DNA of 64,000 nucleotides from NCBI RefSeq assembly GCF_013374995.1, contig NZ_CP056030.1, positions 4,682,501 to 4,746,500 on the forward strand, in the 5' to 3' direction. Under the pieces are notes generated by a model. That model was not told the origin of the DNA, made no database searches, and saw only the letters and a program-made list of their open reading frames with translations. The position numbers and the translations under genes were made by a program. The DNA is from Pseudomonas eucalypticola (lineage in GTDB: Bacteria; Pseudomonadota; Gammaproteobacteria; Pseudomonadales; Pseudomonadaceae). How positions within the stretch are numbered: position 1 is the stretch's first letter; the number at the start of each line of letters is the position of its first letter. This document shows positions 1-64,000 of the stretch, piece after piece.

Positions 1-93
1 CGCTTCGAGGCCGAGGAGAACGACGAACCGTTCGACTGGAATCAGGAGAAACAGTTGATGGCGATGTCGTTGCAGGACAGCAACAAGCACTGA
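1..93 (+). CDS. C-terminal end of an unidentified protein
   Basis: The window opens inside a reading frame that ends at the TGA at 91-93, giving about 30 residues of C-terminus. The tail is acidic and polar (RFEAEENDEPFDWN, then KQLMAMSLQDSNKH). I cannot assign a family from this fragment. A rho-independent terminator follows 15 bases after the stop, so this gene is the last of its transcript and is separate from the capsule locus that follows. Confidence 0.6.
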   Translation, partial: RFEAEENDEPFDWNQEKQLMAMSLQDSNKH

Positions 94-108
94 TGGATGG
101 GGTGTCAG

Positions 109-137
109 AAAAAGCCGCTTTCGAGCGGTTTTTTTGT
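109..137 (+). terminator. Rho-independent terminator
   Basis: A stem GCCGCT/AGCGGT (114-119 with 124-129) with a TTCG tetraloop is preceded by an A-run and followed by a run of seven T. It ends the transcript of the partial gene at the window edge and could act weakly in the other direction too. Confidence 0.85.
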
Positions 138-486
138 TTTTGAAGCGTGCCGATCTTGGCGCTGATGAAAGCGCGACTGCCGAGCCGATACCACTGGTCG
201 GGTTTTACCTGAAATAAATCTGTAACCGTCCTGAAAAGTTGCCCCAAGCTGTTGAGTATAAAGACTAAAGGCCTCGAACGACGTGCCCTCCAGGCCTATG
301 ACTGACATCTTTTCTATCAGAAATGTCATTTGCTTTTCTGGAACCAAACGGCTTGACGCTTGTCCGGGCGCCGTTTAACCTCCCGCGCCACATGGAAGCA
401 GTCTGCCATCCCCCATCAGCAGATTCGTTCTCTGAAAATGAATTCCATCGCTCGCCCCCCGCTACGGGCGGCGACGCTGTGCGGAA
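138..486. other. Intergenic leader upstream of the capsule export genes
   Basis: About 350 bases with no convincing gene; short frames here are not preceded by ribosome binding sites. It should hold the promoter of the kpsMTED operon. A TATAAA at 257-262 is a possible -10 box, but no well-spaced -35 is evident. An imperfect palindrome lies at 303-328. No clear RfaH ops/JUMPstart element (GGCGGTAG-type) was found; the nearest look-alike at 467-480 departs from the consensus. Confidence 0.5.
303..328. promoter_or_regulatory. Imperfect palindrome upstream of kpsM
   Basis: TGACAT at 303-308 is mirrored by ATGTCA at 323-328, and the inner bases continue the symmetry (TTTTCT against AGAAA). It lies about 160 bases before the kpsM start and about 40 bases after a possible -10 box. 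It could be a regulator site or a leader hairpin; nothing in the sequence says which. Confidence 0.35.
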
Positions 487-1284
487 ATGCTCGTGAAACC
501 TCGCTCCTCCTTCCAAATTCAAAAATCCGTCATTTTTGCCCTGATCCTCCGCGAGGCTCGTGCGCGTTTTGGTACGCGCCGATTCGGCGCAGCGTGGGCG
601 CTTTTGGAGCCGATGTGCCACCTGCTTGTCGTTAGCCTGCTGTACACGTTCTTGCGCGGTCGCTCGCTATCTGGCGTTGAATATCCGGTTTTCGTCCTGG
701 TCGGCCTGGCGCCGTTCCTGCTGTATCGCAATACGGCACTGCAACTGATGGACAGCCCCCGGGAAAACCGTTCGTTGTTCGCTTACAAACAAATCAAGCC
801 GCTCGATACTTTCATCGGGCGCGTGATAGTCGAAGCCTGCATGTCAACTACCGTTTATGGCGTGCTCGTATTCGGTTTCGCGTGGTTCGGCTTCGACATG
901 CGGATTACCCATCCCATTGAGTGGCTGGCCATCGTGACCCTCGGGTTGGTGTTCGCGTTCTCGTTGGGCATGCTGCTCGCGCTCATCGCTCATGCACTTC
1001 CGTCCAGCAAGTCTGTCATCCGGATGATGTTTTTTCCGTTGTACTTCCTGTCCGGCGTACTGGTCCCGGCGGCGTACCTTCCACATGGCCTGCTGCCCTA
1101 CCTGCTGTACAACCCTTTCCTTAATCTGCTCGAACTCATCCGTGCAGAAGTTCTACCACTCTACACCCCGGTAGAAGGGGTTTCGCTGGGCTACGTAGCA
1201 GCGTGGACAGTGGTGCTGCTGTTCGCCTCGCTGGGTACCTACCGGGCACGCCGACTTCATCTGGTTTCCAGCAAAAACGGTTAA
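487..1284 (+). CDS. kpsM: Capsule polysaccharide ABC transporter, permease (KpsM/Wzm type)
   Basis: A 265-residue inner-membrane protein of the ABC-2 family. It has a short cytoplasmic N-terminus (residues 1-30), then six hydrophobic segments spread over about residues 40-255. The length matches KpsM of E. coli group 2 capsules (about 258). It should form the membrane channel that moves the finished lipid-linked capsule chain to the periplasm with the ATPase encoded next. GTG at 493 is a possible alternative start. It is the first of four export genes, kpsM-T-E-D, all on the same strand with short gaps or overlaps. Confidence 0.9.
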   Translation: MLVKPRSSFQIQKSVIFALILREARARFGTRRFGAAWALLEPMCHLLVVSLLYTFLRGRSLSGVEYPVFVLVGLAPFLLYRNTALQLMDSPRENRSLFAYKQIKPLDTFIGRVIVEACMSTTVYGVLVFGFAWFGFDMRITHPIEWLAIVTLGLVFAFSLGMLLALIAHALPSSKSVIRMMFFPLYFLSGVLVPAAYLPHGLLPYLLYNPFLNLLELIRAEVLPLYTPVEGVSLGYVAAWTVVLLFASLGTYRARRLHLVSSKNG

Positions 1285-1297
1285 TGACGGGCTTATC

Positions 1298-1951
1298 GTG
1301 TTCGAACTGAGAAATGTCACCAAGTCTTATTTGACCCCCAAAGGCCGTCGATATATTTTTCGCGACCTTTCACTCGCTATTCCACCCGGAAAGAACATCG
1401 GTCTTATCGGCCGTAACGGCGCGGGTAAATCGACGCTCATGCGCCTGCTTGGAGGCGCCGATATCCCGGATTCGGGCACCATCGCAACTGACCAGAGCAT
1501 TTCCTGGCCGGTGGGTCTCACAGGCGGTTTTCAGGGCAGCATGACCGGGCGGGAGAACATCAAATTCGTCTGCCGGGTGTACGGCGCGACCGGCGATGCC
1601 ATGCGAGAGAAAATCCGTTTCGTCGAGGAGTTCGCCGAGATTGGCAACTGGATCGACGAGCCTATCAAGACCTACTCCTCCGGCATGCGGTCGAGGGTCG
1701 CGTTTGGGCTGAGCATGGCGTTCGACTTTGATTACTACCTTATTGACGAAGTCATGTCGGTAGGCGATGCGCAGTTCAAACGCAAAAGCACTGAGTTGTT
1801 CAAAGACAAGCTGCAGAAATCAAAAGTCGTGCTGGTCACCCACAGCATGCGCGAAGTAGAAAATCTGTGCGATATCGTGCTCCACGTTCGAGACGGGCAA
1901 GTGCAGATTTACGAAGACGTACAAGAAGGCATCAAAGCTTACAAAGCCTAA
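1298..1951 (+). CDS. kpsT: Capsule polysaccharide ABC transporter, ATP-binding subunit (KpsT/Wzt type)
   Basis: A 217-residue ATPase starting at GTG 1298, 13 bases after kpsM. The Walker A motif GRNGAGKST is at residues 38-46, the ABC signature appears as YSSGMRSR near residue 127, and Walker B with its catalytic glutamate is YYLIDEV near 147. It has no C-terminal carbohydrate-binding extension of the kind found in O-antigen Wzt proteins that read chain modifications. That agrees with the short KpsT class, which exports chains recognised by a conserved lipid-Kdo terminus. Confidence 0.93.
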   Translation: MFELRNVTKSYLTPKGRRYIFRDLSLAIPPGKNIGLIGRNGAGKSTLMRLLGGADIPDSGTIATDQSISWPVGLTGGFQGSMTGRENIKFVCRVYGATGDAMREKIRFVEEFAEIGNWIDEPIKTYSSGMRSRVAFGLSMAFDFDYYLIDEVMSVGDAQFKRKSTELFKDKLQKSKVVLVTHSMREVENLCDIVLHVRDGQVQIYEDVQEGIKAYKA

Positions 1952-1993
1952 TACGCCTTCGTGGCAAGCAGATTTTTCAAGGATGCAGTACAT

Positions 1994-3100
1994 ATGAGCA
2001 GTACCAGTAAATACAAAGGCTGGCGCCTGGCGCTTGGAATCGTGGCCATCCCGTTCGTGTTGGCAATCGTGTATTACGCGTTTTTCTCGGTTGACCGGTA
2101 CGTCAGCACAGCAGAAGTCGTCGTCCGTCAAGACGGCAACAATCCTGGCGCGCAGATACCTGGGCTCAGCACCCTGTTGACTGGCGCCAACCCTGCCTCT
2201 CGCGAAGAAACCCTCTACCTGCGGGAGTTCATCACGTCCTACGACATGATGAACCTGCTGGAAACCCGTCTGCACTGGAGCGCGCATTACGCAGGGCAGC
2301 GAAAAGATATCTTCTTCCTATTGGACAAAGACGCGCCAGCAGAAGACCGCTTGGCGTTTTACCAGCGCATGGTGACTGCTCGATACGACGAAACCACTGG
2401 GTTGCTAACCGTGGAAGTACAGGCGTTGACCCCAGCGATGGCGAAACAAATGCTGGCGGTCATCCTGGAGGCAAGTGAACACTTCGTGAATGAGGTGTCT
2501 CACAGCATGGCCCGCGAGCAGATGAAATTTGCCCAGGCTGAACTGGAAGGCGCCCGCAAGAATTACAACCTCCGCAAGCAGCAGTTACTGAGCTTCCAGA
2601 ACGATAATAAAGTACTGGACGGCCAAAACTCGGCTCAAAGCCGGGCGGGCATTATCGCTGCGCTTGAAAGCGCTTATTCGACTGAACAGGCCAACACCGC
2701 TCGACTGCAGTATCGCTTGCGCGAAGACTCGCCGCAGGTGGTACAGCAAAAAGCAAAAGTTCGCGCTATCCGGGAACAACTGACCGCCGAGAAGCAACTG
2801 CTGGTATCAGCCCCAGACGGCGACCAGGCGAACGTTGTCGCCTCGCGTTTCCAGCAGTTGATCCTTGATGCCGGCATCGCCGAAGACACATACAAGACAT
2901 CCGTAGCTGCCCTCGACAATGCCCGGGTCGAAGCGAGCAAAAAAATTCGCACGCTGGTCACTGTCGTCAGCCCCAACACGCCGGATCTCGCCCTTTATCC
3001 AGAGCGTCTGTACAACCTGGCAACCATTTTGCTGGCGCTTGTTCTGCTCTACGGTATCACCCGCTTTATCATCGCTTCGATCGAGGATCACCGTGATTAA
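1994..3100 (+). CDS. kpsE: Capsule export inner-membrane protein (KpsE-like, polysaccharide co-polymerase family)
   Basis: I chose the ATG at 1994 because an AAGGA lies 10 bases before it; a GTG at 1961 would add 11 residues. The 368-residue protein has one membrane segment near residues 12-32, a long periplasmic region with coiled-coil character (about 150-290, rich in Glu, Gln, Arg and Ala), and a second membrane segment close to the C-terminus. This is the layout of KpsE/Wza-partner proteins that bridge the ABC transporter to the outer-membrane exporter. The gene overlaps kpsD by 8 bases. Confidence 0.88.
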   Translation: MSSTSKYKGWRLALGIVAIPFVLAIVYYAFFSVDRYVSTAEVVVRQDGNNPGAQIPGLSTLLTGANPASREETLYLREFITSYDMMNLLETRLHWSAHYAGQRKDIFFLLDKDAPAEDRLAFYQRMVTARYDETTGLLTVEVQALTPAMAKQMLAVILEASEHFVNEVSHSMAREQMKFAQAELEGARKNYNLRKQQLLSFQNDNKVLDGQNSAQSRAGIIAALESAYSTEQANTARLQYRLREDSPQVVQQKAKVRAIREQLTAEKQLLVSAPDGDQANVVASRFQQLILDAGIAEDTYKTSVAALDNARVEASKKIRTLVTVVSPNTPDLALYPERLYNLATILLALVLLYGITRFIIASIEDHRD

Positions 3101-4205
3101 ATCCCAGTCTGTTGTTGCTCTTGGCCCCCTTACCTCGAGTATGCGTAAAATCGGCCTGGTTGGCTTGATGACGGCAACCCTCGCCGGCTGCGGCGGAACG
3201 CTTTCGGGTGCCGGCCCTTACAAAGGCGATATCGAGACGAAAAATTCGACCTACAAACTGGTCGAAATCAATGCCACTACCATTGCACCGTTCATGCGTG
3301 GCACGGTGAAAGCGCCGCTGGCCAGAATCACCAACCCGGCGCCTCAGGCTGTGCGGTTGATGGGCGGTGACGTGCTCAACATTCTGATCACTGACAACGT
3401 GGCGGAGGGTGTGGGGCTGTTCGCACCGCTCTCTACCGGCGGCACTCAGTTCAAGGTCAGGATTGACGACCAGGGGATGATTTCGCTGCCCTACGTCGGG
3501 CACCAGTTCGTAGCGGGCATGACCCTGGTTCAAGTCGAAAACATGCTGCGCCAACGTCTCAAGGGCGTGACCACAGACGTACAAGCGCATGTCGATCTTG
3601 TGGGCGATCTGTCTGGCTCGGTACTGGTGGCTGGCGCAGTAAAGGCCCCTGGCCGATTTTCGACCCTGCAAGGCCCGCTGACGCTCCTGGACGCGATCAA
3701 CCAAGCGGGAGGACCTGTTTTGGAGCCTCACCTGGTGAACGTGACAGTGCGAAACGGCAGCCAGGTCACCACGCTCAACTATGAAGACGTGCTGAACGGC
3801 AACAATGCCGTGCTGCGGCCAAACTCTGAAATCGTGCTGGATCGCGCCCGCCAACGCTTCGTCGCCATGGGTGCAGTCGGCGAGCCGGGCCTGCACGATT
3901 TGCCGCAACAAAACACCAGCTTGCTGGACGCGCTGGGCGCAGTAGGTGGACTGAATGAGCGCAATGCGAACCCACAGGGCGTATTTGTGTTCCGGATGGA
4001 TGATACCCAGGCGGATACCAAGCCAACCGTGATGCGTATCGACATGCGCGATCCTGCCGCCATCTTCTATGCCAAGCAGATCATGATTCGCCCCGACGAT
4101 ACAATTTACGTCACCAACGCCGCTGTCTACGAATGGCAAAAAATCATTGGGCCGATCGTGCAGACGATGGTTCTGGGGCGTGCTGTAGGCGTGAATTATA
4201 AATAA
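3093..4205 (+). CDS. kpsD: Outer-membrane capsule exporter (KpsD/Wza type lipoprotein)
   Basis: Starts at GTG 3093, with GAGG at 3083-3086 placed well for it, overlapping the end of kpsE. ATG 3139 is an alternative start. The protein (about 370 residues) has a basic N-terminus, a hydrophobic stretch and a lipobox ending LAGC, so it should be a lipoprotein. A polysaccharide-export (Poly_export) domain follows (MGGDVLNILITDN onward), then two SLBB-like repeats (SVLVAGAVKAPGRFSTLQG and FVAMGAVGEPGLHDL). It is expected to form the outer-membrane pore for the capsule chain together with KpsE. Confidence 0.88.
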   Translation: MIKSQSVVALGPLTSSMRKIGLVGLMTATLAGCGGTLSGAGPYKGDIETKNSTYKLVEINATTIAPFMRGTVKAPLARITNPAPQAVRLMGGDVLNILITDNVAEGVGLFAPLSTGGTQFKVRIDDQGMISLPYVGHQFVAGMTLVQVENMLRQRLKGVTTDVQAHVDLVGDLSGSVLVAGAVKAPGRFSTLQGPLTLLDAINQAGGPVLEPHLVNVTVRNGSQVTTLNYEDVLNGNNAVLRPNSEIVLDRARQRFVAMGAVGEPGLHDLPQQNTSLLDALGAVGGLNERNANPQGVFVFRMDDTQADTKPTVMRIDMRDPAAIFYAKQIMIRPDDTIYVTNAAVYEWQKIIGPIVQTMVLGRAVGVNYK

Positions 4206-4302
4206 CGGGGCTATTTAGCACGATCACGCGGCTAGTCAATACAGCGTTTCGCTTAGCAATAAGTATTGCCCTGTTTGACAGCAGCCGCGCGCCCGCCGCG
4301 CA

Positions 4303-4341
4303 GCCACGCCTGGATTTGCAAACGCAATGACTAGGCGTGGC
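4303..4341. other. Hairpin between kpsD and the polymer synthesis genes
   Basis: GCCACGCCT (4303-4311) pairs with AGGCGTGGC (4333-4341) across a 21-base loop, inside the 183-base gap between the export operon and the first glycosyltransferase. There is no T-run, so it is not a classical terminator. It may be an attenuating structure at the border between the conserved export genes and the serotype-specific genes. Confidence 0.35.
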
Positions 4342-4388
4342 GCTTCCGTGCATCAGATAAACACTGGTTCCATCCCTCTCAAGGACGC

Positions 4389-5396
4389 GTGAGCGACACC
4401 ATGACCGATATCACAGCTATCGTCCCATTAGATTTGGGGTATCGCCCCAAGGACATTCTGGACAAGGCGATTCGGTTAGCGGATGCCGCGGAAAAAGCCA
4501 ACGTTCGCATGGTATTCGGATTAAACGATCGAGGTACCAGGATCGATCGCGAACTGAAAAAGCGTTTGGAAGGATTCACCACGTCCACGATCGTCCTCGG
4601 AAAGCTGGATTACGACTCGGTCAATATGTCAGCGCTACGCAACCTGGCCTTCTCGGCGGTTGAAAGCGAATACCTGGTACTACTGGACGTCGATATATGG
4701 CCCGACTTCCAGATCCTCCAGAAATACCAGGAAAAAATAGGCAGCGGGCATCGCCCCTTCTATTTTCTGCCCTGCCTTTACCTGACCGAAGCGGGCTCCC
4801 GGCACCTGGCAAAACAAGCAAAGGACACGGCGGCGCTGACCGCCAAATACTTTTCCTTCTCACGCAAAGAGTTTTTGCACCTGGCCTCCCCTTCTTCGAT
4901 CACCGTGATGCAGAGCAGGGATTACCACGCCATTGGCGGCTTCAACGTGAGTTTTGTCGGGCATGGATATGAAGACTTCGACTTCATGCTTCGCCTCGCC
5001 GCGCGCTATGACGAGGTCCACACCTCACCTGATTTCCTGACGCGCGGATCCGCTCGATCGCCACTCTTCGCGACCGGCTTTAAACGAGACCTGGGGCGAA
5101 TTTGCTTTGATCCATTATTGGAAAAGGATTTCGTTTACCACCTACATCACGAAAAAGCGCCCACCAGCCGTTTCTACGCCGCACGTACGGACAACTTCGA
5201 ACGGTTCGCTGCTATCCACTCCTCTTTCGTGGAAGGAGCGGATCGCGACGACCCGACACTGATCTCGGAATTTTTGATGCATTGCCGCCAGTCCGGCAAG
5301 AACATCAATGATTATTCCATCCTGTTTGAAAACAAGCCTGGACATATCGACCGCTACGATACGTTTAGACGACGCCTAAGGTTTTTGCTCCCATGA
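4389..5396 (+). CDS. Glycosyltransferase, GT-A fold, family 2-like
   Basis: A 335-residue protein of the GT-A fold. The nucleotide-sugar-binding DxD motif is in LLDVDIWPD (about residue 98), and the second half has the GGFNVSFVGHGYEDFD signature (about 190-205) shared with the C-terminal domain of galactosyltransferases and chondroitin-type polymerases. It probably adds one sugar of the capsule repeat in the cytoplasm. GTG 4389 has an AAGGA only three bases upstream, so ATG 4401 is an equally possible start. It overlaps the next gene by four bases (ATGA), and the four genes 4389-8417 are translationally coupled or nearly so. The donor sugar cannot be told from sequence. Confidence 0.75.
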   Translation: MSDTMTDITAIVPLDLGYRPKDILDKAIRLADAAEKANVRMVFGLNDRGTRIDRELKKRLEGFTTSTIVLGKLDYDSVNMSALRNLAFSAVESEYLVLLDVDIWPDFQILQKYQEKIGSGHRPFYFLPCLYLTEAGSRHLAKQAKDTAALTAKYFSFSRKEFLHLASPSSITVMQSRDYHAIGGFNVSFVGHGYEDFDFMLRLAARYDEVHTSPDFLTRGSARSPLFATGFKRDLGRICFDPLLEKDFVYHLHHEKAPTSRFYAARTDNFERFAAIHSSFVEGADRDDPTLISEFLMHCRQSGKNINDYSILFENKPGHIDRYDTFRRRLRFLLP

Positions 5397-6982
5397 ACAA
5401 GCCGGTTAGATTCAAAAAACTCAAAAAGCTCATTCGTGACCCGAACATGTTTTTCTATGACATGTTCAGGAAACGTGTATTCAAGGACGCACCGCCCACT
5501 ACCCTGGCGAAGGTTTCGTCCACACCGGCGAACACTACCCCGCTGATCAACCTGGCGGAAGTTCGAAAATTGGGTGTCGTCAATTACATCCGCAGCAACC
5601 TGGAAGCCTATACCGGCCCTGAAGACGGCGGCGACCCCAACAGCCTGCTGTTGTGGAATGGCTACTTGAATTGGCTGATCTCGTTCCTCGGCGCCCTCAA
5701 GGACGCCGCGTCTCTGGATATCACCATTTACACGCTGGGTGGCGGCTATAGCCTGACGTGCAAGGCAGATGCAGCGTTCAACATTCAAGGCGTCTACAAA
5801 GCACTGCGTTCCAAGCCTGACTTCGTGGTCGAGCTGAGCAATGTGTTCGGCAACCTGAACGTACTCCATTTTTATGTGTTCGACCTGGCGGCCGATGGTT
5901 TGGCCACCGTGCGCTCCAGCCGCGCCTGGATTCGTCGCTTCATGCTGACCGATATCGAAACCATCTACAGTGACACCGCCTCCATCCGCCATGCCTGGCC
6001 CACTATCGACGCGGTTTACACGTGGGTCAACCACGCGGATGAGCATTGGCAACAACTGTGGGCGGAGACGTTTCCACAAGAGCCTTACGACCCTGACCGC
6101 TATACCAGCAATGACGAATTGCGCTATTCCCTGCGGTCTCTCAACAAATATGCACCGTGGCTGAACAAGATCTACGTCGTCACCAACTGTGCCAAGCCCG
6201 ATTGGCTGAACAGCAATGAGCGCATCGTATGGGTCCAGCATGAGGAGATTTTCCCTGACCTTTCGGCATTGCCCACGTTCAACTCTCACGCGATCGAAGC
6301 CTGTCTACACCGCATCCCTGGCCTGTCGAATCATTTCCTGTACCTAAATGATGACTTTGTACTGGGCCAACCTTGTCTGCCTTCGGACTTTTTCGACGAA
6401 ACCGGCCGATCCCTGTCGTACTTCGAACCTTACGGCATGGTGGATGAGACGGACCGCAACGATGCCCCGGACTACCTGGTCGCCGCCAAGAACTCTCGCA
6501 AACTGATTTCGACCCGCTTCCCGGGCTATCAAGCACGCAATTTGCACCGCCATGTTCCTTATGCATTGCGAAAGGACACGTTGAACGCCATTGAAGCAGC
6601 ATTCCCCGGCGCCTTCGAAGTGACCCGTAGCGCCAAGCGCCGCTCACCAGAAGATATCAACCTGACCTCCTTTCTATACCACCACTTCGCCTATGCAAGC
6701 GGCATTGCGGTGAAGGGCGACGCCACAGGTCTGATTGTGCGGCCCGGCAACATTCGCTCGATCAACGGCAAGGACTCATTCAAATACAAACTGCTGTGCT
6801 TCAACGACGGCAACGGCAGTGCAGAAAACGAAAACTATAAAATCAACTGCCAAAAGTTTTTCGACAAGCGATTCTCTGAACGTGCCCCTTGGGAAACCAA
6901 TCACCTTACTCAAGATACGTCGGAAGTCCAAGAGAGCGAAGAAGAATCTCTCACCCTTCAAGAATCTCCAGAGCCCGTATGA
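5393..6982 (+). CDS. Stealth-family sugar-1-phosphate transferase (capsule polymerase type)
   Basis: A 529-residue protein with the conserved Stealth blocks. CR1 is IDAVYTWVNHADEHW (about 205-219). CR2 runs from SNDELRYSLRSL to FLYLNDDFVLG (about 239-325). CR3/CR4 material, including the motif RFPGYQARNLHRHVPYAL, lies at about 400-460. Stealth enzymes, such as the meningococcal serogroup A and X polymerases, transfer hexose-1-phosphate from a UDP-sugar and so create phosphodiester links in capsules. The first 200 residues are not part of the family core and I do not recognise them. Next to TagD and TagB/F homologues, this points to a phosphate-linked polymer. Confidence 0.85.
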   Translation: MNKPVRFKKLKKLIRDPNMFFYDMFRKRVFKDAPPTTLAKVSSTPANTTPLINLAEVRKLGVVNYIRSNLEAYTGPEDGGDPNSLLLWNGYLNWLISFLGALKDAASLDITIYTLGGGYSLTCKADAAFNIQGVYKALRSKPDFVVELSNVFGNLNVLHFYVFDLAADGLATVRSSRAWIRRFMLTDIETIYSDTASIRHAWPTIDAVYTWVNHADEHWQQLWAETFPQEPYDPDRYTSNDELRYSLRSLNKYAPWLNKIYVVTNCAKPDWLNSNERIVWVQHEEIFPDLSALPTFNSHAIEACLHRIPGLSNHFLYLNDDFVLGQPCLPSDFFDETGRSLSYFEPYGMVDETDRNDAPDYLVAAKNSRKLISTRFPGYQARNLHRHVPYALRKDTLNAIEAAFPGAFEVTRSAKRRSPEDINLTSFLYHHFAYASGIAVKGDATGLIVRPGNIRSINGKDSFKYKLLCFNDGNGSAENENYKINCQKFFDKRFSERAPWETNHLTQDTSEVQESEEESLTLQESPEPV

Positions 6983-7011
6983 CTCGGTGCATGACAAGCA
7001 GAGAACTGAAT

Positions 7012-7443
7012 ATGCGTAGCACGAAAGAAACGACGATCATCACCTATGGCACGTTTGACCTTTTCCACGTGGGCCACGTGCAACTTCTGAAGCGCGCCAG
7101 AGCCCTAGGCGATCGCTTGATCGTTGCCGTTTCAAAAGATGAATTCAATGCATCCAAAGGCAAGTCGGCCTATTCAAGCTACGAAGATCGCAAAACAATC
7201 GTTGAAGCGTGCAAATATGTAGACCTGGTGATCCCTGAGGAGAACTGGGAACAAAAACGGGCTGACATCATCGCCCATTCCGTGGATATATTCGTCATGG
7301 GCGATGACTGGGAAGGAAAATTCGATTTCTTGGCCGATGTTTGCCGCGTGCACTACCTGAGCAGAACCCCGGACATCTCGAGCAGCCTGATCAAACAGCA
7401 CTTGGACAAATCCAAAACCGAGTCAGAGGCAGCCTTGGCATGA
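7012..7443 (+). CDS. tagD: Glycerol-3-phosphate cytidylyltransferase (TagD type)
   Basis: A 143-residue nucleotidyltransferase that should make CDP-glycerol from CTP and glycerol-3-phosphate. The N-terminus ITYGTFDLFHVGH carries the HxGH catalytic motif, and RTPDISSSLIK near residue 120 matches the RTxGISTT-type CTP-binding motif. Length fits TagD of Bacillus (129). I chose ATG 7012 because family members begin just before the ITYGTFD strand; ATG 6979, overlapping the Stealth stop codon, would add 11 residues. It supplies the donor for the next gene, which it overlaps by four bases. Confidence 0.9.
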   Translation: MRSTKETTIITYGTFDLFHVGHVQLLKRARALGDRLIVAVSKDEFNASKGKSAYSSYEDRKTIVEACKYVDLVIPEENWEQKRADIIAHSVDIFVMGDDWEGKFDFLADVCRVHYLSRTPDISSSLIKQHLDKSKTESEAALA

Positions 7444-8417
7444 GCGGCAAGAAAGTAAACTACGTTTATGTGAGTGGGGAAAACCTTCGCCAACTGGAAG
7501 AAGAGTTTGCCGCCGGCATTACTCATGAACTGGGCGACTGGTCGTCTTCGAGCACCATTGTCACCACCTCCCCAGGTGATGTAAACGTTACGTTCTTTAT
7601 CTACCGCCGGGCCCACATCATGATGTCTCACGGTGTCGCGGATAAAAACTACCTGCTGCGACCCGATGAGCTGGGCGGTCTTGAGGTCAACAAGTACCGC
7701 ACCGTGTGCGTTCCCGGCCCCTGGATGAAACGCAAGCTGCTCGCGCATCCGGGCGTAGAACTTTCGGAACAACAGATCAAGATCGTCGGTTGGCCGCGAA
7801 TCGACAAATTGCTCGCAGAACAAGCCAGGCAGCGAACCCTGTCCGTGCCTGATGCTCCGACGGAAGGAAAGAAGATCAAGGTACTGTGGGCTCCCACCCA
7901 CGGCGCGGCGAATGCCAAGCATGTCGTGTCGAGCTACCCGTCATTTCTCGGATATGAAGAGAAGCTGAAAGAACTGTTCGACTATGACTCGTCGCTTCAT
8001 CCGAATGTTCGGCCATCGAAAACACCCACCTTTCAGAAGCTTATCGATGCAGACGTCGTGATTGCTGATCGTGGGACGATGGTGTATGAGGCTTGGGCGC
8101 TCGGCAAGCCAGTCATTTTTCCAAGCTGGCTGATCAAAAAAGGTAATATCAAGACCTGTCCAGGCTCGGCCGAGAATCATATTTTCCAAGAAAAAATAGG
8201 GCTGCACGCTAGAAGCTTCGAAGAGCTGATAGGCATGATTTACACAGCGACAAAACCGGATGCAACGGTCGAGGCGTTCATGGAGGATTACCTCCCTGCC
8301 GCCACGCATGGCAAGTCCTATAAATTGCTCGCAAACGCCGTGCAAGAAATTTGGGCCTCGAACGATCTTCGGATTAAAAAGAAGGTGAAGGCTCCTGAAG
8401 CGTCCCTGAAAGCGTGA
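7440..8417 (+). CDS. CDP-glycerol glycerophosphotransferase-like enzyme (TagB/TagF family)
   Basis: A 325-residue protein of the Glyphos_transf family. Recognisable features are the HGVADKNY segment (about 61-68), VLWAPTHG (about 147-154), where the family has its phosphate-binding Pro-Thr-His motif, and DRGTMVYEAWALGKPVIFPSW (about 218-238), a typical GT-B donor-site block. It is expected to transfer glycerol phosphate from CDP-glycerol onto the growing chain at the cytoplasmic membrane face. It follows tagD with a four-base overlap, so donor and transferase are co-expressed. Multi-domain relatives make glycerol-phosphate capsules in Gram-negative Pasteurellaceae and Neisseria; here the functions are on separate proteins. 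Confidence 0.85.
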   Translation: MSGKKVNYVYVSGENLRQLEEEFAAGITHELGDWSSSSTIVTTSPGDVNVTFFIYRRAHIMMSHGVADKNYLLRPDELGGLEVNKYRTVCVPGPWMKRKLLAHPGVELSEQQIKIVGWPRIDKLLAEQARQRTLSVPDAPTEGKKIKVLWAPTHGAANAKHVVSSYPSFLGYEEKLKELFDYDSSLHPNVRPSKTPTFQKLIDADVVIADRGTMVYEAWALGKPVIFPSWLIKKGNIKTCPGSAENHIFQEKIGLHARSFEELIGMIYTATKPDATVEAFMEDYLPAATHGKSYKLLANAVQEIWASNDLRIKKKVKAPEASLKA

Positions 8418-8555
8418 ATGGGGTCTGGAGGGCAGGCCCTCCAGACGTTTCAGTGGATACCGAGCTCCAAAGCCAGGCAACTGCTCACTGCAAGTGAGCA
8501 GTTTCTCCGCCCCCCACCGTCACTCGCAACGACCCACCCGGGATACAGTGCTGCC

Positions 8556-9344
8556 TTAGCCCACTACACCTTCGGCTAAGCGGTCTGGAACCCGCCGGCC
8601 TTCTCCATAGAGTTCTACGGCCTTCTGAATAATCAGTGCACTCATCAATCGACCATATTCGGTACTGGCGTGATGATCATCGCCATTGAGACGCTCATAG
8701 TATTCAGCACGCAAGGAATGGTCCGAATTCAACGTCGACAGTGGCGCGGACAAATAGGGAATATCATTGTCGTCATACCATTGCTGCACAATTGTCCTGA
8801 ACAGTGGATCGAGGGCCAGGTGCCCGTGCAAAGCAGGTGCAATCGCCCCTACCCGGTCATCCAATCGTGGACCAGGCGGCGCCACCAGAAAAAACCTTAT
8901 ACCCAGGTCTTGAAGATCCTTAAAGAATCGAAAGAGGTATTCGTTAAACCCATGAACCAGCGCTTTTGTCTCGCCCATGGATATGCGTCGAACCCCTTGA
9001 ACATCGGGCAGGACATGCCAGGGCAAAATACCCTCCCGAAGCATTGTTTCAATCAAGCCTCGGTGATAAAAGCCAGACGAGAAGGCAAACACCGGATCAC
9101 CATACTGCTTGGCAATATGGCGCCTCCCCGTCAACGCTTTCAGTTTATTCTTTAACTTTACACCCTTGAACTTGATAACATCTTCAGTGCGCTGATAAAA
9201 CTCCGTACCCACTCGGTAACCCGGGTAAAGAAATTTTGCATCAACGCGCGCAATGCGTTCGTCAACCTGGCCGGCCTCCTTTAATTGTTCGAGCCCGCGG
9301 GACAGTGCAAGGGTGTGAGAGTCGCCAACAATATATAGATTCAT
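8556..9344 (-). CDS. SGNH-hydrolase-like protein
   Basis: About 262 residues. The start at 9344 is supported by GGGGA six bases upstream and places GDSHT right at the N-terminus, with Ser9 as candidate nucleophile. The C-terminal GDDHHAS block (Asp222, His225) provides the Asp-x-x-His pair of SGNH esterases. There is no signal peptide, so it should act in the cytoplasm, probably on a sugar acyl group or an acyl intermediate of the capsule. Its start overlaps the stop of the upstream GSCFA gene, so the pair is one transcript running against the rest of the locus. The substrate is unknown. Confidence 0.65.
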   Translation of the reverse strand: MNLYIVGDSHTLALSRGLEQLKEAGQVDERIARVDAKFLYPGYRVGTEFYQRTEDVIKFKGVKLKNKLKALTGRRHIAKQYGDPVFAFSSGFYHRGLIETMLREGILPWHVLPDVQGVRRISMGETKALVHGFNEYLFRFFKDLQDLGIRFFLVAPPGPRLDDRVGAIAPALHGHLALDPLFRTIVQQWYDDNDIPYLSAPLSTLNSDHSLRAEYYERLNGDDHHASTEYGRLMSALIIQKAVELYGEGRRVPDRLAEGVVG

Positions 9345-9345
9345 T

Positions 9346-10431
9346 CTATTTCCCCGCCACCTGCGCCGCTGATGCATCCAATCTTTCTTCGTCACAGATG
9401 ACTTCAGATTCAGATTTCAAAATGCGCGAGCGAGCCTTTGACGATTCCGCTCTGGTAAGTTGGTGTTCAGCAAAAAAGTAGGACATCACGTGTCCCACCC
9501 CATGCATTGTTACACTTCGCATATTGGGCTCATAGAACATGGCCCGTGACGAAGCCGCGGCGATGATTTCGTAGGAAGGAAAATAGTCGATAAAGTCGTA
9601 TGCGTTATACAAATCACCCGCGACCGCCCGCAATACCGACTTTGAGTACGAATTCGCCGAAAGGATATGTTCCCCCGACGCCGTCGCCGTCAGGGGAACC
9701 GGCGATACTGTCAGAAGGAACTTGATATCAGGATTAATGCGTCTCGTTCTTTCAATGACGTAGGTGAAGTCTTCTAGAATTTCCGGATACGTGAAGCTGT
9801 GGAATCTGTATTTTTCAGCATCAAATGTCCCCGCCACGGTCCCTGGGCAGGTAGGAAACACTGAACCATCACGGTTCGCGATCCAACCTTCGGTAAGCCC
9901 CAACGTAAACACGAACACATCGGCGCTGGTAAACATTTTCTTGACGGCTTCCAGGTGCCCTGACTGAACAGCGAGCAGCTCATCAACCGTTTCGTAACCG
10001 CCTGGCTCAATGGATGGCCGGAAAGGGTCATAGTATCGACCATCGTTTTCCCAGTATTGTTCGTCTGGCACGAACTCGCCAAAAGCGCGCAAGAACAGCT
10101 GCTTCAGCTGGCGCACGGTATAAATGTTTCCAAACCTCGCGGAATACATTTTATAACCGTAGGACCTTGCCGCGTCGTCCTGCATATAGCTGGGCGCCGG
10201 CTCAAAATCCTTGAAGGCAAAACCCCGCTCAACCATTTGCCGGCCGATGTGTTGCGCGAAACAACTTCCGGCAGTCGCCACCGCATCGGTCGGGCGAATA
10301 GAGAATTTCTTTCTATAGAGATCAGACACTTCCAGGTGATTCTTTCCAGCCACCCCTGTCCGCCAATACGCTCTACTCGGCAGCCCGCTGTAAGGATTAT
10401 CCACAATTCCCCCAATATACCTACAAAACAT
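9346..10431 (-). CDS. GSCFA domain protein
   Basis: A 361-residue protein with the family-defining motif AGSCFAQHIGRQM at about residues 54-66, followed by TLGLTEGW (about 176) and a late MHGVGHVMSYFFAEH block with a conserved His. GSCFA proteins are related to SGNH/GDSL esterases and occur in polysaccharide loci; none is known to me with a proven reaction. It sits immediately upstream of, and overlaps, the SGNH gene, so the two may act together, for example in O-acyl modification. A GTG at 10404 with GGGGGA close upstream is a plausible alternative start. Confidence 0.75.
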   Translation of the reverse strand: MFCRYIGGIVDNPYSGLPSRAYWRTGVAGKNHLEVSDLYRKKFSIRPTDAVATAGSCFAQHIGRQMVERGFAFKDFEPAPSYMQDDAARSYGYKMYSARFGNIYTVRQLKQLFLRAFGEFVPDEQYWENDGRYYDPFRPSIEPGGYETVDELLAVQSGHLEAVKKMFTSADVFVFTLGLTEGWIANRDGSVFPTCPGTVAGTFDAEKYRFHSFTYPEILEDFTYVIERTRRINPDIKFLLTVSPVPLTATASGEHILSANSYSKSVLRAVAGDLYNAYDFIDYFPSYEIIAAASSRAMFYEPNMRSVTMHGVGHVMSYFFAEHQLTRAESSKARSRILKSESEVICDEERLDASAAQVAGK

Positions 10432-10667
10432 GTAGCATGCTCGGGCTACCCCAAGCAGCCGGCGATCCTTCAGTCAAAGTATGCAGCGCTCTCGACAACA
10501 AGACGCCTACAATGCGCACGCTTCATTTTACCTCAGTTACGCTACCGCTCGCACCTTTAAAAACTGCACACCAACACCATCGGACACGGCGTTTCGAGAG
10601 CACTCATAAACAGGAAGGGCGTGACACCCTTGAATATTCGCTCTCAACGCCACAGTGTGGCTGAAAC

Positions 10668-11837
10668 GTGCATTTCGCCTACTTTTTAGGTACCATGCTT
10701 GATGCGCAACGCAGGCGTGCTATCGACGAGCATTGGTCGACCGCCCTATTTCCATCGTTTTGGTTTGGAATGACTATACACATCCCCTCTCAACGCCATT
10801 TCAAATCGGCATATTGGTTAAGCGCCGGCACTGTAGAGCAGCGCCTTGCCCATCTGCTGTCACCGCGCGCCGTGCGAGAAGCGTGCATTGATACCACTAA
10901 AATGTCCGGAAATTCTGCCTTCGTAAACTATGTTTACCGGCACACCATTACCGAAAGAAGCTCCGGACAATCGCTGGAAATCATTGAAAAATCGATTAAA
11001 AAACTGATGTTGACCCCCTCGTCCGAGTCCTCTTTTTATCGAGAGCGGAGCATACTGGCCCGCAGCAGTAAATTCCGACACCCCCGATGCTACGGGGTAA
11101 TCGAAACCCCCTTCGAAAGTATTATTTTCACGCGTTTCGTCAACGGCCGCCCACCGAGAATGGCTGATGTTTGCGGGGCCATAGCGCGCGGCATATCCGA
11201 ACTGGAATGCATCACTCACGCCCATTTGAACAATACTGGCAACCGACGGCGCATTGCGCACTGGTGCATGAGCTTTTTCCAGCCGTGGTACCTGTTACGA
11301 CCAAAGTACAACCACTCAACACTATTCAAGCACCTCGACCTGCTGGGACAGACGCGCAATTACCGCATGCCCACCCGCGGGGAGTTCAAACGGAAGTTAT
11401 CCCCACTCATTGCCCAACTCAAAAGCAATGCACTATCGTCGCCACGGTGTTTTTCACATCTTGATTACCTGAGAAAAAACCTGATTCAGTCGAAAAATAG
11501 TCTCTTTCTTATTGACTGGAGCGAAGTGAGAATTGGCCGGATAGGCTTCGACTCAGGCGCCTACCTCAGCAACCTGTTCAGGAACTCAGACATTCAGACG
11601 TTCGAGACCCTGGCGAGCAAATACCTGACGACATACTATCGCGAACTGCCAAGCGAACATCGAAACGCTACAACCGCCAATAACATACTCTACATCTTCC
11701 TACTGCACTCAACATGGTATTGCATGAGAAAAGACGTGATCAAGAACGCCGCGACCGACATCGACCCCGCCCCGCTTGGTGAAAAGCTCAATTACCTGCT
11801 GAACGTAGACATCAGACAATTCCAACCGACTCAATGA
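10668..11837 (+). CDS. Aminoglycoside-phosphotransferase-like kinase
   Basis: A 389-residue protein with kinase-fold motifs of the APH/choline-kinase group: HLDYLRKNL (the HxDxxxxN catalytic loop, about 266-274), then LIDWSEVRIGRIGFD (about 282-296) with the metal-binding Asp. There is no membrane segment and no recognisable N-terminal domain. In this setting a small-molecule kinase could phosphorylate a sugar, polyol or amino alcohol destined for the capsule; that is inference. Start GTG 10668 lacks a good ribosome site; ATG 10695, with AGG just upstream, is an alternative. It ends 7 bases into the opposite-strand nuclease gene. Confidence 0.6.
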   Translation: MHFAYFLGTMLDAQRRRAIDEHWSTALFPSFWFGMTIHIPSQRHFKSAYWLSAGTVEQRLAHLLSPRAVREACIDTTKMSGNSAFVNYVYRHTITERSSGQSLEIIEKSIKKLMLTPSSESSFYRERSILARSSKFRHPRCYGVIETPFESIIFTRFVNGRPPRMADVCGAIARGISELECITHAHLNNTGNRRRIAHWCMSFFQPWYLLRPKYNHSTLFKHLDLLGQTRNYRMPTRGEFKRKLSPLIAQLKSNALSSPRCFSHLDYLRKNLIQSKNSLFLIDWSEVRIGRIGFDSGAYLSNLFRNSDIQTFETLASKYLTTYYRELPSEHRNATTANNILYIFLLHSTWYCMRKDVIKNAATDIDPAPLGEKLNYLLNVDIRQFQPTQ

Positions 11838-12640
11838 TATTCAGCACCGAAGATTCTGTTCAACTCCCCAGCCAACCGCACACCCGCAGCATACAGTCTT
11901 CCCTCTACCACAGGGCGGATAGCATCAAGGTAATCAGGCTGTATTGACATGGAATCACTCGCCGCAAGACGTTCATCGCCATGATAAACGTAATTTTTCG
12001 CTATCTGATGAGTTTCTTCAGCCCATTTCACGGGCGTCCCCTGCACGACTGCCCCGCCCTTCCGGGTCAGGGACACGGCGATAGCCTGTGGGCTCATGTG
12101 GAAATTTCTAACTGACAACGTGTCCCAGACCTTGTGCAACTTATACGCCTTACCATCGACCTCGACGCTCATGGCGCCCGTTTCCTTGATCGTGTGCAAG
12201 GGCTGGTGAATATCGCCCACGTAATGAACCAAGAACTTTAACGCCCTCACCTTTGATTCCGGGCTTGAGCGGCTATCGCCAAGCGTTCGCTCAACATCAT
12301 CGATGGCCTTTATGACGCACTCCCGCTTTTTGGCGCAATCACGGTCAGGGTCATAGGCATCCGCTGCAAACGGGATGCGCACGGCATGACTGGGCAGATC
12401 AGGCTCGGTTGTTCGCACATCATCCGCCCATGACGCAATTTGCGAAATAGAGGTTTCCCCCTCAACGTTGAGAATCGCGGTCACTTCAGCGCGTGCGCGT
12501 GGCGTGAGCTTGCCCTCCGCGATAATTGCGACCACTTTATGCCCTTCCCGCCCCCATGCGCAGGCATCCGAAAACCAACAGAGCAACCCACTCAGCACCA
12601 GTACTTGCACTATTGCCTTTGTATTTATCACACCCGTCAT
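11831..12640 (-). CDS. Exported S1/P1-type nuclease
   Basis: A 269-residue protein with a signal peptide (about 1-28) ending just before WGREGH. In this family the mature N-terminal Trp and the following His bind zinc. Further zinc ligands are visible in ASWADDVR, HYVGDIHQPLH and LHKVWDT. The enzyme should cleave single-stranded nucleic acid or 3'-nucleotides in the periplasm or outside the cell. The residues after HQPLH differ from the RGGN segment usual in plant and fungal members. It lies inside the capsule locus on the opposite strand, and its link to capsule is unclear. Confidence 0.85.
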   Translation of the reverse strand: MTGVINTKAIVQVLVLSGLLCWFSDACAWGREGHKVVAIIAEGKLTPRARAEVTAILNVEGETSISQIASWADDVRTTEPDLPSHAVRIPFAADAYDPDRDCAKKRECVIKAIDDVERTLGDSRSSPESKVRALKFLVHYVGDIHQPLHTIKETGAMSVEVDGKAYKLHKVWDTLSVRNFHMSPQAIAVSLTRKGGAVVQGTPVKWAEETHQIAKNYVYHGDERLAASDSMSIQPDYLDAIRPVVEGRLYAAGVRLAGELNRIFGAEYH

Positions 12641-12884
12641 CCCGCGCTATCCCATCAAAATATAAGCAAACCAACCAAAACATTCAGTCCAAGCCTATTT
12701 GTCAACGCCAATGAGTCGTTCCGTTGGGTAACGTCAACATGACCGCCACCTCCCCGTTTCGCGAGTGATCCAGGCAGACTTCCAAGGCGGGAGCTAGCCT
12801 TGTCTTCAGGTTGTCACGTTACCTACCCAGTATGTGCTGACTGCCCAGCAACGATCACTGCTCCAAATGACCGGAGACAAGGGA

Positions 12885-12983
12885 ATGACGCTTTTCATCG
12901 TGACCGCAAGCCTGATAGCCGCCCTACCGGTAATCGCCGCACTGGGCTGGCGTAGGCATTTGTCACAAATAGAGGATTGTTAG
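12885..12983 (+). CDS. Possible 32-residue single-span membrane protein
   Basis: ATG 12885 is preceded by GGAG (12873-12876) at an 8-base spacing. The frame reads MTLFIVTASLIAALPVIAAL, then GWRRHLSQIEDC, and stops at TAG 12981. A hydrophobic helix followed by two arginines is the usual shape of a small inner-membrane protein. No homologue comes to mind. Its isolated position before the kpsC operon leaves the role open, and chance cannot be excluded for so short a frame. Confidence 0.4.
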   Translation: MTLFIVTASLIAALPVIAALGWRRHLSQIEDC

Positions 12984-13313
12984 TCACGAATACAGGTTGC
13001 TGAGCGGAACCCCCCGCGCAGGCGAGGGAATATACAGCGATTCGCGACCAGGCAAAACCCTGGTCCAGACGGGTAATTATCAATACCTGCCCGGCCCCGA
13101 CACTCGCTTCCGAGACCTCGGCCTTCCGGACACGGGCGCCGTTTATTCGGGATTTACCCCAGGGTTCGAACCATTCCCACTCTTCCTACCAACTGAGAGC
13201 CCAAAGAGAAAATCAGACAATTCGACTTTTCGTGTAGGAAATTTCAGGCAAAACGCCATCTTCTTCATAATTCTGTATTAAACTCGCCGCCGCCCGTTCT
13301 GGGCATGGTTTCC

Positions 13314-13335
13314 AGGACCCATCCATGTGGGTCCT
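13314..13335 (+). other. Hairpin in the leader of kpsC
   Basis: AGGACCCA (13314-13321) and TGGGTCCT (13328-13335) form a perfect 8-base-pair stem with a 6-base loop, ending 47 bases before the kpsC start. Only GATTT follows, so it is a weak terminator at best. It may be an attenuator or an mRNA-stabilising leader structure. Confidence 0.45.
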
Positions 13336-13382
13336 GATTTCGGCATTCCCCCTGCAATCGGATTGTTCAGCAACTCACTTCT

Positions 13383-15410
13383 ATGGATACAGAGTCCCCT
13401 TCGCGCGGCTGCCTGTTGGTATTGTCCAAGGGCGCGCAGCAGATAAGCACCCTTCCTGCGCTCCTTGCCGAGTACCGCGTGCTCAATGGCCGCGCCACGG
13501 ATGTGGGCCAGGCCGACGCGCTCCTTGCCTGGGGGCGCAAGCCCAGCGCCGCGGTCGCCGAACGTGAGGCCGTGAAAGCAGGACTGCCCGTGATTCGCGT
13601 CGAGGATGGTTTTCTACGCTCGGTGGGATTGGGCGCCGACGAGCCGCCTTTGTCACTGGTGGTAGATGACCTGGGTATCTATTACGACGCTACCGCCCCA
13701 TCGCGCCTAGAGCGACTGATTGGCCAGCCCCTGAGTGCCGCGCAAGGCGCGCGTGCTCGAGCACTGCAGGCGGCATGGCAGCAGCATCGCGTCTCCAAGT
13801 ACAACGCGGCGCGCATCGAGGCTTTTGCGTCCACGGGCCAGCATGTGCTGGTGGCTGACCAGACGTTCGGGGATGTGTCGTTGCAGGGGGCAGGCACAGC
13901 CGACTTCCAGCGCATGCTGGATGCAGCGCTCGCCCAGCACCCGGATTGCACAGTGGTGCTGAAGGTTCACCCCGACGTGGTCGCTGGCCGCAAGAAGGGG
14001 CATTTCGATCTACCGCAGCTGGCCAGACACCCGCGGGTGCAGGTATTGAGCGCCGACGTTCATCCTGCCGAACTGCTGTCGCAGATGCAGGCGGTGTACG
14101 TAATGACGTCCCAACTGGGCTTTGACGCCCTGCTGTGGAATGTGCCGGTCCACACCTTCGGTATGCCTTTCTACGCGGGTTGGGGGCTGACCCATGACGC
14201 CTTGCCCGCGCCTGAACGTCGCCAACCGGCCAGCCTTGAACAGCTGGTGCATGCCGCCCTGGTGGACTACCCGCGCTATGTGAGCCCTGAAACGGGTCGC
14301 GCGTGCACGCCTGAAGTGCTCATGGCGTGGCTGGGGCTGCAGCGTCTCAAGCGCAGCAGCCTGCCAGCGTCGCTGCAGATGCTCGGGTTTACCCGCTGGA
14401 AAGAACCGCTGGTGCACCAATTTTTCAATGGCAGTGCCATTCGCTTCGCCAAGCACCCCAAGCGCTTGAAACGGTCGGCGCATACCGTCGCCTGGGGCTG
14501 CAAACACGACGAACACCTGGCCACCCACCCCGCCCCCATCACCCGCGTCGAAGACGGTTTCCTGCGCTCCGTGGGCCTGGGCGCCTCGAAGAATCGCCCG
14601 CTGTCCTGGGTCATCGACGACCTGGGCATCTACTACGACGCCACCCGCCCTTCGCGCCTGGAACACTTGTTGCAAAGCGGTTGCTCCGCAGAGCTGGTGC
14701 AGCGCGCTGCCGCACTGCGCGAGGCCATCTGCGCCGCCGGGGTCACCAAGTACAACCTGCCTGGCACCCAGTGGCAGCGCCCAGTGGGCAAAGCCAAGGT
14801 GATTCTGGTGACCGGCCAGGTGGAGTCGGATGCGTCCATCCGCTTTGGCGCGTACCGCATCCGCAGCAACCTGCAGTTGCTCAAGGCGGTGCGTGCCCGG
14901 CACCCGGACGCCTGGCTGTTGTACAAGCCGCACCCCGAGGTGCTCGCGGGCACGCGGCCGCGAGGTGCGGACGAGGATCAGACCGGTGCCTGGTGCGATG
15001 AGGTCGTGGGCGACACGCCGTTCCACCAGTTGCTCGAGGCCGTGGACGAGGTGCATGTGCTGACCTCGCAATCGGGTTTCGAAGCGCTGATGCGCGGGGT
15101 GCCGGTAACGACCTACGGCCAGCCGTTCTACGCCGGCTGGGGGCTGACGGCGGATGTCGACATGCACCCCGACGTCCAGGCCCGACGCCAGCGGCGCTTG
15201 AGCCTGGACGAGCTGGTGGCAGCGACGTTGATTCGCTACCCCACTTACGTGAGCCGTATCACCGAACGCTTCACCACCCCGGAACAGACGCTGCTCGAAC
15301 TACAACACTGGCATGAATTACCCGCGCAAAAAGGAGCAAAACCCGCATGGCCGCAAGCAGTCCTCCGTTGGCTCCGGAGTTTTTCGAAACGGCCATTGCC
15401 GCAGAGCTGA
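13383..15410 (+). CDS. kpsC: Capsule linker beta-Kdo transferase (KpsC type)
   Basis: A 675-residue cytoplasmic protein made of two homologous glycosyltransferase halves. Each half carries the repeating motifs RVEDGFLRSVGLGA (about 75 and 386), DDLGIYYDAT-PSRLE, KVHPDV or KPHPEV, and PFYAGWGLT (about 264 and 585). KpsC extends the short beta-linked Kdo linker begun by KpsS on the lipid acceptor, on which group 2 capsules are assembled. Length matches E. coli KpsC (675). It heads an operon with kpsS, which begins 64 bases inside it. No clear ribosome site precedes ATG 13383. Confidence 0.9.
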   Translation: MDTESPSRGCLLVLSKGAQQISTLPALLAEYRVLNGRATDVGQADALLAWGRKPSAAVAEREAVKAGLPVIRVEDGFLRSVGLGADEPPLSLVVDDLGIYYDATAPSRLERLIGQPLSAAQGARARALQAAWQQHRVSKYNAARIEAFASTGQHVLVADQTFGDVSLQGAGTADFQRMLDAALAQHPDCTVVLKVHPDVVAGRKKGHFDLPQLARHPRVQVLSADVHPAELLSQMQAVYVMTSQLGFDALLWNVPVHTFGMPFYAGWGLTHDALPAPERRQPASLEQLVHAALVDYPRYVSPETGRACTPEVLMAWLGLQRLKRSSLPASLQMLGFTRWKEPLVHQFFNGSAIRFAKHPKRLKRSAHTVAWGCKHDEHLATHPAPITRVEDGFLRSVGLGASKNRPLSWVIDDLGIYYDATRPSRLEHLLQSGCSAELVQRAAALREAICAAGVTKYNLPGTQWQRPVGKAKVILVTGQVESDASIRFGAYRIRSNLQLLKAVRARHPDAWLLYKPHPEVLAGTRPRGADEDQTGAWCDEVVGDTPFHQLLEAVDEVHVLTSQSGFEALMRGVPVTTYGQPFYAGWGLTADVDMHPDVQARRQRRLSLDELVAATLIRYPTYVSRITERFTTPEQTLLELQHWHELPAQKGAKPAWPQAVLRWLRSFSKRPLPQS

Positions 15411-16666
15411 AGCCTCCGCGCAGTTCACGCCTTCATGTCGCCGCGCCACAGCGCTCGTTCCTGCTGCTGCAAGGGGTGAGTTCGCCGTTCTTCGCCAAAC
15501 TGGGCCAGGCGCTGCGCGCCGAGGGCCAGCGTGTGCGCAGTGTCACCTTCAACATGGGCGACCTGCTCTATGGCCGTGGTACGCGCAGCTTCTGCGCGGT
15601 GCCGCAGGCGCAACTGGACGATTACTACGCGCAGTGCTTCGCCGACCATGACATCACCGACGTGGTGCTGTTCGGCGACTGCCGCCCGGTGCACCAGCCC
15701 GCGGTGCGCCTGGCGCGCCAGCGTGGCATTCGCGTGCACGTGTTCGAGGAAGGCTACTTCCGCCCCTACTGGATCACCCTGGAACGCGATGGGGTGAACA
15801 ACCACTCGCGCCTGCCGCGGGACCCGCAGTGGTACCGCGAGGTGGGCAAGCACATTCCGCGCTACAAGAATGGCAACGAGTTCAAGCTGTCGTTCACCGC
15901 CCGCGCCTTTCACGACGTCATGTACCACGTGGGCGGTGCGCTGAACAAAGTGACCTTCCCCCACTATCGCACGCATGCGCCGTTCAACGCGGCGGTGGAA
16001 TACGCCGGGTTCATCCGCCACGGGCTGCGGCTGTTCCAGGCCAGCCAGCGTGACGCCGCGGTGATCGACCAGGTGGCGACCGAGCGCTACCCCACCTTCC
16101 TGTTGCCGCTGCAACTGGACAGTGACTCGCAGATCCGCGACCACTCGCCCTTCGCCAACATGACCGAAGTGCTGGACCACGTGATGACGTCGTTCGCCCG
16201 CCATGCGCCCGGCGACGCCCGCCTGGTGGTGAAGAACCACCCGCTCACGCCCGGCCTGGTGGACTACCACCGCATTACCCGCGAACGCGCCGCCCACTAC
16301 GGCATGGCCGACCGCGTGCATTTCCTGGAAACCGGGCACATGCCCACGCTGCTGTCGCACGTGGCCGGCGTGGTGACCATCAATAGCACGGTGGGCGGTT
16401 CGTCGCTGCTGCATCATCGCCCGACCTTCACCCTGGCCGACCCGATCTACAACCTCGAAGGCCTGACGCACCAGGGCAGCCTCGACGATTTCTGGCGCTG
16501 CCCGCAGGCCCCCGACAACACCCTGTTCCAGCGCTTTCGCAACACGGTCATCCACACCACCCAGGTCAACGGCGGTTTCTACACCCGCTGCGGCATCGAC
16601 ATGGCAGTCAGCAACTCACTGGAAGTGATGATGGCAAAAACTTCACGAATCGAACTCTACCTATGA
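15347..16666 (+). CDS. kpsS: Capsule linker Kdo transferase (KpsS type)
   Basis: A 439-residue protein with the KpsS features FLLLQGVSSPFFAKLG (about 31-46), HVFEEGYFRPYWIT (about 129-142), VVKNHPLTPG (about 291-300) and TINSTVGGSSLLHHRP (about 345-360). The AAGGAG at 15331-15336 supports ATG 15347, inside the end of kpsC. KpsS adds the first Kdo residue to the lipid acceptor. Here the acceptor may not be the lyso-phosphatidylglycerol of E. coli, given the lipid-forming genes that follow. It overlaps the next gene by four bases. Confidence 0.9.
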   Translation: MAASSPPLAPEFFETAIAAELKPPRSSRLHVAAPQRSFLLLQGVSSPFFAKLGQALRAEGQRVRSVTFNMGDLLYGRGTRSFCAVPQAQLDDYYAQCFADHDITDVVLFGDCRPVHQPAVRLARQRGIRVHVFEEGYFRPYWITLERDGVNNHSRLPRDPQWYREVGKHIPRYKNGNEFKLSFTARAFHDVMYHVGGALNKVTFPHYRTHAPFNAAVEYAGFIRHGLRLFQASQRDAAVIDQVATERYPTFLLPLQLDSDSQIRDHSPFANMTEVLDHVMTSFARHAPGDARLVVKNHPLTPGLVDYHRITRERAAHYGMADRVHFLETGHMPTLLSHVAGVVTINSTVGGSSLLHHRPTFTLADPIYNLEGLTHQGSLDDFWRCPQAPDNTLFQRFRNTVIHTTQVNGGFYTRCGIDMAVSNSLEVMMAKTSRIELYL

Positions 16667-17433
16667 CGCAATCCCCCCGCTGCATCCTCATCACCGGTGC
16701 CACTGGCGGCATCGGCGGCGCCCTGGCGCCCGCCTATGCTGCCCCCGGCGTGACCTTGATCCTGCAAGGCCGACGCACCGACCGCCTGGAAGAAATGGCC
16801 ACGCAATGCCGCGCCGCCGGCGCCCGTGTGCTGCTCAAGGCCCTGGACGTGCGTGACATCGAAGCCCTGCGCACCTGGGTTGCCGAAGTCAGCGCCGCCG
16901 AGCAGCCCGACCTGGTGGTCGTGGGTGCGGGCCTCAATACCGACATTGGCCCCCAGGGCGAAGGTGAGGTGTGGAGCAACACTCAAGCGCTGGTGGAAGT
17001 GAACGTGGTGGCCGCCATGGCCACGGTAGAAGCTGCGCTGCCGGCGATGCGCGCGCGACGCAGCGGGCAGATCGCGTTGTTCAGTTCCCTGGCGGGCTGG
17101 CGTGGCTTGCCCACCACGCCCAGCTACAGCGCCAGCAAGGCGGCGATGAAGGCCTATGGTGAAGCGATTCGCGACTGGCTGGCACCCGAGGGCGTGCGCG
17201 TCAACGTGATTGTGCCTGGTTACGTGGAATCGAAGATGTGCTTCGAGATGCCCGGGCCCAAGCCGTTCCTGTGGACGGGCGAGCGAGCCGCGGCGCGCAT
17301 TCGCCGCGGCCTGGCGGCCAACCAGGGGCGCATCAGCTTCCCGTTCCCGCTGGACCTGGGTTGCTGGCTGCTGGGGATAATCCCCCAGCGTCTTTCTTCT
17401 GTCATTTTGCGTTGGCTGGATTACGGTGCCTGA
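16663..17433 (+). CDS. Short-chain dehydrogenase/reductase in the capsule lipid operon
   Basis: A 256-residue NAD(P)-dependent reductase. The cofactor motif TGATGGIG is at residues 11-18, catalytic Ser at 141/142, and YSASK gives Tyr155 and Lys159. The C-terminus (about 226-250) is hydrophobic and could bind membrane or a lipid substrate. With a polyketide synthase and an alpha-oxoamine synthase at the same locus, the natural guess is reduction of the keto group of an alpha-amino ketone, as 3-ketosphinganine reductase does. It would correspond to WcbP of the Burkholderia capsule I locus. ATGA overlap with kpsS; its own stop lies inside the next gene. Confidence 0.75.
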   Translation: MTQSPRCILITGATGGIGGALAPAYAAPGVTLILQGRRTDRLEEMATQCRAAGARVLLKALDVRDIEALRTWVAEVSAAEQPDLVVVGAGLNTDIGPQGEGEVWSNTQALVEVNVVAAMATVEAALPAMRARRSGQIALFSSLAGWRGLPTTPSYSASKAAMKAYGEAIRDWLAPEGVRVNVIVPGYVESKMCFEMPGPKPFLWTGERAAARIRRGLAANQGRISFPFPLDLGCWLLGIIPQRLSSVILRWLDYGA

Positions 17434-18961
17434 TTTGTTCGCGTCCCCTCTTTTTGCCCTGGCGCTTGCCGGGCTGTTGCTGACCCTGGGCTTCGAAGCG
17501 CTACTGGTCCCCCGCCCGGGCCTGCGTCGCCCGTTGAGCAGTTGGCTGCTGCACGCCGGCAGTTGGCTGGTTTCGCTGGGGGTGCTGTACGCGCTCACCG
17601 GGCGCCCATGGTTCAGCACCGTGAACGCGCTGTGCGTATGGCTGCTGGTGGTGCTGGTCAGCAACGCCAAGTACCACTCGCTGCGTGAGCCCTTCGTGTG
17701 CGCCGACTTCGAGTATTTCAGCGATGCGGTGCGCTTCCCGCGCCTGTACTTGCCGTTCTTCGGCATCGGCAAGGCCATCGTCCTGGCGTTGGCGTTTGTC
17801 GCTTACCTGGGCTGCGGGCTGTACTTCGAGCCCCGCGCGCCGTTTGCCTTTTACGATGCCGGGCAGACGCTGCTGATCGGCGCCGCGCTGCTGGCCGGTG
17901 GCCGTCGTCGCCTGCCAGCGCCCAGCTTCGATGCCTCGGCGGACCTGCAGCGTTTCGGCCTGGTCAGTTGCCTGTGGAACTACTACGGCGCGGCGCGCCG
18001 GCCGGTGGATGTGAACGGCCTGGGCTCGCCCTTCACCGCCAGCCCGGCGCCTTCCGCCGCGCAACTGCCTGACCTGGTTTCGGTGCAGAGCGAATCGTTC
18101 TTCGACGTGCGCACCCTGTGGCCAGGCGTTCGCCCCCAGGTGCTGAGCACATTCGACCAGTTGCGTGCCGAAGCCGTGGCTCACGGGCCGCTGCAGGTAG
18201 CGGCGTGGGGCGCCAACACGGTACGCACCGAGTTCGCCTTCCTCAGCGGCATCGCTGGCGACCGCCTGGGCGTCCACCGTTTCAACCCCTACCGCCTGCT
18301 GGCGCGCAAAGGCGTGCCGAGCATTGCCATGCACCTCAAGCGCCAGGGCTACCGCACCGTGTGCATCCACCCCTACGACGGCTCGTTCTACGGCCGCGAC
18401 AAGGTGCTGCCGGCCCTGGGCTTCGACGAGTTCATTGACGTGCGCGCCTTCGACGATAGCCAGAAAGCCGGTCCTTTCATTGGCGACTGCGCGGTGGCCG
18501 AGAAGATCAACCAGTTGCTCAGTGAACCGGGCCGCACCCAACCCTTGTTCATCCATGCGGTGACCATGGAAAACCACGGCCCGCTGCACCTGGAACAGGT
18601 GCAGGCCGCCGAACTGGATACCTGGTTCGACCAGCCATTGGGCGATGGTATGCGCGACCTGGGCCCTTACCTGCGCCACATCGGCAACGCCGACCGTATG
18701 CTGGGCATGCTGCGCAGCCACCTGCTGACGCTGCCGCGCCCCACTGCCCTGTGCTTCTATGGCGACCACGTGCCTATCCTGCCGGATGTGTACACGGCCC
18801 TGGGCGCGCCCGTGGGCGACACTGAATACTTCATCTGGAGCAACCGCGGCCCTGGCACCACGCAGGCCCACGCGCTGCCCGTGCACGACCTTGCCAAGCT
18901 GTTCGTCGAGCGCGGCCAGGCCGCCGGCGAGACCAAGGCCGACTATGCCCAGGCTGTCTGA
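17426..18961 (+). CDS. Membrane-anchored LtaS/sulfatase-fold phosphotransferase
   Basis: A 511-residue protein (GTG start) with four hydrophobic segments in residues 5-155, then an alkaline-phosphatase-superfamily domain facing the periplasm. VQSESFFD (metal ligand Glu223), ANTVRTEF (Thr265, position of the LtaS nucleophile) and FYGDH (late Asp-His metal pair) are visible. LtaS/MdoB/OpgB relatives move glycerol phosphate or ethanolamine phosphate from phospholipid to an acceptor. It could decorate the capsule or its lipid end with a phospho-group. Its place after the SDR, overlapping by 8 bases, matches WcbQ in the Burkholderia locus as I recall it. Confidence 0.78.
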   Translation: MPDLFASPLFALALAGLLLTLGFEALLVPRPGLRRPLSSWLLHAGSWLVSLGVLYALTGRPWFSTVNALCVWLLVVLVSNAKYHSLREPFVCADFEYFSDAVRFPRLYLPFFGIGKAIVLALAFVAYLGCGLYFEPRAPFAFYDAGQTLLIGAALLAGGRRRLPAPSFDASADLQRFGLVSCLWNYYGAARRPVDVNGLGSPFTASPAPSAAQLPDLVSVQSESFFDVRTLWPGVRPQVLSTFDQLRAEAVAHGPLQVAAWGANTVRTEFAFLSGIAGDRLGVHRFNPYRLLARKGVPSIAMHLKRQGYRTVCIHPYDGSFYGRDKVLPALGFDEFIDVRAFDDSQKAGPFIGDCAVAEKINQLLSEPGRTQPLFIHAVTMENHGPLHLEQVQAAELDTWFDQPLGDGMRDLGPYLRHIGNADRMLGMLRSHLLTLPRPTALCFYGDHVPILPDVYTALGAPVGDTEYFIWSNRGPGTTQAHALPVHDLAKLFVERGQAAGETKADYAQAV

Positions 18962-19526
18962 GCCGTTGCGAATCGTGGCAGGCAATGAACTGGCCTTGCC
19001 CGATGAACAGCTGGCGCGCATGGTGGCACGCGGGCGGGGGTCCTTGCGGATGATCCTGGGCAACGACGCCTGCCGCTACCGCCTGCTGCACCAGAGCATC
19101 AACTGGGACCGGCTGCTGTTCGCCTTTCACGGTAACGAAGCGGTTGGCCATGCCAGTTTCAAGCATGGCGGGCGCGGGCCGTTTTCACCGCCAGGGCAGG
19201 CGTTCGTCGATGAGTTCGGGCGCTGCCGGGGCTGGCTGCGCTTTGCCCTGTACCGCTTCACCGAGTACCGTGAACGCCACCACGCGTTCTTCCTGTACGG
19301 CCTGCGTGTCGGCAAGGAACACCGCCGCCAAGGCATCGCCACGGCGCTGATCGAAGCCGTGTGCGCCCAGGCGCGCGCGCTGGGCGCCGACACGGTGGCG
19401 CTGGAAGTGCTGGGCCGCAACCGCGGTGCCCGGCAACTGTACCGGCGCAACGGTTTCCACCTGGCCAGCCGCTTGCCGCTGCCCGGCCTGCACGTGCTGG
19501 GCATGCGCCGCAGGCTGGCGCCATGA
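18945..19526 (+). CDS. GNAT-family N-acyltransferase
   Basis: A 193-residue protein with the GNAT core. The acetyl-CoA-binding loop is in GLRVGKEHRRQGIATALIEA (about 121-140, R/Q-x-x-G-x-A), and the tail has EVLGRNRGARQLYRRNGF (about 156-173). Start ATG 18945 lies 17 bases inside the upstream gene, with AAGG six bases before it. In an operon predicted to make a long-chain amine, an N-acyl or N-acetyl transfer to that amine is an attractive role but unproven. It overlaps the next gene by four bases. Confidence 0.75.
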   Translation: MPRLSEPLRIVAGNELALPDEQLARMVARGRGSLRMILGNDACRYRLLHQSINWDRLLFAFHGNEAVGHASFKHGGRGPFSPPGQAFVDEFGRCRGWLRFALYRFTEYRERHHAFFLYGLRVGKEHRRQGIATALIEAVCAQARALGADTVALEVLGRNRGARQLYRRNGFHLASRLPLPGLHVLGMRRRLAP

Positions 19527-21655
19527 GGCCACCGGTGATGCAACTCGACAGCCTGGTGCCGGGCGAAGGCTGGGTGGGCATCATGTCCCAGTGGGTGGCG
19601 TGGAAGGTGCTGCACCTGCCGCGCTTCCTCGAACCCGAAGGCCAACCGTTCTGGCTGTGGCGCCGCGGCGCACGTGCACCCAAAGGGCTGAAGGCCATCG
19701 CCGGCATCGGCTACAAGCGCTCTTCGGCCCGCGCACGGGTGCTGTGCGCGCGTTGGGGCCTGCCCTACATCGCCTTGGAAGACGGTTTCCTGCGTTCCTC
19801 TTCGCTGGGCGTGGAGGGCGACACGCCGATGTCCATGGTGGTCGACCCGATCGGCATTCACTACCTGGCGGACCGTCCTTCGCTGCTGGAAAACCTGTTG
19901 CAGGCGCCCGAGCAATTCGACCCGCAGGAACTGGCCACCGCCCAGGCGCTTATCGAGCTGATGCGCCAGACCGGCATCGGCAAGTACAACAATGCGCCCG
20001 ACCTTGCGGCGCAGCAGGTACCCGGCCGCGAGCGCCCGCTGGTGCTGGTGGTGGACCAGACCTACGGGGACTTCTCCATTCCCGGCGGCGGCCTGTGCGA
20101 AGCCGACTTCGTGCGTATGCTCGACTGCGCACTGGCGGAAAACCCTGACGCCGACGTGCGCGTGCGCATTCACCCCGACTGCCTGCGCGGGCACAAGAAA
20201 AGCTGCCTGCTGGACGCCGCCCGCGCCCGGGGCGTGGCGCTGGAAAGCCGCTCGGTGTCGTGGGCGTCGCTGGCTCGCCACGCCCGCCGGGTGTACGTGG
20301 GCACCAGCCAGGCCGGCCTTGAAGCGCTGATACTGGGCGTACCGGTAACCTGCTTCGGGCTGCCCTTCTATGCCGGCTGGGGGCTGACCGACGACCGCAT
20401 GCCCATCCCCCGTCGCCAGGCCCGGCCCACCCTTGGCCAACTGGTGGCGGCGGCCTATATCCGCTATTGCCGCTATGTCGACCCACTCACCGGCCAGCTC
20501 ACCGACGTACTGACGGTGGCGCGCCAATTGGCGCGGCAGAAAGCTCAGGACAGCGAGTTCGCCGGGCCCATCGTGGTGCTGGGCGTCAAGCGCCACAAAC
20601 AGCACAACGTGCGCCGGTTTCTCGGCAGCCGCTGGGGCCAGTTGCGCTTTGCCCAGGACAGCCCCGAGCTGCTTGGCCGCGTGGCCGAGGAAGGCGCACG
20701 GCTGGTGGTATGGGCCGGGCGCGAGCCGCCGGGGCTGAGCATGCGAGCGCAGGCGTACGGCGTGCCGCTGTGGCGCATCGAAGACGGTTTCCTGCGCTCC
20801 AGCGGGTTGGGCGCGCTGAACGCCCCGGCCATGTCGCTGGTGCTGGACCGCCGGGGTATCCATTTCGACCCCAGCACCGACAGCGACCTGTTCCGCTACC
20901 TGCAAGGCCGAGAGTATTCCCCCCAGGTGCTGGCTGAAGCCGCGCAACTGCGCGAGCGCATCGTCGCCAGCGGCGCCAGCAAGTACAACCTCAAGGGCGC
21001 GACCCCACGCCTGGGCGCCGCCACCGGCCAGCGCTGCATTCTGGTACCCGGCCAGGTCGAGGATGATGCTGCGGTACTGCGCAGCGGCCCGCAGCCGTGG
21101 AGCAACCTGCAACTGCTGCAGGCAGTGCGCCAGCGCGCGCCGGACGCCTTCATCGTCTACAAGCCGCACCCGGATGTGGAGGCCGGCAAGCGCGTGGGCG
21201 CCCTGGCCCGCGACCAGGTGCTGGCATTCGCTGACCAGATCATCGAGTACGGCGACATCGGCGCGCTGTACCCACAGGTCCAGGAACTGCACACGTTCAG
21301 TTCCACCGCTGGCTTCGAAGCGCTGTTGCGCGGCATTGCCGTGCACACCTACGGCCAACCGTTCTACGCGGGCTGGGGCCTGACCCACGACCGCCTGCGC
21401 ATGGCGCAACGCACCCGGCGTCTGCAGCTCGACGAACTGGTGGCCGCCACCCTGCTCGACTACGCACGCTACGCCGACTGCCAGCACCACCTGCCGTGCG
21501 ATGCCTGGCATGCCCTGGCGCAACTGCAACAACAGCCGCGCAATGCCTTGGCGCCGCGCATGCTGCCACCCTCTTTAGGGCACTACTTCCGGATAATGCT
21601 GGGCATGCGTCACCGCCTGGCTGCCCCTCAGTCACAGGACCCGACACATGCCTGA
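19523..21655 (+). CDS. Second KpsC-type glycosyltransferase
   Basis: A 710-residue paralogue of the KpsC at 13383, also with two halves: ALEDGFLRSSSLG (about 83-95) and RIEDGFLRSSGLG (about 420-432), VDPIGIHYLADRPS and LDRRGIHFDPSTDS, and PFYAGWGLT (about 281 and 612). The two KpsC proteins differ clearly, so this is not a recent duplication. It might add further Kdo residues of another linkage, or prime a different acceptor such as the lipid made by the neighbouring PKS. ATG 19523 overlaps the stop of the GNAT gene; ATG 19538 is the alternative. Confidence 0.82.
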   Translation: MRPPVMQLDSLVPGEGWVGIMSQWVAWKVLHLPRFLEPEGQPFWLWRRGARAPKGLKAIAGIGYKRSSARARVLCARWGLPYIALEDGFLRSSSLGVEGDTPMSMVVDPIGIHYLADRPSLLENLLQAPEQFDPQELATAQALIELMRQTGIGKYNNAPDLAAQQVPGRERPLVLVVDQTYGDFSIPGGGLCEADFVRMLDCALAENPDADVRVRIHPDCLRGHKKSCLLDAARARGVALESRSVSWASLARHARRVYVGTSQAGLEALILGVPVTCFGLPFYAGWGLTDDRMPIPRRQARPTLGQLVAAAYIRYCRYVDPLTGQLTDVLTVARQLARQKAQDSEFAGPIVVLGVKRHKQHNVRRFLGSRWGQLRFAQDSPELLGRVAEEGARLVVWAGREPPGLSMRAQAYGVPLWRIEDGFLRSSGLGALNAPAMSLVLDRRGIHFDPSTDSDLFRYLQGREYSPQVLAEAAQLRERIVASGASKYNLKGATPRLGAATGQRCILVPGQVEDDAAVLRSGPQPWSNLQLLQAVRQRAPDAFIVYKPHPDVEAGKRVGALARDQVLAFADQIIEYGDIGALYPQVQELHTFSSTAGFEALLRGIAVHTYGQPFYAGWGLTHDRLRMAQRTRRLQLDELVAATLLDYARYADCQHHLPCDAWHALAQLQQQPRNALAPRMLPPSLGHYFRIMLGMRHRLAAPQSQDPTHA

Positions 21656-22691
21656 GTTATTCAAGGCCCTGGGCCGCTACGCCAGCCTGCCCTGGCACTG
21701 CCTGCAACTGGCCACCCACGCCAAATCCTTTCAGGACAACCCGGTACTGGGCAGCGCGCGGCTCAACGCCATGGGCCTGCACGTGAAACGCCGGCAACTG
21801 GCGATGCACATGGCGCAATTGCGCCGCCGTCAGCTCGCCAGCCGCCTTGCGCCTGAAGACCTGGCCAGCTTCGAGCGCGACGGGTTCTTCCTGCGCGAGC
21901 AGTTCCTGCCGCCCGACCGCTTCAAGGCCCTGCGCGATGAAGTGCGCGAGTTGCGCACGCTGGGCTGGGAGATGCGCCAGGGCAAGGCCGTGACCCGGCG
22001 CCTGAGCCTGGACAGCGATGTGCTGGCAGCCAACCCGGGTTGCGAATCGGTGGTACGCGATGCGGGCATGCGCGACTTGATCAGTTATGCCTCGTCCAAT
22101 ACCGGGGGCATCACCTACCAATTGCAGGCGATTCTGGTGAACGCTGTGGCCGCGCCCATGGACCCGCAGACGTGCCTGCACGCGGACACCTTTCACCCCA
22201 CCGCCAAGGCCTGGTTGTTTCTGGATGACGTGGAAGATGACCAGGGGCCGTTCTGCTACGTGCCCGGTTCGCACCGCCTGACACCTGAACGCCTGGCGTG
22301 GGAGTACCAGAAGAGCCTGGGCGCGGCGACGTCCAGCGAGCAGATGCACCGCGAGGGCTCGTTCCGCATCAGCGAGGCGGAGCTGGCCAGCCTGGGCTTG
22401 CCAGCACCCCGGCGGTTCGCGGTACCGGCCAACACCCTGGTGGTAGCCGACACCTCGGGCTTCCATGCCCGCTGCGCCAGCGTGCAGTCCAGCCACCGGG
22501 TGGAGATCTACGCCAGCCTGCGGCGCAACCCGTTCCTGCCCTGGCGTGGCGCGCACCTGTTTGGCCTGCCACTGATTGCCGACCACCACATGCGCTGGGA
22601 CATCCGTTTGAAGCAGTGGATGGGCTTTGCCCAGCGCAGCCATTGGAAGTTCCTCGACCGGCTCAACGCCTACGACCCTTCCAACCTGTGA
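21648..22691 (+). CDS. Phytanoyl-CoA dioxygenase-like Fe(II)/2-oxoglutarate enzyme
   Basis: A 347-residue protein with the iron triad His178-x-Asp180 (LHADTFHPT) and a distal His273 (SGFHARCA), and an arginine (Arg284 in HRVEIY) for 2-oxoglutarate. PhyH enzymes hydroxylate fatty-acyl or small-molecule substrates. As the last gene of the kpsC operon and convergent with the PKS operon, it most likely hydroxylates the polyketide or amino-lipid chain, as comparable oxygenases do in fumonisin biosynthesis. It overlaps the second kpsC by 8 bases. Only 18 bases separate its stop from the end of the opposing oxoamine synthase gene. Confidence 0.78.
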   Translation: MPELFKALGRYASLPWHCLQLATHAKSFQDNPVLGSARLNAMGLHVKRRQLAMHMAQLRRRQLASRLAPEDLASFERDGFFLREQFLPPDRFKALRDEVRELRTLGWEMRQGKAVTRRLSLDSDVLAANPGCESVVRDAGMRDLISYASSNTGGITYQLQAILVNAVAAPMDPQTCLHADTFHPTAKAWLFLDDVEDDQGPFCYVPGSHRLTPERLAWEYQKSLGAATSSEQMHREGSFRISEAELASLGLPAPRRFAVPANTLVVADTSGFHARCASVQSSHRVEIYASLRRNPFLPWRGAHLFGLPLIADHHMRWDIRLKQWMGFAQRSHWKFLDRLNAYDPSNL

Positions 22692-22700
22692 CGCTGGGCA

Positions 22701-22722
22701 GGCGCGCCATTACAGGCGCGCC
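22701..22722. other. GGCGCGCC inverted repeat at a convergent junction
   Basis: Two GGCGCGCC octamers (22701-22708, 22715-22722) separated by six bases can form a strong hairpin. It spans the stop codon of the oxoamine synthase gene and lies 10 bases past the dioxygenase gene. It has no T-run on either side, so any terminator function would be unconventional. Confidence 0.4.
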
Positions 22723-24065
22723 AGCTCTCGGGCTACCAGGGCCACCGTGTCGGCGATCTGCTGCTCGGAATGCAGGCATGACACGAAGAAGCGCACCCGC
22801 GCTGCCTTTTCCGGCACCGCTGGGTACAGGATCGGCTGCGCGTTGACGCCGTGCTGGAATAGCGCCGCCGACAGCTGGGTGGCCTTCAGCGAGCTGCCGG
22901 TGATCACCGGAATGACCGCCAGGCCGGTGCTGGTGGCCACATCCAGGCCGGCGGCGCGGGCCAGGCGCAGGAACTGCTCACCCCGCGCCTGCACTGCCGC
23001 CACGGGTGACGGATCGGCCTTCATGCAGCGCAGCGCGGCCAGGGCAGCGGCCGCCACCGGTGGCGGCATGCCCACGCTGTAGAGAAAGCCGGGCGCCAGG
23101 AACTTCAGGTGTTCCACCAACGCCGCCTCGCCGGCGATGTAGCCACCGCAACTGGACAGGGTTTTGCTCAGGGTACCCATCCACAGGTCCACGGCATCGC
23201 CAGGCAGGCCGAAGTGCTCACGGATGCCCTTGCCGGTGGCGCCCATCACGCCCAGGGAATGCGCCTCGTCGACCATCAGGAACACCCGGTGGCGCTGCTT
23301 GAGCGCCACGAAACGCGGCAGGTCGGGGTAGTCGCCGTCCATGCTGTAGATACCTTCGAGCACCACCAGCACCCGCTCGAAATGCTGGCGCTGTTCGCCC
23401 AGCAGGCGGTCCAGCGCCTGCCAATCGTTGTGCGGGAAGCTCAGGCGCCGGGCGCCGGACAGCTGGATGCCCTGCAGCACGCTGTTGTGAATCAGCTCAT
23501 CATGCACGATCAGGTCACGCGGGCCGAACAGGTACCCCAGGGTGGTGACGTTGGTGGCATGGCCACTGACGAAAGTGATGGCGTCCTCCACGTCATACAG
23601 CTCGGCCAGTTCGCGCTCCAGCTCACGGTGCAACGGGCGGTCACCGGACACCGGTCGGCTGGCCGACACCGAGGTGCCGTACTGGTCGATGGCCTGCTTG
23701 GCCGCGTCAACCACCTGCGGGTGGTTGGCGTAGCCCAGGTAGTTGTAGCTGGCGAAGTTCACGTAGGCCTGGCCACCAATGGTGGTGCTAGCTTCCGCGC
23801 GCCCTTCGTGCAACTTGAAGAACGGGTTGCTCAGGCCCATCTGCGCGGCGCTCTGCATCATCACGCGCAGCTGCTGGTAACCGGGGTGCAGGGCGAAGCG
23901 GTAGAACTGCTCCGGCACCTTGGCGGCGGCCTGCTGCGCAGCTTCCAGGGACGGCGCCGGCTCAGCGCCGGCCTGGCGCAGGCGGCGTTCGCGCGCCTGC
24001 TGAATCAGTTGATCCTTGGCGGAGCCGGCCAGGCCGGCCGGGGGGGTGCGGTTCATGGTAGCCAT
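22710..24065 (-). CDS. Alpha-oxoamine synthase (AONS/serine-palmitoyltransferase family)
   Basis: A 451-residue PLP enzyme. Lys301 in GTLSKTLSSCGGY binds PLP, DEAHS (266-270) supplies Asp and His contacts, and GHATN (168-172) and the ASYNYLGY segment (105-112) are typical of AONS, KBL and SPT. It is about 60 residues longer than BioF at the N-terminus. The enzyme condenses an acyl thioester with an amino acid, losing CO2. It starts one base after the PKS stop codon, so its acyl donor is presumably the PKS product. ATG 24056 is an alternative start. There are no biotin genes nearby, so this is unlikely to be BioF. Probable counterpart of Burkholderia WcbT. Confidence 0.85.
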   Translation of the reverse strand: MATMNRTPPAGLAGSAKDQLIQQARERRLRQAGAEPAPSLEAAQQAAAKVPEQFYRFALHPGYQQLRVMMQSAAQMGLSNPFFKLHEGRAEASTTIGGQAYVNFASYNYLGYANHPQVVDAAKQAIDQYGTSVSASRPVSGDRPLHRELERELAELYDVEDAITFVSGHATNVTTLGYLFGPRDLIVHDELIHNSVLQGIQLSGARRLSFPHNDWQALDRLLGEQRQHFERVLVVLEGIYSMDGDYPDLPRFVALKQRHRVFLMVDEAHSLGVMGATGKGIREHFGLPGDAVDLWMGTLSKTLSSCGGYIAGEAALVEHLKFLAPGFLYSVGMPPPVAAAALAALRCMKADPSPVAAVQARGEQFLRLARAAGLDVATSTGLAVIPVITGSSLKATQLSAALFQHGVNAQPILYPAVPEKAARVRFFVSCLHSEQQIADTVALVARELARL

Positions 24066-24066
24066 C

Positions 24067-27000
24067 TCAATTGATCAACCGGGTGGAGGCAGCGCCATCG
24101 AGTTGCGCCAGGTCCTGCGCGCTCAGCTCGACGCCGTGGCGGGCCAGGGTGTTCTTCGCCAGGGCCTGCTGCTCGTCGCTGTCCGACACTGCCTGGGTAC
24201 CGCGCAACAGCTCGATGATGCGGCGGGTAAGCTTGTCGATGGACGAGCTGTCGCTCAGTTCCATCACCGGCAGTCGAATGCCGAAGCGCTCTTCAACCGC
24301 CACCACCAGTTCCACGCTCATCAGCGAGTCCAGGCCCAGCTCCTGCAGGGGTCGGCTGGCATCCAGGCGGGCCACCGGCAAGCGCAGGATCTCGCTGATT
24401 TCCTGCTTGAGCATGTGCGCGAAGACCTCCGTCAGCGCTTCATCATCCAGCTCGGCCAACAGGCGCTGTACGTCGTCAGCGTCGCTGTCGTCCTCCTGTT
24501 CGCCGCCTTGCAGGCGCGCCAGCTCGGAGAACTTCGGCGCACCGGCGGTCGGCAGGAAGCGCGACAGCGCTTTCCAGTCGAGCTCCAGCACGCCCAGGCC
24601 CGAGCGCCCTTCCAGCAGCATGCCTTCTAGGTTGTCCAGCGCCTCGGCGGCTTGCAGCGCAGCGCCGCCCATGCGGCCTTGCAGGGCTTGCTTGATGTCC
24701 TGGTTGCGGGCCAGGAAACCGGCGTCGTCGATCGCCCCCCACAGCACGCTGGTGGCCGGCAGGCCGAGGGCGTGACGGTGGCGCGCCAAGGCTTCGAGCC
24801 AGTGGTTGGCGGCCACGTAGTTGGCCTGGCCAGGGTTGCCGAACAGGGTGGTGGCCGACGAGAACATCACGAAGAATTCCAGCGCCACGCCACGCGTCAG
24901 CTCATGCAGCAACTGCGCGCCCATGGCCTTGGGTTCCAGAACTCGTTCCAGTTGCTCGCGCTGCAGGTTGCGGATCAGCCCGTCATCGATGACGGTGGCG
25001 GCGTGCACCACGCCGCGTAGCGGCTGGGCGCGGCCGGCGATGTCGGCGATGACACTGGCCAACTGCGCGCGGTCAGTGATGTCACAGGCCACGGCGCGTA
25101 CGTCGATACCCTGCTCGCGCCAGGCGCGCAGGGCCGGTTGTGCCTCCTCGGTGGCCGGGCCGCGACGGCCCAGCAGCACCAGGTGGCGGGCGCCCTTGCT
25201 GACCAGCCACTGCGCGGTGCGCAGGCCAAAGCCGCCCAGGCCACCGGTGACCAGGTAGGTGCCTTGGGCATCCAGTTGCAGGCTGGCCGGTACCTGGGCC
25301 GTACGCTGGGCCACTTGCTGCAGCGGCGTGCGGTAGGTGACCACGATCTTGCCGATCTGGCGAGCCTGCTGCATGTAGCGGAAGGCTTCGACGACGTCGT
25401 TGGCATCGAATTCGCGGTACGGCAGCGGCGTCAGGGTGCCGTCATTGAACAGGTCCATCATCTGCGCGAACAAGCGACGCGTCAGCTCGGGGCGTTCGCT
25501 CATCAGCTGGTCGGCGTCGATGCCGAAGTAACTGATGTTGTTGCGGAACGGCCGCAGGCCGATCTTGGTGTTCTGGTAGAAGTCGCGCTTGCCCAGTTCC
25601 AGGAAGCGGCCAAACGGCTTGAGCACGCGGAAGTTGCGGTTGATGGCTTCACCGGCCAGGGAGTTGAGCACTACGTCGACGCCGCGGCCGCCCGTGATGG
25701 CCAGTACTTCATCGGCGTACGCCAGGGAACGCGAGTCGAACACATGCTCGACGCCCAGCAGGCGCAGGAAGTCGCGCTTCTCGTCACTACCCGCCGTGGC
25801 GTAGATCTGCGCCCCGCACCATTTGGCAATCTGCACGGCGGCGATGCCGACGCCACCGGCGGCGCCGTGGATCAGAATCTTCTCCCCCGGCTCCAGGCGT
25901 GCCAGGTGCTGCAAGGCGTAGAACACCGTGAAGAAGGTGCTGGGGATGGTGGCGGCCGCTTCGAAGGACATGCCTTCAGGGATGCGCGCCACGGCGTTGG
26001 CCTGGGTCACCAGGCGGTTGGCAAAGCTGCGCGGACCGAAACCGACCACCCGGTCGCCGGGCTGGAAGTCGCCCTGCACATCGCCACCCTTGCCCCGCAC
26101 CACGCCAGCAAATTCGAAGCCCAGCGTAGGCCCGGAGAAGCCGTTTTCAATGGCTTCATCCGACAGCAGGCCCAGCGCGTACATCACGTCGCGGAAGTTC
26201 AGGCCAGTGGCCTGCACGTCGATGTCCAGCTGGTCACTGGCGGCGCTCAACGGTGGCTGCACCTGCCAGCGCAGGTTGCGCAGTTGCCCCGGCTGATCGA
26301 AACCAAGGCTGACCACCGGTTGCTCGCCGTCCACCTGTGGCGGCCGCGCCGGTGACTGCAAACGCAGGCGTGGCACGAAGCGATACCCCTGGGCGTCGAC
26401 GGCCATTTCGGTTTCCGCGTCGGCCGCCAGGAGCACCGGCAGCAGCGCCGCCGCCGATGTATTGGCGGCCAGGTCCAGCAGACGCACGCGACAGGCCCCA
26501 CTTTCGTTGGCCAGCGTGCGGCCGAAGCCCCACAGGGCGGCGTCGGCGATGGCGTCCAGGGGTTGCTCGCCTGCCTGGGGATGCCAGGCATTGCTGGTCA
26601 GCAGCCAGCAGGTCGGGGCGATGCCCGCGGCCTCGCAGCCATGCACCAGCCGCGCCGCCAGCAGGCAGCGGTCGCTCTGGCCCGGCAGGCCCTGGCCACC
26701 GAACAGGCCGGCCAGCAACACAATATGATCGGTGCCGGGGTACACGGCACCTGTCTCGACGGCGTCGGCAGCCAGCAGCGACACGCCCTGCCCCGCGCCC
26801 TGCAATACCGTTTGCAGGGCTTGGCTCAGGGTGGCTTCGGGGCCTTGCGGGTCGGCAACCAGCAGCCATTGCTGGGCAGGTACCTGGGCGGCTGGTTGCG
26901 CGGCACGTGCCTGGGCCGCCTGGGCTACCAGCACGTAGCTGCCAGCGGCCATGCCTGGGGCCAGTTCCACGGGGGCGGCACAGGCCAGGCCATGGCGTTG

Positions 27001-30000
27001 CAGCTCTTGCTGCCAGAACGCCGGCCGTTGTTGTGCGCCCAGGTTGCCTTGCTCGGGCAGCGCCAGCCACCAGTCAGCGCAGGCGCCGAACAGGAAGTCG
27101 GCCCAGCGTGCCGGGTGCTGCGCCAACAGCACCAGCTGGCCGCCATCGGCCAGTACCGCGGCGCCCTGGCGTAGCCCCTGGCTGATACTGTCCAGGGCAG
27201 CCAGGTCCCCGGGCACCAGCACCAGGTCGAACACCGCGTTCAGCGCATCGCCGGGTACGCTGACGTGCACCTGGGCGAATTCGGCGTTGAGCAGCTCCCC
27301 GGCTTCGGCGTCGGCGCTGCGGTAGTGGTAGTCGATGCGGTCGAAGTCCAGCACCGGGCCTAGGCCCTGGGCCAGTGGTTGACCCTGCAGGCCGATTTCC
27401 AGTACCCGCAGGCGCTGGCCAGCGGCCAGGCCGTCGAGGCGCTGCGCCAGGGTGTCGAGCAATGCCTGAATCAGCGCCTGCTGGCCGGCGGCCCCCAGCA
27501 CGTGGCGCGCCAGGCCGGCGCGCGAGGTTTCGCGCGGCAGCAGGTGCTGCACGTCGCGCTCGCCGCGCAACAGCGCTGGTAAATGCAGGCCCACCTGGCC
27601 TACCGAGTGAATCAGTTGGAAGTGTTCCGGGTAGCCATGGAACAGCGCCTGCCAGATAGCCTGGCTGCCGGGACGCGGGCCTGGGTCGGCCAGGCGCCAG
27701 GTGTCGCCCTCGGCCAGCAGGCTGCCGTCGTCGCGGCCGTACTCCAGCAGCGATGCCAGCAAGGCCGCGGCCTGGGGCGCCTGGGCCACCACGGTTGGCA
27801 CATGCAAAGCGCCGCCGTGGCTGTCGACCAGGTCTTGCACGAAGCTGCTGCACAGGCTGTCCAGCAGCGGCTCCACCTCATCCACGTAGCGCTGGGCCAT
27901 GGCATCGTTGGCCAGTGCGCCCAGCCGCGCCTGCAACGCAGGGCTCAGGCTGTCGGCCGCCAGCGCCGGCGCAGGCATGCCCGGCAGCGGCTTGGCCACC
28001 GCCACGGTAGCGACCTGCTTGACGTCCTCGGAACGGTCACGGTGCAGACGCACGCCACGGAAGCGCGCGTTACTGATGCTGATGACGGCAGCACCGGTGC
28101 TGTCGTACAGCACGAAGTCGGCCAGAAGCGAGTGCTCGGAACGACGCACCAGGCGCACTTCGGCCAGGCACGGCGTCGAGGCCTGGCGGCTGAAGGCGAT
28201 GCGCCCCAGTTTCACCGGCACGAACGCCAGTGCGCCACGCTTGCGGCCTTCGCCTGCCAGCAGCTGGGTGATCAGCTGGAAGGCGCTGTCCAGCAGCGCC
28301 GGGTGCAGGTGCAGGGTACTCAGTTCGGCGGCGATGGTGGCCGGCACGCTGAGGCGCGCCAGCACCCGATGGCCGTCGATCCAGCCTTCTTCCACAGCCT
28401 GGTAGGCGGGGCCGTAGTTCAGGCCTACGGCACTAGTCAAGCACAGGTGAGCCTGACGGTCGAAGTCGGGTTCACGCGCAGGCAACTCAGGTGCGCGCGC
28501 CTCCAGCATCACACCGCGCGCCTCCCCCGGAGACCGGGCCACCACGTGGTGCACCCAGGCTTCGTTTTCGCCATGGTGGCGCGAACTGATGTGCAGGGTG
28601 CCGTCGCTGTCGTCAATGCGCACGCGGGTCTTGCGGCTGCCTTCGGCCCCCAGGATCAGCGGGTTGTGAATTTCCAGCTCTTCGATGTCGACGAACTCGC
28701 CCGGCTGGAATTGCAGGGCCGCCGCCAGCGCCAGTTCGGTAAAACCGGCACCCGGGAACAGCACGGCTTCACCGACCTTGTGGTCAGCCAGGGTGGGGAA
28801 CAAACGGGTGTCCAGACGGTTCTCCCACACCAGCGGGGTGTGGGGCAGGCCGTGGCCCAGGTAAGGGTGCACGCGCTTGCGCTGCAGCAGATCGGCGGTT
28901 TCGCTGGTGACCGGCAGCACGAAGCGTTCACCCTGCCAGGGGTAGGCCGGCAGCTGCACGAAGCGCCCGGCTACGGGGAAGGTATGGGCCAGTTGCGGCT
29001 CTACCCCGGCGATCAGCAGGCGCGCCAGGCTGCGGTCCACCAGCTGGGTGCTGTGGTTGTTGCGTTGCAGGGTGGCGATCACAGCGCCTTCGACGCCCTC
29101 AGCCAGCAGCGCATCGTTGACGTAGCTGCGCAGGATGGGGTGCGGGCCCACTTCCACGAACACGTTCAGGCCATCGGCGACCAGGCTTTGCACCGCTTGC
29201 TGGAACAGTACCGGCTTGCGGATGTTGTGCCACCAGTATTCGGCGCCCAGGCCTTCACCGCACAGGCGCTGGCCCGTCACGGTGGAATAGAAGGGAATGT
29301 CGCCGGCCGACGGTTTGATATCGGCCAGCGCCGCTACCACCTGCTCGGCGATACCGTCCATGGCCGGCGAGTGGAAGGCGTAGTCCAGCGCCAGGCGGCG
29401 GACAAAGATCTGGCGTTCGTTGAGCACTGCCTCGAACCGGCTGAGGTCGGCATCGGCGCCGGCCACGGTCGAGCCCTTGACGCTGTTTTCACCGGCAATG
29501 AACACCCGGCCGTGCAGCCCCAGTTCTTCGATCAACGCCAGGGTAGCGTCGGCCGGCAGGCCAACCGCCGACATCTGCCCGGTGCCACGCGTCAAACCCT
29601 GTAGGCGGCTGCGCTGGTAGATGATGTGCGTGGCGTCGGCCAGGCTGAGGGCGCCACAGGCCCAGCCGGCGGCGACTTCACCCACGCTGTGGCCCAACAC
29701 GGCCACGGGCTGTACGCCACGGCGCTGGAGCATGCGGGTCACCCCTACCTGCAGGGCGAACAGCGCTGGCTGGGCGATTTCGGTCAGTGCGTAGCGGCCT
29801 TCGCCGTTGTCACCGGCAAGTTCCGCACGCAGGGAATAGCCGGCCATGGGCTGGAAGATGGCGTCGATCTGGGCCACGGCCTCGCTGAAGTCCGGCTCGT
29901 CGAGCAGGGCCTTGCCCATGCCCTGCCACTGCGAACCGTTGCCGGAGTACACCAGCACCGGGCCGCTGGCCTGGTCGGGGGCGCGGCCGCTTTCCACCAG

Positions 30001-31545
30001 GGAGCTCAGCTCGCTCACCGAAGGGTCGGCGGCGAAGTCCACCAGGGCCTGGGCCATGGCTTGACGGTCGGCATCGATGACCACCAGGCGGTGGGGAAGC
30101 AGATCGCGGCGGTACAAAGCCTGGTAGGCGACGTCGTACAGCGCCGGTGGGGTGCCAGCGGTGAGGAATTCGGCCATCTGCCCGGCGGCCTGCGCCAGCG
30201 CGTCGCTGTCCTTGGCCGACAGCACCAGCGGCAACGCACGGTTTTCCACCGGCTGCGCGGCGGCAGGCGCGGCCACGTGGCTGCGCAGGATGACGTGGGC
30301 GTTGGCGCCCCCGAAACCGAACGAGTTCACCCCGACGACCAGCTCACCTTCAGGCTTCAACGCCAGGGTGTCGGTAACCACCTGCAAGTTGAGGTCGGCG
30401 AACGGGATAGTGGGGTTGAGCGTGGTGATGCCAATGGTGGCTGGCACTTCGCGATGCTGCAGGCAGTACAGCGCCTTCATCAGGCCCGCAGCGCCAGAAG
30501 CGGCTTCCAGGTGACCCATGTTGCTTTTCACCGAGCCGATCGGCAGTACCCGGCTGCGCCGCGCGCCCAGGGCTTCACCCAGTGCACGGGTTTCGATGGG
30601 GTCGCCGACCGCGGTGCCGGTGCCGTGGGCTTCCAGGTAGTCGAGCTGGTCGGGGTGGATACCGGCGTTGCCGTAGGCCTGGCGAATAAGGTCGGCCTGG
30701 GCGTCGGCGCTTGGCAGGGTCAGGCTGGATTTGCGCCCGTCGGTGTTGACGGCGCTACCTGCCACCACGGCCAGAATGTTGTCGCCGTCGGCCACCGCCA
30801 GATCGTAGGCCTTGAGCAGAAACAGGCCGGCGCCTTCGGAGCGCACATAGCCATCGCCGGATTCGTCGAAGGAGTGGCAGCGGCCAGTCGGCGACAACAT
30901 GGACGCCTTGGAGAAGATCAGGAAACCGAACGGGTGCAGGTGCAAGCTGATGCCGCCAGTGATCGCCTGGTCGATATCGCCGCTCTGGATGGCCTTGTGC
31001 GCTTGGTGGAATGCCACCAGGGACGAGGAGCAGGCGGTATCGACCGTCATGCTCGGGCCGCGCAGGTCGTAGAAGTACGATAACCGGTTGGCGGTGATGC
31101 TCGACGAGTTGCCCGTGGCGGTGCCCGCGTCGATCGCCGCCATGTCCTCGGTGAGCCGGTAGGCGTTGTCGACGCTGGCTACACCCAGGTAGACGCCGCA
31201 GTTGCTGCCACGCAGGCGCGAGGGTTTCACCCCGGCGTTTTCGAACAGCTCCCAGCCCATCTCCAGCAGAAAACGCTGCTGGGGATCCATGCTCGCCGCT
31301 TCGCGCGGGGAAATGCTGAAGAAACCGGCGTCGAAACGGGAAATGTCTCCCAGCGAGCCTGCCGCGAAGGTGTAGGCCGTACCCAGGTGCGCCTTGTCCG
31401 GGTGCAAGTACTCGTCATGCGACCAACGCGAGGCATCGGCCTGGGTTACCAGGTCCCGCCCCTGCTGGAGGTTCTGCCAGAACGTCTCGCGATCAGAACC
31501 CGGGAAGCGGAAAGAGGTACCGATGATTGCAACTTTTCTTAACAT
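24067..31545 (-). CDS. Highly reducing type I polyketide synthase, KS-AT-DH-(MT)-ER-KR-ACP
   Basis: About 2,490 residues from ATG 31545 (AAGGA 12 bases upstream; a start at 31584 would add 13). In order: KS with DTACSSS, HGTGT and the late His (Cys172, His307, His345); AT with GHSVGE (about 618) and YAFHS, suggesting malonyl; DH with LADHKVGEAVLFPG (about 920) and HPALLD; a methyltransferase-like region near 1380 with LEIGLQG lacking the SAM glycine motif; ER with HGAAGGVG (about 1895); KR with GGLGGFG (about 2095) and catalytic Tyr in QANY; ACP with LGLDSLMS (about 2405). No thioesterase. One module with a full reducing loop implies iterative use, giving a saturated or partly reduced chain passed to the adjacent oxoamine synthase. 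Resembles WcbR of Burkholderia. Confidence 0.9.
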   Translation of the reverse strand: MLRKVAIIGTSFRFPGSDRETFWQNLQQGRDLVTQADASRWSHDEYLHPDKAHLGTAYTFAAGSLGDISRFDAGFFSISPREAASMDPQQRFLLEMGWELFENAGVKPSRLRGSNCGVYLGVASVDNAYRLTEDMAAIDAGTATGNSSSITANRLSYFYDLRGPSMTVDTACSSSLVAFHQAHKAIQSGDIDQAITGGISLHLHPFGFLIFSKASMLSPTGRCHSFDESGDGYVRSEGAGLFLLKAYDLAVADGDNILAVVAGSAVNTDGRKSSLTLPSADAQADLIRQAYGNAGIHPDQLDYLEAHGTGTAVGDPIETRALGEALGARRSRVLPIGSVKSNMGHLEAASGAAGLMKALYCLQHREVPATIGITTLNPTIPFADLNLQVVTDTLALKPEGELVVGVNSFGFGGANAHVILRSHVAAPAAAQPVENRALPLVLSAKDSDALAQAAGQMAEFLTAGTPPALYDVAYQALYRRDLLPHRLVVIDADRQAMAQALVDFAADPSVSELSSLVESGRAPDQASGPVLVYSGNGSQWQGMGKALLDEPDFSEAVAQIDAIFQPMAGYSLRAELAGDNGEGRYALTEIAQPALFALQVGVTRMLQRRGVQPVAVLGHSVGEVAAGWACGALSLADATHIIYQRSRLQGLTRGTGQMSAVGLPADATLALIEELGLHGRVFIAGENSVKGSTVAGADADLSRFEAVLNERQIFVRRLALDYAFHSPAMDGIAEQVVAALADIKPSAGDIPFYSTVTGQRLCGEGLGAEYWWHNIRKPVLFQQAVQSLVADGLNVFVEVGPHPILRSYVNDALLAEGVEGAVIATLQRNNHSTQLVDRSLARLLIAGVEPQLAHTFPVAGRFVQLPAYPWQGERFVLPVTSETADLLQRKRVHPYLGHGLPHTPLVWENRLDTRLFPTLADHKVGEAVLFPGAGFTELALAAALQFQPGEFVDIEELEIHNPLILGAEGSRKTRVRIDDSDGTLHISSRHHGENEAWVHHVVARSPGEARGVMLEARAPELPAREPDFDRQAHLCLTSAVGLNYGPAYQAVEEGWIDGHRVLARLSVPATIAAELSTLHLHPALLDSAFQLITQLLAGEGRKRGALAFVPVKLGRIAFSRQASTPCLAEVRLVRRSEHSLLADFVLYDSTGAAVISISNARFRGVRLHRDRSEDVKQVATVAVAKPLPGMPAPALAADSLSPALQARLGALANDAMAQRYVDEVEPLLDSLCSSFVQDLVDSHGGALHVPTVVAQAPQAAALLASLLEYGRDDGSLLAEGDTWRLADPGPRPGSQAIWQALFHGYPEHFQLIHSVGQVGLHLPALLRGERDVQHLLPRETSRAGLARHVLGAAGQQALIQALLDTLAQRLDGLAAGQRLRVLEIGLQGQPLAQGLGPVLDFDRIDYHYRSADAEAGELLNAEFAQVHVSVPGDALNAVFDLVLVPGDLAALDSISQGLRQGAAVLADGGQLVLLAQHPARWADFLFGACADWWLALPEQGNLGAQQRPAFWQQELQRHGLACAAPVELAPGMAAGSYVLVAQAAQARAAQPAAQVPAQQWLLVADPQGPEATLSQALQTVLQGAGQGVSLLAADAVETGAVYPGTDHIVLLAGLFGGQGLPGQSDRCLLAARLVHGCEAAGIAPTCWLLTSNAWHPQAGEQPLDAIADAALWGFGRTLANESGACRVRLLDLAANTSAAALLPVLLAADAETEMAVDAQGYRFVPRLRLQSPARPPQVDGEQPVVSLGFDQPGQLRNLRWQVQPPLSAASDQLDIDVQATGLNFRDVMYALGLLSDEAIENGFSGPTLGFEFAGVVRGKGGDVQGDFQPGDRVVGFGPRSFANRLVTQANAVARIPEGMSFEAAATIPSTFFTVFYALQHLARLEPGEKILIHGAAGGVGIAAVQIAKWCGAQIYATAGSDEKRDFLRLLGVEHVFDSRSLAYADEVLAITGGRGVDVVLNSLAGEAINRNFRVLKPFGRFLELGKRDFYQNTKIGLRPFRNNISYFGIDADQLMSERPELTRRLFAQMMDLFNDGTLTPLPYREFDANDVVEAFRYMQQARQIGKIVVTYRTPLQQVAQRTAQVPASLQLDAQGTYLVTGGLGGFGLRTAQWLVSKGARHLVLLGRRGPATEEAQPALRAWREQGIDVRAVACDITDRAQLASVIADIAGRAQPLRGVVHAATVIDDGLIRNLQREQLERVLEPKAMGAQLLHELTRGVALEFFVMFSSATTLFGNPGQANYVAANHWLEALARHRHALGLPATSVLWGAIDDAGFLARNQDIKQALQGRMGGAALQAAEALDNLEGMLLEGRSGLGVLELDWKALSRFLPTAGAPKFSELARLQGGEQEDDSDADDVQRLLAELDDEALTEVFAHMLKQEISEILRLPVARLDASRPLQELGLDSLMSVELVVAVEERFGIRLPVMELSDSSSIDKLTRRIIELLRGTQAVSDSDEQQALAKNTLARHGVELSAQDLAQLDGAASTRLIN

Positions 31546-31860
31546 TGACGAACACATTCCTTGGATCGTCGCGAGCATGATCACTGGGCGGCGTGATCAA
31601 CCCCACGGCTACTATATAGAAGGCAGACAAGGCCACCAGGCGCCCTGTGCAAACCTGAGACGCACGACGAATGACACGTAGAGGCGCGAGATGGAAAAAG
31701 GCGAAGGCTGGGGCTGTGCCAGGAGGGTGCCAAGGCGAGTTCGAACCGCGCCGAACGGCCTGACGACCCCATTTTGCGGCGCGAATGATGGCACATTGGG
31801 GGGCGGAGTGAAGGCTGGATAATGCCGCACCCCCGTACCTGTCGTCGGCCAGGATACGCA
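31546..31860. other. Intergenic region between the PKS operon and the tRNA cluster
   Basis: About 315 bases. The half nearest the PKS holds the candidate promoter and palindrome at 31578-31618. The rest (31620-31860) shows no gene, repeat or RNA that I can recognise. It forms the boundary between the capsule locus and conserved chromosome. Confidence 0.5.
31578..31618 (-). promoter_or_regulatory. Candidate promoter and operator of the PKS operon
   Basis: A perfect inverted repeat TGATCAC-N8-GTGATCA spans 31578-31599. On the minus strand it lies just downstream of TATATAGT (plus-strand ACTATATA, 31611-31618), a good -10 candidate. The PKS start follows at 31545. A repressor bound there would block the start of transcription. 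I could not identify a convincing -35 box. Confidence 0.42.
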
Positions 31861-31891
31861 AAAACAAAAACGCCGCTCAATGAGCGGCGTT
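31861..31891 (-). terminator. Terminator after tRNA-Gly copy 1
   Basis: AACGCCGCTC (31869-31878) pairs with GAGCGGCGTT (31882-31891) around a three-base loop. Read on the minus strand it is followed by T-rich sequence, and it lies 12 bases after the tRNA. Confidence 0.85.
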
Positions 31892-31903
31892 CTTGATTTA
31901 ATT

Positions 31904-31979
<76 letters not shown>

Positions 31980-32174
31980 AAAAGACAACTAACTGAGCAG
32001 CTATCTTATTGAAATCGTTGATATTTCATCAACGTTTCGATGGGGCAGATTTTGAATCCATTTGGATTGTTTGGCAAGCCCTTTTTGAAAATATTTTTCA
32101 AATTCATGCATTTAGCGCGTTTCGTCTAGCCCGGGACCGCGGCGAATACCGCCCCCGCGCAAATCACGCACACA

Positions 32175-32201
32175 CAAAAACGCCGCTCAGCGAGCGGCGT
32201 T
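32175..32201 (-). terminator. Terminator after tRNA-Gly copy 2
   Basis: The same AACGCCGCTC/GAGCGGCGTT stem as at 31869, with a different three-base loop and a T-run on the minus strand. The near-identity shows that a tRNA-Gly plus terminator unit has been duplicated. Confidence 0.85.
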
Positions 32202-32212
32202 CTTGATGAATA

Positions 32213-32288
<76 letters not shown>

Positions 32289-32291
32289 AAA

Positions 32292-32367
32292 TGGCGTCCC
32301 CTAGGGGACTCGAACCCCTGTTACCGCCGTGAAAGGGCGGTGTCCTAGGCCACTAGACGAAGGGGAC
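32292..32367 (-). tRNA. tRNA-Glu (TTC), copy 1
   Basis: 76 bases including CCA. The acceptor stem is GTCCCCT, the anticodon loop CTTTCAC reads TTC, and the T-arm is GGGGTTCGAGTCCCC. Paired with tRNA-Gly copy 2. Confidence 0.97.
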
Positions 32368-32471
32368 ACGCTGCCCGGAACACATGGTGTGTGTTTCGGT
32401 GCCCAGCCCCGCACCCTAAGGCTTGGTTCTGGTTTCACTCAACCCCGCCCGAAAGCGAAGCTGTTTAAAAT

Positions 32472-32547
<76 letters not shown>

Positions 32548-32549
32548 AT

Positions 32550-32625
32550 TGGCGTCCCCTAGGGGACTCGAACCCCTGTTACCGCCGTGAAAGGGCGGTG
32601 TCCTAGGCCACTAGACGAAGGGGAC
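32550..32625 (-). tRNA. tRNA-Glu (TTC), copy 2
   Basis: 76 bases including CCA, the same sequence as copy 1. It is the most upstream tRNA of the cluster on the minus strand, so the promoter should lie in 32626-32867, an AT-rich gap. Confidence 0.97.
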
Positions 32626-32867
32626 ACACTACAACATTCACTCCCTGCCGCGTTTCGCTGTGTGCTTTACGCTGCAAGTGGCGCGCATTCTAGGGGTGGT
32701 TTGAAGAGTCGTCAACCCCCTGTGATAAATTTATTTAAATCAATGACTTCCCTGCCGATACAGCGACTGGGAGCGGCATCGGGCACCCTGCCCCCGCACG
32801 CGCCACTATCCGGGTAGGGGCTTAGCCTCTACACTCAAATGGACGATAACCTGACGAGGCTTACACG

Positions 32868-33632
32868 GTGACACCACTCATGATCACCCTGCTTATAGTA
32901 GCGGGGATCGTTATATTGATTGCCATTGGCTACCTGAACAATGTGGTGGAGAACAACAAGCTGGAGAAAAAGAAGCTCAGGCTGGAGCTCAACGACCGCT
33001 TGCGCCGCTGTGGCGAAATCACCGAAACCTTTCCAGGGCAGTTGATGACACCGGCGCTCAAGCTGTTGCTCACCCGCCTGGAGCTCAACCTCAACCAACG
33101 GATACTCGCCCAGGACAAAGGCAATGCGGCCGTTCGTGAGCGGCTGGGTGAACTGGAAGCGGAAATAGCCAAGGGCGAAGGTATTGCGGTGAACAACCCA
33201 CCCACGCCGATCCAGACCGAAGCCAAGGCCAAGGACGTGCGGTTTCTCCTCGAGGCACTGCACAGCCAGATCACCCGCGCGGCCCAGGACGGCTTCCTGC
33301 CGGCCAATGAGGCGAAACACTGGATCCGCGAAGTCCGCCACATCCTGGTGCTGCTGCATATCGAGTTCTTCAACAACCTGGGCCAGGCGGCGCTGCAGGC
33401 CGAGCAGCCCGGCCAGGCGCGGCTGGCCTTCGAGCGTGGCGTGCAGTACTTGCGCAAGCAGCCGGAACCGGCGGTTTACCAGGAACAGCTGCAGTACATG
33501 GAGAAACTGCTGGGTCGGGCCAACGCCATGGTGCTGGACAAGACCGCCCCCACCGAGGACGACCACAACGAGCTGACCGATGGGCTCAAGGAAGTCGAGC
33601 CGGAATGGAAGAAGAAGGTCATTTACGACTGA
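32868..33632 (+). CDS. Membrane-anchored conserved hypothetical protein
   Basis: 254 residues from GTG 32868 (GAGG at 32855-32858); ATG 32880 is too far from that site. A single hydrophobic segment (about 4-24) is followed by a charged, helical cytoplasmic body with heptad-like stretches (about 30-45 and 85-100) and alanine-rich helices around 165-200 that resemble a TPR-like array. I do not recognise a named family. It is probably a conserved Pseudomonas protein, since its neighbours on the right are in conserved order. Confidence 0.75.
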   Translation: MTPLMITLLIVAGIVILIAIGYLNNVVENNKLEKKKLRLELNDRLRRCGEITETFPGQLMTPALKLLLTRLELNLNQRILAQDKGNAAVRERLGELEAEIAKGEGIAVNNPPTPIQTEAKAKDVRFLLEALHSQITRAAQDGFLPANEAKHWIREVRHILVLLHIEFFNNLGQAALQAEQPGQARLAFERGVQYLRKQPEPAVYQEQLQYMEKLLGRANAMVLDKTAPTEDDHNELTDGLKEVEPEWKKKVIYD

Positions 33633-33682
33633 CCGCGTTAATAGCGGAACTGGCCGCGCGGTACAGGTAGACCGCGCGCGCT

Positions 33683-33787
33683 GCTGACGCGGCCAGGTCC
33701 GCTGCTACAACGGTCTGTAACGTCACCAACACCGCGCCGCTGCAGGCACACCGCATGCACCGCCGACGCGGCCGGGTCCGCTGCTAC
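33683..33787. repeat. Two direct 26-base REP-like repeats
   Basis: A GCYGACGCGGCC-RGGTCCGCTGCTAC unit occurs at 33683-33708 and again at 33762-33787 with two mismatches. They fill the gap between two convergent genes. Such GC-rich units are typical of Pseudomonas repetitive extragenic sequences. Confidence 0.6.
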
Positions 33788-33797
33788 AGATTCCTGG

Positions 33798-34280
33798 TCA
33801 GCAGTCGGTCAGGCGCAGGAACACGCTCACCAGTTTTTCCATGCCGGCCTGGTCAGCTTCGGCAAAGCGCGCCAGCTTCGGGCTGTCCAGGTCCAGCACG
33901 CCGATCAGGCGCCCGTCCTTGATCAACGGAATCACCAGCTCGCTGTTCGACGCGCTGTCACAGGCAATGTGGCCCGGGAAGGCATGCACATCTTCCACGC
34001 GCTGGGTTTGACGGGTAGCGGCCGCGGCGCCGCACACCCCCTTGCCGAACGGGATGCGCACACAGGCCACCTGGCCCTGGAATGGACCCAGCACCAGTTC
34101 TTCGTTGCGGTTCAGGTAAAAGCCGGCCCAGTTCAGGTCGTCGACATAGTTGTAGAGAAACGCCGAAAACTGCGAGGCATTGGCAATGAAGTCGCGCTCG
34201 TCGGCGAGCAGCGATTCCAGTTGCGCGGTCAGCATCGCGTAGCCTTCGAGGCCCTGGCCGGTGCTGTTCAAATCGATCAT
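33798..34280 (-). CDS. msrC: Free methionine-(R)-sulfoxide reductase, GAF domain (MsrC/YebR type)
   Basis: A 160-residue GAF-domain protein. Three cysteines in the pattern QVACVRIP, GKGVCGAA and GHIACDSAS match the catalytic and resolving cysteines of YebR. It reduces free methionine-R-sulfoxide in the cytoplasm with thioredoxin. ATG 34280 overlaps the stop of the upstream ATPase gene by four bases. It belongs to a neighbourhood rich in thiol-repair genes (gpx, msrB, ohr). Confidence 0.88.
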   Translation of the reverse strand: MIDLNSTGQGLEGYAMLTAQLESLLADERDFIANASQFSAFLYNYVDDLNWAGFYLNRNEELVLGPFQGQVACVRIPFGKGVCGAAAATRQTQRVEDVHAFPGHIACDSASNSELVIPLIKDGRLIGVLDLDSPKLARFAEADQAGMEKLVSVFLRLTDC

Positions 34281-35167
34281 TGCGGTTGCTCCAGTAATTT
34301 GAGGCCCACCCAGTAACGGGCGAATTGGTAAGCGCAGCGGCCGTTGCGGTTGCCGCGGCCGGTGGCCCAGCGCGCCGCCAGGATGTCCAGCTCCTCGGTG
34401 CGTTGCCAGACGAGGCCGGCCTGGGCGGCGAACTGGCCGACCCAGTGCTCGACCACGTCGAGAAAATGTTCCTGATTGAACGGGTAGAACGACAACCACA
34501 GGCCAAACCGGTCCGACAGTGCGATCTTGTCTTCCACCGCCTCGCTGGGGTGAATCTCGCCATCGACGTTCTGCCAGTGGGCGTTGTCGCTCTCTTTCTC
34601 CGGCACCAGGTGCCGGCGGTTGGAGGTGGCGTACAGCAGCACGTTCTCCGGCGCCGACTCCAGCGAGCCATCGAGCACGCTCTTGAGGATACGGTAATCG
34701 CCCTCCCCTGACTCGAATGACAAATCGTCGCAGAACAGCACGAAGCGCTGGGGCAGGCGCACCAGTTGCTCCACCACCCGCGGCAAGTCGGCCAGGTGGT
34801 CGCGCTCGATCTCGATCAGGCGCAGCCCCTGGGCCGCATGCTCGGCCAGCAGGGCGCGCACCAGCGAGGATTTGCCGGTGCCGCGCGAGCCCCACAGCAG
34901 CGCATGGTTGGCCGGCAACCCTTGAAGGAACTGCCGCGTGTTGGCGCCCAGCTGATCACGCTGGCGATCGACGCCGATCAGGTCGGTCAGGCGCGTGTCC
35001 AGGCTCACCTGCAAAGGCATCAGGTAGCCCGAGCGGCCGTCGCGCTGCCAGCGCGCGGCCAGGCATTGGGACCAGTCCACTTGCGGTCGCACAGCGGGCA
35101 ACAGGGGTTCGAGGCGCGCCAGCACCGACTCGGCTCGCTCAAGAAATGCACTCAAACGCGCGTCCAT
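34277..35167 (-). CDS. AAA+ ATPase of the DUF815 family
   Basis: 296 residues from ATG 35167, with AAGGAAAAG just upstream. The Walker A is LLWGSRGTGKSSLV (about 90-103), the Walker B region FVLFCDDLSF (about 141-150), and the sensor region ATSNRRHLVP (about 180-189). DUF815 proteins are conserved ATPases of unknown role. It is translationally coupled to msrC downstream and divergent from sagS. Confidence 0.85.
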   Translation of the reverse strand: MDARLSAFLERAESVLARLEPLLPAVRPQVDWSQCLAARWQRDGRSGYLMPLQVSLDTRLTDLIGVDRQRDQLGANTRQFLQGLPANHALLWGSRGTGKSSLVRALLAEHAAQGLRLIEIERDHLADLPRVVEQLVRLPQRFVLFCDDLSFESGEGDYRILKSVLDGSLESAPENVLLYATSNRRHLVPEKESDNAHWQNVDGEIHPSEAVEDKIALSDRFGLWLSFYPFNQEHFLDVVEHWVGQFAAQAGLVWQRTEELDILAARWATGRGNRNGRCAYQFARYWVGLKLLEQPQ

Positions 35168-35301
35168 GGCTTTTCCTTTTTTCAGATTCACAGTAAAAGG
35201 CGACCCCACGCTGTCGATATACTCAACCACAGCGCCGAAACGAACAGGACTTCAGCTATGCTTGCCCAGCGCGCACGGAACGAAACACTGGCCCGGACCA
35301 T

Positions 35302-37623
35302 ATGGATATAAAGTTTACCCATCGGCTGTCGTACAAGCAGGCTCGGCTGACGGTAGTGGTCGGCTTCATCATCGGGACATTGTTGAGCATTGTGCAGATC
35401 GGCATCGATTATGCCAACGTCGATCTGGCCATCAACCGCGAGATGGTGTCGCTGCTGGAGATCAGCCACAACCCTGCTTCGCGCATCGCCTATAACATCG
35501 ACGCCGAACTGGCGCGGGAACTGACCGCAGGCCTGCTGCATTCCGAATCCATCGTCGGCGCGCGCCTGTCCGACAACAACAATACCGTGCTGGCCAACGT
35601 CAGCCGCCCGCGCACGGAGAGCCGCTACCGGGTCATCAGCGACTTCCTCTTCGGCGAGCGCCGTACCTACGATGATGCCCTGTTCCTGAGCCACATGCCC
35701 ACTGAGCGCCTGGGCACCCTGCACCTGGACGTGGACACCTTCGCGTTTGGCCTGCGCTTTCTGCGCCGCGCCGAAATCACCCTGTTCTCGGGCTTTCTGC
35801 GCAGCCTGCTGCTGGCGGCCATCATGCTGGGGCTGTTCTACACCATGCTGACCAAGCCCCTGGTGCGGGTCATCAGCGCCCTGAGCAATTCCAACCCCCA
35901 TGCGGCCAAGCCCACCAAACTGGAATACCCGCCCGGCCACGAGCACGACGAAATAGGCGTGCTCGTGCGCGCGGCCAACCAGCAGTTCGTCAGCATGAGC
36001 ACCGAGATCCAGCAACGGCGCACCGCCGAAAACCGCCTGACCGAGTACCTGGCCGAGCTGGAAAACATTGTCTCGGCGCGCACCACTGAGCTCAAGGCCA
36101 GCAACATCCGCCTGAGCCTGTCCAACGAGGAACTGGAAAACGCCCGGCGCACCGCCCTGGACATGGCCCAGGCGCGCGCCGCGTTCCTGGCCAACATGAG
36201 CCATGAGATCCGCACCCCGCTCAACGGCCTGCTGGGCATGATCGCCCTGTCACTGGACAGCCCCCTGACCGCTGAACAGCGCCAGCAGCTGTCCATCGCC
36301 CATGACTCGGGCAAGGTGCTGGTGGAACTGCTCAACGACATTCTCGACCTGTCGAAATTCGACGCTGGCCAACTGGAACTTGAACGTATCCCGTTCGACC
36401 TCGGCGCCCTGGTGGAAGACACCGCCAACCTGCTGTCTCAGAACGCCGCGCCGAGCGTGGAATTGACCTGTCTGATCGCCCCGACCTTTCCCTCCATGGT
36501 ACTGGGCGACCCGACGCGTGTGCGGCAGATCGTCAGCAACCTGCTGTCCAACGCCTTGAAGTTCACCCGCTTCGGCCGTGTCGACGTGCGCCTGAGCACC
36601 TACCCCGGCGGCGTCAGCATCGAGGTGTGCGACACCGGCATCGGGATTGCCCAGGAAGCCCAGGTCAAGATTTTCCAGCCTTTCACCCAGGCGGGCGCCG
36701 GCATCACCCGCCAGTTCGGCGGCACCGGCCTGGGCCTGGCGCTGACCAACAACCTGTGCGAGGCTATGCAGGGCCGCCTGAGCATCAGTTCCGAAGCCGG
36801 TTTCGGCAGCCGCTTCAGCGCCGACCTGCCGCTGCTGACCCATACCCCGGCGATCACGCCGCCGCCGCTCAAGGGCAATGTGCTGGCCATCAGCCCCGCC
36901 AGCAGCGGCCTGGCCGAACTGCTGGAAAACCTGTTGCCCGGCTGGGGCCTGGATTACCAGCGCCTGGGGACCGACGCACCGCTGGAAGGTCTCAAGCCGG
37001 ACCTGTTGATCACCGACTGCCTGGACTGCCTGTTCGGCCTGCGCCCGGCCATCGACGCGCCGATTCTGCTGGTGACCGCGTACGGCAATTTCCTCCCCAC
37101 CGAACAGGCCACGGCCCTGAGCCCCCTGCAACAGCAGGCGCGCCCCCTGGCCCGCAACGCCTTGTACCAGACGCTCAGGCGCACCCTGCTGGGCGACGAG
37201 CCGAGCCAGCAGCAAGCCTTTGAGCGCGGCGAAGTACCCCAGCGACGGGCGCGCATCCTGTTGGTGGAAGACAACCCCGTCAACCAGCTGGTGGCCAAGG
37301 GCATGCTCAGCAAACTGGGCTGCGAGGTGACGGTGGCGGCCCACGGGGGCGAGGCGCTGGCCGCGCTGGAAGACCGCGAGTACGACTTGGTACTGATGGA
37401 CTGCAACATGCCGGTGATGGACGGCTATGAAGCCAGCCGCCGGATACGCCAGAGTGGCCGCTGGCCGCAGATGCCCATCGTCGCCCTGACCGCCAACGCC
37501 ATGCCCGAGGAACGCGAGCGCTGCCGCGCCGCGGGCATGAGCGACTACCTGGCCAAACCGTTCCGGCGCGAAGAGTTGATCACCCTGATCGACCACTGGG
37601 TGCCGATCCCCCCAGCGTCGTGA
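35302..37623 (+). CDS. sagS: Hybrid sensor histidine kinase/response regulator (SagS-like)
   Basis: 773 residues: two membrane segments (about 12-38 and 160-185) flank a periplasmic sensor region, then HAMP-like and coiled-coil sequence (about 190-290), HisKA with MSHEIRTPLNG (His301), HATPase with GTGLGLALTNNL (about 474-485), and a C-terminal receiver with LLVEDNPVN and phospho-acceptor Asp700 in LMDCNMPVMDG. In P. aeruginosa SagS feeds into HptB and BfiS to steer surface growth and biofilm tolerance. Assignment rests on domain layout and on the downstream ospR-gpx-msrB order, which is the P. aeruginosa order as I recall it. Confidence 0.85.
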   Translation: MDIKFTHRLSYKQARLTVVVGFIIGTLLSIVQIGIDYANVDLAINREMVSLLEISHNPASRIAYNIDAELARELTAGLLHSESIVGARLSDNNNTVLANVSRPRTESRYRVISDFLFGERRTYDDALFLSHMPTERLGTLHLDVDTFAFGLRFLRRAEITLFSGFLRSLLLAAIMLGLFYTMLTKPLVRVISALSNSNPHAAKPTKLEYPPGHEHDEIGVLVRAANQQFVSMSTEIQQRRTAENRLTEYLAELENIVSARTTELKASNIRLSLSNEELENARRTALDMAQARAAFLANMSHEIRTPLNGLLGMIALSLDSPLTAEQRQQLSIAHDSGKVLVELLNDILDLSKFDAGQLELERIPFDLGALVEDTANLLSQNAAPSVELTCLIAPTFPSMVLGDPTRVRQIVSNLLSNALKFTRFGRVDVRLSTYPGGVSIEVCDTGIGIAQEAQVKIFQPFTQAGAGITRQFGGTGLGLALTNNLCEAMQGRLSISSEAGFGSRFSADLPLLTHTPAITPPPLKGNVLAISPASSGLAELLENLLPGWGLDYQRLGTDAPLEGLKPDLLITDCLDCLFGLRPAIDAPILLVTAYGNFLPTEQATALSPLQQQARPLARNALYQTLRRTLLGDEPSQQQAFERGEVPQRRARILLVEDNPVNQLVAKGMLSKLGCEVTVAAHGGEALAALEDREYDLVLMDCNMPVMDGYEASRRIRQSGRWPQMPIVALTANAMPEERERCRAAGMSDYLAKPFRREELITLIDHWVPIPPAS

Positions 37624-38053
37624 GCCTGGCCAGCAGATGCTCAAGGCCGGCTTGCAGCGGTTGCAACTCGTTGAGGTCCAGGCCGCTGGCGCAGATCAGC
37701 TGCTGGCGCAGCTCGCTTGCCCTTCCATTCAAGGCCAGGCCCTCGGCACTCAGGCTCAGGTGCACCTCGCGCTCATCCTGGGCCGCACGACGACGCCTCA
37801 CCAGGCCCATCTGCTCGATACGCTTGAGCAACGGCGTCAAGGTGCCGGAGTCCAGCATCAGCCGCTCCCCCAGCGCCTTGACCGTCGGCTGCTCAGGCTG
37901 ACTTTCCTGCCACTCCCACAACACCAGCATGGCCAGGTATTGCGGGTATGTAAGGCCCAGGGCATCGAGCATGGGCTTGTAGCCACGGGTCACGGCCCGG
38001 GAAGCGGCGTACAGCTTGAAGCACAGCTGGTCATCCAGCAGCAGGCCGTTCAT
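37580..38053 (-). CDS. ospR: MarR-family thiol redox regulator (OspR/OhrR type)
   Basis: A 157-residue winged-helix repressor. The N-terminal LLLDDQLCFKLYAASR has the single reactive Cys11 conserved in OhrR and OspR sensors, and TYPQYLAMLVLWE, LDSGTLTPLLKRIE and the wing RRRAAQDEREVHL are typical. It should repress gpx under reducing conditions and release it when Cys11 is oxidised. It overlaps gpx by four bases, and its 3' end runs 44 bases into the opposite-strand sagS. Confidence 0.87.
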   Translation of the reverse strand: MNGLLLDDQLCFKLYAASRAVTRGYKPMLDALGLTYPQYLAMLVLWEWQESQPEQPTVKALGERLMLDSGTLTPLLKRIEQMGLVRRRRAAQDEREVHLSLSAEGLALNGRASELRQQLICASGLDLNELQPLQAGLEHLLARLTTLGGSAPSGRSG

Positions 38054-38535
38054 TTGAGCAAGGCTTGGATCTCGCTATCCAGCTCCTGAGGCTTGGTGGT
38101 CGGGCCGAACCGCTTGACCAGCTTGCCGTCCTTGCCGATCAGGAATTTGGTGAAATTCCACTTGATACCTTTGGAACCCAACAGGCCCGGCGCCCGTTGT
38201 TTCAGCTGCACGAACAGCGGGTGGGCGTCAGCGCCGTTGACGTCGATCTTTTTGAACAGCGGGAAGCTGACCCCGAAGTTCAGCTCGCAGAACTGTGATA
38301 TTTCACCGTCGCTGCCCGGTTCCTGCTTGCCGAACTGATTGCAGGGAAAGCCCAGCACCACCAGCCCCTGCTCCCTGTAGTCCTGCCATAGCTGCTCCAG
38401 GCCTTTGTACTGGGGGGTGAAGCCACATTTACTGGCGGTATTCACCACCAGGATGGCCTTGCCGTGGAAGTCGGCCAGGGTCTTCTGCTCCCCGGTGATG
38501 GTGGTGCAAGGGATATCCAGCAAAGCGTCGGTCAT
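38050..38535 (-). CDS. gpx: Glutathione/thioredoxin peroxidase
   Basis: 161 residues from ATG 38535 (GAGGAG eight bases upstream). The peroxidatic Cys lies in NTASKCGFTPQYKGLE, the Gln in LGFPCNQFGKQEPG and the Trp in KWNFTKFL, the complete Gpx tetrad. The selenocysteine position of mammalian enzymes is Cys. A second Cys in FPCNQF fits thioredoxin-dependent reduction. It reduces organic and hydrogen peroxides and forms an operon with its regulator ospR. Confidence 0.93.
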   Translation of the reverse strand: MTDALLDIPCTTITGEQKTLADFHGKAILVVNTASKCGFTPQYKGLEQLWQDYREQGLVVLGFPCNQFGKQEPGSDGEISQFCELNFGVSFPLFKKIDVNGADAHPLFVQLKQRAPGLLGSKGIKWNFTKFLIGKDGKLVKRFGPTTKPQELDSEIQALLK

Positions 38536-38573
38536 GGCAGGTGCTCCTCGGAATGAGAAAACAACCATAGCGC

Positions 38574-38586
38574 GCAATTCAATTGC
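38574..38586. promoter_or_regulatory. Candidate OspR operator
   Basis: GCAATT-C-AATTGC is a perfect 13-base palindrome 38 bases upstream of the gpx start, extended on one side by CACA. OhrR/OspR-family proteins bind AATT-centred palindromes of this sort, and the site lies where the gpx-ospR promoter should be, giving likely autoregulation. Confidence 0.55.
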
Positions 38587-38612
38587 ACACAATTTATTTA
38601 CCCGGTCTGCAC

Positions 38613-38644
38613 CCCGCAGGGGCTGACTTGCCAGCCCCTGCGGG
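38613..38644. repeat. REP-like hairpin after msrB
   Basis: CCCGCAGGGGCTG (38613-38625) is a perfect inverted match to CAGCCCCTGCGGG (38632-38644). It lies 7 bases past the msrB stop and lacks a T-run. It resembles Pseudomonas repetitive extragenic palindromes and may protect or end the msrB transcript. Confidence 0.6.
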
Positions 38645-38651
38645 CCACGGG

Positions 38652-39053
38652 TTACTCAGCGGCGCGAGGTACCAGGTTCAGGCACACCGAGTTGATGCAG
38701 TAGCGCAGCCCGGTGGGCGGCGGACCATCCGGGAATACGTGACCCAGGTGGGCATCGCAAGTAGCGCACGTGACTTCAGTGCGGATCATGCCATGGCTGG
38801 TGTCGCGAATCTCGACCATGGCGCTGTCTTCGATCGGGGCGTAGAAGCTGGGCCAGCCGCACCCGGAGTCGAACTTGGTGGTCGAATCGAACAGCGCGGC
38901 ATCACAGCACACGCAATGGTAGACGCCATCGGTCTTGGTGCTGTTGTACTTGCCCGTGAAAGGCCGCTCGGTGGCCTTGAGGCGGCAGACGTTGTATTGC
39001 TCGGGGTCGAGCATCGCCTTCCATTCTTCTTCGGTCTTGGTGAACTTGGTCAT
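38652..39053 (-). CDS. msrB: Peptide methionine-(R)-S-oxide reductase B
   Basis: 133 residues. Catalytic Cys in [12 protein letters not shown] near the C-terminus, conserved substrate-site GCGWPSFY and GHVFPDG, and two zinc-binding CxxC pairs (CVCC and CATC). ATG 39053 has GAGGT seven bases upstream. It repairs oxidised methionine in proteins in the cytoplasm. The gene is divergent from alaA and upstream of the gpx-ospR pair on the same strand. Confidence 0.95.
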
Positions 39054-39219
39054 CGGGTTACCTCGGCAGCGGAAAAACCCCGATCTGTCCCTTTTCCGGG
39101 GATCGGGTGGCACGTATGATTGCGCCTTGTTCAGACCCCAGTCTGTCACCCACGCCAGGCGCATTCAATTTCATTTTCATGGCGCCACTTCGCGGCACTT
39201 TTTTCCTTGGGACTCCATC

Positions 39220-40431
39220 ATGCAGGTCAGCAAATCGAACAAGCTCGCCAACGTCTGCTATGACATTCGCGGGCCAGTGCTCAAGCACGCCAAACGCCTG
39301 GAAGAGGAAGGCCACCGCATCCTCAAGCTGAACATCGGCAACCCGGCCCCCTTTGGCTTCGAGGCGCCGGAGGAAATTCTCCAGGACGTGATCCGCAACC
39401 TGCCCACCGCGCAAGGGTACAGCGACTCCAAGGGCCTGTTCAGCGCCCGCAAGGCCGTGATGCAGTACTACCAGCAGAAGCAGGTGGAAGGTATCGGCAT
39501 CGAGGATATCTACCTGGGCAACGGCGTTTCCGAGCTGATCGTGATGGCCCTGCAGGCCCTGCTCAACAACGGCGACGAAGTACTGGTACCGGCGCCCGAC
39601 TACCCGCTGTGGACCGCCTCGGTGGCCCTGGCCGGCGGCCATGCGGTGCACTACCTGTGCGACGAGCAGGCCAACTGGTGGCCTGACCTGGATGACATCA
39701 AGGCCAAGATCACCCCGAACACCAAGGCCATGGTGATCATCAACCCGAACAACCCCACCGGCGCGGTGTATTCGAAGGAAGTGCTGCAAGGCATGCTGGA
39801 AATCGCTCGCCAGCACAACCTGGTGGTGTTCTCCGACGAGATCTACGACAAGATCCTGTACGACGACGCCGTCCACATCTGCACCGCGTCCCTGGCGCCG
39901 GACCTGCTGTGCCTGACCTTCAACGGCCTGTCCAAGTCGTACCGCGTGGCGGGTTTCCGCTCCGGCTGGATCGCCATCTCCGGGCCCAAGCACAACGCCC
40001 AGAGCTACATCGAAGGCATCGACATCCTGGCCAACATGCGCCTGTGCGCCAACGTGCCGAGCCAGCATGCGATCCAGACGGCGCTGGGCGGCTACCAGAG
40101 CATCAATGACCTGGTGCTGCCCAATGGCCGGCTGCTGGAGCAGCGCAACCGTACCTGGGAACTGCTCAACGACATTCCCGGCGTGAGCTGCGTCAAGCCC
40201 ATGGGCGCGCTCTACGCGTTCCCGCGCATCGACCCCAAGGTGTGCCCGATTCACAACGACGAGAAGTTCGTGCTCGACTTGCTGCTGTCGGAAAAGCTGC
40301 TGGTGGTGCAGGGCACGGCGTTCAACTGGCCATGGCCGGACCACTTCCGCGTCGTCACCCTGCCGCGGGTCGATGACCTGGAGCAGGCCATCGGGCGTAT
40401 CGGCGGCTTCCTGAAGAACTATCGCCAGTAA
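39220..40431 (+). CDS. alaA: Alanine-pyruvate aminotransferase type class I aminotransferase
   Basis: 403 residues from ATG 39220. PLP-binding Lys in NGLSKSYRVAGFRSGW (about 230-245), NPNNPTGAVY (about 174-183), SDEIYDKILYDD and the N-terminal YDIRGPVLKHAKRLEEEG, the signature of the YfbQ/AlaA group. It should catalyse glutamate-pyruvate transamination for alanine synthesis. Upstream it diverges from msrB. Confidence 0.85.
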   Translation: MQVSKSNKLANVCYDIRGPVLKHAKRLEEEGHRILKLNIGNPAPFGFEAPEEILQDVIRNLPTAQGYSDSKGLFSARKAVMQYYQQKQVEGIGIEDIYLGNGVSELIVMALQALLNNGDEVLVPAPDYPLWTASVALAGGHAVHYLCDEQANWWPDLDDIKAKITPNTKAMVIINPNNPTGAVYSKEVLQGMLEIARQHNLVVFSDEIYDKILYDDAVHICTASLAPDLLCLTFNGLSKSYRVAGFRSGWIAISGPKHNAQSYIEGIDILANMRLCANVPSQHAIQTALGGYQSINDLVLPNGRLLEQRNRTWELLNDIPGVSCVKPMGALYAFPRIDPKVCPIHNDEKFVLDLLLSEKLLVVQGTAFNWPWPDHFRVVTLPRVDDLEQAIGRIGGFLKNYRQ

Positions 40432-40624
40432 CCGAGCCGTCGAAACACTTCCCCTGCCTCCTGTGGGGGCTGGCTTGCCAGCTCTCACGGACGCAGCCGC
40501 CTGAACGGGGCTGCTACGCATCCGGTAACACATCTCCTCACAACCGTTGATCACGCCACCCCACGGCGGTAGCGCTCCGCTGTCTAGAATCCAGGTTGTG
40601 ACACAGTTTGAAATAGTCGCCTTG

Positions 40625-40650
40625 TTGAATAGCGGGGCCCCGCCCCTTAT
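40625..40650 (+). promoter_or_regulatory. Candidate heat-shock (sigma-32) promoter of htpX
   Basis: TTGAA at 40625-40629 and CCCCTTAT at 40643-40650 are separated by 13 bases, close to the sigma-32 pattern CTTGAA-N11-16-CCCCATNT. It lies about 50 bases before htpX, a known heat-shock gene. Confidence 0.5.
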
Positions 40651-40697
40651 ATACCGGACAACGTGACAATTTCTTCCGTCAGGAGTACGTAACAACC

Positions 40698-41585
40698 ATG
40701 ATGCGCATCTTGCTGTTTCTTGCCACCAACCTTGCGGTCGTGCTGATTGCCAGCATTACCCTGAGCCTTTTCGGCTTCAACGGGTTCATGGCGGCCAACG
40801 GCGTGGATCTGAACCTCAACCAACTGCTGGTCTTCTGTGCCGTGTTCGGCTTCGCCGGCTCGCTGTTCTCGCTGTTCATTTCCAAATGGATGGCGAAGAT
40901 GAGCACCAGCACGCAGATCATCAGCCAGCCGCGTACCCGCCACGAGCAATGGCTGCTGGCGACCGTGGAGCAACTGTCCCGCGAAGCGGGCATCAAGATG
41001 CCCGAGGTCGGCATATTCCCGGCCTACGAGGCCAACGCCTTCGCCACCGGCTGGAACAAGAACGACGCCCTGGTCGCGGTCAGCCAGGGCTTGCTGGAGC
41101 GTTTTTCGCCCGAAGAAGTGAAAGCGGTGCTGGCGCACGAGATCGGCCACGTGGCCAACGGCGACATGGTCACCCTGGCGCTGGTGCAGGGCGTGGTGAA
41201 CACCTTCGTGATGTTCTTTGCCCGCATCATCGGTAACTTCGTCGACAAGGTCATCTTCAAGAATGAAGAGGGCCAGGGCATCGCCTACTTCATTGCCACC
41301 ATTTTCGCCGAGATCGTCCTGGGCATCCTGGCCAGCATCATCGTCATGTGGTTCTCGCGCAAACGCGAATTCCGCGCCGACGACGCCGGTGCCCGCCTGG
41401 CCGGTACCGGGGCCATGATCAGCGCGCTGCAGCGCCTGCGCTCGGAACAGGGTGTGCCAGTGCACATGCCTGACACCCTCACGGCCTTCGGCATCAATGG
41501 CGGCTTGAAGCACGGCCTGGCCGGCCTGCTGATGAGCCACCCGCCCCTGGAAGACCGCATCGAGGCGCTGCGCCGCCGCGGTTGA
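40698..41585 (+). CDS. htpX: Membrane zinc protease HtpX
   Basis: 295 residues with two N-terminal membrane segments (about 3-23 and 35-57), the zinc motif HEIGH near residue 149, two further segments (about 160-215), and the third zinc ligand Glu in the REFRADD region. An AGGAG at 40681-40685 precedes two adjacent ATG codons (40698 and 40701). HtpX degrades misfolded inner-membrane proteins alongside FtsH. Confidence 0.95.
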
Positions 41586-41656
41586 AGCCTACCCCCCTGC
41601 GGGCCTTTGCCAAGTCTCGACGGGTCCTGCAGGGGGGTGATCCGCAACCGCCAGGG

Positions 41657-42310
41657 TTACCTGGATAGCTGATAGACCCGCTCATCGAGGTAGTCCGCGC
41701 CTGCATTGCGCTGCTTGGGGCTCTCGGCCAGCACATCCCTGCACGCCACCTGCCGCACCGTCCAATCGCTGCCATACAGCGCCCGCACTTCATCCTCCAA
41801 CACAGCGAACGGCGGCCCGGGCAACAGCGCCTGGTCATATTCCAGCGTCACCAACAGCCCCGCGCGGGCTTGGGGCAGGATGCTGGCAAGGTGCCGCACG
41901 TAGCGTTCACGCATGGGCGGCGGCAAGGCGATCAATGCCGCGCGATCGTACAGCGCGGTGCAACTGGCCACGTCGGCAGCCGTCAAAGCGAAGAAATCAC
42001 CACACCACAGCTGTACATCGCCAGCCTGATAGCACCTGAAGGCCCCACGGGTCTGAACCTCGGGTTCAAGCCCCTGCTCGGCGAAGAACGCCTCGACGGC
42101 CTTCTGCGCCAGCTCCACGCCGACCACGCGCATCCCCTGCCCCGCCAGCCAGGCCAGGTCCAGGCTCTTGCCACACAGGGGCACCAGCACCCCCACACCC
42201 GATGCCAGCCCCAGCCCAGGCCAATGGGCCTGGAGATAGGGGTTGACCGCTGCCTGGTGAAAACCAATCTGGTTCTGCTGCCAGCGCGCCTGCCAGAAAT
42301 CCGCCTGCAT
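41657..42310 (-). CDS. tpm: Thiopurine/tellurite S-methyltransferase
   Basis: 217 residues. The family N-terminus [15 protein letters not shown] is followed by [19 protein letters not shown] (SAM-binding loop, about 42-60), [15 protein letters not shown] and [12 protein letters not shown] (about 119-130). In Pseudomonas the enzyme methylates tellurite, selenite and thiopurines. Divergent from ygiD, with a 103-base AT-rich gap holding both promoters. Confidence 0.93.
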
Positions 42311-42413
42311 GCCTGCTCCTGAAAAAATCGATCAAATGGCCCTAAAACTTATATTAGATTTAGATCATTCAGTGGCCGAAGATAATCTCATCTTAACGCT
42401 CAGGACTTCCATC

Positions 42414-43181
42414 ATGCTCCCCAGCCTGTTCATCTCCCACGGTTCGCCCATGCTTGCCCTGGAGCCCGGCGCCAGCGGCCCGGCGCTGGCCCGGCTGGCC
42501 GCCGAACTGCCGCGGCCCACGGCCATCGTGGTGGTATCGGCGCACTGGGAAAGCAACGAGCTGCTGGTTACCGGTAACCCTCGCCCGGACACCTGGCACG
42601 ACTTCGGCGGCTTCCCGCCCGAATTGTTCGCCGTGCAGTACCCGGCGCCGGGCGAGCCCGCGCTGGCGGCACGCATCGCCCAGCGCCTGACTGAGGTGCG
42701 CCTGCCCGCGCGCCTGGACCCCAAGCGGCCCTTCGACCACGGTGTCTGGGTGCCGCTGTCGCTGATGTACCCGGCAGCCGATATTCCCGTGGTGCAGGTC
42801 TCGCTGCCCAGCCGCCTGGGGCCACAATTGCAGTTACTGGTGGGGCAGGCCCTGGCCGGGTTGCGCGGCGAAGGCGTGCTGCTGATCGGCTCGGGCAGCA
42901 TCACCCACAACCTGCGCGAACTGGACTGGCACGCCAGCCCTGAACAGGCCACCCCGTGGGCCAAGGCGTTCCGCGACTGGATGCTGGAAAAGCTTGAAGC
43001 AGACGATGAAGCCGCGTTGCTCGACTACCGCCAGCAGGCGCCTCACGCGGCGCGCAACCATCCCAGCGATGAGCATTTGCTGCCGCTGTACTTCGCCCGC
43101 GGCGCGGGTGACCGCTTCAGCCTTGCCCATGCTGGCTGGACACTCGGGGCCCTGGGAATGGACATCTATCGGTTCGATTGA
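42414..43181 (+). CDS. ygiD: DODA-type class III extradiol dioxygenase (YgiD-like)
   Basis: 255 residues from ATG 42414 (AGGA eight bases upstream). SHGSPMLAL (His near residue 9), VVSAHWESNELLVT (His near 45), PFDHGVWVPL (His near 105) and GSGSITHNL (His near 165) place the metal and catalytic histidines of the 4,5-DOPA dioxygenase group. The natural substrate in bacteria is uncertain. Convergent with deaD across a long inverted-repeat element. Confidence 0.88.
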   Translation: MLPSLFISHGSPMLALEPGASGPALARLAAELPRPTAIVVVSAHWESNELLVTGNPRPDTWHDFGGFPPELFAVQYPAPGEPALAARIAQRLTEVRLPARLDPKRPFDHGVWVPLSLMYPAADIPVVQVSLPSRLGPQLQLLVGQALAGLRGEGVLLIGSGSITHNLRELDWHASPEQATPWAKAFRDWMLEKLEADDEAALLDYRQQAPHAARNHPSDEHLLPLYFARGAGDRFSLAHAGWTLGALGMDIYRFD

Positions 43182-43210
43182 GGTAAACCACGCCCTACCG
43201 TTGGACAAAA

Positions 43211-43668
43211 AAAAGGCTCTTCACGCAATCCCGGGGAAGTTGGTGGTGCCTTCAAAGATCTGTAGTGAACAAACAAGGCGGACCAGGTGATGTCCCAGGC
43301 ATAACTGGCCCGAAACAGATGTGGGACCAGGCTTGCCTGGGAAGCGCCGTGCGGACGGCGCTCGATTTCAACAGCGACACAACAACATCGTCTGGCGCCT
43401 GGCGGCCCTGATGCGATCTCCAGCCAGGAGCTCCGCTGGGTCTTCTATTGGCCCGTCTTGCAACCGCAATCAGGCCACTAGGTGCATGTCTTGGTTTTTC
43501 CTGCGCCCTTGAAACCGAGCGCCGCCCGCGCGGCGCTTCCCAGGCAAGCCTGGTCCCACATCTGTTTCGGGCCAGTTATGCCTGTGAGATCACCTGGTCC
43601 GCTCCGTTTGCTCATTGCATATCGGTAGTGGCGCCGCAACTTTCCCAGCAATCCGTGAAGAACCAAAA
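43211..43668. repeat. Long inverted-repeat element, copy A (~450 bp)
   Basis: Two arms of about 165 bases, 43215-43378 and 43506-43664, are inverted and imperfect copies of each other. Both contain CATAACTGGCCCGAAACAGA, GTGGGACCAGGCTTGCC and the GCGCCG...CGGCGCTCG hairpin, and both end in a (GGY)TCTTCACG terminus. The central ~130 bases are not palindromic. No protein is encoded. The same element recurs at 51781-52237. Its right end touches the deaD terminator. It looks like a MITE-like or very large REP-derived element; if transcribed it would fold into one long hairpin. Confidence 0.85.
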
Positions 43669-43698
43669 AAAATCCCCGGCACCAGGCCGGGGATTTTT
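43665..43698 (-). terminator. Terminator of deaD
   Basis: AATCCCCGGC (43671-43680) pairs with GCCGGGGATT (43686-43695); on the minus strand a run of T follows. It lies 27 bases past the deaD stop. Confidence 0.88.
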
Positions 43699-43724
43699 CA
43701 TTTCAGATCAGCCGCAAGGCAGGA

Positions 43725-45389
43725 TCAGTCTTCGCGATAACGACGCAGCTTGAGCTGCTTGCCGGCAACGCGAGTGTCCTTGAGCTTGGCCAGCAGCTTC
43801 TCCAGGCCTTCCTCAGGCAGTTCGACCAGGCTGAAGCTGTCGCGTACCTGGATACGGCCGATGGCTTCGCGGGCCAGGCCGCCTTCATTGAGGATGGCAC
43901 CCAGCAGGTTCTTCGCGGCGATGCCGTCGCGAGCGCCCAGGGCGGTACGGCAGCGGGCACGGCCTTCGCCCAGAGGCATTGGCGCGCGACGCTCGCGGTC
44001 GCCACGCTCAGGACGGTCACCACCGGTACGCTCACGTGGCGCGCTGGTCGGAACCAGTGGCTGCTCACGCTCTACGGCTTCCAGGGTTAGCGCCTGGCCA
44101 TTGGTGGCCTTGCGCAGCAGGGCGGCGGCCAGCGCACGCGGCGAGCAACCGATGTCGGCCGTCAGGCGGTCCAGCAGGTCGCCATGGGTCGCTTCCGCAT
44201 CACCGACCAGTGGCGCCAGGCCGTTGGTCAACTTCTTGATACGGGCATCCAGCACGGCCTGGGCGTTCGGCAGGCGAACTTCGGCAACCTTCTGACCGGT
44301 CACACGCTCGATGACCTGCAGCATGCGGCGCTCACGCGGGGTGACCAGCAGCAGGGCGCGGCCTTCGCGACCGGCACGGCCAGTACGGCCGATACGGTGA
44401 ACGTAGGATTCCGGGTCGTACGGCATGTCGACGTTGAACACGTGAGTGATGCGCGGTACGTCCAGGCCACGGGCAGCGACGTCGGTCGCGACGACGATGT
44501 CCAGGCGGCCATCCTTCAGCGAGTCGATGACGCGCTCACGCTGGTTCTGGGCAATGTCGCCGTTCAGGGCGGCAGCCTTGTAGCCTTTGGCTTCCAGGGC
44601 GCTGGCCAGGTCCAGGGTCGCTTGCTTGGTACGCACGAAGGCGATCAAAGCGTCGAACTCTTCCACTTCCAGCAGGCGCAGGACAGCAGAAGTCTTCTGG
44701 TCGGCGTGAACCAGCAGGTGAGCCTGCTCGATCGCGGTGACGGTCTGGGTCTTGCTCTGGATCTTGACGTGTTTCGGGTCTTTCAGGTGACGCTCGGCGA
44801 TCGCACGGATGGACTGCGGCAGGGTAGCCGAGAACAGTACGGTCTGACGGCTTTCAGGCATGGCCTTGAAGATGACTTCCAGGTCATCCATGAAGCCCAG
44901 CTTGAGCATTTCGTCGGCTTCGTCGAGAACCAGGTGGTTCACGGTCGCCAGGACCTTCTCGTCGCGACGCAGGTGGTCGCACAGACGGCCAGGGGTAGCC
45001 ACGACGATTTGCGCGCCGTTACGGATAGCTTTCAATTGCGGGCCCATCGGGGCACCGCCATACACGGCCACTACGGTTACGCCAGGCATCTGCTTGGAGT
45101 AGGTTTCGAATGCAGTGGCTACTTGCAGCGCCAACTCACGGGTTGGCGCCAGGATCAGGGCTTGCGGCTCGCGCTTGCTCGGGTCGATGCGATTCAGAAT
45201 CGGCAGTGCGAAGGCAGCGGTCTTACCGGTACCTGTCTGCGCCTGGCCGATCATGTCATGACCTTCCAGGATGATTGGGATCGATTGCTGCTGAATAGCC
45301 GACGGCTCTTCGTAGCCGGTCGCGATGACGGCTGCAACAATATTCGGGTTAAGTCCGAGAGCGGCGAAGCCGCCGGTTTCCTGGGTCAT
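43725..45389 (-). CDS. deaD: DEAD-box RNA helicase (DeaD/CsdA type)
   Basis: 554 residues from ATG 45389 (GAGG seven bases upstream). Motifs in order: Q motif (GYEEPSAIQQQSIP), I AQTGTGKT, Ia PTRELALQ, Ib TPGR, II DEAD within VLDEADEML, III SAT, and VI HRIGRTGRAG. An arginine-rich linker (about 440-465) and a C-terminal DbpA-like RNA-binding domain (about 475-550) make it the long CsdA form. It unwinds structured RNA in ribosome assembly and cold adaptation. Confidence 0.93.
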   Translation of the reverse strand: MTQETGGFAALGLNPNIVAAVIATGYEEPSAIQQQSIPIILEGHDMIGQAQTGTGKTAAFALPILNRIDPSKREPQALILAPTRELALQVATAFETYSKQMPGVTVVAVYGGAPMGPQLKAIRNGAQIVVATPGRLCDHLRRDEKVLATVNHLVLDEADEMLKLGFMDDLEVIFKAMPESRQTVLFSATLPQSIRAIAERHLKDPKHVKIQSKTQTVTAIEQAHLLVHADQKTSAVLRLLEVEEFDALIAFVRTKQATLDLASALEAKGYKAAALNGDIAQNQRERVIDSLKDGRLDIVVATDVAARGLDVPRITHVFNVDMPYDPESYVHRIGRTGRAGREGRALLLVTPRERRMLQVIERVTGQKVAEVRLPNAQAVLDARIKKLTNGLAPLVGDAEATHGDLLDRLTADIGCSPRALAAALLRKATNGQALTLEAVEREQPLVPTSAPRERTGGDRPERGDRERRAPMPLGEGRARCRTALGARDGIAAKNLLGAILNEGGLAREAIGRIQVRDSFSLVELPEEGLEKLLAKLKDTRVAGKQLKLRRYRED

Positions 45390-45761
45390 GGGTCTGCCTC
45401 TAAGTGCATCCGCAAAGACCCATGCTCCAAAGCTGCGCATGCCTTGTAAGACTCGAGAGTCACCCTGGCAGCTTTGTCGGCGGGGATTTGCGAAAACGAT
45501 TGAATGAAAAAAAAGAATCGTCAGGAAGAGTCCGCGGAACGGACGTGCAGTCGAAGTTGCCTTCGGGGGATTGCGCTACCTAGACGCGGCCTGATCAAAG
45601 ACCGGCGCGCACTATACCTGAAAACGCCGTGTACGTGAGAGTTTTTTATCAGCATCGGGCCGCCGAAGCCGCGCTGCTCACAGGCTTCGCGCGCCGCCGC
45701 CCGAGGCAGACGGCACGCGAACTTAATCGTTTCACCTGTTGGCGCCCTGCCGGGCCGCGGA
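45390..45761 (-). promoter_or_regulatory. deaD leader and promoter region
   Basis: About 370 bases without a gene. On the minus strand TATAGT (plus ACTATA, 45611-45616) inside GGTATAGTGCGCG is a reasonable -10 box. A start there would give a 5' leader of about 210 bases before deaD. Long leaders are typical of cold-shock helicase mRNAs. No -35 of good quality was found. Confidence 0.4.
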
Positions 45762-46541
45762 TCAGGACGCGGGGCGCAACTGAGCGATCAGCGCCTGCAA
45801 CGAATACCCCAGGCGCGGCATGAGGGCCTCGGCGCGGTCTTTCAGGCGTTCCAGATCCAGGTCCTGCTCCAGGTCGGCCGGGACGATCAGGATGACATTA
45901 CCCTCGGTCACCGGCAGCTCCCAGTAGTGGCGGTGGTACAGCCCGCGCAACAGGGCCGCGCCCAGTGGCTTGCCGTCATCACCGGCCCACTGGTTGATGA
46001 CCAGCCAGCCACCGGGGTTCAAGCGCTTCTGGCAGTCTTCCAGGAAGCGCCAGGCCAGGTGGCCGACGCCGGGGCCGTGGTCGGTGTACAGGTCGACGAA
46101 GATCAGGTCCGCCGGCTCTGCCGTGGGCAGCAGTTCCAGCGCGTCGCCGGTGCGGATATACAACCGCGGGTCATCGTCCAGCCCCAGGAACTCCATCGCC
46201 AGGCGCGGCACGTCGGGGCGCAGCTCGATGGCCTCCACATCTTCCAGCGGCAGGAACTTCAGGCAGGCCTGGGTCAGGGTGCCGGCACCCAGGCCCAGGA
46301 ACAGTGCGCTTTCCGGCTGTTCATGGCACAGGGCGCCGATCAGCATGGCGCGGGTGTAATCGTACTCCAGCCAGCTGGGGTCGGCGGTAAACACGCAGCT
46401 TTGCTCGATGGCATCGCCAAACTCCAGAAAGCGGTAATCCTCCACTTCCAGCACGCGGATCATGCCAAACGGGTCATGCACTTCAGCCAGCACACGCTCG
46501 ACGCGCTCGCGGGGTACTTCGGGTTCGTTGTCTTGCACCAC
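45762..46541 (-). CDS. Spermidine-synthase-like methyltransferase-fold protein
   Basis: 259 residues from GTG 46541. [21 protein letters not shown] (about 85-104) is the nucleotide-binding glycine loop, followed by [10 protein letters not shown] (about 109-118) and [14 protein letters not shown] (about 152-165). The fold is that of SpeE, but the short length and lack of the N-terminal SpeE beta domain suggest a paralogue whose substrate is unknown. It is divergent from the DAHP synthase gene. Confidence 0.75.
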
Positions 46542-46641
46542 GGGCGCTCATCAAACTGGAAAAAACCGATTGTCGCATCTGGGGGGAAAGCTGCAAGCTG
46601 CGAGCTTGCAGTTCCCACTCCCTGAACAAGAAGAGCCCGTG

Positions 46642-47988
46642 ATGAGCCAACCCTGGACCCCCGAGAGCTGGCGCGCCCTGCCGATCCAGCAACAACCCCA
46701 TTATCCCGATGCCGCGCGCCTGGCACAGGTCGAACAGACCCTGGCCAGCTACCCGCCCCTGGTGTTCGCCGGTGAGGCCCGGGAACTGCGCCGCCAGTTC
46801 GCTGAAGTCACCCAGGGCCGCGCCTTTCTGCTGCAAGGGGGCGACTGCGCGGAGAGCTTCGCCGAATTCTCCGCGGCCAAGATTCGCGACACCTTCAAGG
46901 TGCTGCTGCAAATGGCCATTGTCATGACCTTCGCCGCCGGCTGCCCGGTGGTCAAGGTGGGGCGCATGGCCGGGCAGTTCGCCAAGCCGCGCTCGGCAAA
47001 TGACGAAACCATCGACGGCGTGACCCTGCCGGCCTATCGCGGCGACATCGTCAACGGCATCGGCTTCGACGAAAAGAGCCGCACCCCGGACCCCGAGCGC
47101 CTGCAGCAGGCCTACCACCAGGCCACCGCCTCCCTGAACCTGCTGCGTGCCTTCGCCCAGGGTGGGTTCGCCGACCTGCACCAGGTGCACAAATGGAACC
47201 TGGACTTCATCGCCAACTCGGCGCTGGCCGAGAAATACCACCAACTGGCCGACCGCATCGACGAAACCCTGGCCTTCATGCGCGCCTGCGGGCTGGACAG
47301 TGCGCCGCAGCTGCGCGAGACCAGCTTTTTCACCGCCCACGAAGCATTGTTGCTGAACTATGAACAAGCCTTCGTGCGCCGCGACAGCCTGACCAACGAC
47401 TATTACGATTGCTCGGCTCATATGTTGTGGATCGGCGACCGCACCCGCCAGCTAGACGGCGCGCACGTGGAGTTCCTGCGCGGGGTGCACAACCCCATCG
47501 GCGTTAAAGTGGGCCCCAGCATGAAACCCGAGGACCTGATTCGCCTGATCGACACCCTCAACCCCGACAACGACCCTGGCCGCCTGAACCTGATCGCCCG
47601 CATGGGCGCGGGCAAGGTGGGCGAACACTTGCCCGCGCTGATCCGCACCGTGCAAGCCGAGGGCCGCCATGTGCTGTGGAGCTCGGACCCCATGCACGGC
47701 AACACCATCAAGGCCAGCAGCGGCTACAAGACCCGTGACTTCGCGCAGATCCTCAGTGAAGTGAAGCAGTTCTTCCAGGTGCACCAGGCCGAAGGCAGCT
47801 ATGCCGGCGGCATTCATATCGAGATGACGGGGCAGAACGTGACCGAGTGCATCGGCGGCGCGCGGCCGATTACCGAAGATGGTTTGTCAGACCGGTACCA
47901 CACCCATTGCGACCCGCGCATGAACGCCGACCAGTCGCTGGAACTGGCGTTCATGATTGCCGAGACGCTCAAGCAGGTTCGGCGCTAG
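46642..47988 (+). CDS. 3-deoxy-7-phosphoheptulonate synthase, class II
   Basis: 448 residues of the plant/AroH-II type. N-terminal [20 protein letters not shown], then [13 protein letters not shown] (Cys metal ligand, about 71-83), [12 protein letters not shown] (about 115-126), [20 protein letters not shown] (His ligand) and [15 protein letters not shown] (Glu ligand). It condenses PEP and erythrose-4-phosphate at the entry to the shikimate pathway. It lacks no catalytic residue that I can check. ATG 46642 is preceded by AAGAAGAG. Confidence 0.93.
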
Positions 47989-48063
47989 AGCCGCGTCGCG
48001 GCCTCCCGGATTTCGCCCGTCCCTGTGGGACCGGGCGAAGCCCGGGAAAAGCGCAACACCGTT

Positions 48064-49272
48064 TCAATCGACCAACCCCTGCAATCCATGACCGCGCTGG
48101 CACTCAACCCGCACACGCGCCAACCCCAGCCACACCGCCATCGCCTTCAATTGCACCGCCAACCCCTGCAGCGCCGCTTCGTCCAACCCCCCGGCTTCCT
48201 CGTGCACCGCCAGCACGCGCAACTCCCCCGCCGCCCGCGCCGCCCGCACATCCACCCGCGCGACGATGCGCTCACCGTGCAGGAACGGCAGCACGTAGTA
48301 GCCGTACACCCGCTTGTGCGCCGGGGTATAGATTTCCAGCCGATAGCGAAAATCGAACAGGCGCTCGGTGCGGTCCCGCTCCCATACCAACGAATCGAAG
48401 GGTGACAACAATGCGCTGGCGTCTACCTGCCGGGGAATACGCACCTGGCGCAGGCAATAGGCCGGTTGCCGCCATCCTTGCACCTCGCAGCGTTGCACCT
48501 GCCGGTCTTCCACCAGCTCGGCCAGATGCCGCCGCGCATCGCCGGGGTCGAGGCGAAAATAATCGCGCAGGTCCCGTTCGGTCGCCACCCCCAAGGCCGT
48601 AGCGGCGTGCAGCAGCAACTGCCGATGGGCTTCACCGACTTCCAGCGCCGGCCGCTTCAGCACGGCACCGGGCAGCACACGCTCGGGCAGGTCGTAAAGG
48701 CGCTCGAAGCCACGGCGGCCGGCCACGGTGACCAGGCCGGCGGCGAACAACCATTCCAGCGCATGTTTCTCGGCACTCCAATCCCACCAGGGCCCGGCGC
48801 GCTCTTGCCGGGTGGACAGGCTGCCCGCCCCCAACGCGCCTCGTTCGCGCACCGTGTCCAGCACCCGCGCCACCACGGTTTTCTGCTCGACACCGAAGCG
48901 CGCCAGCTCTTTATAGATGCCCTTGCCCTGCGCCGCCCTTGCCATGCGCCAGGCCATGGCCGGGTACAGCGCCAAGGGCATCAGCGAGGCCTCATGGCCC
49001 CAGTATTCGAACAACTTGCGCTGGCGGCCACGCCCCCAGGCCAGTTCGTCGAACAGGGCCTGGGGGTAATCGCCGAGGCGGGAAAACAGCGGCAGGTAAT
49101 GGGAACGCACCAGGGCGTTCACCGAATCGATTTGCACCACGCCCAGGCGCTGCACCGTCTGCAGCAAGTGGGTCGGCGCCAGCACCGATTGCCGTGGGCG
49201 CGGGGCGAAACCCTGGGCGGCCAGGGCCAGGCGCCGGGCCTGGGCAATCGACAGGGACAGGGGCTGAGGCAT
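48064..49272 (-). CDS. YcaQ-like winged-helix DNA glycosylase family protein
   Basis: 402 residues of the HTH_42 (DUF1006) family. The LQTVQRLGVVQIDSVNALVRSHY block holds the QxD motif (QID, about 47-49) that is essential in the crosslink glycosylases YcaQ/AlkX, and LSPFDSLVWERDRTERLFDF with VYGYYVLPFL is the conserved C-terminal block. It is expected to excise bulky or interstrand-crosslinked N7-alkylguanine lesions. It lies 57 bases downstream of the DUF1127 gene on the same strand. Confidence 0.85.
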   Translation of the reverse strand: MPQPLSLSIAQARRLALAAQGFAPRPRQSVLAPTHLLQTVQRLGVVQIDSVNALVRSHYLPLFSRLGDYPQALFDELAWGRGRQRKLFEYWGHEASLMPLALYPAMAWRMARAAQGKGIYKELARFGVEQKTVVARVLDTVRERGALGAGSLSTRQERAGPWWDWSAEKHALEWLFAAGLVTVAGRRGFERLYDLPERVLPGAVLKRPALEVGEAHRQLLLHAATALGVATERDLRDYFRLDPGDARRHLAELVEDRQVQRCEVQGWRQPAYCLRQVRIPRQVDASALLSPFDSLVWERDRTERLFDFRYRLEIYTPAHKRVYGYYVLPFLHGERIVARVDVRAARAAGELRVLAVHEEAGGLDEAALQGLAVQLKAMAVWLGLARVRVECQRGHGLQGLVD

Positions 49273-49329
49273 GCACGACTCCTTGTGGGCTCGCCCTACA
49301 GTAGCCCTGCCCTTCGCCGCTTGCCAAGG

Positions 49330-49566
49330 TTACTTCTTCAGCGGGTCGTCCCAGAACCGCCGTTCGGTTTCCTGGGCAACATCGGCGCGGCTCATGCCGA
49401 TATCCTTGAGCATGTCATCGCTCATCGCCGCCAGTTGCTGCCGTTCCCACGCCAGTTGCCGCCAGCGCCGCACCCTGCCCGTCAGGCGCTGCCACACGCC
49501 CGCGACAGAGCTGCCGCTGAACGGTACACGCACCACCAGTACATACCCTTTTTGACCTTTCATCAT
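49330..49566 (-). CDS. Small DUF1127 protein
   Basis: 78 residues starting with two ATG codons (49566 and 49563), with GGAGG six bases upstream. The C-terminal half is a DUF1127 motif: WQRLTGRVRRWRQL, then RQQLAAMSDDMLKDIGMSRADV, rich in Arg. Proteins of this family occur widely in proteobacteria, and some bind RNA or influence phosphate and carbon metabolism. Divergent from the LysR regulator at 49660, which may control it. Confidence 0.85.
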   Translation of the reverse strand: MMKGQKGYVLVVRVPFSGSSVAGVWQRLTGRVRRWRQLAWERQQLAAMSDDMLKDIGMSRADVAQETERRFWDDPLKK

Positions 49567-49659
49567 CCGACCCTCCAGTTGGGGATGACTGAGTGTCGCG
49601 CCGGGCTTAAGATCAATCCAACGAATGTTTCTTATGGCTCCCATCTTGGAGTTTGATGA

Positions 49660-50514
49660 ATGTCCCAGTACCAAAGCATCGATTCGGAAGTACTGCGCAC
49701 CTTCGTCGCCATCGCCGACGAAGGCGGCTTCACCCGGGCCGGCGAGCGCGTGAACCGCACCCAGTCGGCGGTGAGCATGCAGATGAAGCGCCTGGAAGAA
49801 GACATCCTCCAGCGCCAACTGTTCGAGCGCGACGGGCGCCAGGTGCGCCTCACCGCCGAAGGCCAGATCCTGCTGGGCTACGCCCGGCGCATCCTGAAAC
49901 TGCACAGCGAGGTGTTCACCACCCTGCGCCAACCGCACATGGTGGGCACGGTGCGCATCGGCACCCCGGATGATTACGCCATGCGGTTTCTGCCCGGCAT
50001 TCTGTCGCAGTTCGCCCAGGCGTACCCGCTGGTGCAGGTAGAGGTGCACTGCGAAAGCTCGAAACAGTTGATGGCCCGCCAGGACCTGGACCTGACCATC
50101 GTCACCCGTGAGCCCGGCACCGAAATCGGCCAACTGCTACGCCAAGAGCGTTTCGTCTGGGCCCAGGCGCAGGGCTTCACGCCCCATGAGCAAAACCCGG
50201 TGCCGTTGGCGATGTTCAACAGCGACTGTTTCTGCCGGGCCTGGGCATGCCATGCCCTGGACGCTCGGCAAAAACCCTACCGGGTGGCCTACACCAGCCC
50301 CAGCCTGGCGGCGATCATGGCAGTGGTGAGCGCGGGCCTGGCCGTCACCGCCCAGTTGCAGAGCCTGATCACCGCCGACATGCGCATTCTGGGCGAGGCC
50401 GAGGGCCTGCCGCTGCTGCCGATGGCCAGCATCGTCTTGCTGCGCAACGACGGTAGCCGCAGCGACATGACCGAATGCCTGGCCGAGCATATCGCCGATG
50501 GTTTCAAGCGCTGA
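49660..50514 (+). CDS. LysR-type transcriptional regulator
   Basis: 284 residues: an HTH at about 10-65 (LRTFVAIADEGGFTRAGERV, then RTQSAVSMQMKRLE), then a short periplasmic-binding-like effector domain. It is divergent from the DUF1127-YcaQ pair with a 93-base gap, the usual layout for a LysR regulator and its target. The effector is unknown. Confidence 0.88.
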   Translation: MSQYQSIDSEVLRTFVAIADEGGFTRAGERVNRTQSAVSMQMKRLEEDILQRQLFERDGRQVRLTAEGQILLGYARRILKLHSEVFTTLRQPHMVGTVRIGTPDDYAMRFLPGILSQFAQAYPLVQVEVHCESSKQLMARQDLDLTIVTREPGTEIGQLLRQERFVWAQAQGFTPHEQNPVPLAMFNSDCFCRAWACHALDARQKPYRVAYTSPSLAAIMAVVSAGLAVTAQLQSLITADMRILGEAEGLPLLPMASIVLLRNDGSRSDMTECLAEHIADGFKR

Positions 50515-50646
50515 TCATTTAACGAACTCTCGGCGATGTTCACCGCTCAAACCTTTCAACACGCCATAGAAAGGCTAAGGCGGATTAGCTGGCGCATTAA
50601 ACACCTTGACGCTAAATTCGCCGCCACCATTGAATCAAGGATCAGC

Positions 50647-51120
50647 ATGAACGCCGACCGCCCCACTTCCAGCGCTGCCGAAGGCCATTGCGACGATCTG
50701 CTGCTCGACAGCCAATTGTGCTTTGCCCTCTATTCCACCTCGCTGCTCATGACCAAGGTCTACAAGCCGTTGCTGCAGGCACTGGACCTGACCTACCCGC
50801 AGTACCTGACCATGATGGTGCTATGGGAAAAGGACGGCCTCACAGTGGGTGAAATCAGCACGCGGCTGCTGACCGACCCAGGATCGTTGACCCCGCTGCT
50901 CAAGCGGCTGGAAGCCGAGGGCTTGCTCAGCCGCACCCGTAGCCGCGAGGACGAACGGGTGGTGATTGTCGAGCTGACTGACCAGGGACGGGCGCTGCGC
51001 GAAAAGGCCAAGAGTATTCCGGGCTGCATCCTGGCGGCCACGGGCGGTTCGGTGGAACGGCTGCGCCAGTTGCAGGGTGAGTTGCTGGAGCTGCGCGGCA
51101 ACTTGCACGACAGCCTTTGA
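50647..51120 (+). CDS. ohrR: Organic hydroperoxide resistance regulator OhrR
   Basis: 157 residues from ATG 50647 (AAGGA close upstream). The reactive cysteine is Cys22 or so in LLLDSQLCFALYSTSLL; TYPQYLTMMVLWE, LTDPGSLTPLLKRLE and the wing RTRSREDERVVIVE complete the MarR/OhrR pattern. It represses ohr, the next gene, and is inactivated by organic peroxides. It is a paralogue of the OspR at 37580, 13 kb away. Confidence 0.92.
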   Translation: MNADRPTSSAAEGHCDDLLLDSQLCFALYSTSLLMTKVYKPLLQALDLTYPQYLTMMVLWEKDGLTVGEISTRLLTDPGSLTPLLKRLEAEGLLSRTRSREDERVVIVELTDQGRALREKAKSIPGCILAATGGSVERLRQLQGELLELRGNLHDSL

Positions 51121-51258
51121 GGCTGCCCCCTTTTAGGCGCCGGTTTGCAAGCGAGTGGTTGAACCGCTCAAAGCTTAAGGGCTAACCGGCGCCGACCCCG
51201 ACCATACACCCTGCCGACCGACCGTTCATCGTGACCCTCAACCTATTATCTTGCGCGC

Positions 51259-51283
51259 AAACTATTAACGCGCTAATTTAGTT
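51259..51283. promoter_or_regulatory. Candidate OhrR operator upstream of ohr
   Basis: AACTATTA and TAATTTAGTT flank ACGCGC in an imperfect inverted repeat, with a tight core CTAATTTAG at 51273-51281. A related half-site (CTAAATT, near 50612) lies before ohrR. These positions are where an OhrR box would be expected for both genes. Confidence 0.4.
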
Positions 51284-51343
51284 GTGTACCCGGACAAACG
51301 CGCCCTTCGGCGCCACCCCTATCAAGCAGAACGAGGTGTCACC

Positions 51344-51763
51344 ATGCAAACGCTCTACACCGCAACCGTAACCGCTACCGGTGGCCGCGACGGCCGTGCT
51401 GTATCCAGCGACAACATCCTGGACGTCAAACTGGCCACCCCCAAGGCCCTGGGCGGCGCCGGCGGTGAGGCCACCAACCCGGAACAACTGTTCGCCGCCG
51501 GCTATTCGGCCTGCTTCATCGGCGCCCTGAAATTCGTCGCAGGCCAGTCCAAGCGCGCCCTGCCGGCTGACACCCAAATCACTGCCGAAGTCGGCATTGG
51601 CCAGATCCCCGGCGGCTTCGGCCTGGACATCGACCTGCGCATCAGCCTGCCGGGGCTGGAACAAGCCGACGCCCAGGCACTGGTGGACGCCGCCCACCTG
51701 GTGTGCCCGTACTCCAACGCCACGCGGGGCAACGTCGATGTGCGCCTGCACGTCAGCGTCTGA
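51344..51763 (+). CDS. ohr: Organic hydroperoxide resistance protein Ohr
   Basis: 139 residues. The two redox cysteines are in YSACFIGALKFV (peroxidatic) and HLVCPYSNATRGN (resolving), with the conserved Arg in GRDGRAVSSD. Length and N-terminus (MQTLYTATVTATGGRDG) match the family. It reduces organic hydroperoxides using lipoylated proteins. Regulated by the upstream ohrR. Confidence 0.96.
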   Translation: MQTLYTATVTATGGRDGRAVSSDNILDVKLATPKALGGAGGEATNPEQLFAAGYSACFIGALKFVAGQSKRALPADTQITAEVGIGQIPGGFGLDIDLRISLPGLEQADAQALVDAAHLVCPYSNATRGNVDVRLHVSV

Positions 51764-51780
51764 CCAAACAGCGCCCACAA

Positions 51781-52237
51781 AAAAGGTTCTTCACGGATTC
51801 TCGGGAAAGTTTGTCGCACCACTGCAGATCCACAGTGAGCAAACAGAGCGGATCAGGTAATGTCCCAGGCATAACTGGCCGGAAACAGATGTGGGACCGG
51901 GCTTGCCCGGGAAGCGCCGCGCGGGCGGCGCTCGATCTTAACAGCGACACTACAACATCGCCTGGCACTTGGAGGCCCTGATGCAATCCCCAGCCAGGAG
52001 CTCCGATGAACATTTTTTCGGCCTGCCTTGCAATTGCATCAAGGCCACCAGATACATGTCTTGGTCTTTTCTGCGCCCCTGAAATCGAGCGCCGCCCGCG
52101 CGGCGCTTCCCGGGCAAGCCCGGTCCCACATCTGTTTCGGGCCAGTTATGCCTGTGAGATCACCTAGGCCGCCTTGTTTGTCCACTAAAGATCTTCGTAA
52201 GTACAAGCAACCTTCCCGGCATTCCGTGAAGAACCAC
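51781..52237. repeat. Long inverted-repeat element, copy B (~450 bp)
   Basis: Same structure and length as the element at 43211. Arms 51785-51949 and 52074-52235 are inverted copies with GGTTCTTCACGGA termini, CATAACTGGCC-GAAACAGAT and the GTGGGACCGGGCTTGCCCGG hairpin. The central part shares CCAGCCAGGAGCTCCG and CATGTCTTGGT with copy A. It lies between convergent genes (ohr and efp) and its right end touches the efp terminator, in the same relation and orientation as copy A has to deaD. No coding content. Confidence 0.85.
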
Positions 52238-52265
52238 AAAAAAGCCCGACTCAAGGTCGGGCTTT
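52238..52265 (-). terminator. Terminator of efp
   Basis: AAAGCCCGAC (52241-52250) pairs with GTCGGGCTTT (52256-52265), with a T-run on the minus strand, 25 bases past the efp stop. Confidence 0.9.
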
Positions 52266-52289
52266 CGCGTCGCAAGGGCTGGGCCAGAA

Positions 52290-52859
52290 TTACTTGGCGC
52301 GGCCTTTGTACGAACCGCCTTCGCGGGTATCGATCTCGATCATGTCGCCGATCTCGATGAAGTCGGCAACGCTCAGCTCGGTGCCGTTCTTCAGTTTGGC
52401 AGGCTTCATGACCTTGCCGGAAGTGTCGCCACGCGCCGAACCTTCGGTGTAGTCAACCTGACGCACGATAGTGGTCGGCAGCTCTACCGAAACCAGGCGG
52501 CCTTCGAAGAACACGGCTTCGCAGACGTCGGTCATGCCTTCTTCAACGAACGGCAGAACCGATTCGATGTCTTCGGCGTTCAGTTCGTACATGGTGTAGT
52601 CAGTGGTGTCCATGAACGTGTAGGAGTCACCGCTGATGAAGGACAGGGTGGCTTCCTTGCGATCCAGGATCACGTCGTCCAGCTTGTCGTCGGCACTGTA
52701 GACGGTTTCAGTCTTGTAGCCGGTCAGCAGGTTCTTCAGCTTGGTCTTCATGATCGCGCTGTTACGGCCCGACTTGGTGAATTCAGCTTTCTGAACCAGC
52801 CAAGGGTCGTTGTCGATACGGATCACGGTACCGGGTTTAAGCTCTTTACCAGTTTTCAT
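52290..52859 (-). CDS. efp: Elongation factor P
   Basis: 189 residues from ATG 52859. The tip of domain I reads TKSGRNSA with Arg32, the residue rhamnosylated in Pseudomonas, instead of the lysine modified in E. coli. Three beta-barrel domains of normal length. EF-P relieves ribosome stalling at polyproline motifs. It lies 47 bases downstream of earP, its modifying enzyme, on the same strand. Confidence 0.97.
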
Positions 52860-52906
52860 TGCGGATATCCGAATTTGGATGGATTTACAAAAATCTAGGC
52901 CGCGTA

Positions 52907-54052
52907 TCATATCCAATTTCGGTAAAAGTTCACCAGCGCCGATGCAAGATCAGGCTGAGCGGCTTGTTTTTCGCACCACTTCTGCGCATTCGCCTGCAGC
53001 TCATCCCAGTGCGCCAGCACCTGCCGCCACGGCTCGGCCATGCTCAACCCCTGGTTCCAGGCGCGCCACAACAACGTCAGCGCTTGCCCGGCGGACGGGC
53101 TGAGATTCTCGACGTAGAGCGCCAGGAAGGCTTCGAGCTTTTCCCAATGGGCGTACTCTTCCTGCTCGTAAATGTGCCATAGCAGCGGCCTGCCGGCCCA
53201 CTGGGCGCGCACGAACGAGTCCTCCCCGCGCACCGCGTTGAAATCGCAGCACCACAACAGCCGGTCGTACTGGTCCTGGCGGACGAACGGCACGACCTGC
53301 AGGGTAACCCCGCCGCGCTGATGAACGGCACCAGGTGGCAAAGCGCCCACGCCCAGCCAGGCCTGCACATCCCCCAGGATCCGCCCCTGGGGCACCAGCA
53401 CGCGGGTGGGCTGCGAATCGTCCGCCAGGGTATCGAGCCATTCGGCCAGGCTGGCGTTTTCATAGGCGAACAGCGAGATCAGACGCTCACCGGCCGCCGT
53501 GTCGACCCCCAGGCTGGCGAGAAACGCCTGGCGTGCCTGCGCGTCGCCTTCAAACGCCTGGCGTTGCGCCAACAACCCGGCCTCGCGCAACAGCCCGCCG
53601 GTCTTGGCCTCGAAGCCCGGGAAAAAGAAGTACTTCTGCAGCCGGTCAGGCTGGGGCGACGGCAAACCGTGGCAGCCCGACACCCAGGTCTCGGCGCTGA
53701 GGTATTCAAGGTTCACCCACAAGGCCGGCGTCGCGCGCGCCGCCATGGCGTGCCGATAGTCGGCGGGCAGCTTGCACCCAAAGGCTTCGACCACCACGTC
53801 AGCCGCCTCCACCGCCTGCCATTGCTGCGGCCACTGGCAGATTTCCACGCCTTCCTGCCATTGGCTGGCCAAGTGTGGGTCAACGCTGGGCCACAATCGC
53901 TCGAAGGCCTTGAGGTCATCTACCCACAGGCGCACGGCCAATCCGTGCTCGGCCACCAGTTGCCGCGCCAGGCGCCAGGTCACCCCGATATCGCCGTAGT
54001 TATCCACCACCACACAGAAAATGTCCCAGGAGGTTTTCACACCCGCTTTCAT
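52907..54052 (-). CDS. earP: EF-P arginine rhamnosyltransferase EarP
   Basis: 381 residues from ATG 54052 (GGAGGG upstream). The N-terminal block [24 protein letters not shown] contains the two catalytic aspartates (Asp17 and Asp21 here, Asp13 and Asp17 in shorter relatives). The C-terminal half has [29 protein letters not shown], the dTDP-rhamnose-binding region with its essential Glu. It transfers rhamnose from dTDP-L-rhamnose to Arg32 of EF-P. Confidence 0.95.
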
Positions 54053-54153
54053 CCCGCCCTCCAGGCAAATCGGCCATTGTAGAGGCAAAGTCGCCGCCAG
54101 CGGCCACACTCATGCGACAATCATAGCCTTGCCCACCCCGCCAGGAGGCCGCC

Positions 54154-54522
54154 ATGCCCTACCGCCCCAACCACCGTCAACTGCTGGTCACCCTCAACCC
54201 CGCGCAACTGGTGGGCTGCATTGCCCTGGGTATCTGGCTGGGCTTCCTGGCCATCGCCCTGACCACCTGGCTGGGCTACAAGCTGTTCCTCAATGCCCCC
54301 TTGCCCATTACTACCCCGGCGCCCCCGCCCCCGGCCATGAACGCCCCCGGGGGCGAGTCACCCATGTTCGAGCAGTACCAGAACAACCTGCGCCGCCAGG
54401 AACAGAGCCAGGGCGACGCGCAGAGCCACAACCAGGACCCCAAGTGCCAGTTCTGGCTGCAACAGGACCGCACCGCACCGACCGACAAGAGCCGTACCAA
54501 TGTACTCAAGTTCTGCAACTGA
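54154..54522 (+). CDS. Small membrane protein, unknown
   Basis: 122 residues: a hydrophobic segment (about 17-47, CIALGIWLGFLAIALTTWLG), then a proline-rich stretch and a polar Gln-rich tail (QNNLRRQEQSQGDAQ) that ends in LKFCN. A Cys pair in the tail (KCQFWLQQ and FCN) would be periplasmic and could form a disulfide. GGAGG precedes ATG 54154. One base separates it from the next gene, so they are probably co-transcribed. No family recognised. Confidence 0.7.
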   Translation: MPYRPNHRQLLVTLNPAQLVGCIALGIWLGFLAIALTTWLGYKLFLNAPLPITTPAPPPPAMNAPGGESPMFEQYQNNLRRQEQSQGDAQSHNQDPKCQFWLQQDRTAPTDKSRTNVLKFCN

Positions 54523-54523
54523 C

Positions 54524-55006
54524 ATGGACAAGCATGCCCTGCGGCAACTGATCGTCGAGCGCCTGGCCGAAGATTTCGACGTACTGCAACGGGCTGCGCA
54601 AACCGCCTACGAAACGGCTACCCACGAAGAAAATGTGGCGGAAAACAAATACGACACCCTGGGGCTTGAAGCCTCTTACCTGGCGACCGGCCAGGCGCGG
54701 CGCATGGAAGAAATCCGCCAGGCAATGGGCCTGTACCAACAGCTGACCCTGCGCGACTACGACCCGGCGCGCGGCATTCAGGTGGGCGCGCTGGTGACGC
54801 TCGAAGCGCTGGACGGTGCCGTGCAGTGGTTGTTTCTGGGGCCGGAAGCGGCCGGGCTGAAAGTGCCGGTGGGCGAACGCCTGGTCACCGTGATTACCCC
54901 GCGCTCGCCACTGGGCCAGGGGCTGGTGGGCAAATTCGAGGACGACGAGGTGGCGATTGTCGTGGCGGGCATTCAGCAGACGTTCACCGTGACGGATGTG
55001 CGCTAG
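54524..55006 (+). CDS. GreA/GreB-type C-terminal domain protein
   Basis: 160 residues. The N-terminal half is helical and acidic (ALRQLIVERLAEDFDVLQRAA, then HEENVAENKYDTLGLEASYL), and the C-terminal half resembles the GreA/GreB FKBP-like domain (GALVTLEALDGAVQWLFLGP..., VITPRSPLGQGLVGKFEDDEV). The segment SPLGQGLVGK matches the SPIGRALLGK-type motif of Gre factors. It may bind the RNA polymerase secondary channel or be a Rnk-like relative. Long N-terminal coiled coil of true Gre factors is only partly recognisable. Confidence 0.7.
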   Translation: MDKHALRQLIVERLAEDFDVLQRAAQTAYETATHEENVAENKYDTLGLEASYLATGQARRMEEIRQAMGLYQQLTLRDYDPARGIQVGALVTLEALDGAVQWLFLGPEAAGLKVPVGERLVTVITPRSPLGQGLVGKFEDDEVAIVVAGIQQTFTVTDVR

Positions 55007-55096
55007 GCACCCAGCCGCCCACGGGCCCGCTGCCAGGCCGCGACGTGGTCTACAGTGAAAGCCTCACTTGGCCCCCGTGAAAACCTGGAGATCCCC

Positions 55097-55846
55097 ATGT
55101 CGAACACCCAACCGTTCACCGGTAAAGTCGCCCTCGTCCAGGGCGGCTCGCGCGGCATCGGCGCCGCCATCGTCAAGCGCCTGGCGGCCGAAGGCGCCGC
55201 GGTGGCGTTCACCTACGTCAGCTCCCAGGCGCCGGCACAGGCCCTGGCGGACGGTATCACCGCCCTAGGCGGCAAGGCGCTGGCCATCAAGGCTGACAGC
55301 GCCGACGCCCAGGCCATCCAGGACGCCGTTACCCGTACCGTGGACACCCTCGGCCGCCTGGACATCCTGGTCAACAATGCCGGCGTGCTGGCCCTTGGCC
55401 CGTTGGACGAATTCAGCCTGGAAGATTTCGACCGCACCTACGCCATCAACGTGCGCAGCGTGTTCATCGCCAGCCAGGCGGCTGCCCGGCACATGACCGA
55501 GGGCGGGCGCATCATCAATATTGGCAGCACCAATGCCGACCGCATGCCCTTCGCGGGCGGCGGCGCCTATGCCATGAGCAAGTCGGCGCTGGTGGGCCTG
55601 GTCAAGGGCCTGGCCCGCGACCTGGGGCCGCGCGGCATCACCATCAACAACGTGCAACCGGGCCCGGTGGACACCGACATGAACCCCGCCAACAGCGAGT
55701 TCGCCGACAGCCTGATGGGCCTGATGGCGATCAACCGCTACGGTCACGTGGACGAAATCGCCGGCTTCGTCAGCTACCTGGCCAGTGACGAAGCGGGCTA
55801 TATCACCGGCGCCAGCCTCACCATCGATGGTGGTTTTGGCGCCTGA
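55097..55846 (+). CDS. bdcA: Short-chain dehydrogenase (BdcA-like)
   Basis: 249 residues. QGGSRGIGAA (about 15-24) for NADPH, NNAGV, Ser in NIGSTNADRMP and Tyr-x-x-x-Lys in GGAYAMSKSAL. The segments NPANSEFADSLMGLMAINRYG and the end TIDGGFGA closely recall E. coli BdcA, linked to c-di-GMP binding and biofilm dispersal; the symbol is given on that resemblance. GGAG precedes ATG 55097. Its 3' end overlaps the opposing LysR gene by 49 bases. Confidence 0.75.
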   Translation: MSNTQPFTGKVALVQGGSRGIGAAIVKRLAAEGAAVAFTYVSSQAPAQALADGITALGGKALAIKADSADAQAIQDAVTRTVDTLGRLDILVNNAGVLALGPLDEFSLEDFDRTYAINVRSVFIASQAAARHMTEGGRIINIGSTNADRMPFAGGGAYAMSKSALVGLVKGLARDLGPRGITINNVQPGPVDTDMNPANSEFADSLMGLMAINRYGHVDEIAGFVSYLASDEAGYITGASLTIDGGFGA

Positions 55847-56721
55847 CCGGCGAGCGCCTGTTCCAGCATCGCCACGAAGGCCGCAGCCGCAGGGCTGGGC
55901 GTGTGCGACCACACGGCATAGACGCGCCGCGACGGCGCGTCGCTGATCGGCAGCGCCGCCACGCCCGCAAAGCCCTGGGCCACCCCGGCCGGCACCAGCC
56001 CCACGGCCAGGCCATGCTGCACGAACTGCTCCACCAGGCGCATGTCGGTGATCTCGAACTGCACCTGGTGGGCCACCTGGGCGGCGGCGAATGCCTCATC
56101 GGTCTGGCGGCGGGCGCCCGTGCCCGCGGCAAAGTCCACCAAGGGCTGGTCGGCCAATTGCGCCAGCGCCAAGTGGGGCAAGCGTGCCAGCGGGTGGTCC
56201 GGGTGCACCACCGCCATCAATTCCTCGTCGCCCAAGGCCCGCGTGGCCACGCCCTGCACCGCGGCGCCAGGCCATACGCCAATCAGCGCGACATCCATGC
56301 GCCGGGCGCGCACCTCGTCCACCATCCATTCGCTGCGCCCCACATTGAGGTGGATATGCACATCGGGGTACTGCTGGTGAAACGTCGCGATCAGCGCCAC
56401 CACATCCAGACCGGTCAGCGACGAAATCATCCCCAGGCTCAGCCGCCCGCGCACCTGCCCACAGGCCGCAGCCACCTCGTCGCCAATGCGCCGCGTCGCT
56501 TCCATGGCCGCCCGCGCACTGTGAACGAACGCCTCCCCCGCCGGGGTCAGCGCCACACGCCGGGAAGTGCGCTCGAACAACTGCGCGCCCAGTTGCCGCT
56601 CAAGCCGGGCGATCTGGTGGCTCAGGGCCGACTGCACGGTGTGGCAGCGCTCCGCCGCACGCGTAAAACTACCCTCTTCGGCCACGGCCAGGGCGTATTC
56701 GATCTGCTTGAGGTTCATCAC
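55798..56721 (-). CDS. LysR-type transcriptional regulator
   Basis: 307 residues. HTH at about 1-60 (MNLKQIEYALAVAEEGSFTRA, HTVQSALSHQIARLERQLGA), then a full effector-binding domain. It is divergent from an MFS efflux gene and convergent with a bdcA-like gene. The divergent MFS carrier is the likely target. Two adjacent ATG codons (56721, 56718) begin the frame. Confidence 0.9.
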   Translation of the reverse strand: MMNLKQIEYALAVAEEGSFTRAAERCHTVQSALSHQIARLERQLGAQLFERTSRRVALTPAGEAFVHSARAAMEATRRIGDEVAAACGQVRGRLSLGMISSLTGLDVVALIATFHQQYPDVHIHLNVGRSEWMVDEVRARRMDVALIGVWPGAAVQGVATRALGDEELMAVVHPDHPLARLPHLALAQLADQPLVDFAAGTGARRQTDEAFAAAQVAHQVQFEITDMRLVEQFVQHGLAVGLVPAGVAQGFAGVAALPISDAPSRRVYAVWSHTPSPAAAAFVAMLEQALAGQAPKPPSMVRLAPVI

Positions 56722-56823
56722 GACTATCTCGTTCTACGATCGTTTCGATGACAACAATACATTTGTGTCATGGATCCACACTACCGATACTCGCCCCATC
56801 TTCCACTGCCTTGGAATACCCCC

Positions 56824-58047
56824 ATGCCCGCCTCCCGTGAAACCCCATTGAGCAGCGCCCTCATCTTGCTGATGGCCATCGCCACCGGCCTTACAGTAGC
56901 GAGCAACTATTACGCCCAGCCACTGCTGCACACCATCGCCCAGCACCTTGGGCTGAGTACGGCGACGGCCGGCACCATCGTCATCACCGCGCAACTGAGC
57001 TATGGCGCCGGGCTGTTCCTGCTGGTGCCGCTGGGCGACCTGCTGGAACAGCGCAAGCTGATCGTCGGCATGACCCTGCTCAGCGCCGTCGGCCTGCTGA
57101 TCAGCGCCTTCGCCCCCAGCCTGCCGGTGTTGCTGCTGGGCACGGCCATGACCGGGCTATTCTCGGTGGTCGCCCAGGTGCTGGTCCCCATGGCCGCCAG
57201 CCTGGCTAACCCGGAGCGCCGCGGGCGCGTGGTCGGCACATTGATGAGCGGTTTGCTGCTGGGCATCCTGCTGGCTCGTACCGTGGCGGGGCTGGTGTCG
57301 TCGTTGGCGGACTGGCGCGCCATCTACCTGTTGGCCGCCACGCTGCTCACGGTATGCGCCATCGCCCTGGGCTGCTCGTTGCCGCGCCGCCAACAGTCCG
57401 CCGGGCTCACCTACCCGCAACTCCTCGGCTCAGTGCTGGCGCTGTTCGTCGAAGAGCCCGTGCTGCGCTTGCGCGCGATCCTCGGTTTGCTGTCGTTCTG
57501 CCTGTTCGGCCTGTTCTGGACGCCCCTGGCCTTCCTGCTGGCCGCACCACCCTACGGTTATTCCGACGCAGTGATCGGCCTGTTCGGCCTGGCGGGTGCG
57601 GCCGGCGCCCTGGCCGCCAATGCCGCCGGCCGCCTGGCCGACCGTGGCAAGGGCCACCTGGCCACCCTGGGCGGACTCGTCGCGCAGTTGGCCGCCTGGC
57701 TCATACTCGCCTTTGCAGACCACTCGCTCGCGGCGCTGCTGGTAGGCGTGCTGGTGCTCGACCTGGCGGTGCAGTTGTTGCACGTCAGCAACCAGAACGC
57801 GGTTTACGCCCTGCGCCCGGAAGCCCGCAACCGCCTCAACGCGGGTTACATCACCTGCTATTTCATCGGCGGCGCCCTGGGCTCGACCCTCGGTGCGCAA
57901 CTGTATGAGCGGCTGGGGTGGATGGGCATCGTCGGCGCTGGCGTGGTCATCAGCCTGGTGGCCATGGGCATCTGGCTCACCCGTGAAACAGCTGGCAACG
58001 TGCGACCGCACACTTCGTCGCCCGACATTGACTTGCCCCAGCGTTAA
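56824..58047 (+). CDS. Major facilitator superfamily transporter
   Basis: 407 residues, 12 predicted membrane segments starting at about residue 10. The loop-2 motif reads LGDLLEQRKLI (about 72-82), and the drug-antiporter motif C region GTLMSGLLLGILLARTVAG lies near 140-158. Related to DHA1/YnfM-type drug or metabolite exporters. ATG 56824 is preferred over upstream frames because it directly precedes the amphipathic start PASRETPLSSAL. Divergent from the LysR gene. Confidence 0.85.
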   Translation: MPASRETPLSSALILLMAIATGLTVASNYYAQPLLHTIAQHLGLSTATAGTIVITAQLSYGAGLFLLVPLGDLLEQRKLIVGMTLLSAVGLLISAFAPSLPVLLLGTAMTGLFSVVAQVLVPMAASLANPERRGRVVGTLMSGLLLGILLARTVAGLVSSLADWRAIYLLAATLLTVCAIALGCSLPRRQQSAGLTYPQLLGSVLALFVEEPVLRLRAILGLLSFCLFGLFWTPLAFLLAAPPYGYSDAVIGLFGLAGAAGALAANAAGRLADRGKGHLATLGGLVAQLAAWLILAFADHSLAALLVGVLVLDLAVQLLHVSNQNAVYALRPEARNRLNAGYITCYFIGGALGSTLGAQLYERLGWMGIVGAGVVISLVAMGIWLTRETAGNVRPHTSSPDIDLPQR

Positions 58048-58095
58048 GCTATTCCGAAGGGTTGAATATCAATGCATTCAACCTGGAAATCCCTC

Positions 58096-58461
58096 ATGAA
58101 GCTCACAATAAAAGCTGGAGATTTCTTGCAGTGCGAAGGCGAATACAGCAATGGATCGCTCACGCTCAAAACGGCCACCCACCCCTCCCCTGGCGAACGC
58201 ATTCCCGTCAGCCGCATCAAGAACATCACGGTCGCCAACCATGAGATCAACCGCAGCCTCGGCGGCGCGCTGGGCTGGGGCATGGCCGGCGCCCTGGTGC
58301 TGGGGCCGGTCGGCCTGGTGGCGGGGTTGTGGCTGGGGGGCAAGGAAGAGCAGGTGACGTTCATCGCGACCCTGAAGGACGGGCGCAAGCTGACGGCGGT
58401 GGCTGATAGCCGTACGTTTTCCAAGCTTAATGGGACGTTGAATGAGCGGCGGGTTTCCTGA
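58096..58461 (+). CDS. Small protein with a glycine-rich membrane segment
   Basis: 121 residues from ATG 58096 (a start at 58072 would add eight). Two beta-rich parts (MKLTIKAGDFLQCEGEYSNG and QVTFIATLKDGRKLTAVAD) surround a Gly-rich hydrophobic stretch, LGGALGWGMAGALVLGPVG (about 56-74), of glycine-zipper character. It could be a membrane-inserting stress or PH-like protein. No name can be given. Confidence 0.6.
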   Translation: MKLTIKAGDFLQCEGEYSNGSLTLKTATHPSPGERIPVSRIKNITVANHEINRSLGGALGWGMAGALVLGPVGLVAGLWLGGKEEQVTFIATLKDGRKLTAVADSRTFSKLNGTLNERRVS

Positions 58462-58767
58462 TGTATTCCCTGGAGGCGGGACGGAGGTATACCAGGCGAT
58501 GCGTCCAACTGGGAGGCTGCTTGGGAGGTACCTTGACCAATGGCGCCTCGGGTAGCCCGCTTCAATGGAGGCTTGTGTCCAAAGCCGCCCGTAACGACAG
58601 GCTCCCATCTGCCAACTGCAGAATACCATCGCTCCCCCACAGATATCCCGGCCAGCAAAATGTAACCCGACATCCATTTGTTTCGTCGGATAGCCAAATG
58701 CGCCCTGCTCACCCCCTACGGGACGCAGCGAGGCGATAAAGGACTGTCGTAAATCAAGGAGCAACAT
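58462..58767. other. Intergenic region before fabI
   Basis: About 300 bases without a convincing gene. It should contain the fabI promoter; a clear AAGGAGCAA ribosome site ends it. Nothing else is recognisable. Confidence 0.5.
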
Positions 58768-59562
58768 ATGGGTATTCTCACCGGCAAGCGCGTTTTAATC
58801 GTTGGCGTGGCCAGCAAATTGTCCATCGCGTCGGGCATCGCCGCCGCAATGCATCGCGAAGGAGCTGAACTGGCTTTCACTTACCAGAATGAAAAGCTCA
58901 AGGCGCGCGTGGAAGAGTTTGCCAGCGAATGGGGCTCCAACGCCTCGCTGTGTTTCCCCTGCGACGTGGCCAGTGACGTGGATATCGCGGATGTATTCAA
59001 CAAGCTTGGGCAGCAGTGGGACGGCCTGGACTGCATCGTGCATTCTGTTGGCTTCGCGCCCGGCGACCAACTGGAAGGTGACTTTACCCAAGCCACGACT
59101 CGCGACGGGTTCCGCATAGCCCACGACATTAGCGCCTATAGCTTCATCGCCCTGGCCAAGGCCGGACGCGCCATGATGGAAGGCCGCAACGGCAGCCTGT
59201 TGACCCTGTCCTACCTCGGCGCAGAGCGCACCATGCCCAACTACAACGTCATGGGCATGGCAAAGGCCAGCCTGGAGGCCGGTGTCCGCTACCTGGCCGC
59301 CAGCCTTGGCCCCCAAGGCACCCGCGTGAACGCCGTATCGGCCGGCCCGATACGCACCCTCGCCGCTTCCGGCATCAAGAACTTCCGCAAGATGCTGGCC
59401 GCCAACGAAGCCCGGACGCCGCTGCGTCGCAACGTGACCATCGAGGAAGTGGGTAACGCCGGTGCGTTCCTGTGTTCGGACCTGGCGTCGGGTATCAGCG
59501 GCGAGATTCTATATGTGGATGGTGGTTTCAATACCACGGCCATGGGTGATCTGGGCGAGTAA
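58768..59562 (+). CDS. fabI: Enoyl-ACP reductase FabI
   Basis: 264 residues. [21 protein letters not shown] (cofactor site, about 13-33), HSVGFAPGD (about 91-99), and the catalytic [20 protein letters not shown] with Tyr146, Tyr156 and Lys163 of the FabI class. It performs the last reduction of each fatty-acid elongation cycle with NADH and is the triclosan target. AAGGAG precedes ATG. It stands alone, followed by decayed genes, rather than in a fatty-acid operon. Confidence 0.95.
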
Positions 59563-59639
59563 CGGGTTAGCCGAATATAGGTGCAGGTAAGGATGCCCTA
59601 GGTCCGTCCCCCGTGCAGCGCAAGACCTGATCAAGGCCA

Positions 59640-60099
59640 AGCACTCTATCCGTCCGGAGTAGCACCCTTGCTTGGCATGGTGGACATGGATGTAGCCGAC
59701 CTTCGGGTCGGCAAACATCCGCGCAATGATTGCCTCAATCTCTGTGCGGGCTACCACTTCGGCATCAATCCTCATTGCGCCCTGCGCATAAGCTCACAGC
59801 GACAACCTTCGAATCCGCATCGACTCAGGGATTTGGTCTACCACGTCATAAGCCTGCATGCGCCTTCCCGAACGAAGATCGTGTGTGACGTTCGTTAGCG
59901 CGTCTTTGCCAGGTGGCAGACGGTTAAGCAACAGCACCCTTTTGCCTATGTCGGCGTCTGTCAATTCGATACGGTCAGGGAAACCGGGGTGGTTATCGAC
60001 TTGGTAGCGAATAACCCCCAGCGCGGCCAAGTCATGCTGCGGTAGGTCGAACAATTCCTAAAAGGGTTGGGGGGAAAGGCCGGTTATACGGAAGGTCAT
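59640..60099 (-). pseudogene. DUF1203 gene broken by two in-frame stop codons
   Basis: Reading down the minus strand from ATG 60099, the frame gives MTFRITGLSPQPF, then TAG (60058-60060), then ELFDLPQHDLAALGVIRYQV through RKRVLLLNRLPPGKDA-like sequence to RIRRLSL. A TGA (59794-59796) follows, then AYAQGAMRIDAEVV through FADPKVGYIHVHHAKQGCY. All three parts are in the same frame and together match a DUF1203 protein of about 155 residues. The frame then reads past the usual end. Two nonsense changes imply real decay rather than one sequencing error. Confidence 0.8.
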
Positions 60100-60223
60100 G
60101 TGCGTCTCCTATTGGTTGCCAACCAATCGAAACGCAACGGATGCTAATTGCACTATCCGTTTGTTGCTCAGTTACTTCGCGGCCGCCCGTTTGGGGGCGG
60201 CACGACAGACCGGCGACGGGGCT

Positions 60224-60706
60224 GATTGGCGCGGCGATCTGCTGATTTTTGGCTGTGTGCTGAGCTGGGTAGCCTATAGCCTGTTCGGCAAGTCGGTGGT
60301 CAAGGAGATCGGCGCGCTTCATACGGTGACCTACTCGATCTGGGCCGGCGCGGCGATGCTGACCATCACCGCCATTGCCAAGGGGCAGTTCAGCCTGGAC
60401 CTAGTGAGGGCGCTGCCTGCCAACGAGCTGTTGAGCCTGACCTACCTCGGGGCCGTTGGCTCGGCGCTGGCGTACATCTGGTTCTACAACGGCATCCAGG
60501 TCATCGGCGCTAACCGCGCGGGGGTGTTCATTGCGCTAAATCCGTTGACCGCGGTGCTGCTGGGGTGGGGGCTGCTCGATGAGCACATCAGCGTTTATAC
60601 CGCGATGGGAGGGGCGTTGGTGATCGGCGGTATTGTGGTGTGTAACAAACCGGTTTCTTCAACGGAGACAACCTGGTTCCGGTCTGGCTTTTTTGTCCGG
60701 CATTGA
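60224..60706 (+). pseudogene. 5'-truncated EamA-family transporter
   Basis: From about residue DWRGDLLIFGCVLSWVAYSL onward the frame matches the second EamA repeat of a drug/metabolite exporter: five hydrophobic segments, with ALAYIWFYNGIQVIGANRA and FIALNPLTAVLLGWGLLDE. The first EamA repeat (about 140 residues) is missing; the sequence upstream is unrelated. The protein would be half of the usual ten-helix carrier, so it is probably inactive. Confidence 0.75.
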
Positions 60707-60874
60707 AGCGCAACGCTGCAAGGGCGATTGCCAAAATATTGGATGCTTCACGCTTGTTGCGGTCCATCAGCTCGGGACGGCCAACCCAGAACGCGGCGAA
60801 AGGCGCTTAGGTGTCCATTGCCGGCTTCTGTGATTACTGGCGGGACGATTTCGTTTACTCATTCGTCGTTTGCT

Positions 60875-61222
60875 TTACTCAATCAGTACTTGAATGCGGG
60901 CCAATACATCGTCCATCACCACCTCAGGGACCGCCTCTACGCGCTTGCCCCCACGGGCCTCAAGGTCAACAGTGCGGAGTTGATTGCACAACACCACGCC
61001 CTGCGACTCGGTGCCGGAACCGCTCAGCGGGACGGCAAAACCGGCATAGCGGGCAAAATCCCCGCCTTGAGTGATGGGTGCAATCAGAACCAAGCCCGAG
61101 ACGTTGAAAGCCGCAGGCGAAATGATCAGCGCCGGACGAAAATCGCCTTGCTGCTCACGGCCAGCGGTGGGATTCAGGTTCAGGCGCACAATATCACCAC
61201 GGTTGAATGTGGCCCGCTTCAC
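60875..61222 (-). CDS. chpB: ChpB/MazF-family toxin (mRNA interferase)
   Basis: 115 residues. FNRGDIVRLNLNPTAGREQQGDFRPALIIS is the PemK/MazF N-terminus with the conserved Arg and Pro, followed by APITQGGDFARYAGFAVPL, very close to E. coli ChpB, and VVLCNQLRTVDLEARGGKR with the catalytic Arg/Thr pair region. It should cleave mRNA at short sequences when its antitoxin is lost. ATG 61222 overlaps the antitoxin stop by four bases. Confidence 0.92.
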   Translation of the reverse strand: MKRATFNRGDIVRLNLNPTAGREQQGDFRPALIISPAAFNVSGLVLIAPITQGGDFARYAGFAVPLSGSGTESQGVVLCNQLRTVDLEARGGKRVEAVPEVVMDDVLARIQVLIE

Positions 61223-61473
61223 GCTTCACGCCCAACCGCTGACATGGCATTCCACGCTGCCATGTCGGCAGGCGCCGCCGCGCTCAGATCGCACTGCGCC
61301 ATCAGCTCGGCCAGCGAATAATGCGGCTTGGCCTTCACAGGTTTGAGGGTCATAACCTCGGCAGACACATCGAGTTTCAGCACATCGCCACTGGCCAGAT
61401 TCATCAGCTTCAGCACTGTTGCTGGCAGGCGAATCGCCGCGCTATTACCCCATTGCTGCACTTTGACTTCCAT
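61219..61473 (-). CDS. chpS: ChpS/MazE-family antitoxin
   Basis: 84 residues from ATG 61473, which follows a G-rich ribosome site. The N-terminal MEVKVQQWGNSAAIRLPATV is the AbrB/MazE swapped-hairpin DNA-binding domain, and YSLAELMAQCDLS resembles the ChpS tail (YSLDELLAQCDMN) that wraps the toxin. It should repress its own operon through the palindromic sites upstream. Confidence 0.92.
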   Translation of the reverse strand: MEVKVQQWGNSAAIRLPATVLKLMNLASGDVLKLDVSAEVMTLKPVKAKPHYSLAELMAQCDLSAAAPADMAAWNAMSAVGREA

Positions 61474-61497
61474 CACACCCCCCCTATAATGTTTACA

Positions 61498-61557
61498 CAT
61501 TGTAGATACCAAGCACGGCACCAGCAAGCGTTTTGTATAAACATAGTATCTACAATG
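61498..61557 (-). promoter_or_regulatory. Inverted pair of CATTGTAGATAC sites before chpSB
   Basis: CATTGTAGATAC at 61498-61509 is repeated exactly in inverse orientation at 61546-61557, 36 bases apart. The chpSB promoter should lie between or beside them. Paired inverted sites are what a MazE-type dimer would bind. The distal site overlaps the last codons of the recombinase fragment. Confidence 0.55.
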
Positions 61558-61768
61558 CCCGCTGAAAAGCGCGTCGTATAGTGGCTTGATCCGCTGTCAG
61601 ATACGGCTTCAAATGGTCAAGATCGGAATGCCCAAGAATCATTTGAACCGTCTCAACGTCACGAGTGGCGGCCAGCACCTTTGCTGCAGGTGAGCGTCTG
61701 CCACTGAGCGACGATCCCTGCTTGATACCGGCCTGCCGGTAAAGCCTCCCCCACGTATGGGCCGTGAT
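61550..61768 (-). pseudogene. 3' fragment of a tyrosine recombinase (integrase)
   Basis: The minus-strand frame reads HTWGRLYRQAGIKQGSS, LSGRRSPAAKVLAATRD, VETVQMILGHSDLDHLKPYL and TADQATIRRAFQRAL, then stops at 61550. This is the C-terminal end of a phage-type integrase: the Arg of SGRR, LGHS and the Tyr of KPYL are visible. The His of the HxxR motif has become Leu (LSGRR), and the N-terminal two thirds are gone. It lies between tRNA-Ser and the ChpSB operator, marking an old integration event. Confidence 0.75.
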
Positions 61769-61790
61769 ATTTTTCAGAAACGCAAAAACG

Positions 61791-61816
61791 AAAAAGCCCT
61801 GAATAATCAGGGCTCT
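61791..61816 (-). terminator. Terminator of tRNA-Ser
   Basis: AGCCCTGA pairs with TCAGGGCT around ATAA. On the minus strand it is followed by TTTTTCGTTTTTG. It lies just downstream of the tRNA, in the sequence between tRNA and the recombinase fragment. Confidence 0.85.
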
Positions 61817-61828
61817 TTCGTTCAAATG

Positions 61829-61918
61829 TGGCGGTGAAGAAGGGATTCGAACCCTTGATACAGTTTCCTGTATACACACTTTCCAGGCGTGCTCCTTCAG
61901 CCACTCGGACACTTCACC
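61829..61918 (-). tRNA. tRNA-Ser (GGA)
   Basis: 90 bases with encoded CCA. Acceptor stem GGTGAAG, anticodon loop CTGGAAA reading GGA, and the long variable arm typical of serine tRNAs (TATACAGGAAACTGTAT). T-arm AGGGTTCGAATCCCT. It is the likely target of the integrase whose remnant lies downstream. Confidence 0.97.
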
Positions 61919-62189
61919 GTTTCTCTTCAAACATGTTCTGTCTGTCGAGGCGCGCTAATGTAGTCGAAAGCTTTTCCGATGGCAAACATTTTTTTCAGAT
62001 TTTTCATGCGGTTATGCCCTTTCGGGTAAAAACGCCTGTATTCACGGCAAACCGGCCACCGCGGCGCTGTGCACGCGCAGGCACGGGGCCCAGGCCGTGG
62101 CGCGTGACCGGGCAGTCAGTCACGGCGCTTTACCTGGGCGGGCGGGCTGAGTAACGTCTGCGGCAAAACCTAATAAAGGAATACCCGTC

Positions 62190-62879
62190 ATGAGCGAGTT
62201 GATCGACTACCAACTGGACGATGGCGTCGCCACGCTGACCTTGAGCAACGGCAAGGTCAATGCGATTTCCCCCGACGTGATCGCTGCGTTCAACGCGGCG
62301 CTGGATCGCGCCGAGCAGGACCGCGCGGTGGTGATCATCACCGGGCAGCCCGGCATCCTGTCCGGGGGCTATGACCTCAAGGTCATGACCGCGGGCCCGC
62401 AACAGGCCATCGGCCTGGTTACCGCTGGCTCTACCCTCGCCCGCCGGTTGTTGTCGCACCCCTTCCCCGTGGTTGTCGCCTGCCCGGGCCATGCGGTGGC
62501 CAAGGGCGCCTTCCTGTTGTTGTCGGTGGACTATCGCATTGGCGTCGAGGGGCCGTTCAGCATTGGCCTGAACGAAGTGCAGATCGGCATGACCATGCAC
62601 CACGCGGGTATCGAGCTGGCGCGCGACCGGCTGGGCAAGGCGGCGTTCCACCGCTCGGTGATCAATGGTGAAATGTTCAACCCGCGCAGCGCGGTGGAGG
62701 CCGGCTTCCTGGACGTGGTGGTGGGCGCCGAGCAACTGCGCGACACCGCCCTGGCCGCGGCGCAGCAATTGAAGAAGATCAACATGAGTGCCCACCGCAA
62801 GACCAAGCTCAAGGTGCGCAAGGCGCTGCTGGACCTGCTGGACGACGCGATCATTCGTGACCAGGAGCATCCGCTCTGA
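62190..62879 (+). CDS. Crotonase-family enoyl-CoA hydratase/isomerase
   Basis: 229 residues. The N-terminal half has the crotonase fold (VATLTLSNGKVNAISPDVIAAF) and the oxyanion-hole segment ILSGGYDLKVM (about 56-66), followed by AVAKGAFLLLSVDYRIGVEG (about 103-122). A Glu of FSIGLNEVQIGM (about 129-134) fits one catalytic glutamate; the second is not obvious, so it may be an isomerase, decarboxylase or hydrolase. It is shorter than standard hydratases (about 257). Confidence 0.8.
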   Translation: MSELIDYQLDDGVATLTLSNGKVNAISPDVIAAFNAALDRAEQDRAVVIITGQPGILSGGYDLKVMTAGPQQAIGLVTAGSTLARRLLSHPFPVVVACPGHAVAKGAFLLLSVDYRIGVEGPFSIGLNEVQIGMTMHHAGIELARDRLGKAAFHRSVINGEMFNPRSAVEAGFLDVVVGAEQLRDTALAAAQQLKKINMSAHRKTKLKVRKALLDLLDDAIIRDQEHPL

Positions 62880-62998
62880 CACGGCCTCAAGCTCCCACGC
62901 CGGCACCCGCGGCTGTGTAGATGTGGTCCATTTAGTTAATTGATCCAATCCCGCACGTGACCTTACACTCCAGCGCTCTGCCAAAGGTGAGTCGCTGG

Positions 62999-63718
62999 AT
63001 GCTTTTTATCGTTCGCATGTTTCTGATGGGGCTGCATTTTCTTGCCGTGGGCGGCGTGGGCTTGCTGATTGGCCTGTGCCGCCCCTTCCACCCCGACAAC
63101 AGCCGGGTGTTCGCCCGCCTCTATTCACGCCCTGCCATCAGGATTCTGGGGCTGACGCTGGACGCTCAGGTGCGCCCTTTGTTCGAACAGCCGCCCGGCT
63201 GCGTGATCATCGCCAACCACCAATCCAACTATGACCTGTTCGTGCTGGGCCAGGTAGTGCCGCGCCGCACGGTGTGCATCGGCAAGAAAAGCCTCAAGTG
63301 GGTGCCCTTCTTCGGCCAGCTGTTCTGGTTGGGTGGCAACGTGCTGATCAACCGCGGCAACGCCTACCAGGCGCGCCGCGCCTTGCAGACCACCACTCGC
63401 ACCTTGAAGCGCGATACGTCCATCTGGGTGTTTCCGGAGGGCACGCGCAACCAGGGCAGCGAATTGCTGGCCTTCAAGAAAGGTGCCTTTCAAATGGCCA
63501 TCGATGCCGGGGTGCCTATTGTGCCGCTCTGTGTCAGCCGCTATGCCCGCAGCGTGCGCTGGAACCGCTGGCGTGCCGGGCGCGTGGCGGTGCGCTCGCT
63601 GCCGGCCATCCCCACGCAGGGGCTGACGAGCAAGGACATCCCGGCGCTGATGCAACAGTGCCGCGAACAGATGCAAGCGTGCATCGACGAACTGGAACGA
63701 CAGCTGCAGCACGCTTGA
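62999..63718 (+). CDS. 1-acyl-glycerol-3-phosphate acyltransferase (PlsC type)
   Basis: 239 residues from ATG 62999, with AAAGGTGAG placed well upstream; a GTG at 62957 is less likely. A hydrophobic N-terminus (about 3-30) anchors it to the inner membrane. The catalytic NHQSNYD (HxxxxD, about 77-83) and substrate-binding FPEGTRN (about 148-154) are present, along with VPIVPLCV. It should make phosphatidic acid from lysophosphatidic acid and acyl-ACP or acyl-CoA. Confidence 0.92.
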   Translation: MLFIVRMFLMGLHFLAVGGVGLLIGLCRPFHPDNSRVFARLYSRPAIRILGLTLDAQVRPLFEQPPGCVIIANHQSNYDLFVLGQVVPRRTVCIGKKSLKWVPFFGQLFWLGGNVLINRGNAYQARRALQTTTRTLKRDTSIWVFPEGTRNQGSELLAFKKGAFQMAIDAGVPIVPLCVSRYARSVRWNRWRAGRVAVRSLPAIPTQGLTSKDIPALMQQCREQMQACIDELERQLQHA

Positions 63719-63792
63719 ACCCTGCGCGGCTTGCCGACTCTGAACACAGAGACCAAGCTGCATTGACTGCCACCAGTACAAGAAGCCAAGCC

Positions 63793-64000
63793 ATGGGTAG
63801 AGTGGTTGCCGCGGCGGTATACAGCGCCGGAAAGAAAGTCGTGGACATCAGCCTGGACGATGGCGCGGCCTGGGCCAAGAGACCCGGGCACTTCGTCTGG
63901 ATCGGCCTGGAGCAACCCAACGCCGCCGAACTGGCCACCCTGCAACGCCAGTTCGGGCTGCATGAACTGGCGATCGAAGACGCGCTGGAAAAGCACAGCC
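63793..64000 (+). CDS. N-terminus of a CorA-like magnesium/cobalt transporter
   Basis: The window ends inside this frame after 69 residues. AAAVYSAGKKVVDISL, then FVWIGLEQPNAAELATLQRQF and GLHELAIEDALEKHS, match the cytoplasmic N-terminal domain of CorA proteins (WIGLxxPxxxEL, LHxLAxEDA). The membrane part and GMN motif lie beyond the window. Confidence 0.8.
   Translation, partial: MGRVVAAAVYSAGKKVVDISLDDGAAWAKRPGHFVWIGLEQPNAAELATLQRQFGLHELAIEDALEKHS

Follow-up and report, generated by a model that had tools for sequence, protein, structure and literature searches.

Genes of the probable capsule locus

The window analysed here is a stretch of 64,000 nucleotides from Pseudomonas eucalypticola, and it carries what is probably a Pseudomonas ABC-transporter capsule locus (Table 1). 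The genes that characterize a capsule of the KpsC/KpsS ABC-transporter type are all present: KpsS, a two-domain KpsC, KpsMT and an SLBB exporter. A row of plus-strand genes with overlapping ends, in the order KpsC-KpsS-SDR-LtaS-like-GNAT-KpsC-PhyH, converges with a reducing polyketide synthase (PKS) and an alpha-oxoamine synthase (AOS). An earlier sequence-only reading had placed convergent SDR, GNAT, PhyH and LtaS-like genes beside KpsC and KpsS, and this is confirmed by Pfam. There are two KpsC genes at the locus, a point which that reading omitted.

Table 1. Features of the capsule locus, with positions in the window
Feature	Position	Strand	Basis
KpsM-like permease	487-1284	+	ABC2_membrane
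KpsT-like ATPase	1298-1951	+	ABC_tran
KpsE-like protein	1961-3100	+	position and reading; no Pfam match
SLBB/Poly_export protein	ORF 2919-4205	+	Pfam
Capsule polymer genes: GT2, Stealth, cytidylyltransferase	4389..8417	+	domain matches
KpsC 1, two-domain beta-Kdo transferase	13383-15410	+	PF05159; 44% to E. coli UTI89 KpsC
KpsS, first Kdo transferase	15347-16666	+	PF05159; 38% to UTI89 KpsS; PKS-AOS-associated clade (trees)
SDR, proposed 3-ketosphinganine reductase (RkpH/SgaC role)	16663-17433	+	adh_short
LtaS-like phosphoglycerol transferase, RkpI-position homologue	17426-18961	+	PF00884 sulfatase superfamily
GNAT acyltransferase, accessory, possible amine modification	18945-19526	+	Acetyltransf_1 (query started 4 residues past the ATG)
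KpsC 2	19523-21655	+	PF05159 (query started one residue ahead of the ATG); 43% to KpsC 1
PhyH-type dioxygenase, accessory, not tied to sphingoid genes	21648-22691	+	PF05721
AOS, RkpG/SgaB role, proposed serine acyltransferase	22710-24065	-	Aminotran_1_2
Iterative highly reducing PKS, RkpA/WcbR/SgaA role	24067-31545	-	Pfam

A search of the whole genome (6.4 Mb, two contigs) with PF05159 (E <= 0.001) returned seven matched stretches, every one of which lies in the capsule locus. Since no PF05159 genes were found elsewhere in the genome, the single KpsS of the locus is the likely capsule primer. Among the polymer genes, a match to CDP-glycerol glycerophosphotransferase scores under its cut-off. 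The GC content of this segment is 51-54% in 2-kb windows, compared with 64-70% across 14-32 kb.

When the eight module proteins other than the PKS were scanned against NCBIfam, no family among the matches listed (25 of 200 for the SDR) reached its cut-off. An SDR is present in the module, and 3-ketosphinganine is its proposed substrate. The best PDB matches of the GNAT are aminoglycoside acetyltransferases (best E 5.8e-7), which are not informative as to its substrate.

The PKS-AOS pair

The PKS is a single protein of 2492 aa with the Pfam domain order KS-AT-DH-ER-KR-ACP, and catalytic motifs are seen for all six domains. Between DH and ER there is a degenerate stretch resembling a methyltransferase, which Pfam does not match. 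Pfam finds no thioesterase in the PKS, and a single base separates its stop from the start of the AOS. Both points, together with the coordinates, had been read from the DNA letters beforehand and are borne out by the Pfam matches and the open reading frames. The PKS adjoins the AOS in all 14 other AOS-bearing genomes of our order sample, and a PKS match is present in the fetched stretch of 77 of 80 loci (the best 80 of 534 by AOS), so that adjacency by chance is excluded.

The nearest PDB sequences to the AOS are KBL/BioF and SPT. Its Lys, Asp and His columns are invariant in 14/14 aligned rows, and its closest relatives among the matches listed are from Pseudomonas. A single-module reducing PKS without thioesterase and with an adjacent AOS is the arrangement of the SgaAB type, and by its gene roles the pair would correspond to PfSgaAB, a system of known kind. 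This precedent supports the sphingoid chain-release logic that had been proposed for the locus.

The LtaS-like protein

LtaS acts outside the membrane and KpsS inside. This problem would be solved if the catalytic domain of the LtaS-like protein faced the cytoplasm. The nearest PDB sequences to the protein are LtaP (the LTA primase) and the phosphoglycerol transferase GacH. Residues E223, T265, H384, D447 and H448 are kept in 48/48 rows; we take this set to be the metal/nucleophile residues, as in LtaS. The AF2 model (pLDDT 90) shows an alpha/beta domain and five N-terminal helices, read as transmembrane (TM).

With the helices taken from this model, Lys/Arg are more frequent on the catalytic-side loops than on the other loops in all 17 complete rows of 25, in a count that leaves out the TM3-4 loop and in which start codons are uncertain. 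A coarser count gives a catalytic-side skew in 27 of the 30 relatives with five helices and the reverse in three, the other 18 of the 48 relatives, without five helices, being left uncounted. The protein of the window itself has four helices and the opposite sign in this coarse count (2 vs 8), as it overlooks the model's fifth helix. For three Gram-positive relatives the skew is unclear (7 vs 6, 6 vs 8 and 12 vs 11; a fourth locus, L300, was left out). The charge rule is crude but the counts hint at a catalytic domain on the cytoplasmic side.

Distribution across genomes

We searched 244 genomes of the order for AOS (E <= 1e-80) and KpsS (E <= 1e-20), which are present in 15 and 32 genomes, respectively. 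Both occur in 12 genomes, AOS only in 3, KpsS only in 20 and neither in 209 (Fisher p 1.1e-9). KpsS was not found in three of the 15 AOS genomes (G066, G098 and G214). A homologue of the LtaS-like protein (E <= 1e-10) is present in six of the 244 genomes, five of which carry both AOS and KpsS; at this threshold, none was found in seven of the 12 genomes with both genes.

Among the best 80 of 534 AOS loci, at least one Kps gene is present in 46, an LtaS-like gene in 30, an SDR in 28, KpsS in 27 and a GNAT in 8. These counts are lower bounds because one flank is largely taken up by the PKS and short contigs are common. For example, three loci of the order sample that are Halomonas kin by the AOS tree (L025-L027) were scored as lacking KpsC/S, both genes lying just past the flank. 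In 20 control stretches, at chosen rather than random positions in three genomes, there are no Kps genes and an SDR occurs in three. In the AOS tree the capsule-linked and unlinked rows are intermixed (23 changes vs 37.5 when shuffled). Five distant rows that lack Kps genes group in a clade by themselves.

Within Pseudomonas, AOS is present in 18 of 398 genomes, including that of the window. Fifteen of the 17 others belong to a 76-79% clade and two stand at 43-45%. KpsC, LtaS and GNAT occur together in the fetched stretch of 11 of the 15 loci of the clade; the SDR and KpsS are each found in nine of the 15. Two of the remaining four (L152 and L157) end at contig ends. The other two (L161 and L162) are true orphans: in some 60 kb of sequence, their PKS-AOS pairs are accompanied by no match to KpsC, KpsS, LtaS or SDR. 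One KpsT-type match lies near L161. The orphan pairs, together with the three AOS genomes lacking KpsS, show that PKS-AOS genes can exist without a KpsS capsule system.

Genes that accompany PKS-AOS at KpsS loci

We compared the KpsS loci of the order that carry PKS-AOS (11, the window's own genome being left out) with the 20 that do not. In this comparison, the roles in three genomes (G217, G130 and G073) were filled in manually, only the AOS contig of a fourth (G207) was scored, and the AOS-negative counts were carried over from the order-level KpsS survey. The SDR is present in 9/11 loci vs 0/20 (p 2.7e-6) and the LtaS-like gene in 4/11 vs 0/20 (p 0.01). For PhyH the figures are 3/11 and 4/20, and no GNAT was found outside the window in either group (0/11 and 0/20). 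The occurrence of the SDR and LtaS-like genes therefore tracks that of the lipid genes, unlike that of PhyH. That, within the order, SDR and LtaS-like genes adjoin KpsS only where PKS-AOS is present is a new observation.

These figures bear on two steps which the sequence-only reading had considered part of the pathway. N-acylation by the GNAT does not stand as a core step, given its scarcity among both the 80 loci and the AOS-positive KpsS loci of the order. The same is true of sphingoid hydroxylation by PhyH, which is about equally common beside KpsC/KpsS with or without PKS-AOS. We have rejected PhyH as a sphingoid hydroxylase on this ground; it would be no less likely to act on Kdo or on some other substrate common to capsules in general. 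Pseudomonas could make an N-acylated, hydroxylated lipid, but such a lipid does not form the core common to these loci. A formyltransferase gene (PF00551) lies near the AOS in three other loci inspected, and an LpxC-like gene (PF03331) in some others. With the GNAT, this variety suggests that the sphingoid amine may be modified differently in different lineages.

A KpsS clade and its use in prediction

KpsS sequences from 38 AOS-positive loci (alpha-, beta- and gammaproteobacteria) form one side of a branch (SH-aLRT 96) separating them from 21 AOS-negative KpsS, of which 20 are from the order and one is that of E. coli UTI89. The 38 were taken from 51 AOS-positive sequences; near copies (L046, L049, L077 and L094) and nine from Pseudomonas were left out, and the Nitrospira KpsS of L100 is not among the tree sequences. 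The tree requires a single change of AOS state, compared with a mean of 17.5 when states are shuffled (0/500 shuffles as low). The UTI89 KpsS lies outside the PKS-AOS clade, and an AOS-negative row (L231) is sister to it. In a more careful tree with 14 new rows, all 38 AOS-positive rows again fall within a clade (support 100/94). The KpsS of PKS-AOS carriers thus group in a single clade, separate from the rest of the KpsS sampled, and this too is new. Candidate positions separating the two groups are T104, D105, W142, D190, Y219 and G330. The clade could partly mirror the shared descent of a cassette; no family in the order sample includes both AOS states among its KpsS carriers.

The 14 new rows come from a survey of the class, in which 16 of 369 genomes carry KpsS, 14 of them new. 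Their AOS status was predicted from tree placement before any AOS search, six falling inside the clade and eight outside. AOS was found in five of the six expected positives (E <= 1e-149) and in none of the eight expected negatives (p 0.003 for the contrast), where the best match (about 1e-62) is of the strength seen with other oxoamine synthases. The prediction was therefore right in 13 of 14 genomes. In the miss (G946), KpsC, KpsS, SDR and LtaS-like genes share a 13-kb contig, and a partial PKS match (35%) lies close by; AOS was not found in this genome, nor was a PKS with the N-terminal third as query. In one genome (G964) LtaS-KpsS-KpsC and PKS-AOS are on separate contigs, which argues that close linkage alone does not account for the pairing of KpsS with PKS-AOS. 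The earlier suggestion that the lipid serves as capsule anchor gains support from this co-specialization of KpsS, both in the clade and in the predictions.

Proposed pathway and alternative explanations

We propose the following pathway. The PKS would iteratively build a saturated very-long acyl chain on its own ACP, and the AOS would free the chain by decarboxylative condensation with serine to give 3-ketosphinganine, which the SDR would reduce to sphinganine. The LtaS-like enzyme would then move glycerol phosphate from phosphatidylglycerol to the 1-hydroxyl of sphinganine. The resulting phosphoglycerol-sphinganine would resemble lyso-PG, with a single chain, a phosphate and a glycerol at the end, and the cognate KpsS would use it as acceptor for the first Kdo. 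KpsC would add the linker and KpsMT would export the product, so that the capsule would leave the cell on a sphingolipid anchor. We put the probability that the locus encodes a sphingolipid pathway whose phosphoglycerol-sphinganine is the capsule anchor, primed by a dedicated KpsS, at roughly 0.55, judging from gene content and phylogeny. Points that count against it are the orphan PKS-AOS pairs, the AOS genomes in which KpsS was not found, the seven genomes with AOS and KpsS but no LtaS match, the intermixed rows of the AOS tree, the gene content of G946 and the opposite sides of the membrane on which LtaS and KpsS work.

The sphingolipid might instead be a free membrane lipid or a secreted metabolite, with the capsule genes as mere neighbours and the capsule on ordinary (lyso)PG. 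The orphan PKS-AOS pairs and the three AOS genomes without KpsS would fit such a situation, as would the correlation, given in the P. fluorescens study, between sphinganines and survival of the infected nematode host (PMC12134224). In addition, according to a passage in a 2025 review, capsules of this kind share a conserved beta-Kdo/PG terminus, with Vi an exception (PMC12220298). Mere neighbourhood, however, would not explain the KpsS clade and its 13 correct predictions or the unlinked co-occurrence in G964, and a review passage on the rkp-1 region gives it a role in capsule export and in the synthesis of a specific lipid carrier. On balance we consider a free lipid unlikely. The lipid could also be an export carrier or co-factor that the capsule needs but is not covalently joined to. 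Mutants of the S. meliloti rkp-1 region reportedly keep their polysaccharide inside the cell, and a carrier of this sort would be in keeping with that and with the wording of the review passage. The specialization of KpsS is nevertheless better explained by a changed acceptor, because KpsS is the enzyme that touches the acceptor, and a non-covalent role appears distinctly improbable.

Two further possibilities concern individual enzymes. LtaP and GacH, the nearest PDB relatives of the LtaS-like protein, act on polymers or glycans, and the neighbouring polymer genes suggest phosphodiester linkages; the enzyme might thus put glycerol phosphate on the capsule polymer and not on a lipid. Yet an LtaS-like match is absent from all 20 AOS-negative KpsS loci of the order, and the gene is present at Sinorhizobium and Shinella loci, whose polymers differ, so that we give decoration of the polymer very little weight indeed. 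The sequence-only reading had favoured an N-acylated, hydroxylated, ceramide-like anchor. A GNAT and a PhyH in the same gene row, the GNAT of 11 of the 15 Pseudomonas loci and the formyltransferase or LpxC-like gene at some loci, which could act on the amine, would all be compatible with this. The rarity of the GNAT among the 80 loci and the lack of association between PhyH and AOS argue against it, as does the P. fluorescens study, whose proposed products have, by mass, no N-acyl group (PMC12134224), and we regard such an anchor as quite doubtful. The sphingoid and anchor parts of the earlier proposal are supported, whereas its N-acylated amino-polyol part gives way to a saturated phosphoglycerol-sphinganine as the more likely product.

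Comparison with known systems

A locus on S. meliloti pSymB (L040) has PKS, AOS, SDR, LtaS-like and KpsS genes in one row, the same five roles as in the window. By position these are presumably rkpA, rkpG, rkpH, rkpI and rkpJ. Identity between the two loci is 35% for the PKS (over nearly the full length), 51% for the AOS and 28% for the LtaS-like protein. The window, in which all five members of an rkp-1-type module are found, differs in adding a GNAT, a PhyH and two KpsC genes and in having PKS-AOS convergent with the rest. Since the review already speaks of a specific lipid carrier, a lipid dedicated to the capsule had been envisaged before.

Like the window, PfSgaAB(C) combines an iterative PKS, an AOS and an SDR in a Pseudomonas; we compared the two by published description and locus tags. 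According to the 2025 report on P. fluorescens MYb115, PfSgaAB makes C24, C26 and C28 sphinganines, compounds 154 Da heavier are proposed as phosphoglycerol sphingolipids, and PfSgaB prefers serine almost exclusively over alanine and glycine (PMC12134224). The authors present sga as a secondary-metabolite cluster (PMC12134224), and the main text of that paper does not contain the words 'capsul', 'rkp' or 'wcb'. The tags of PfSgaA/B/C (RS19805/RS19800/RS19775) have the same offsets as those of the PKS/AOS/SDR (RS26445/RS26440/RS26415) of a Pseudomonas sp. TMW 2.1634 plasmid locus (L038), in which PhyH, KpsC, GNAT and LtaS lie between AOS and SDR. We do not take tag spacing as proof of synteny in MYb115, but from it we infer that the sga cluster may be a capsule locus. 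PhyH is missing in some of the 11 Pseudomonas loci, which alters the spacing by one gene. The locus of the window would make the same lipid as PfSgaAB; the LtaS-like step and the anchor role are likewise proposals.

PKSs of the WcbR/RkpA type inside capsule clusters had been described by 2013, according to one account (PMC3908369). Five Burkholderiaceae loci among the matches listed have LtaS, PKS, LpxC-like and AOS genes in a row, with a GNAT in four. In Burkholderia wcb-type loci the LpxC-like gene lies between PKS and AOS, whereas the module of the window has none. In B. pseudomallei, loss of a region that contains wcbR is described as lowering capsule without abolishing it (PMC7858667), which speaks for the ordinary anchor.

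In E. coli group 2 capsules, KpsC/KpsS are described as acting on phosphatidylglycerol (PMC11041684). Strain UTI89 shares with the window KpsC (44%), KpsS (38%) and the permease of its kps locus (KpsM-type, 34%), but the annotation of 25 kb around that locus includes no PKS, AOS, SDR or LtaS-like gene. The SPT of Caulobacter and other Rhodobacteria is described as working with a stand-alone ACP and an acyl-CoA synthetase (PMC9386255). The AOS of the window, like this SPT, would condense serine with an acyl thioester, but here the acyl chain would be carried on the PKS's own ACP instead of a stand-alone one. We discarded the canonical ceramide pathway, as no stand-alone ACP or acyl-CoA synthetase is found among the nine module proteins.

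These comparisons lead to a broader and more tentative proposal, to which we give somewhat less than even odds. In a widespread set of Proteobacteria a PKS-made sphingolipid would anchor capsules. An LtaS relative with its catalytic domain on the cytoplasmic side would make phosphoglycerol-sphinganine, which would take the place of lyso-PG as acceptor for a KpsS clade dedicated to it; the P. fluorescens sphingolipids presented as 'secondary-metabolite' products would serve as capsule-anchor lipids, and the rkp-1/wcb lipid would be this same sphingolipid. If this is true, one class of capsules is sphingolipid-anchored, the rkp-1/wcb lipid carrier gains a chemical identity and the PKS-made bacterial sphingolipids gain a role at the cell surface. 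KpsS sequence clades may also predict the acceptor lipid. Among the open-access matches listed, no paper links PKS-AOS sphingolipids to capsule anchors. The gene set itself is already known from rkp-1 and PfSgaAB; the new part is the proposed link between a PKS-made sphingolipid and the capsule anchor.

PKS-AOS pairs in altered surroundings

Two Pseudomonas stretches (L161 and L162) carry a lone pair of the polyketide synthase (PKS) and alpha-oxoamine synthase (AOS) genes, with no match for KpsC, KpsS, the LtaS-like phosphoglycerol transferase or the SDR (the proposed 3-ketosphinganine reductase) within about 60 kb. They offer a natural test for a role of PKS-AOS independent of the capsule. 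In the two Pseudomonas paraversuta stretches (L148 and L044), PKS and AOS have near full-length matches. An internal deletion is found here (approximately 13.6-15.8 kb of L148): the LtaS-like gene and one KpsC gene are retained only in parts, and KpsS and SDR have no match in either stretch. In another Pseudomonas (L154, approximately 9.8-15.5 kb) several kilobases separate AOS from PhyH and include a transporter gene and oxygenase-like genes (ORFs judged by reading).

Accessory and neighbouring genes

The table lists further features. The three loci with a formyltransferase near AOS gave no LtaS match, and their sphingoid is possibly N-formylated. The polymer gene set of the window suggests that its capsule polymer contains phosphodiester. 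An ARAGORN call of tRNA-Ser within the PKS gene (window 25720-25791) is probably false.

Features of the window and of compared stretches (L-numbers)
Feature	Stretch	Positions	Strand	Remark
LpxC-like gene	L039	13901-14827		Burkholderiaceae plasmid locus; flanked by PKS and AOS
LpxC-like gene	L041	10887-11801		Burkholderiaceae plasmid locus; flanked by PKS and AOS
LpxC-like gene	L024	17398-18210		Elsewhere than between PKS and AOS
Formyltransferase (PF00551)	L033	8431-9270		Near AOS
Formyltransferase (PF00551)	L029	4996-5820		Near AOS
Formyltransferase (PF00551)	L024	13628-14227		Near AOS
Polymer genes	Window	4389-8417		GT2, Stealth, cytidylyltransferase, CDP-glycerol glycerophosphotransferase match (below cut-off)
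GSCFA-family protein and adjoining protein	Window	8556-10431	-	Region of low GC (51%); no Pfam match for adjoining protein
tRNA array	Window	31904-32625	-	3 tRNA-Gly, 2 tRNA-Glu; immediately upstream of PKS
Cluster of spt with ACP and fatty acyl-AMP ligase genes	L256 (E. coli UTI89)	24177-28264		From annotation

In E. coli UTI89, about 30 kb lie between the annotated spt/ACP/fatty acyl-AMP ligase cluster and the kps locus.
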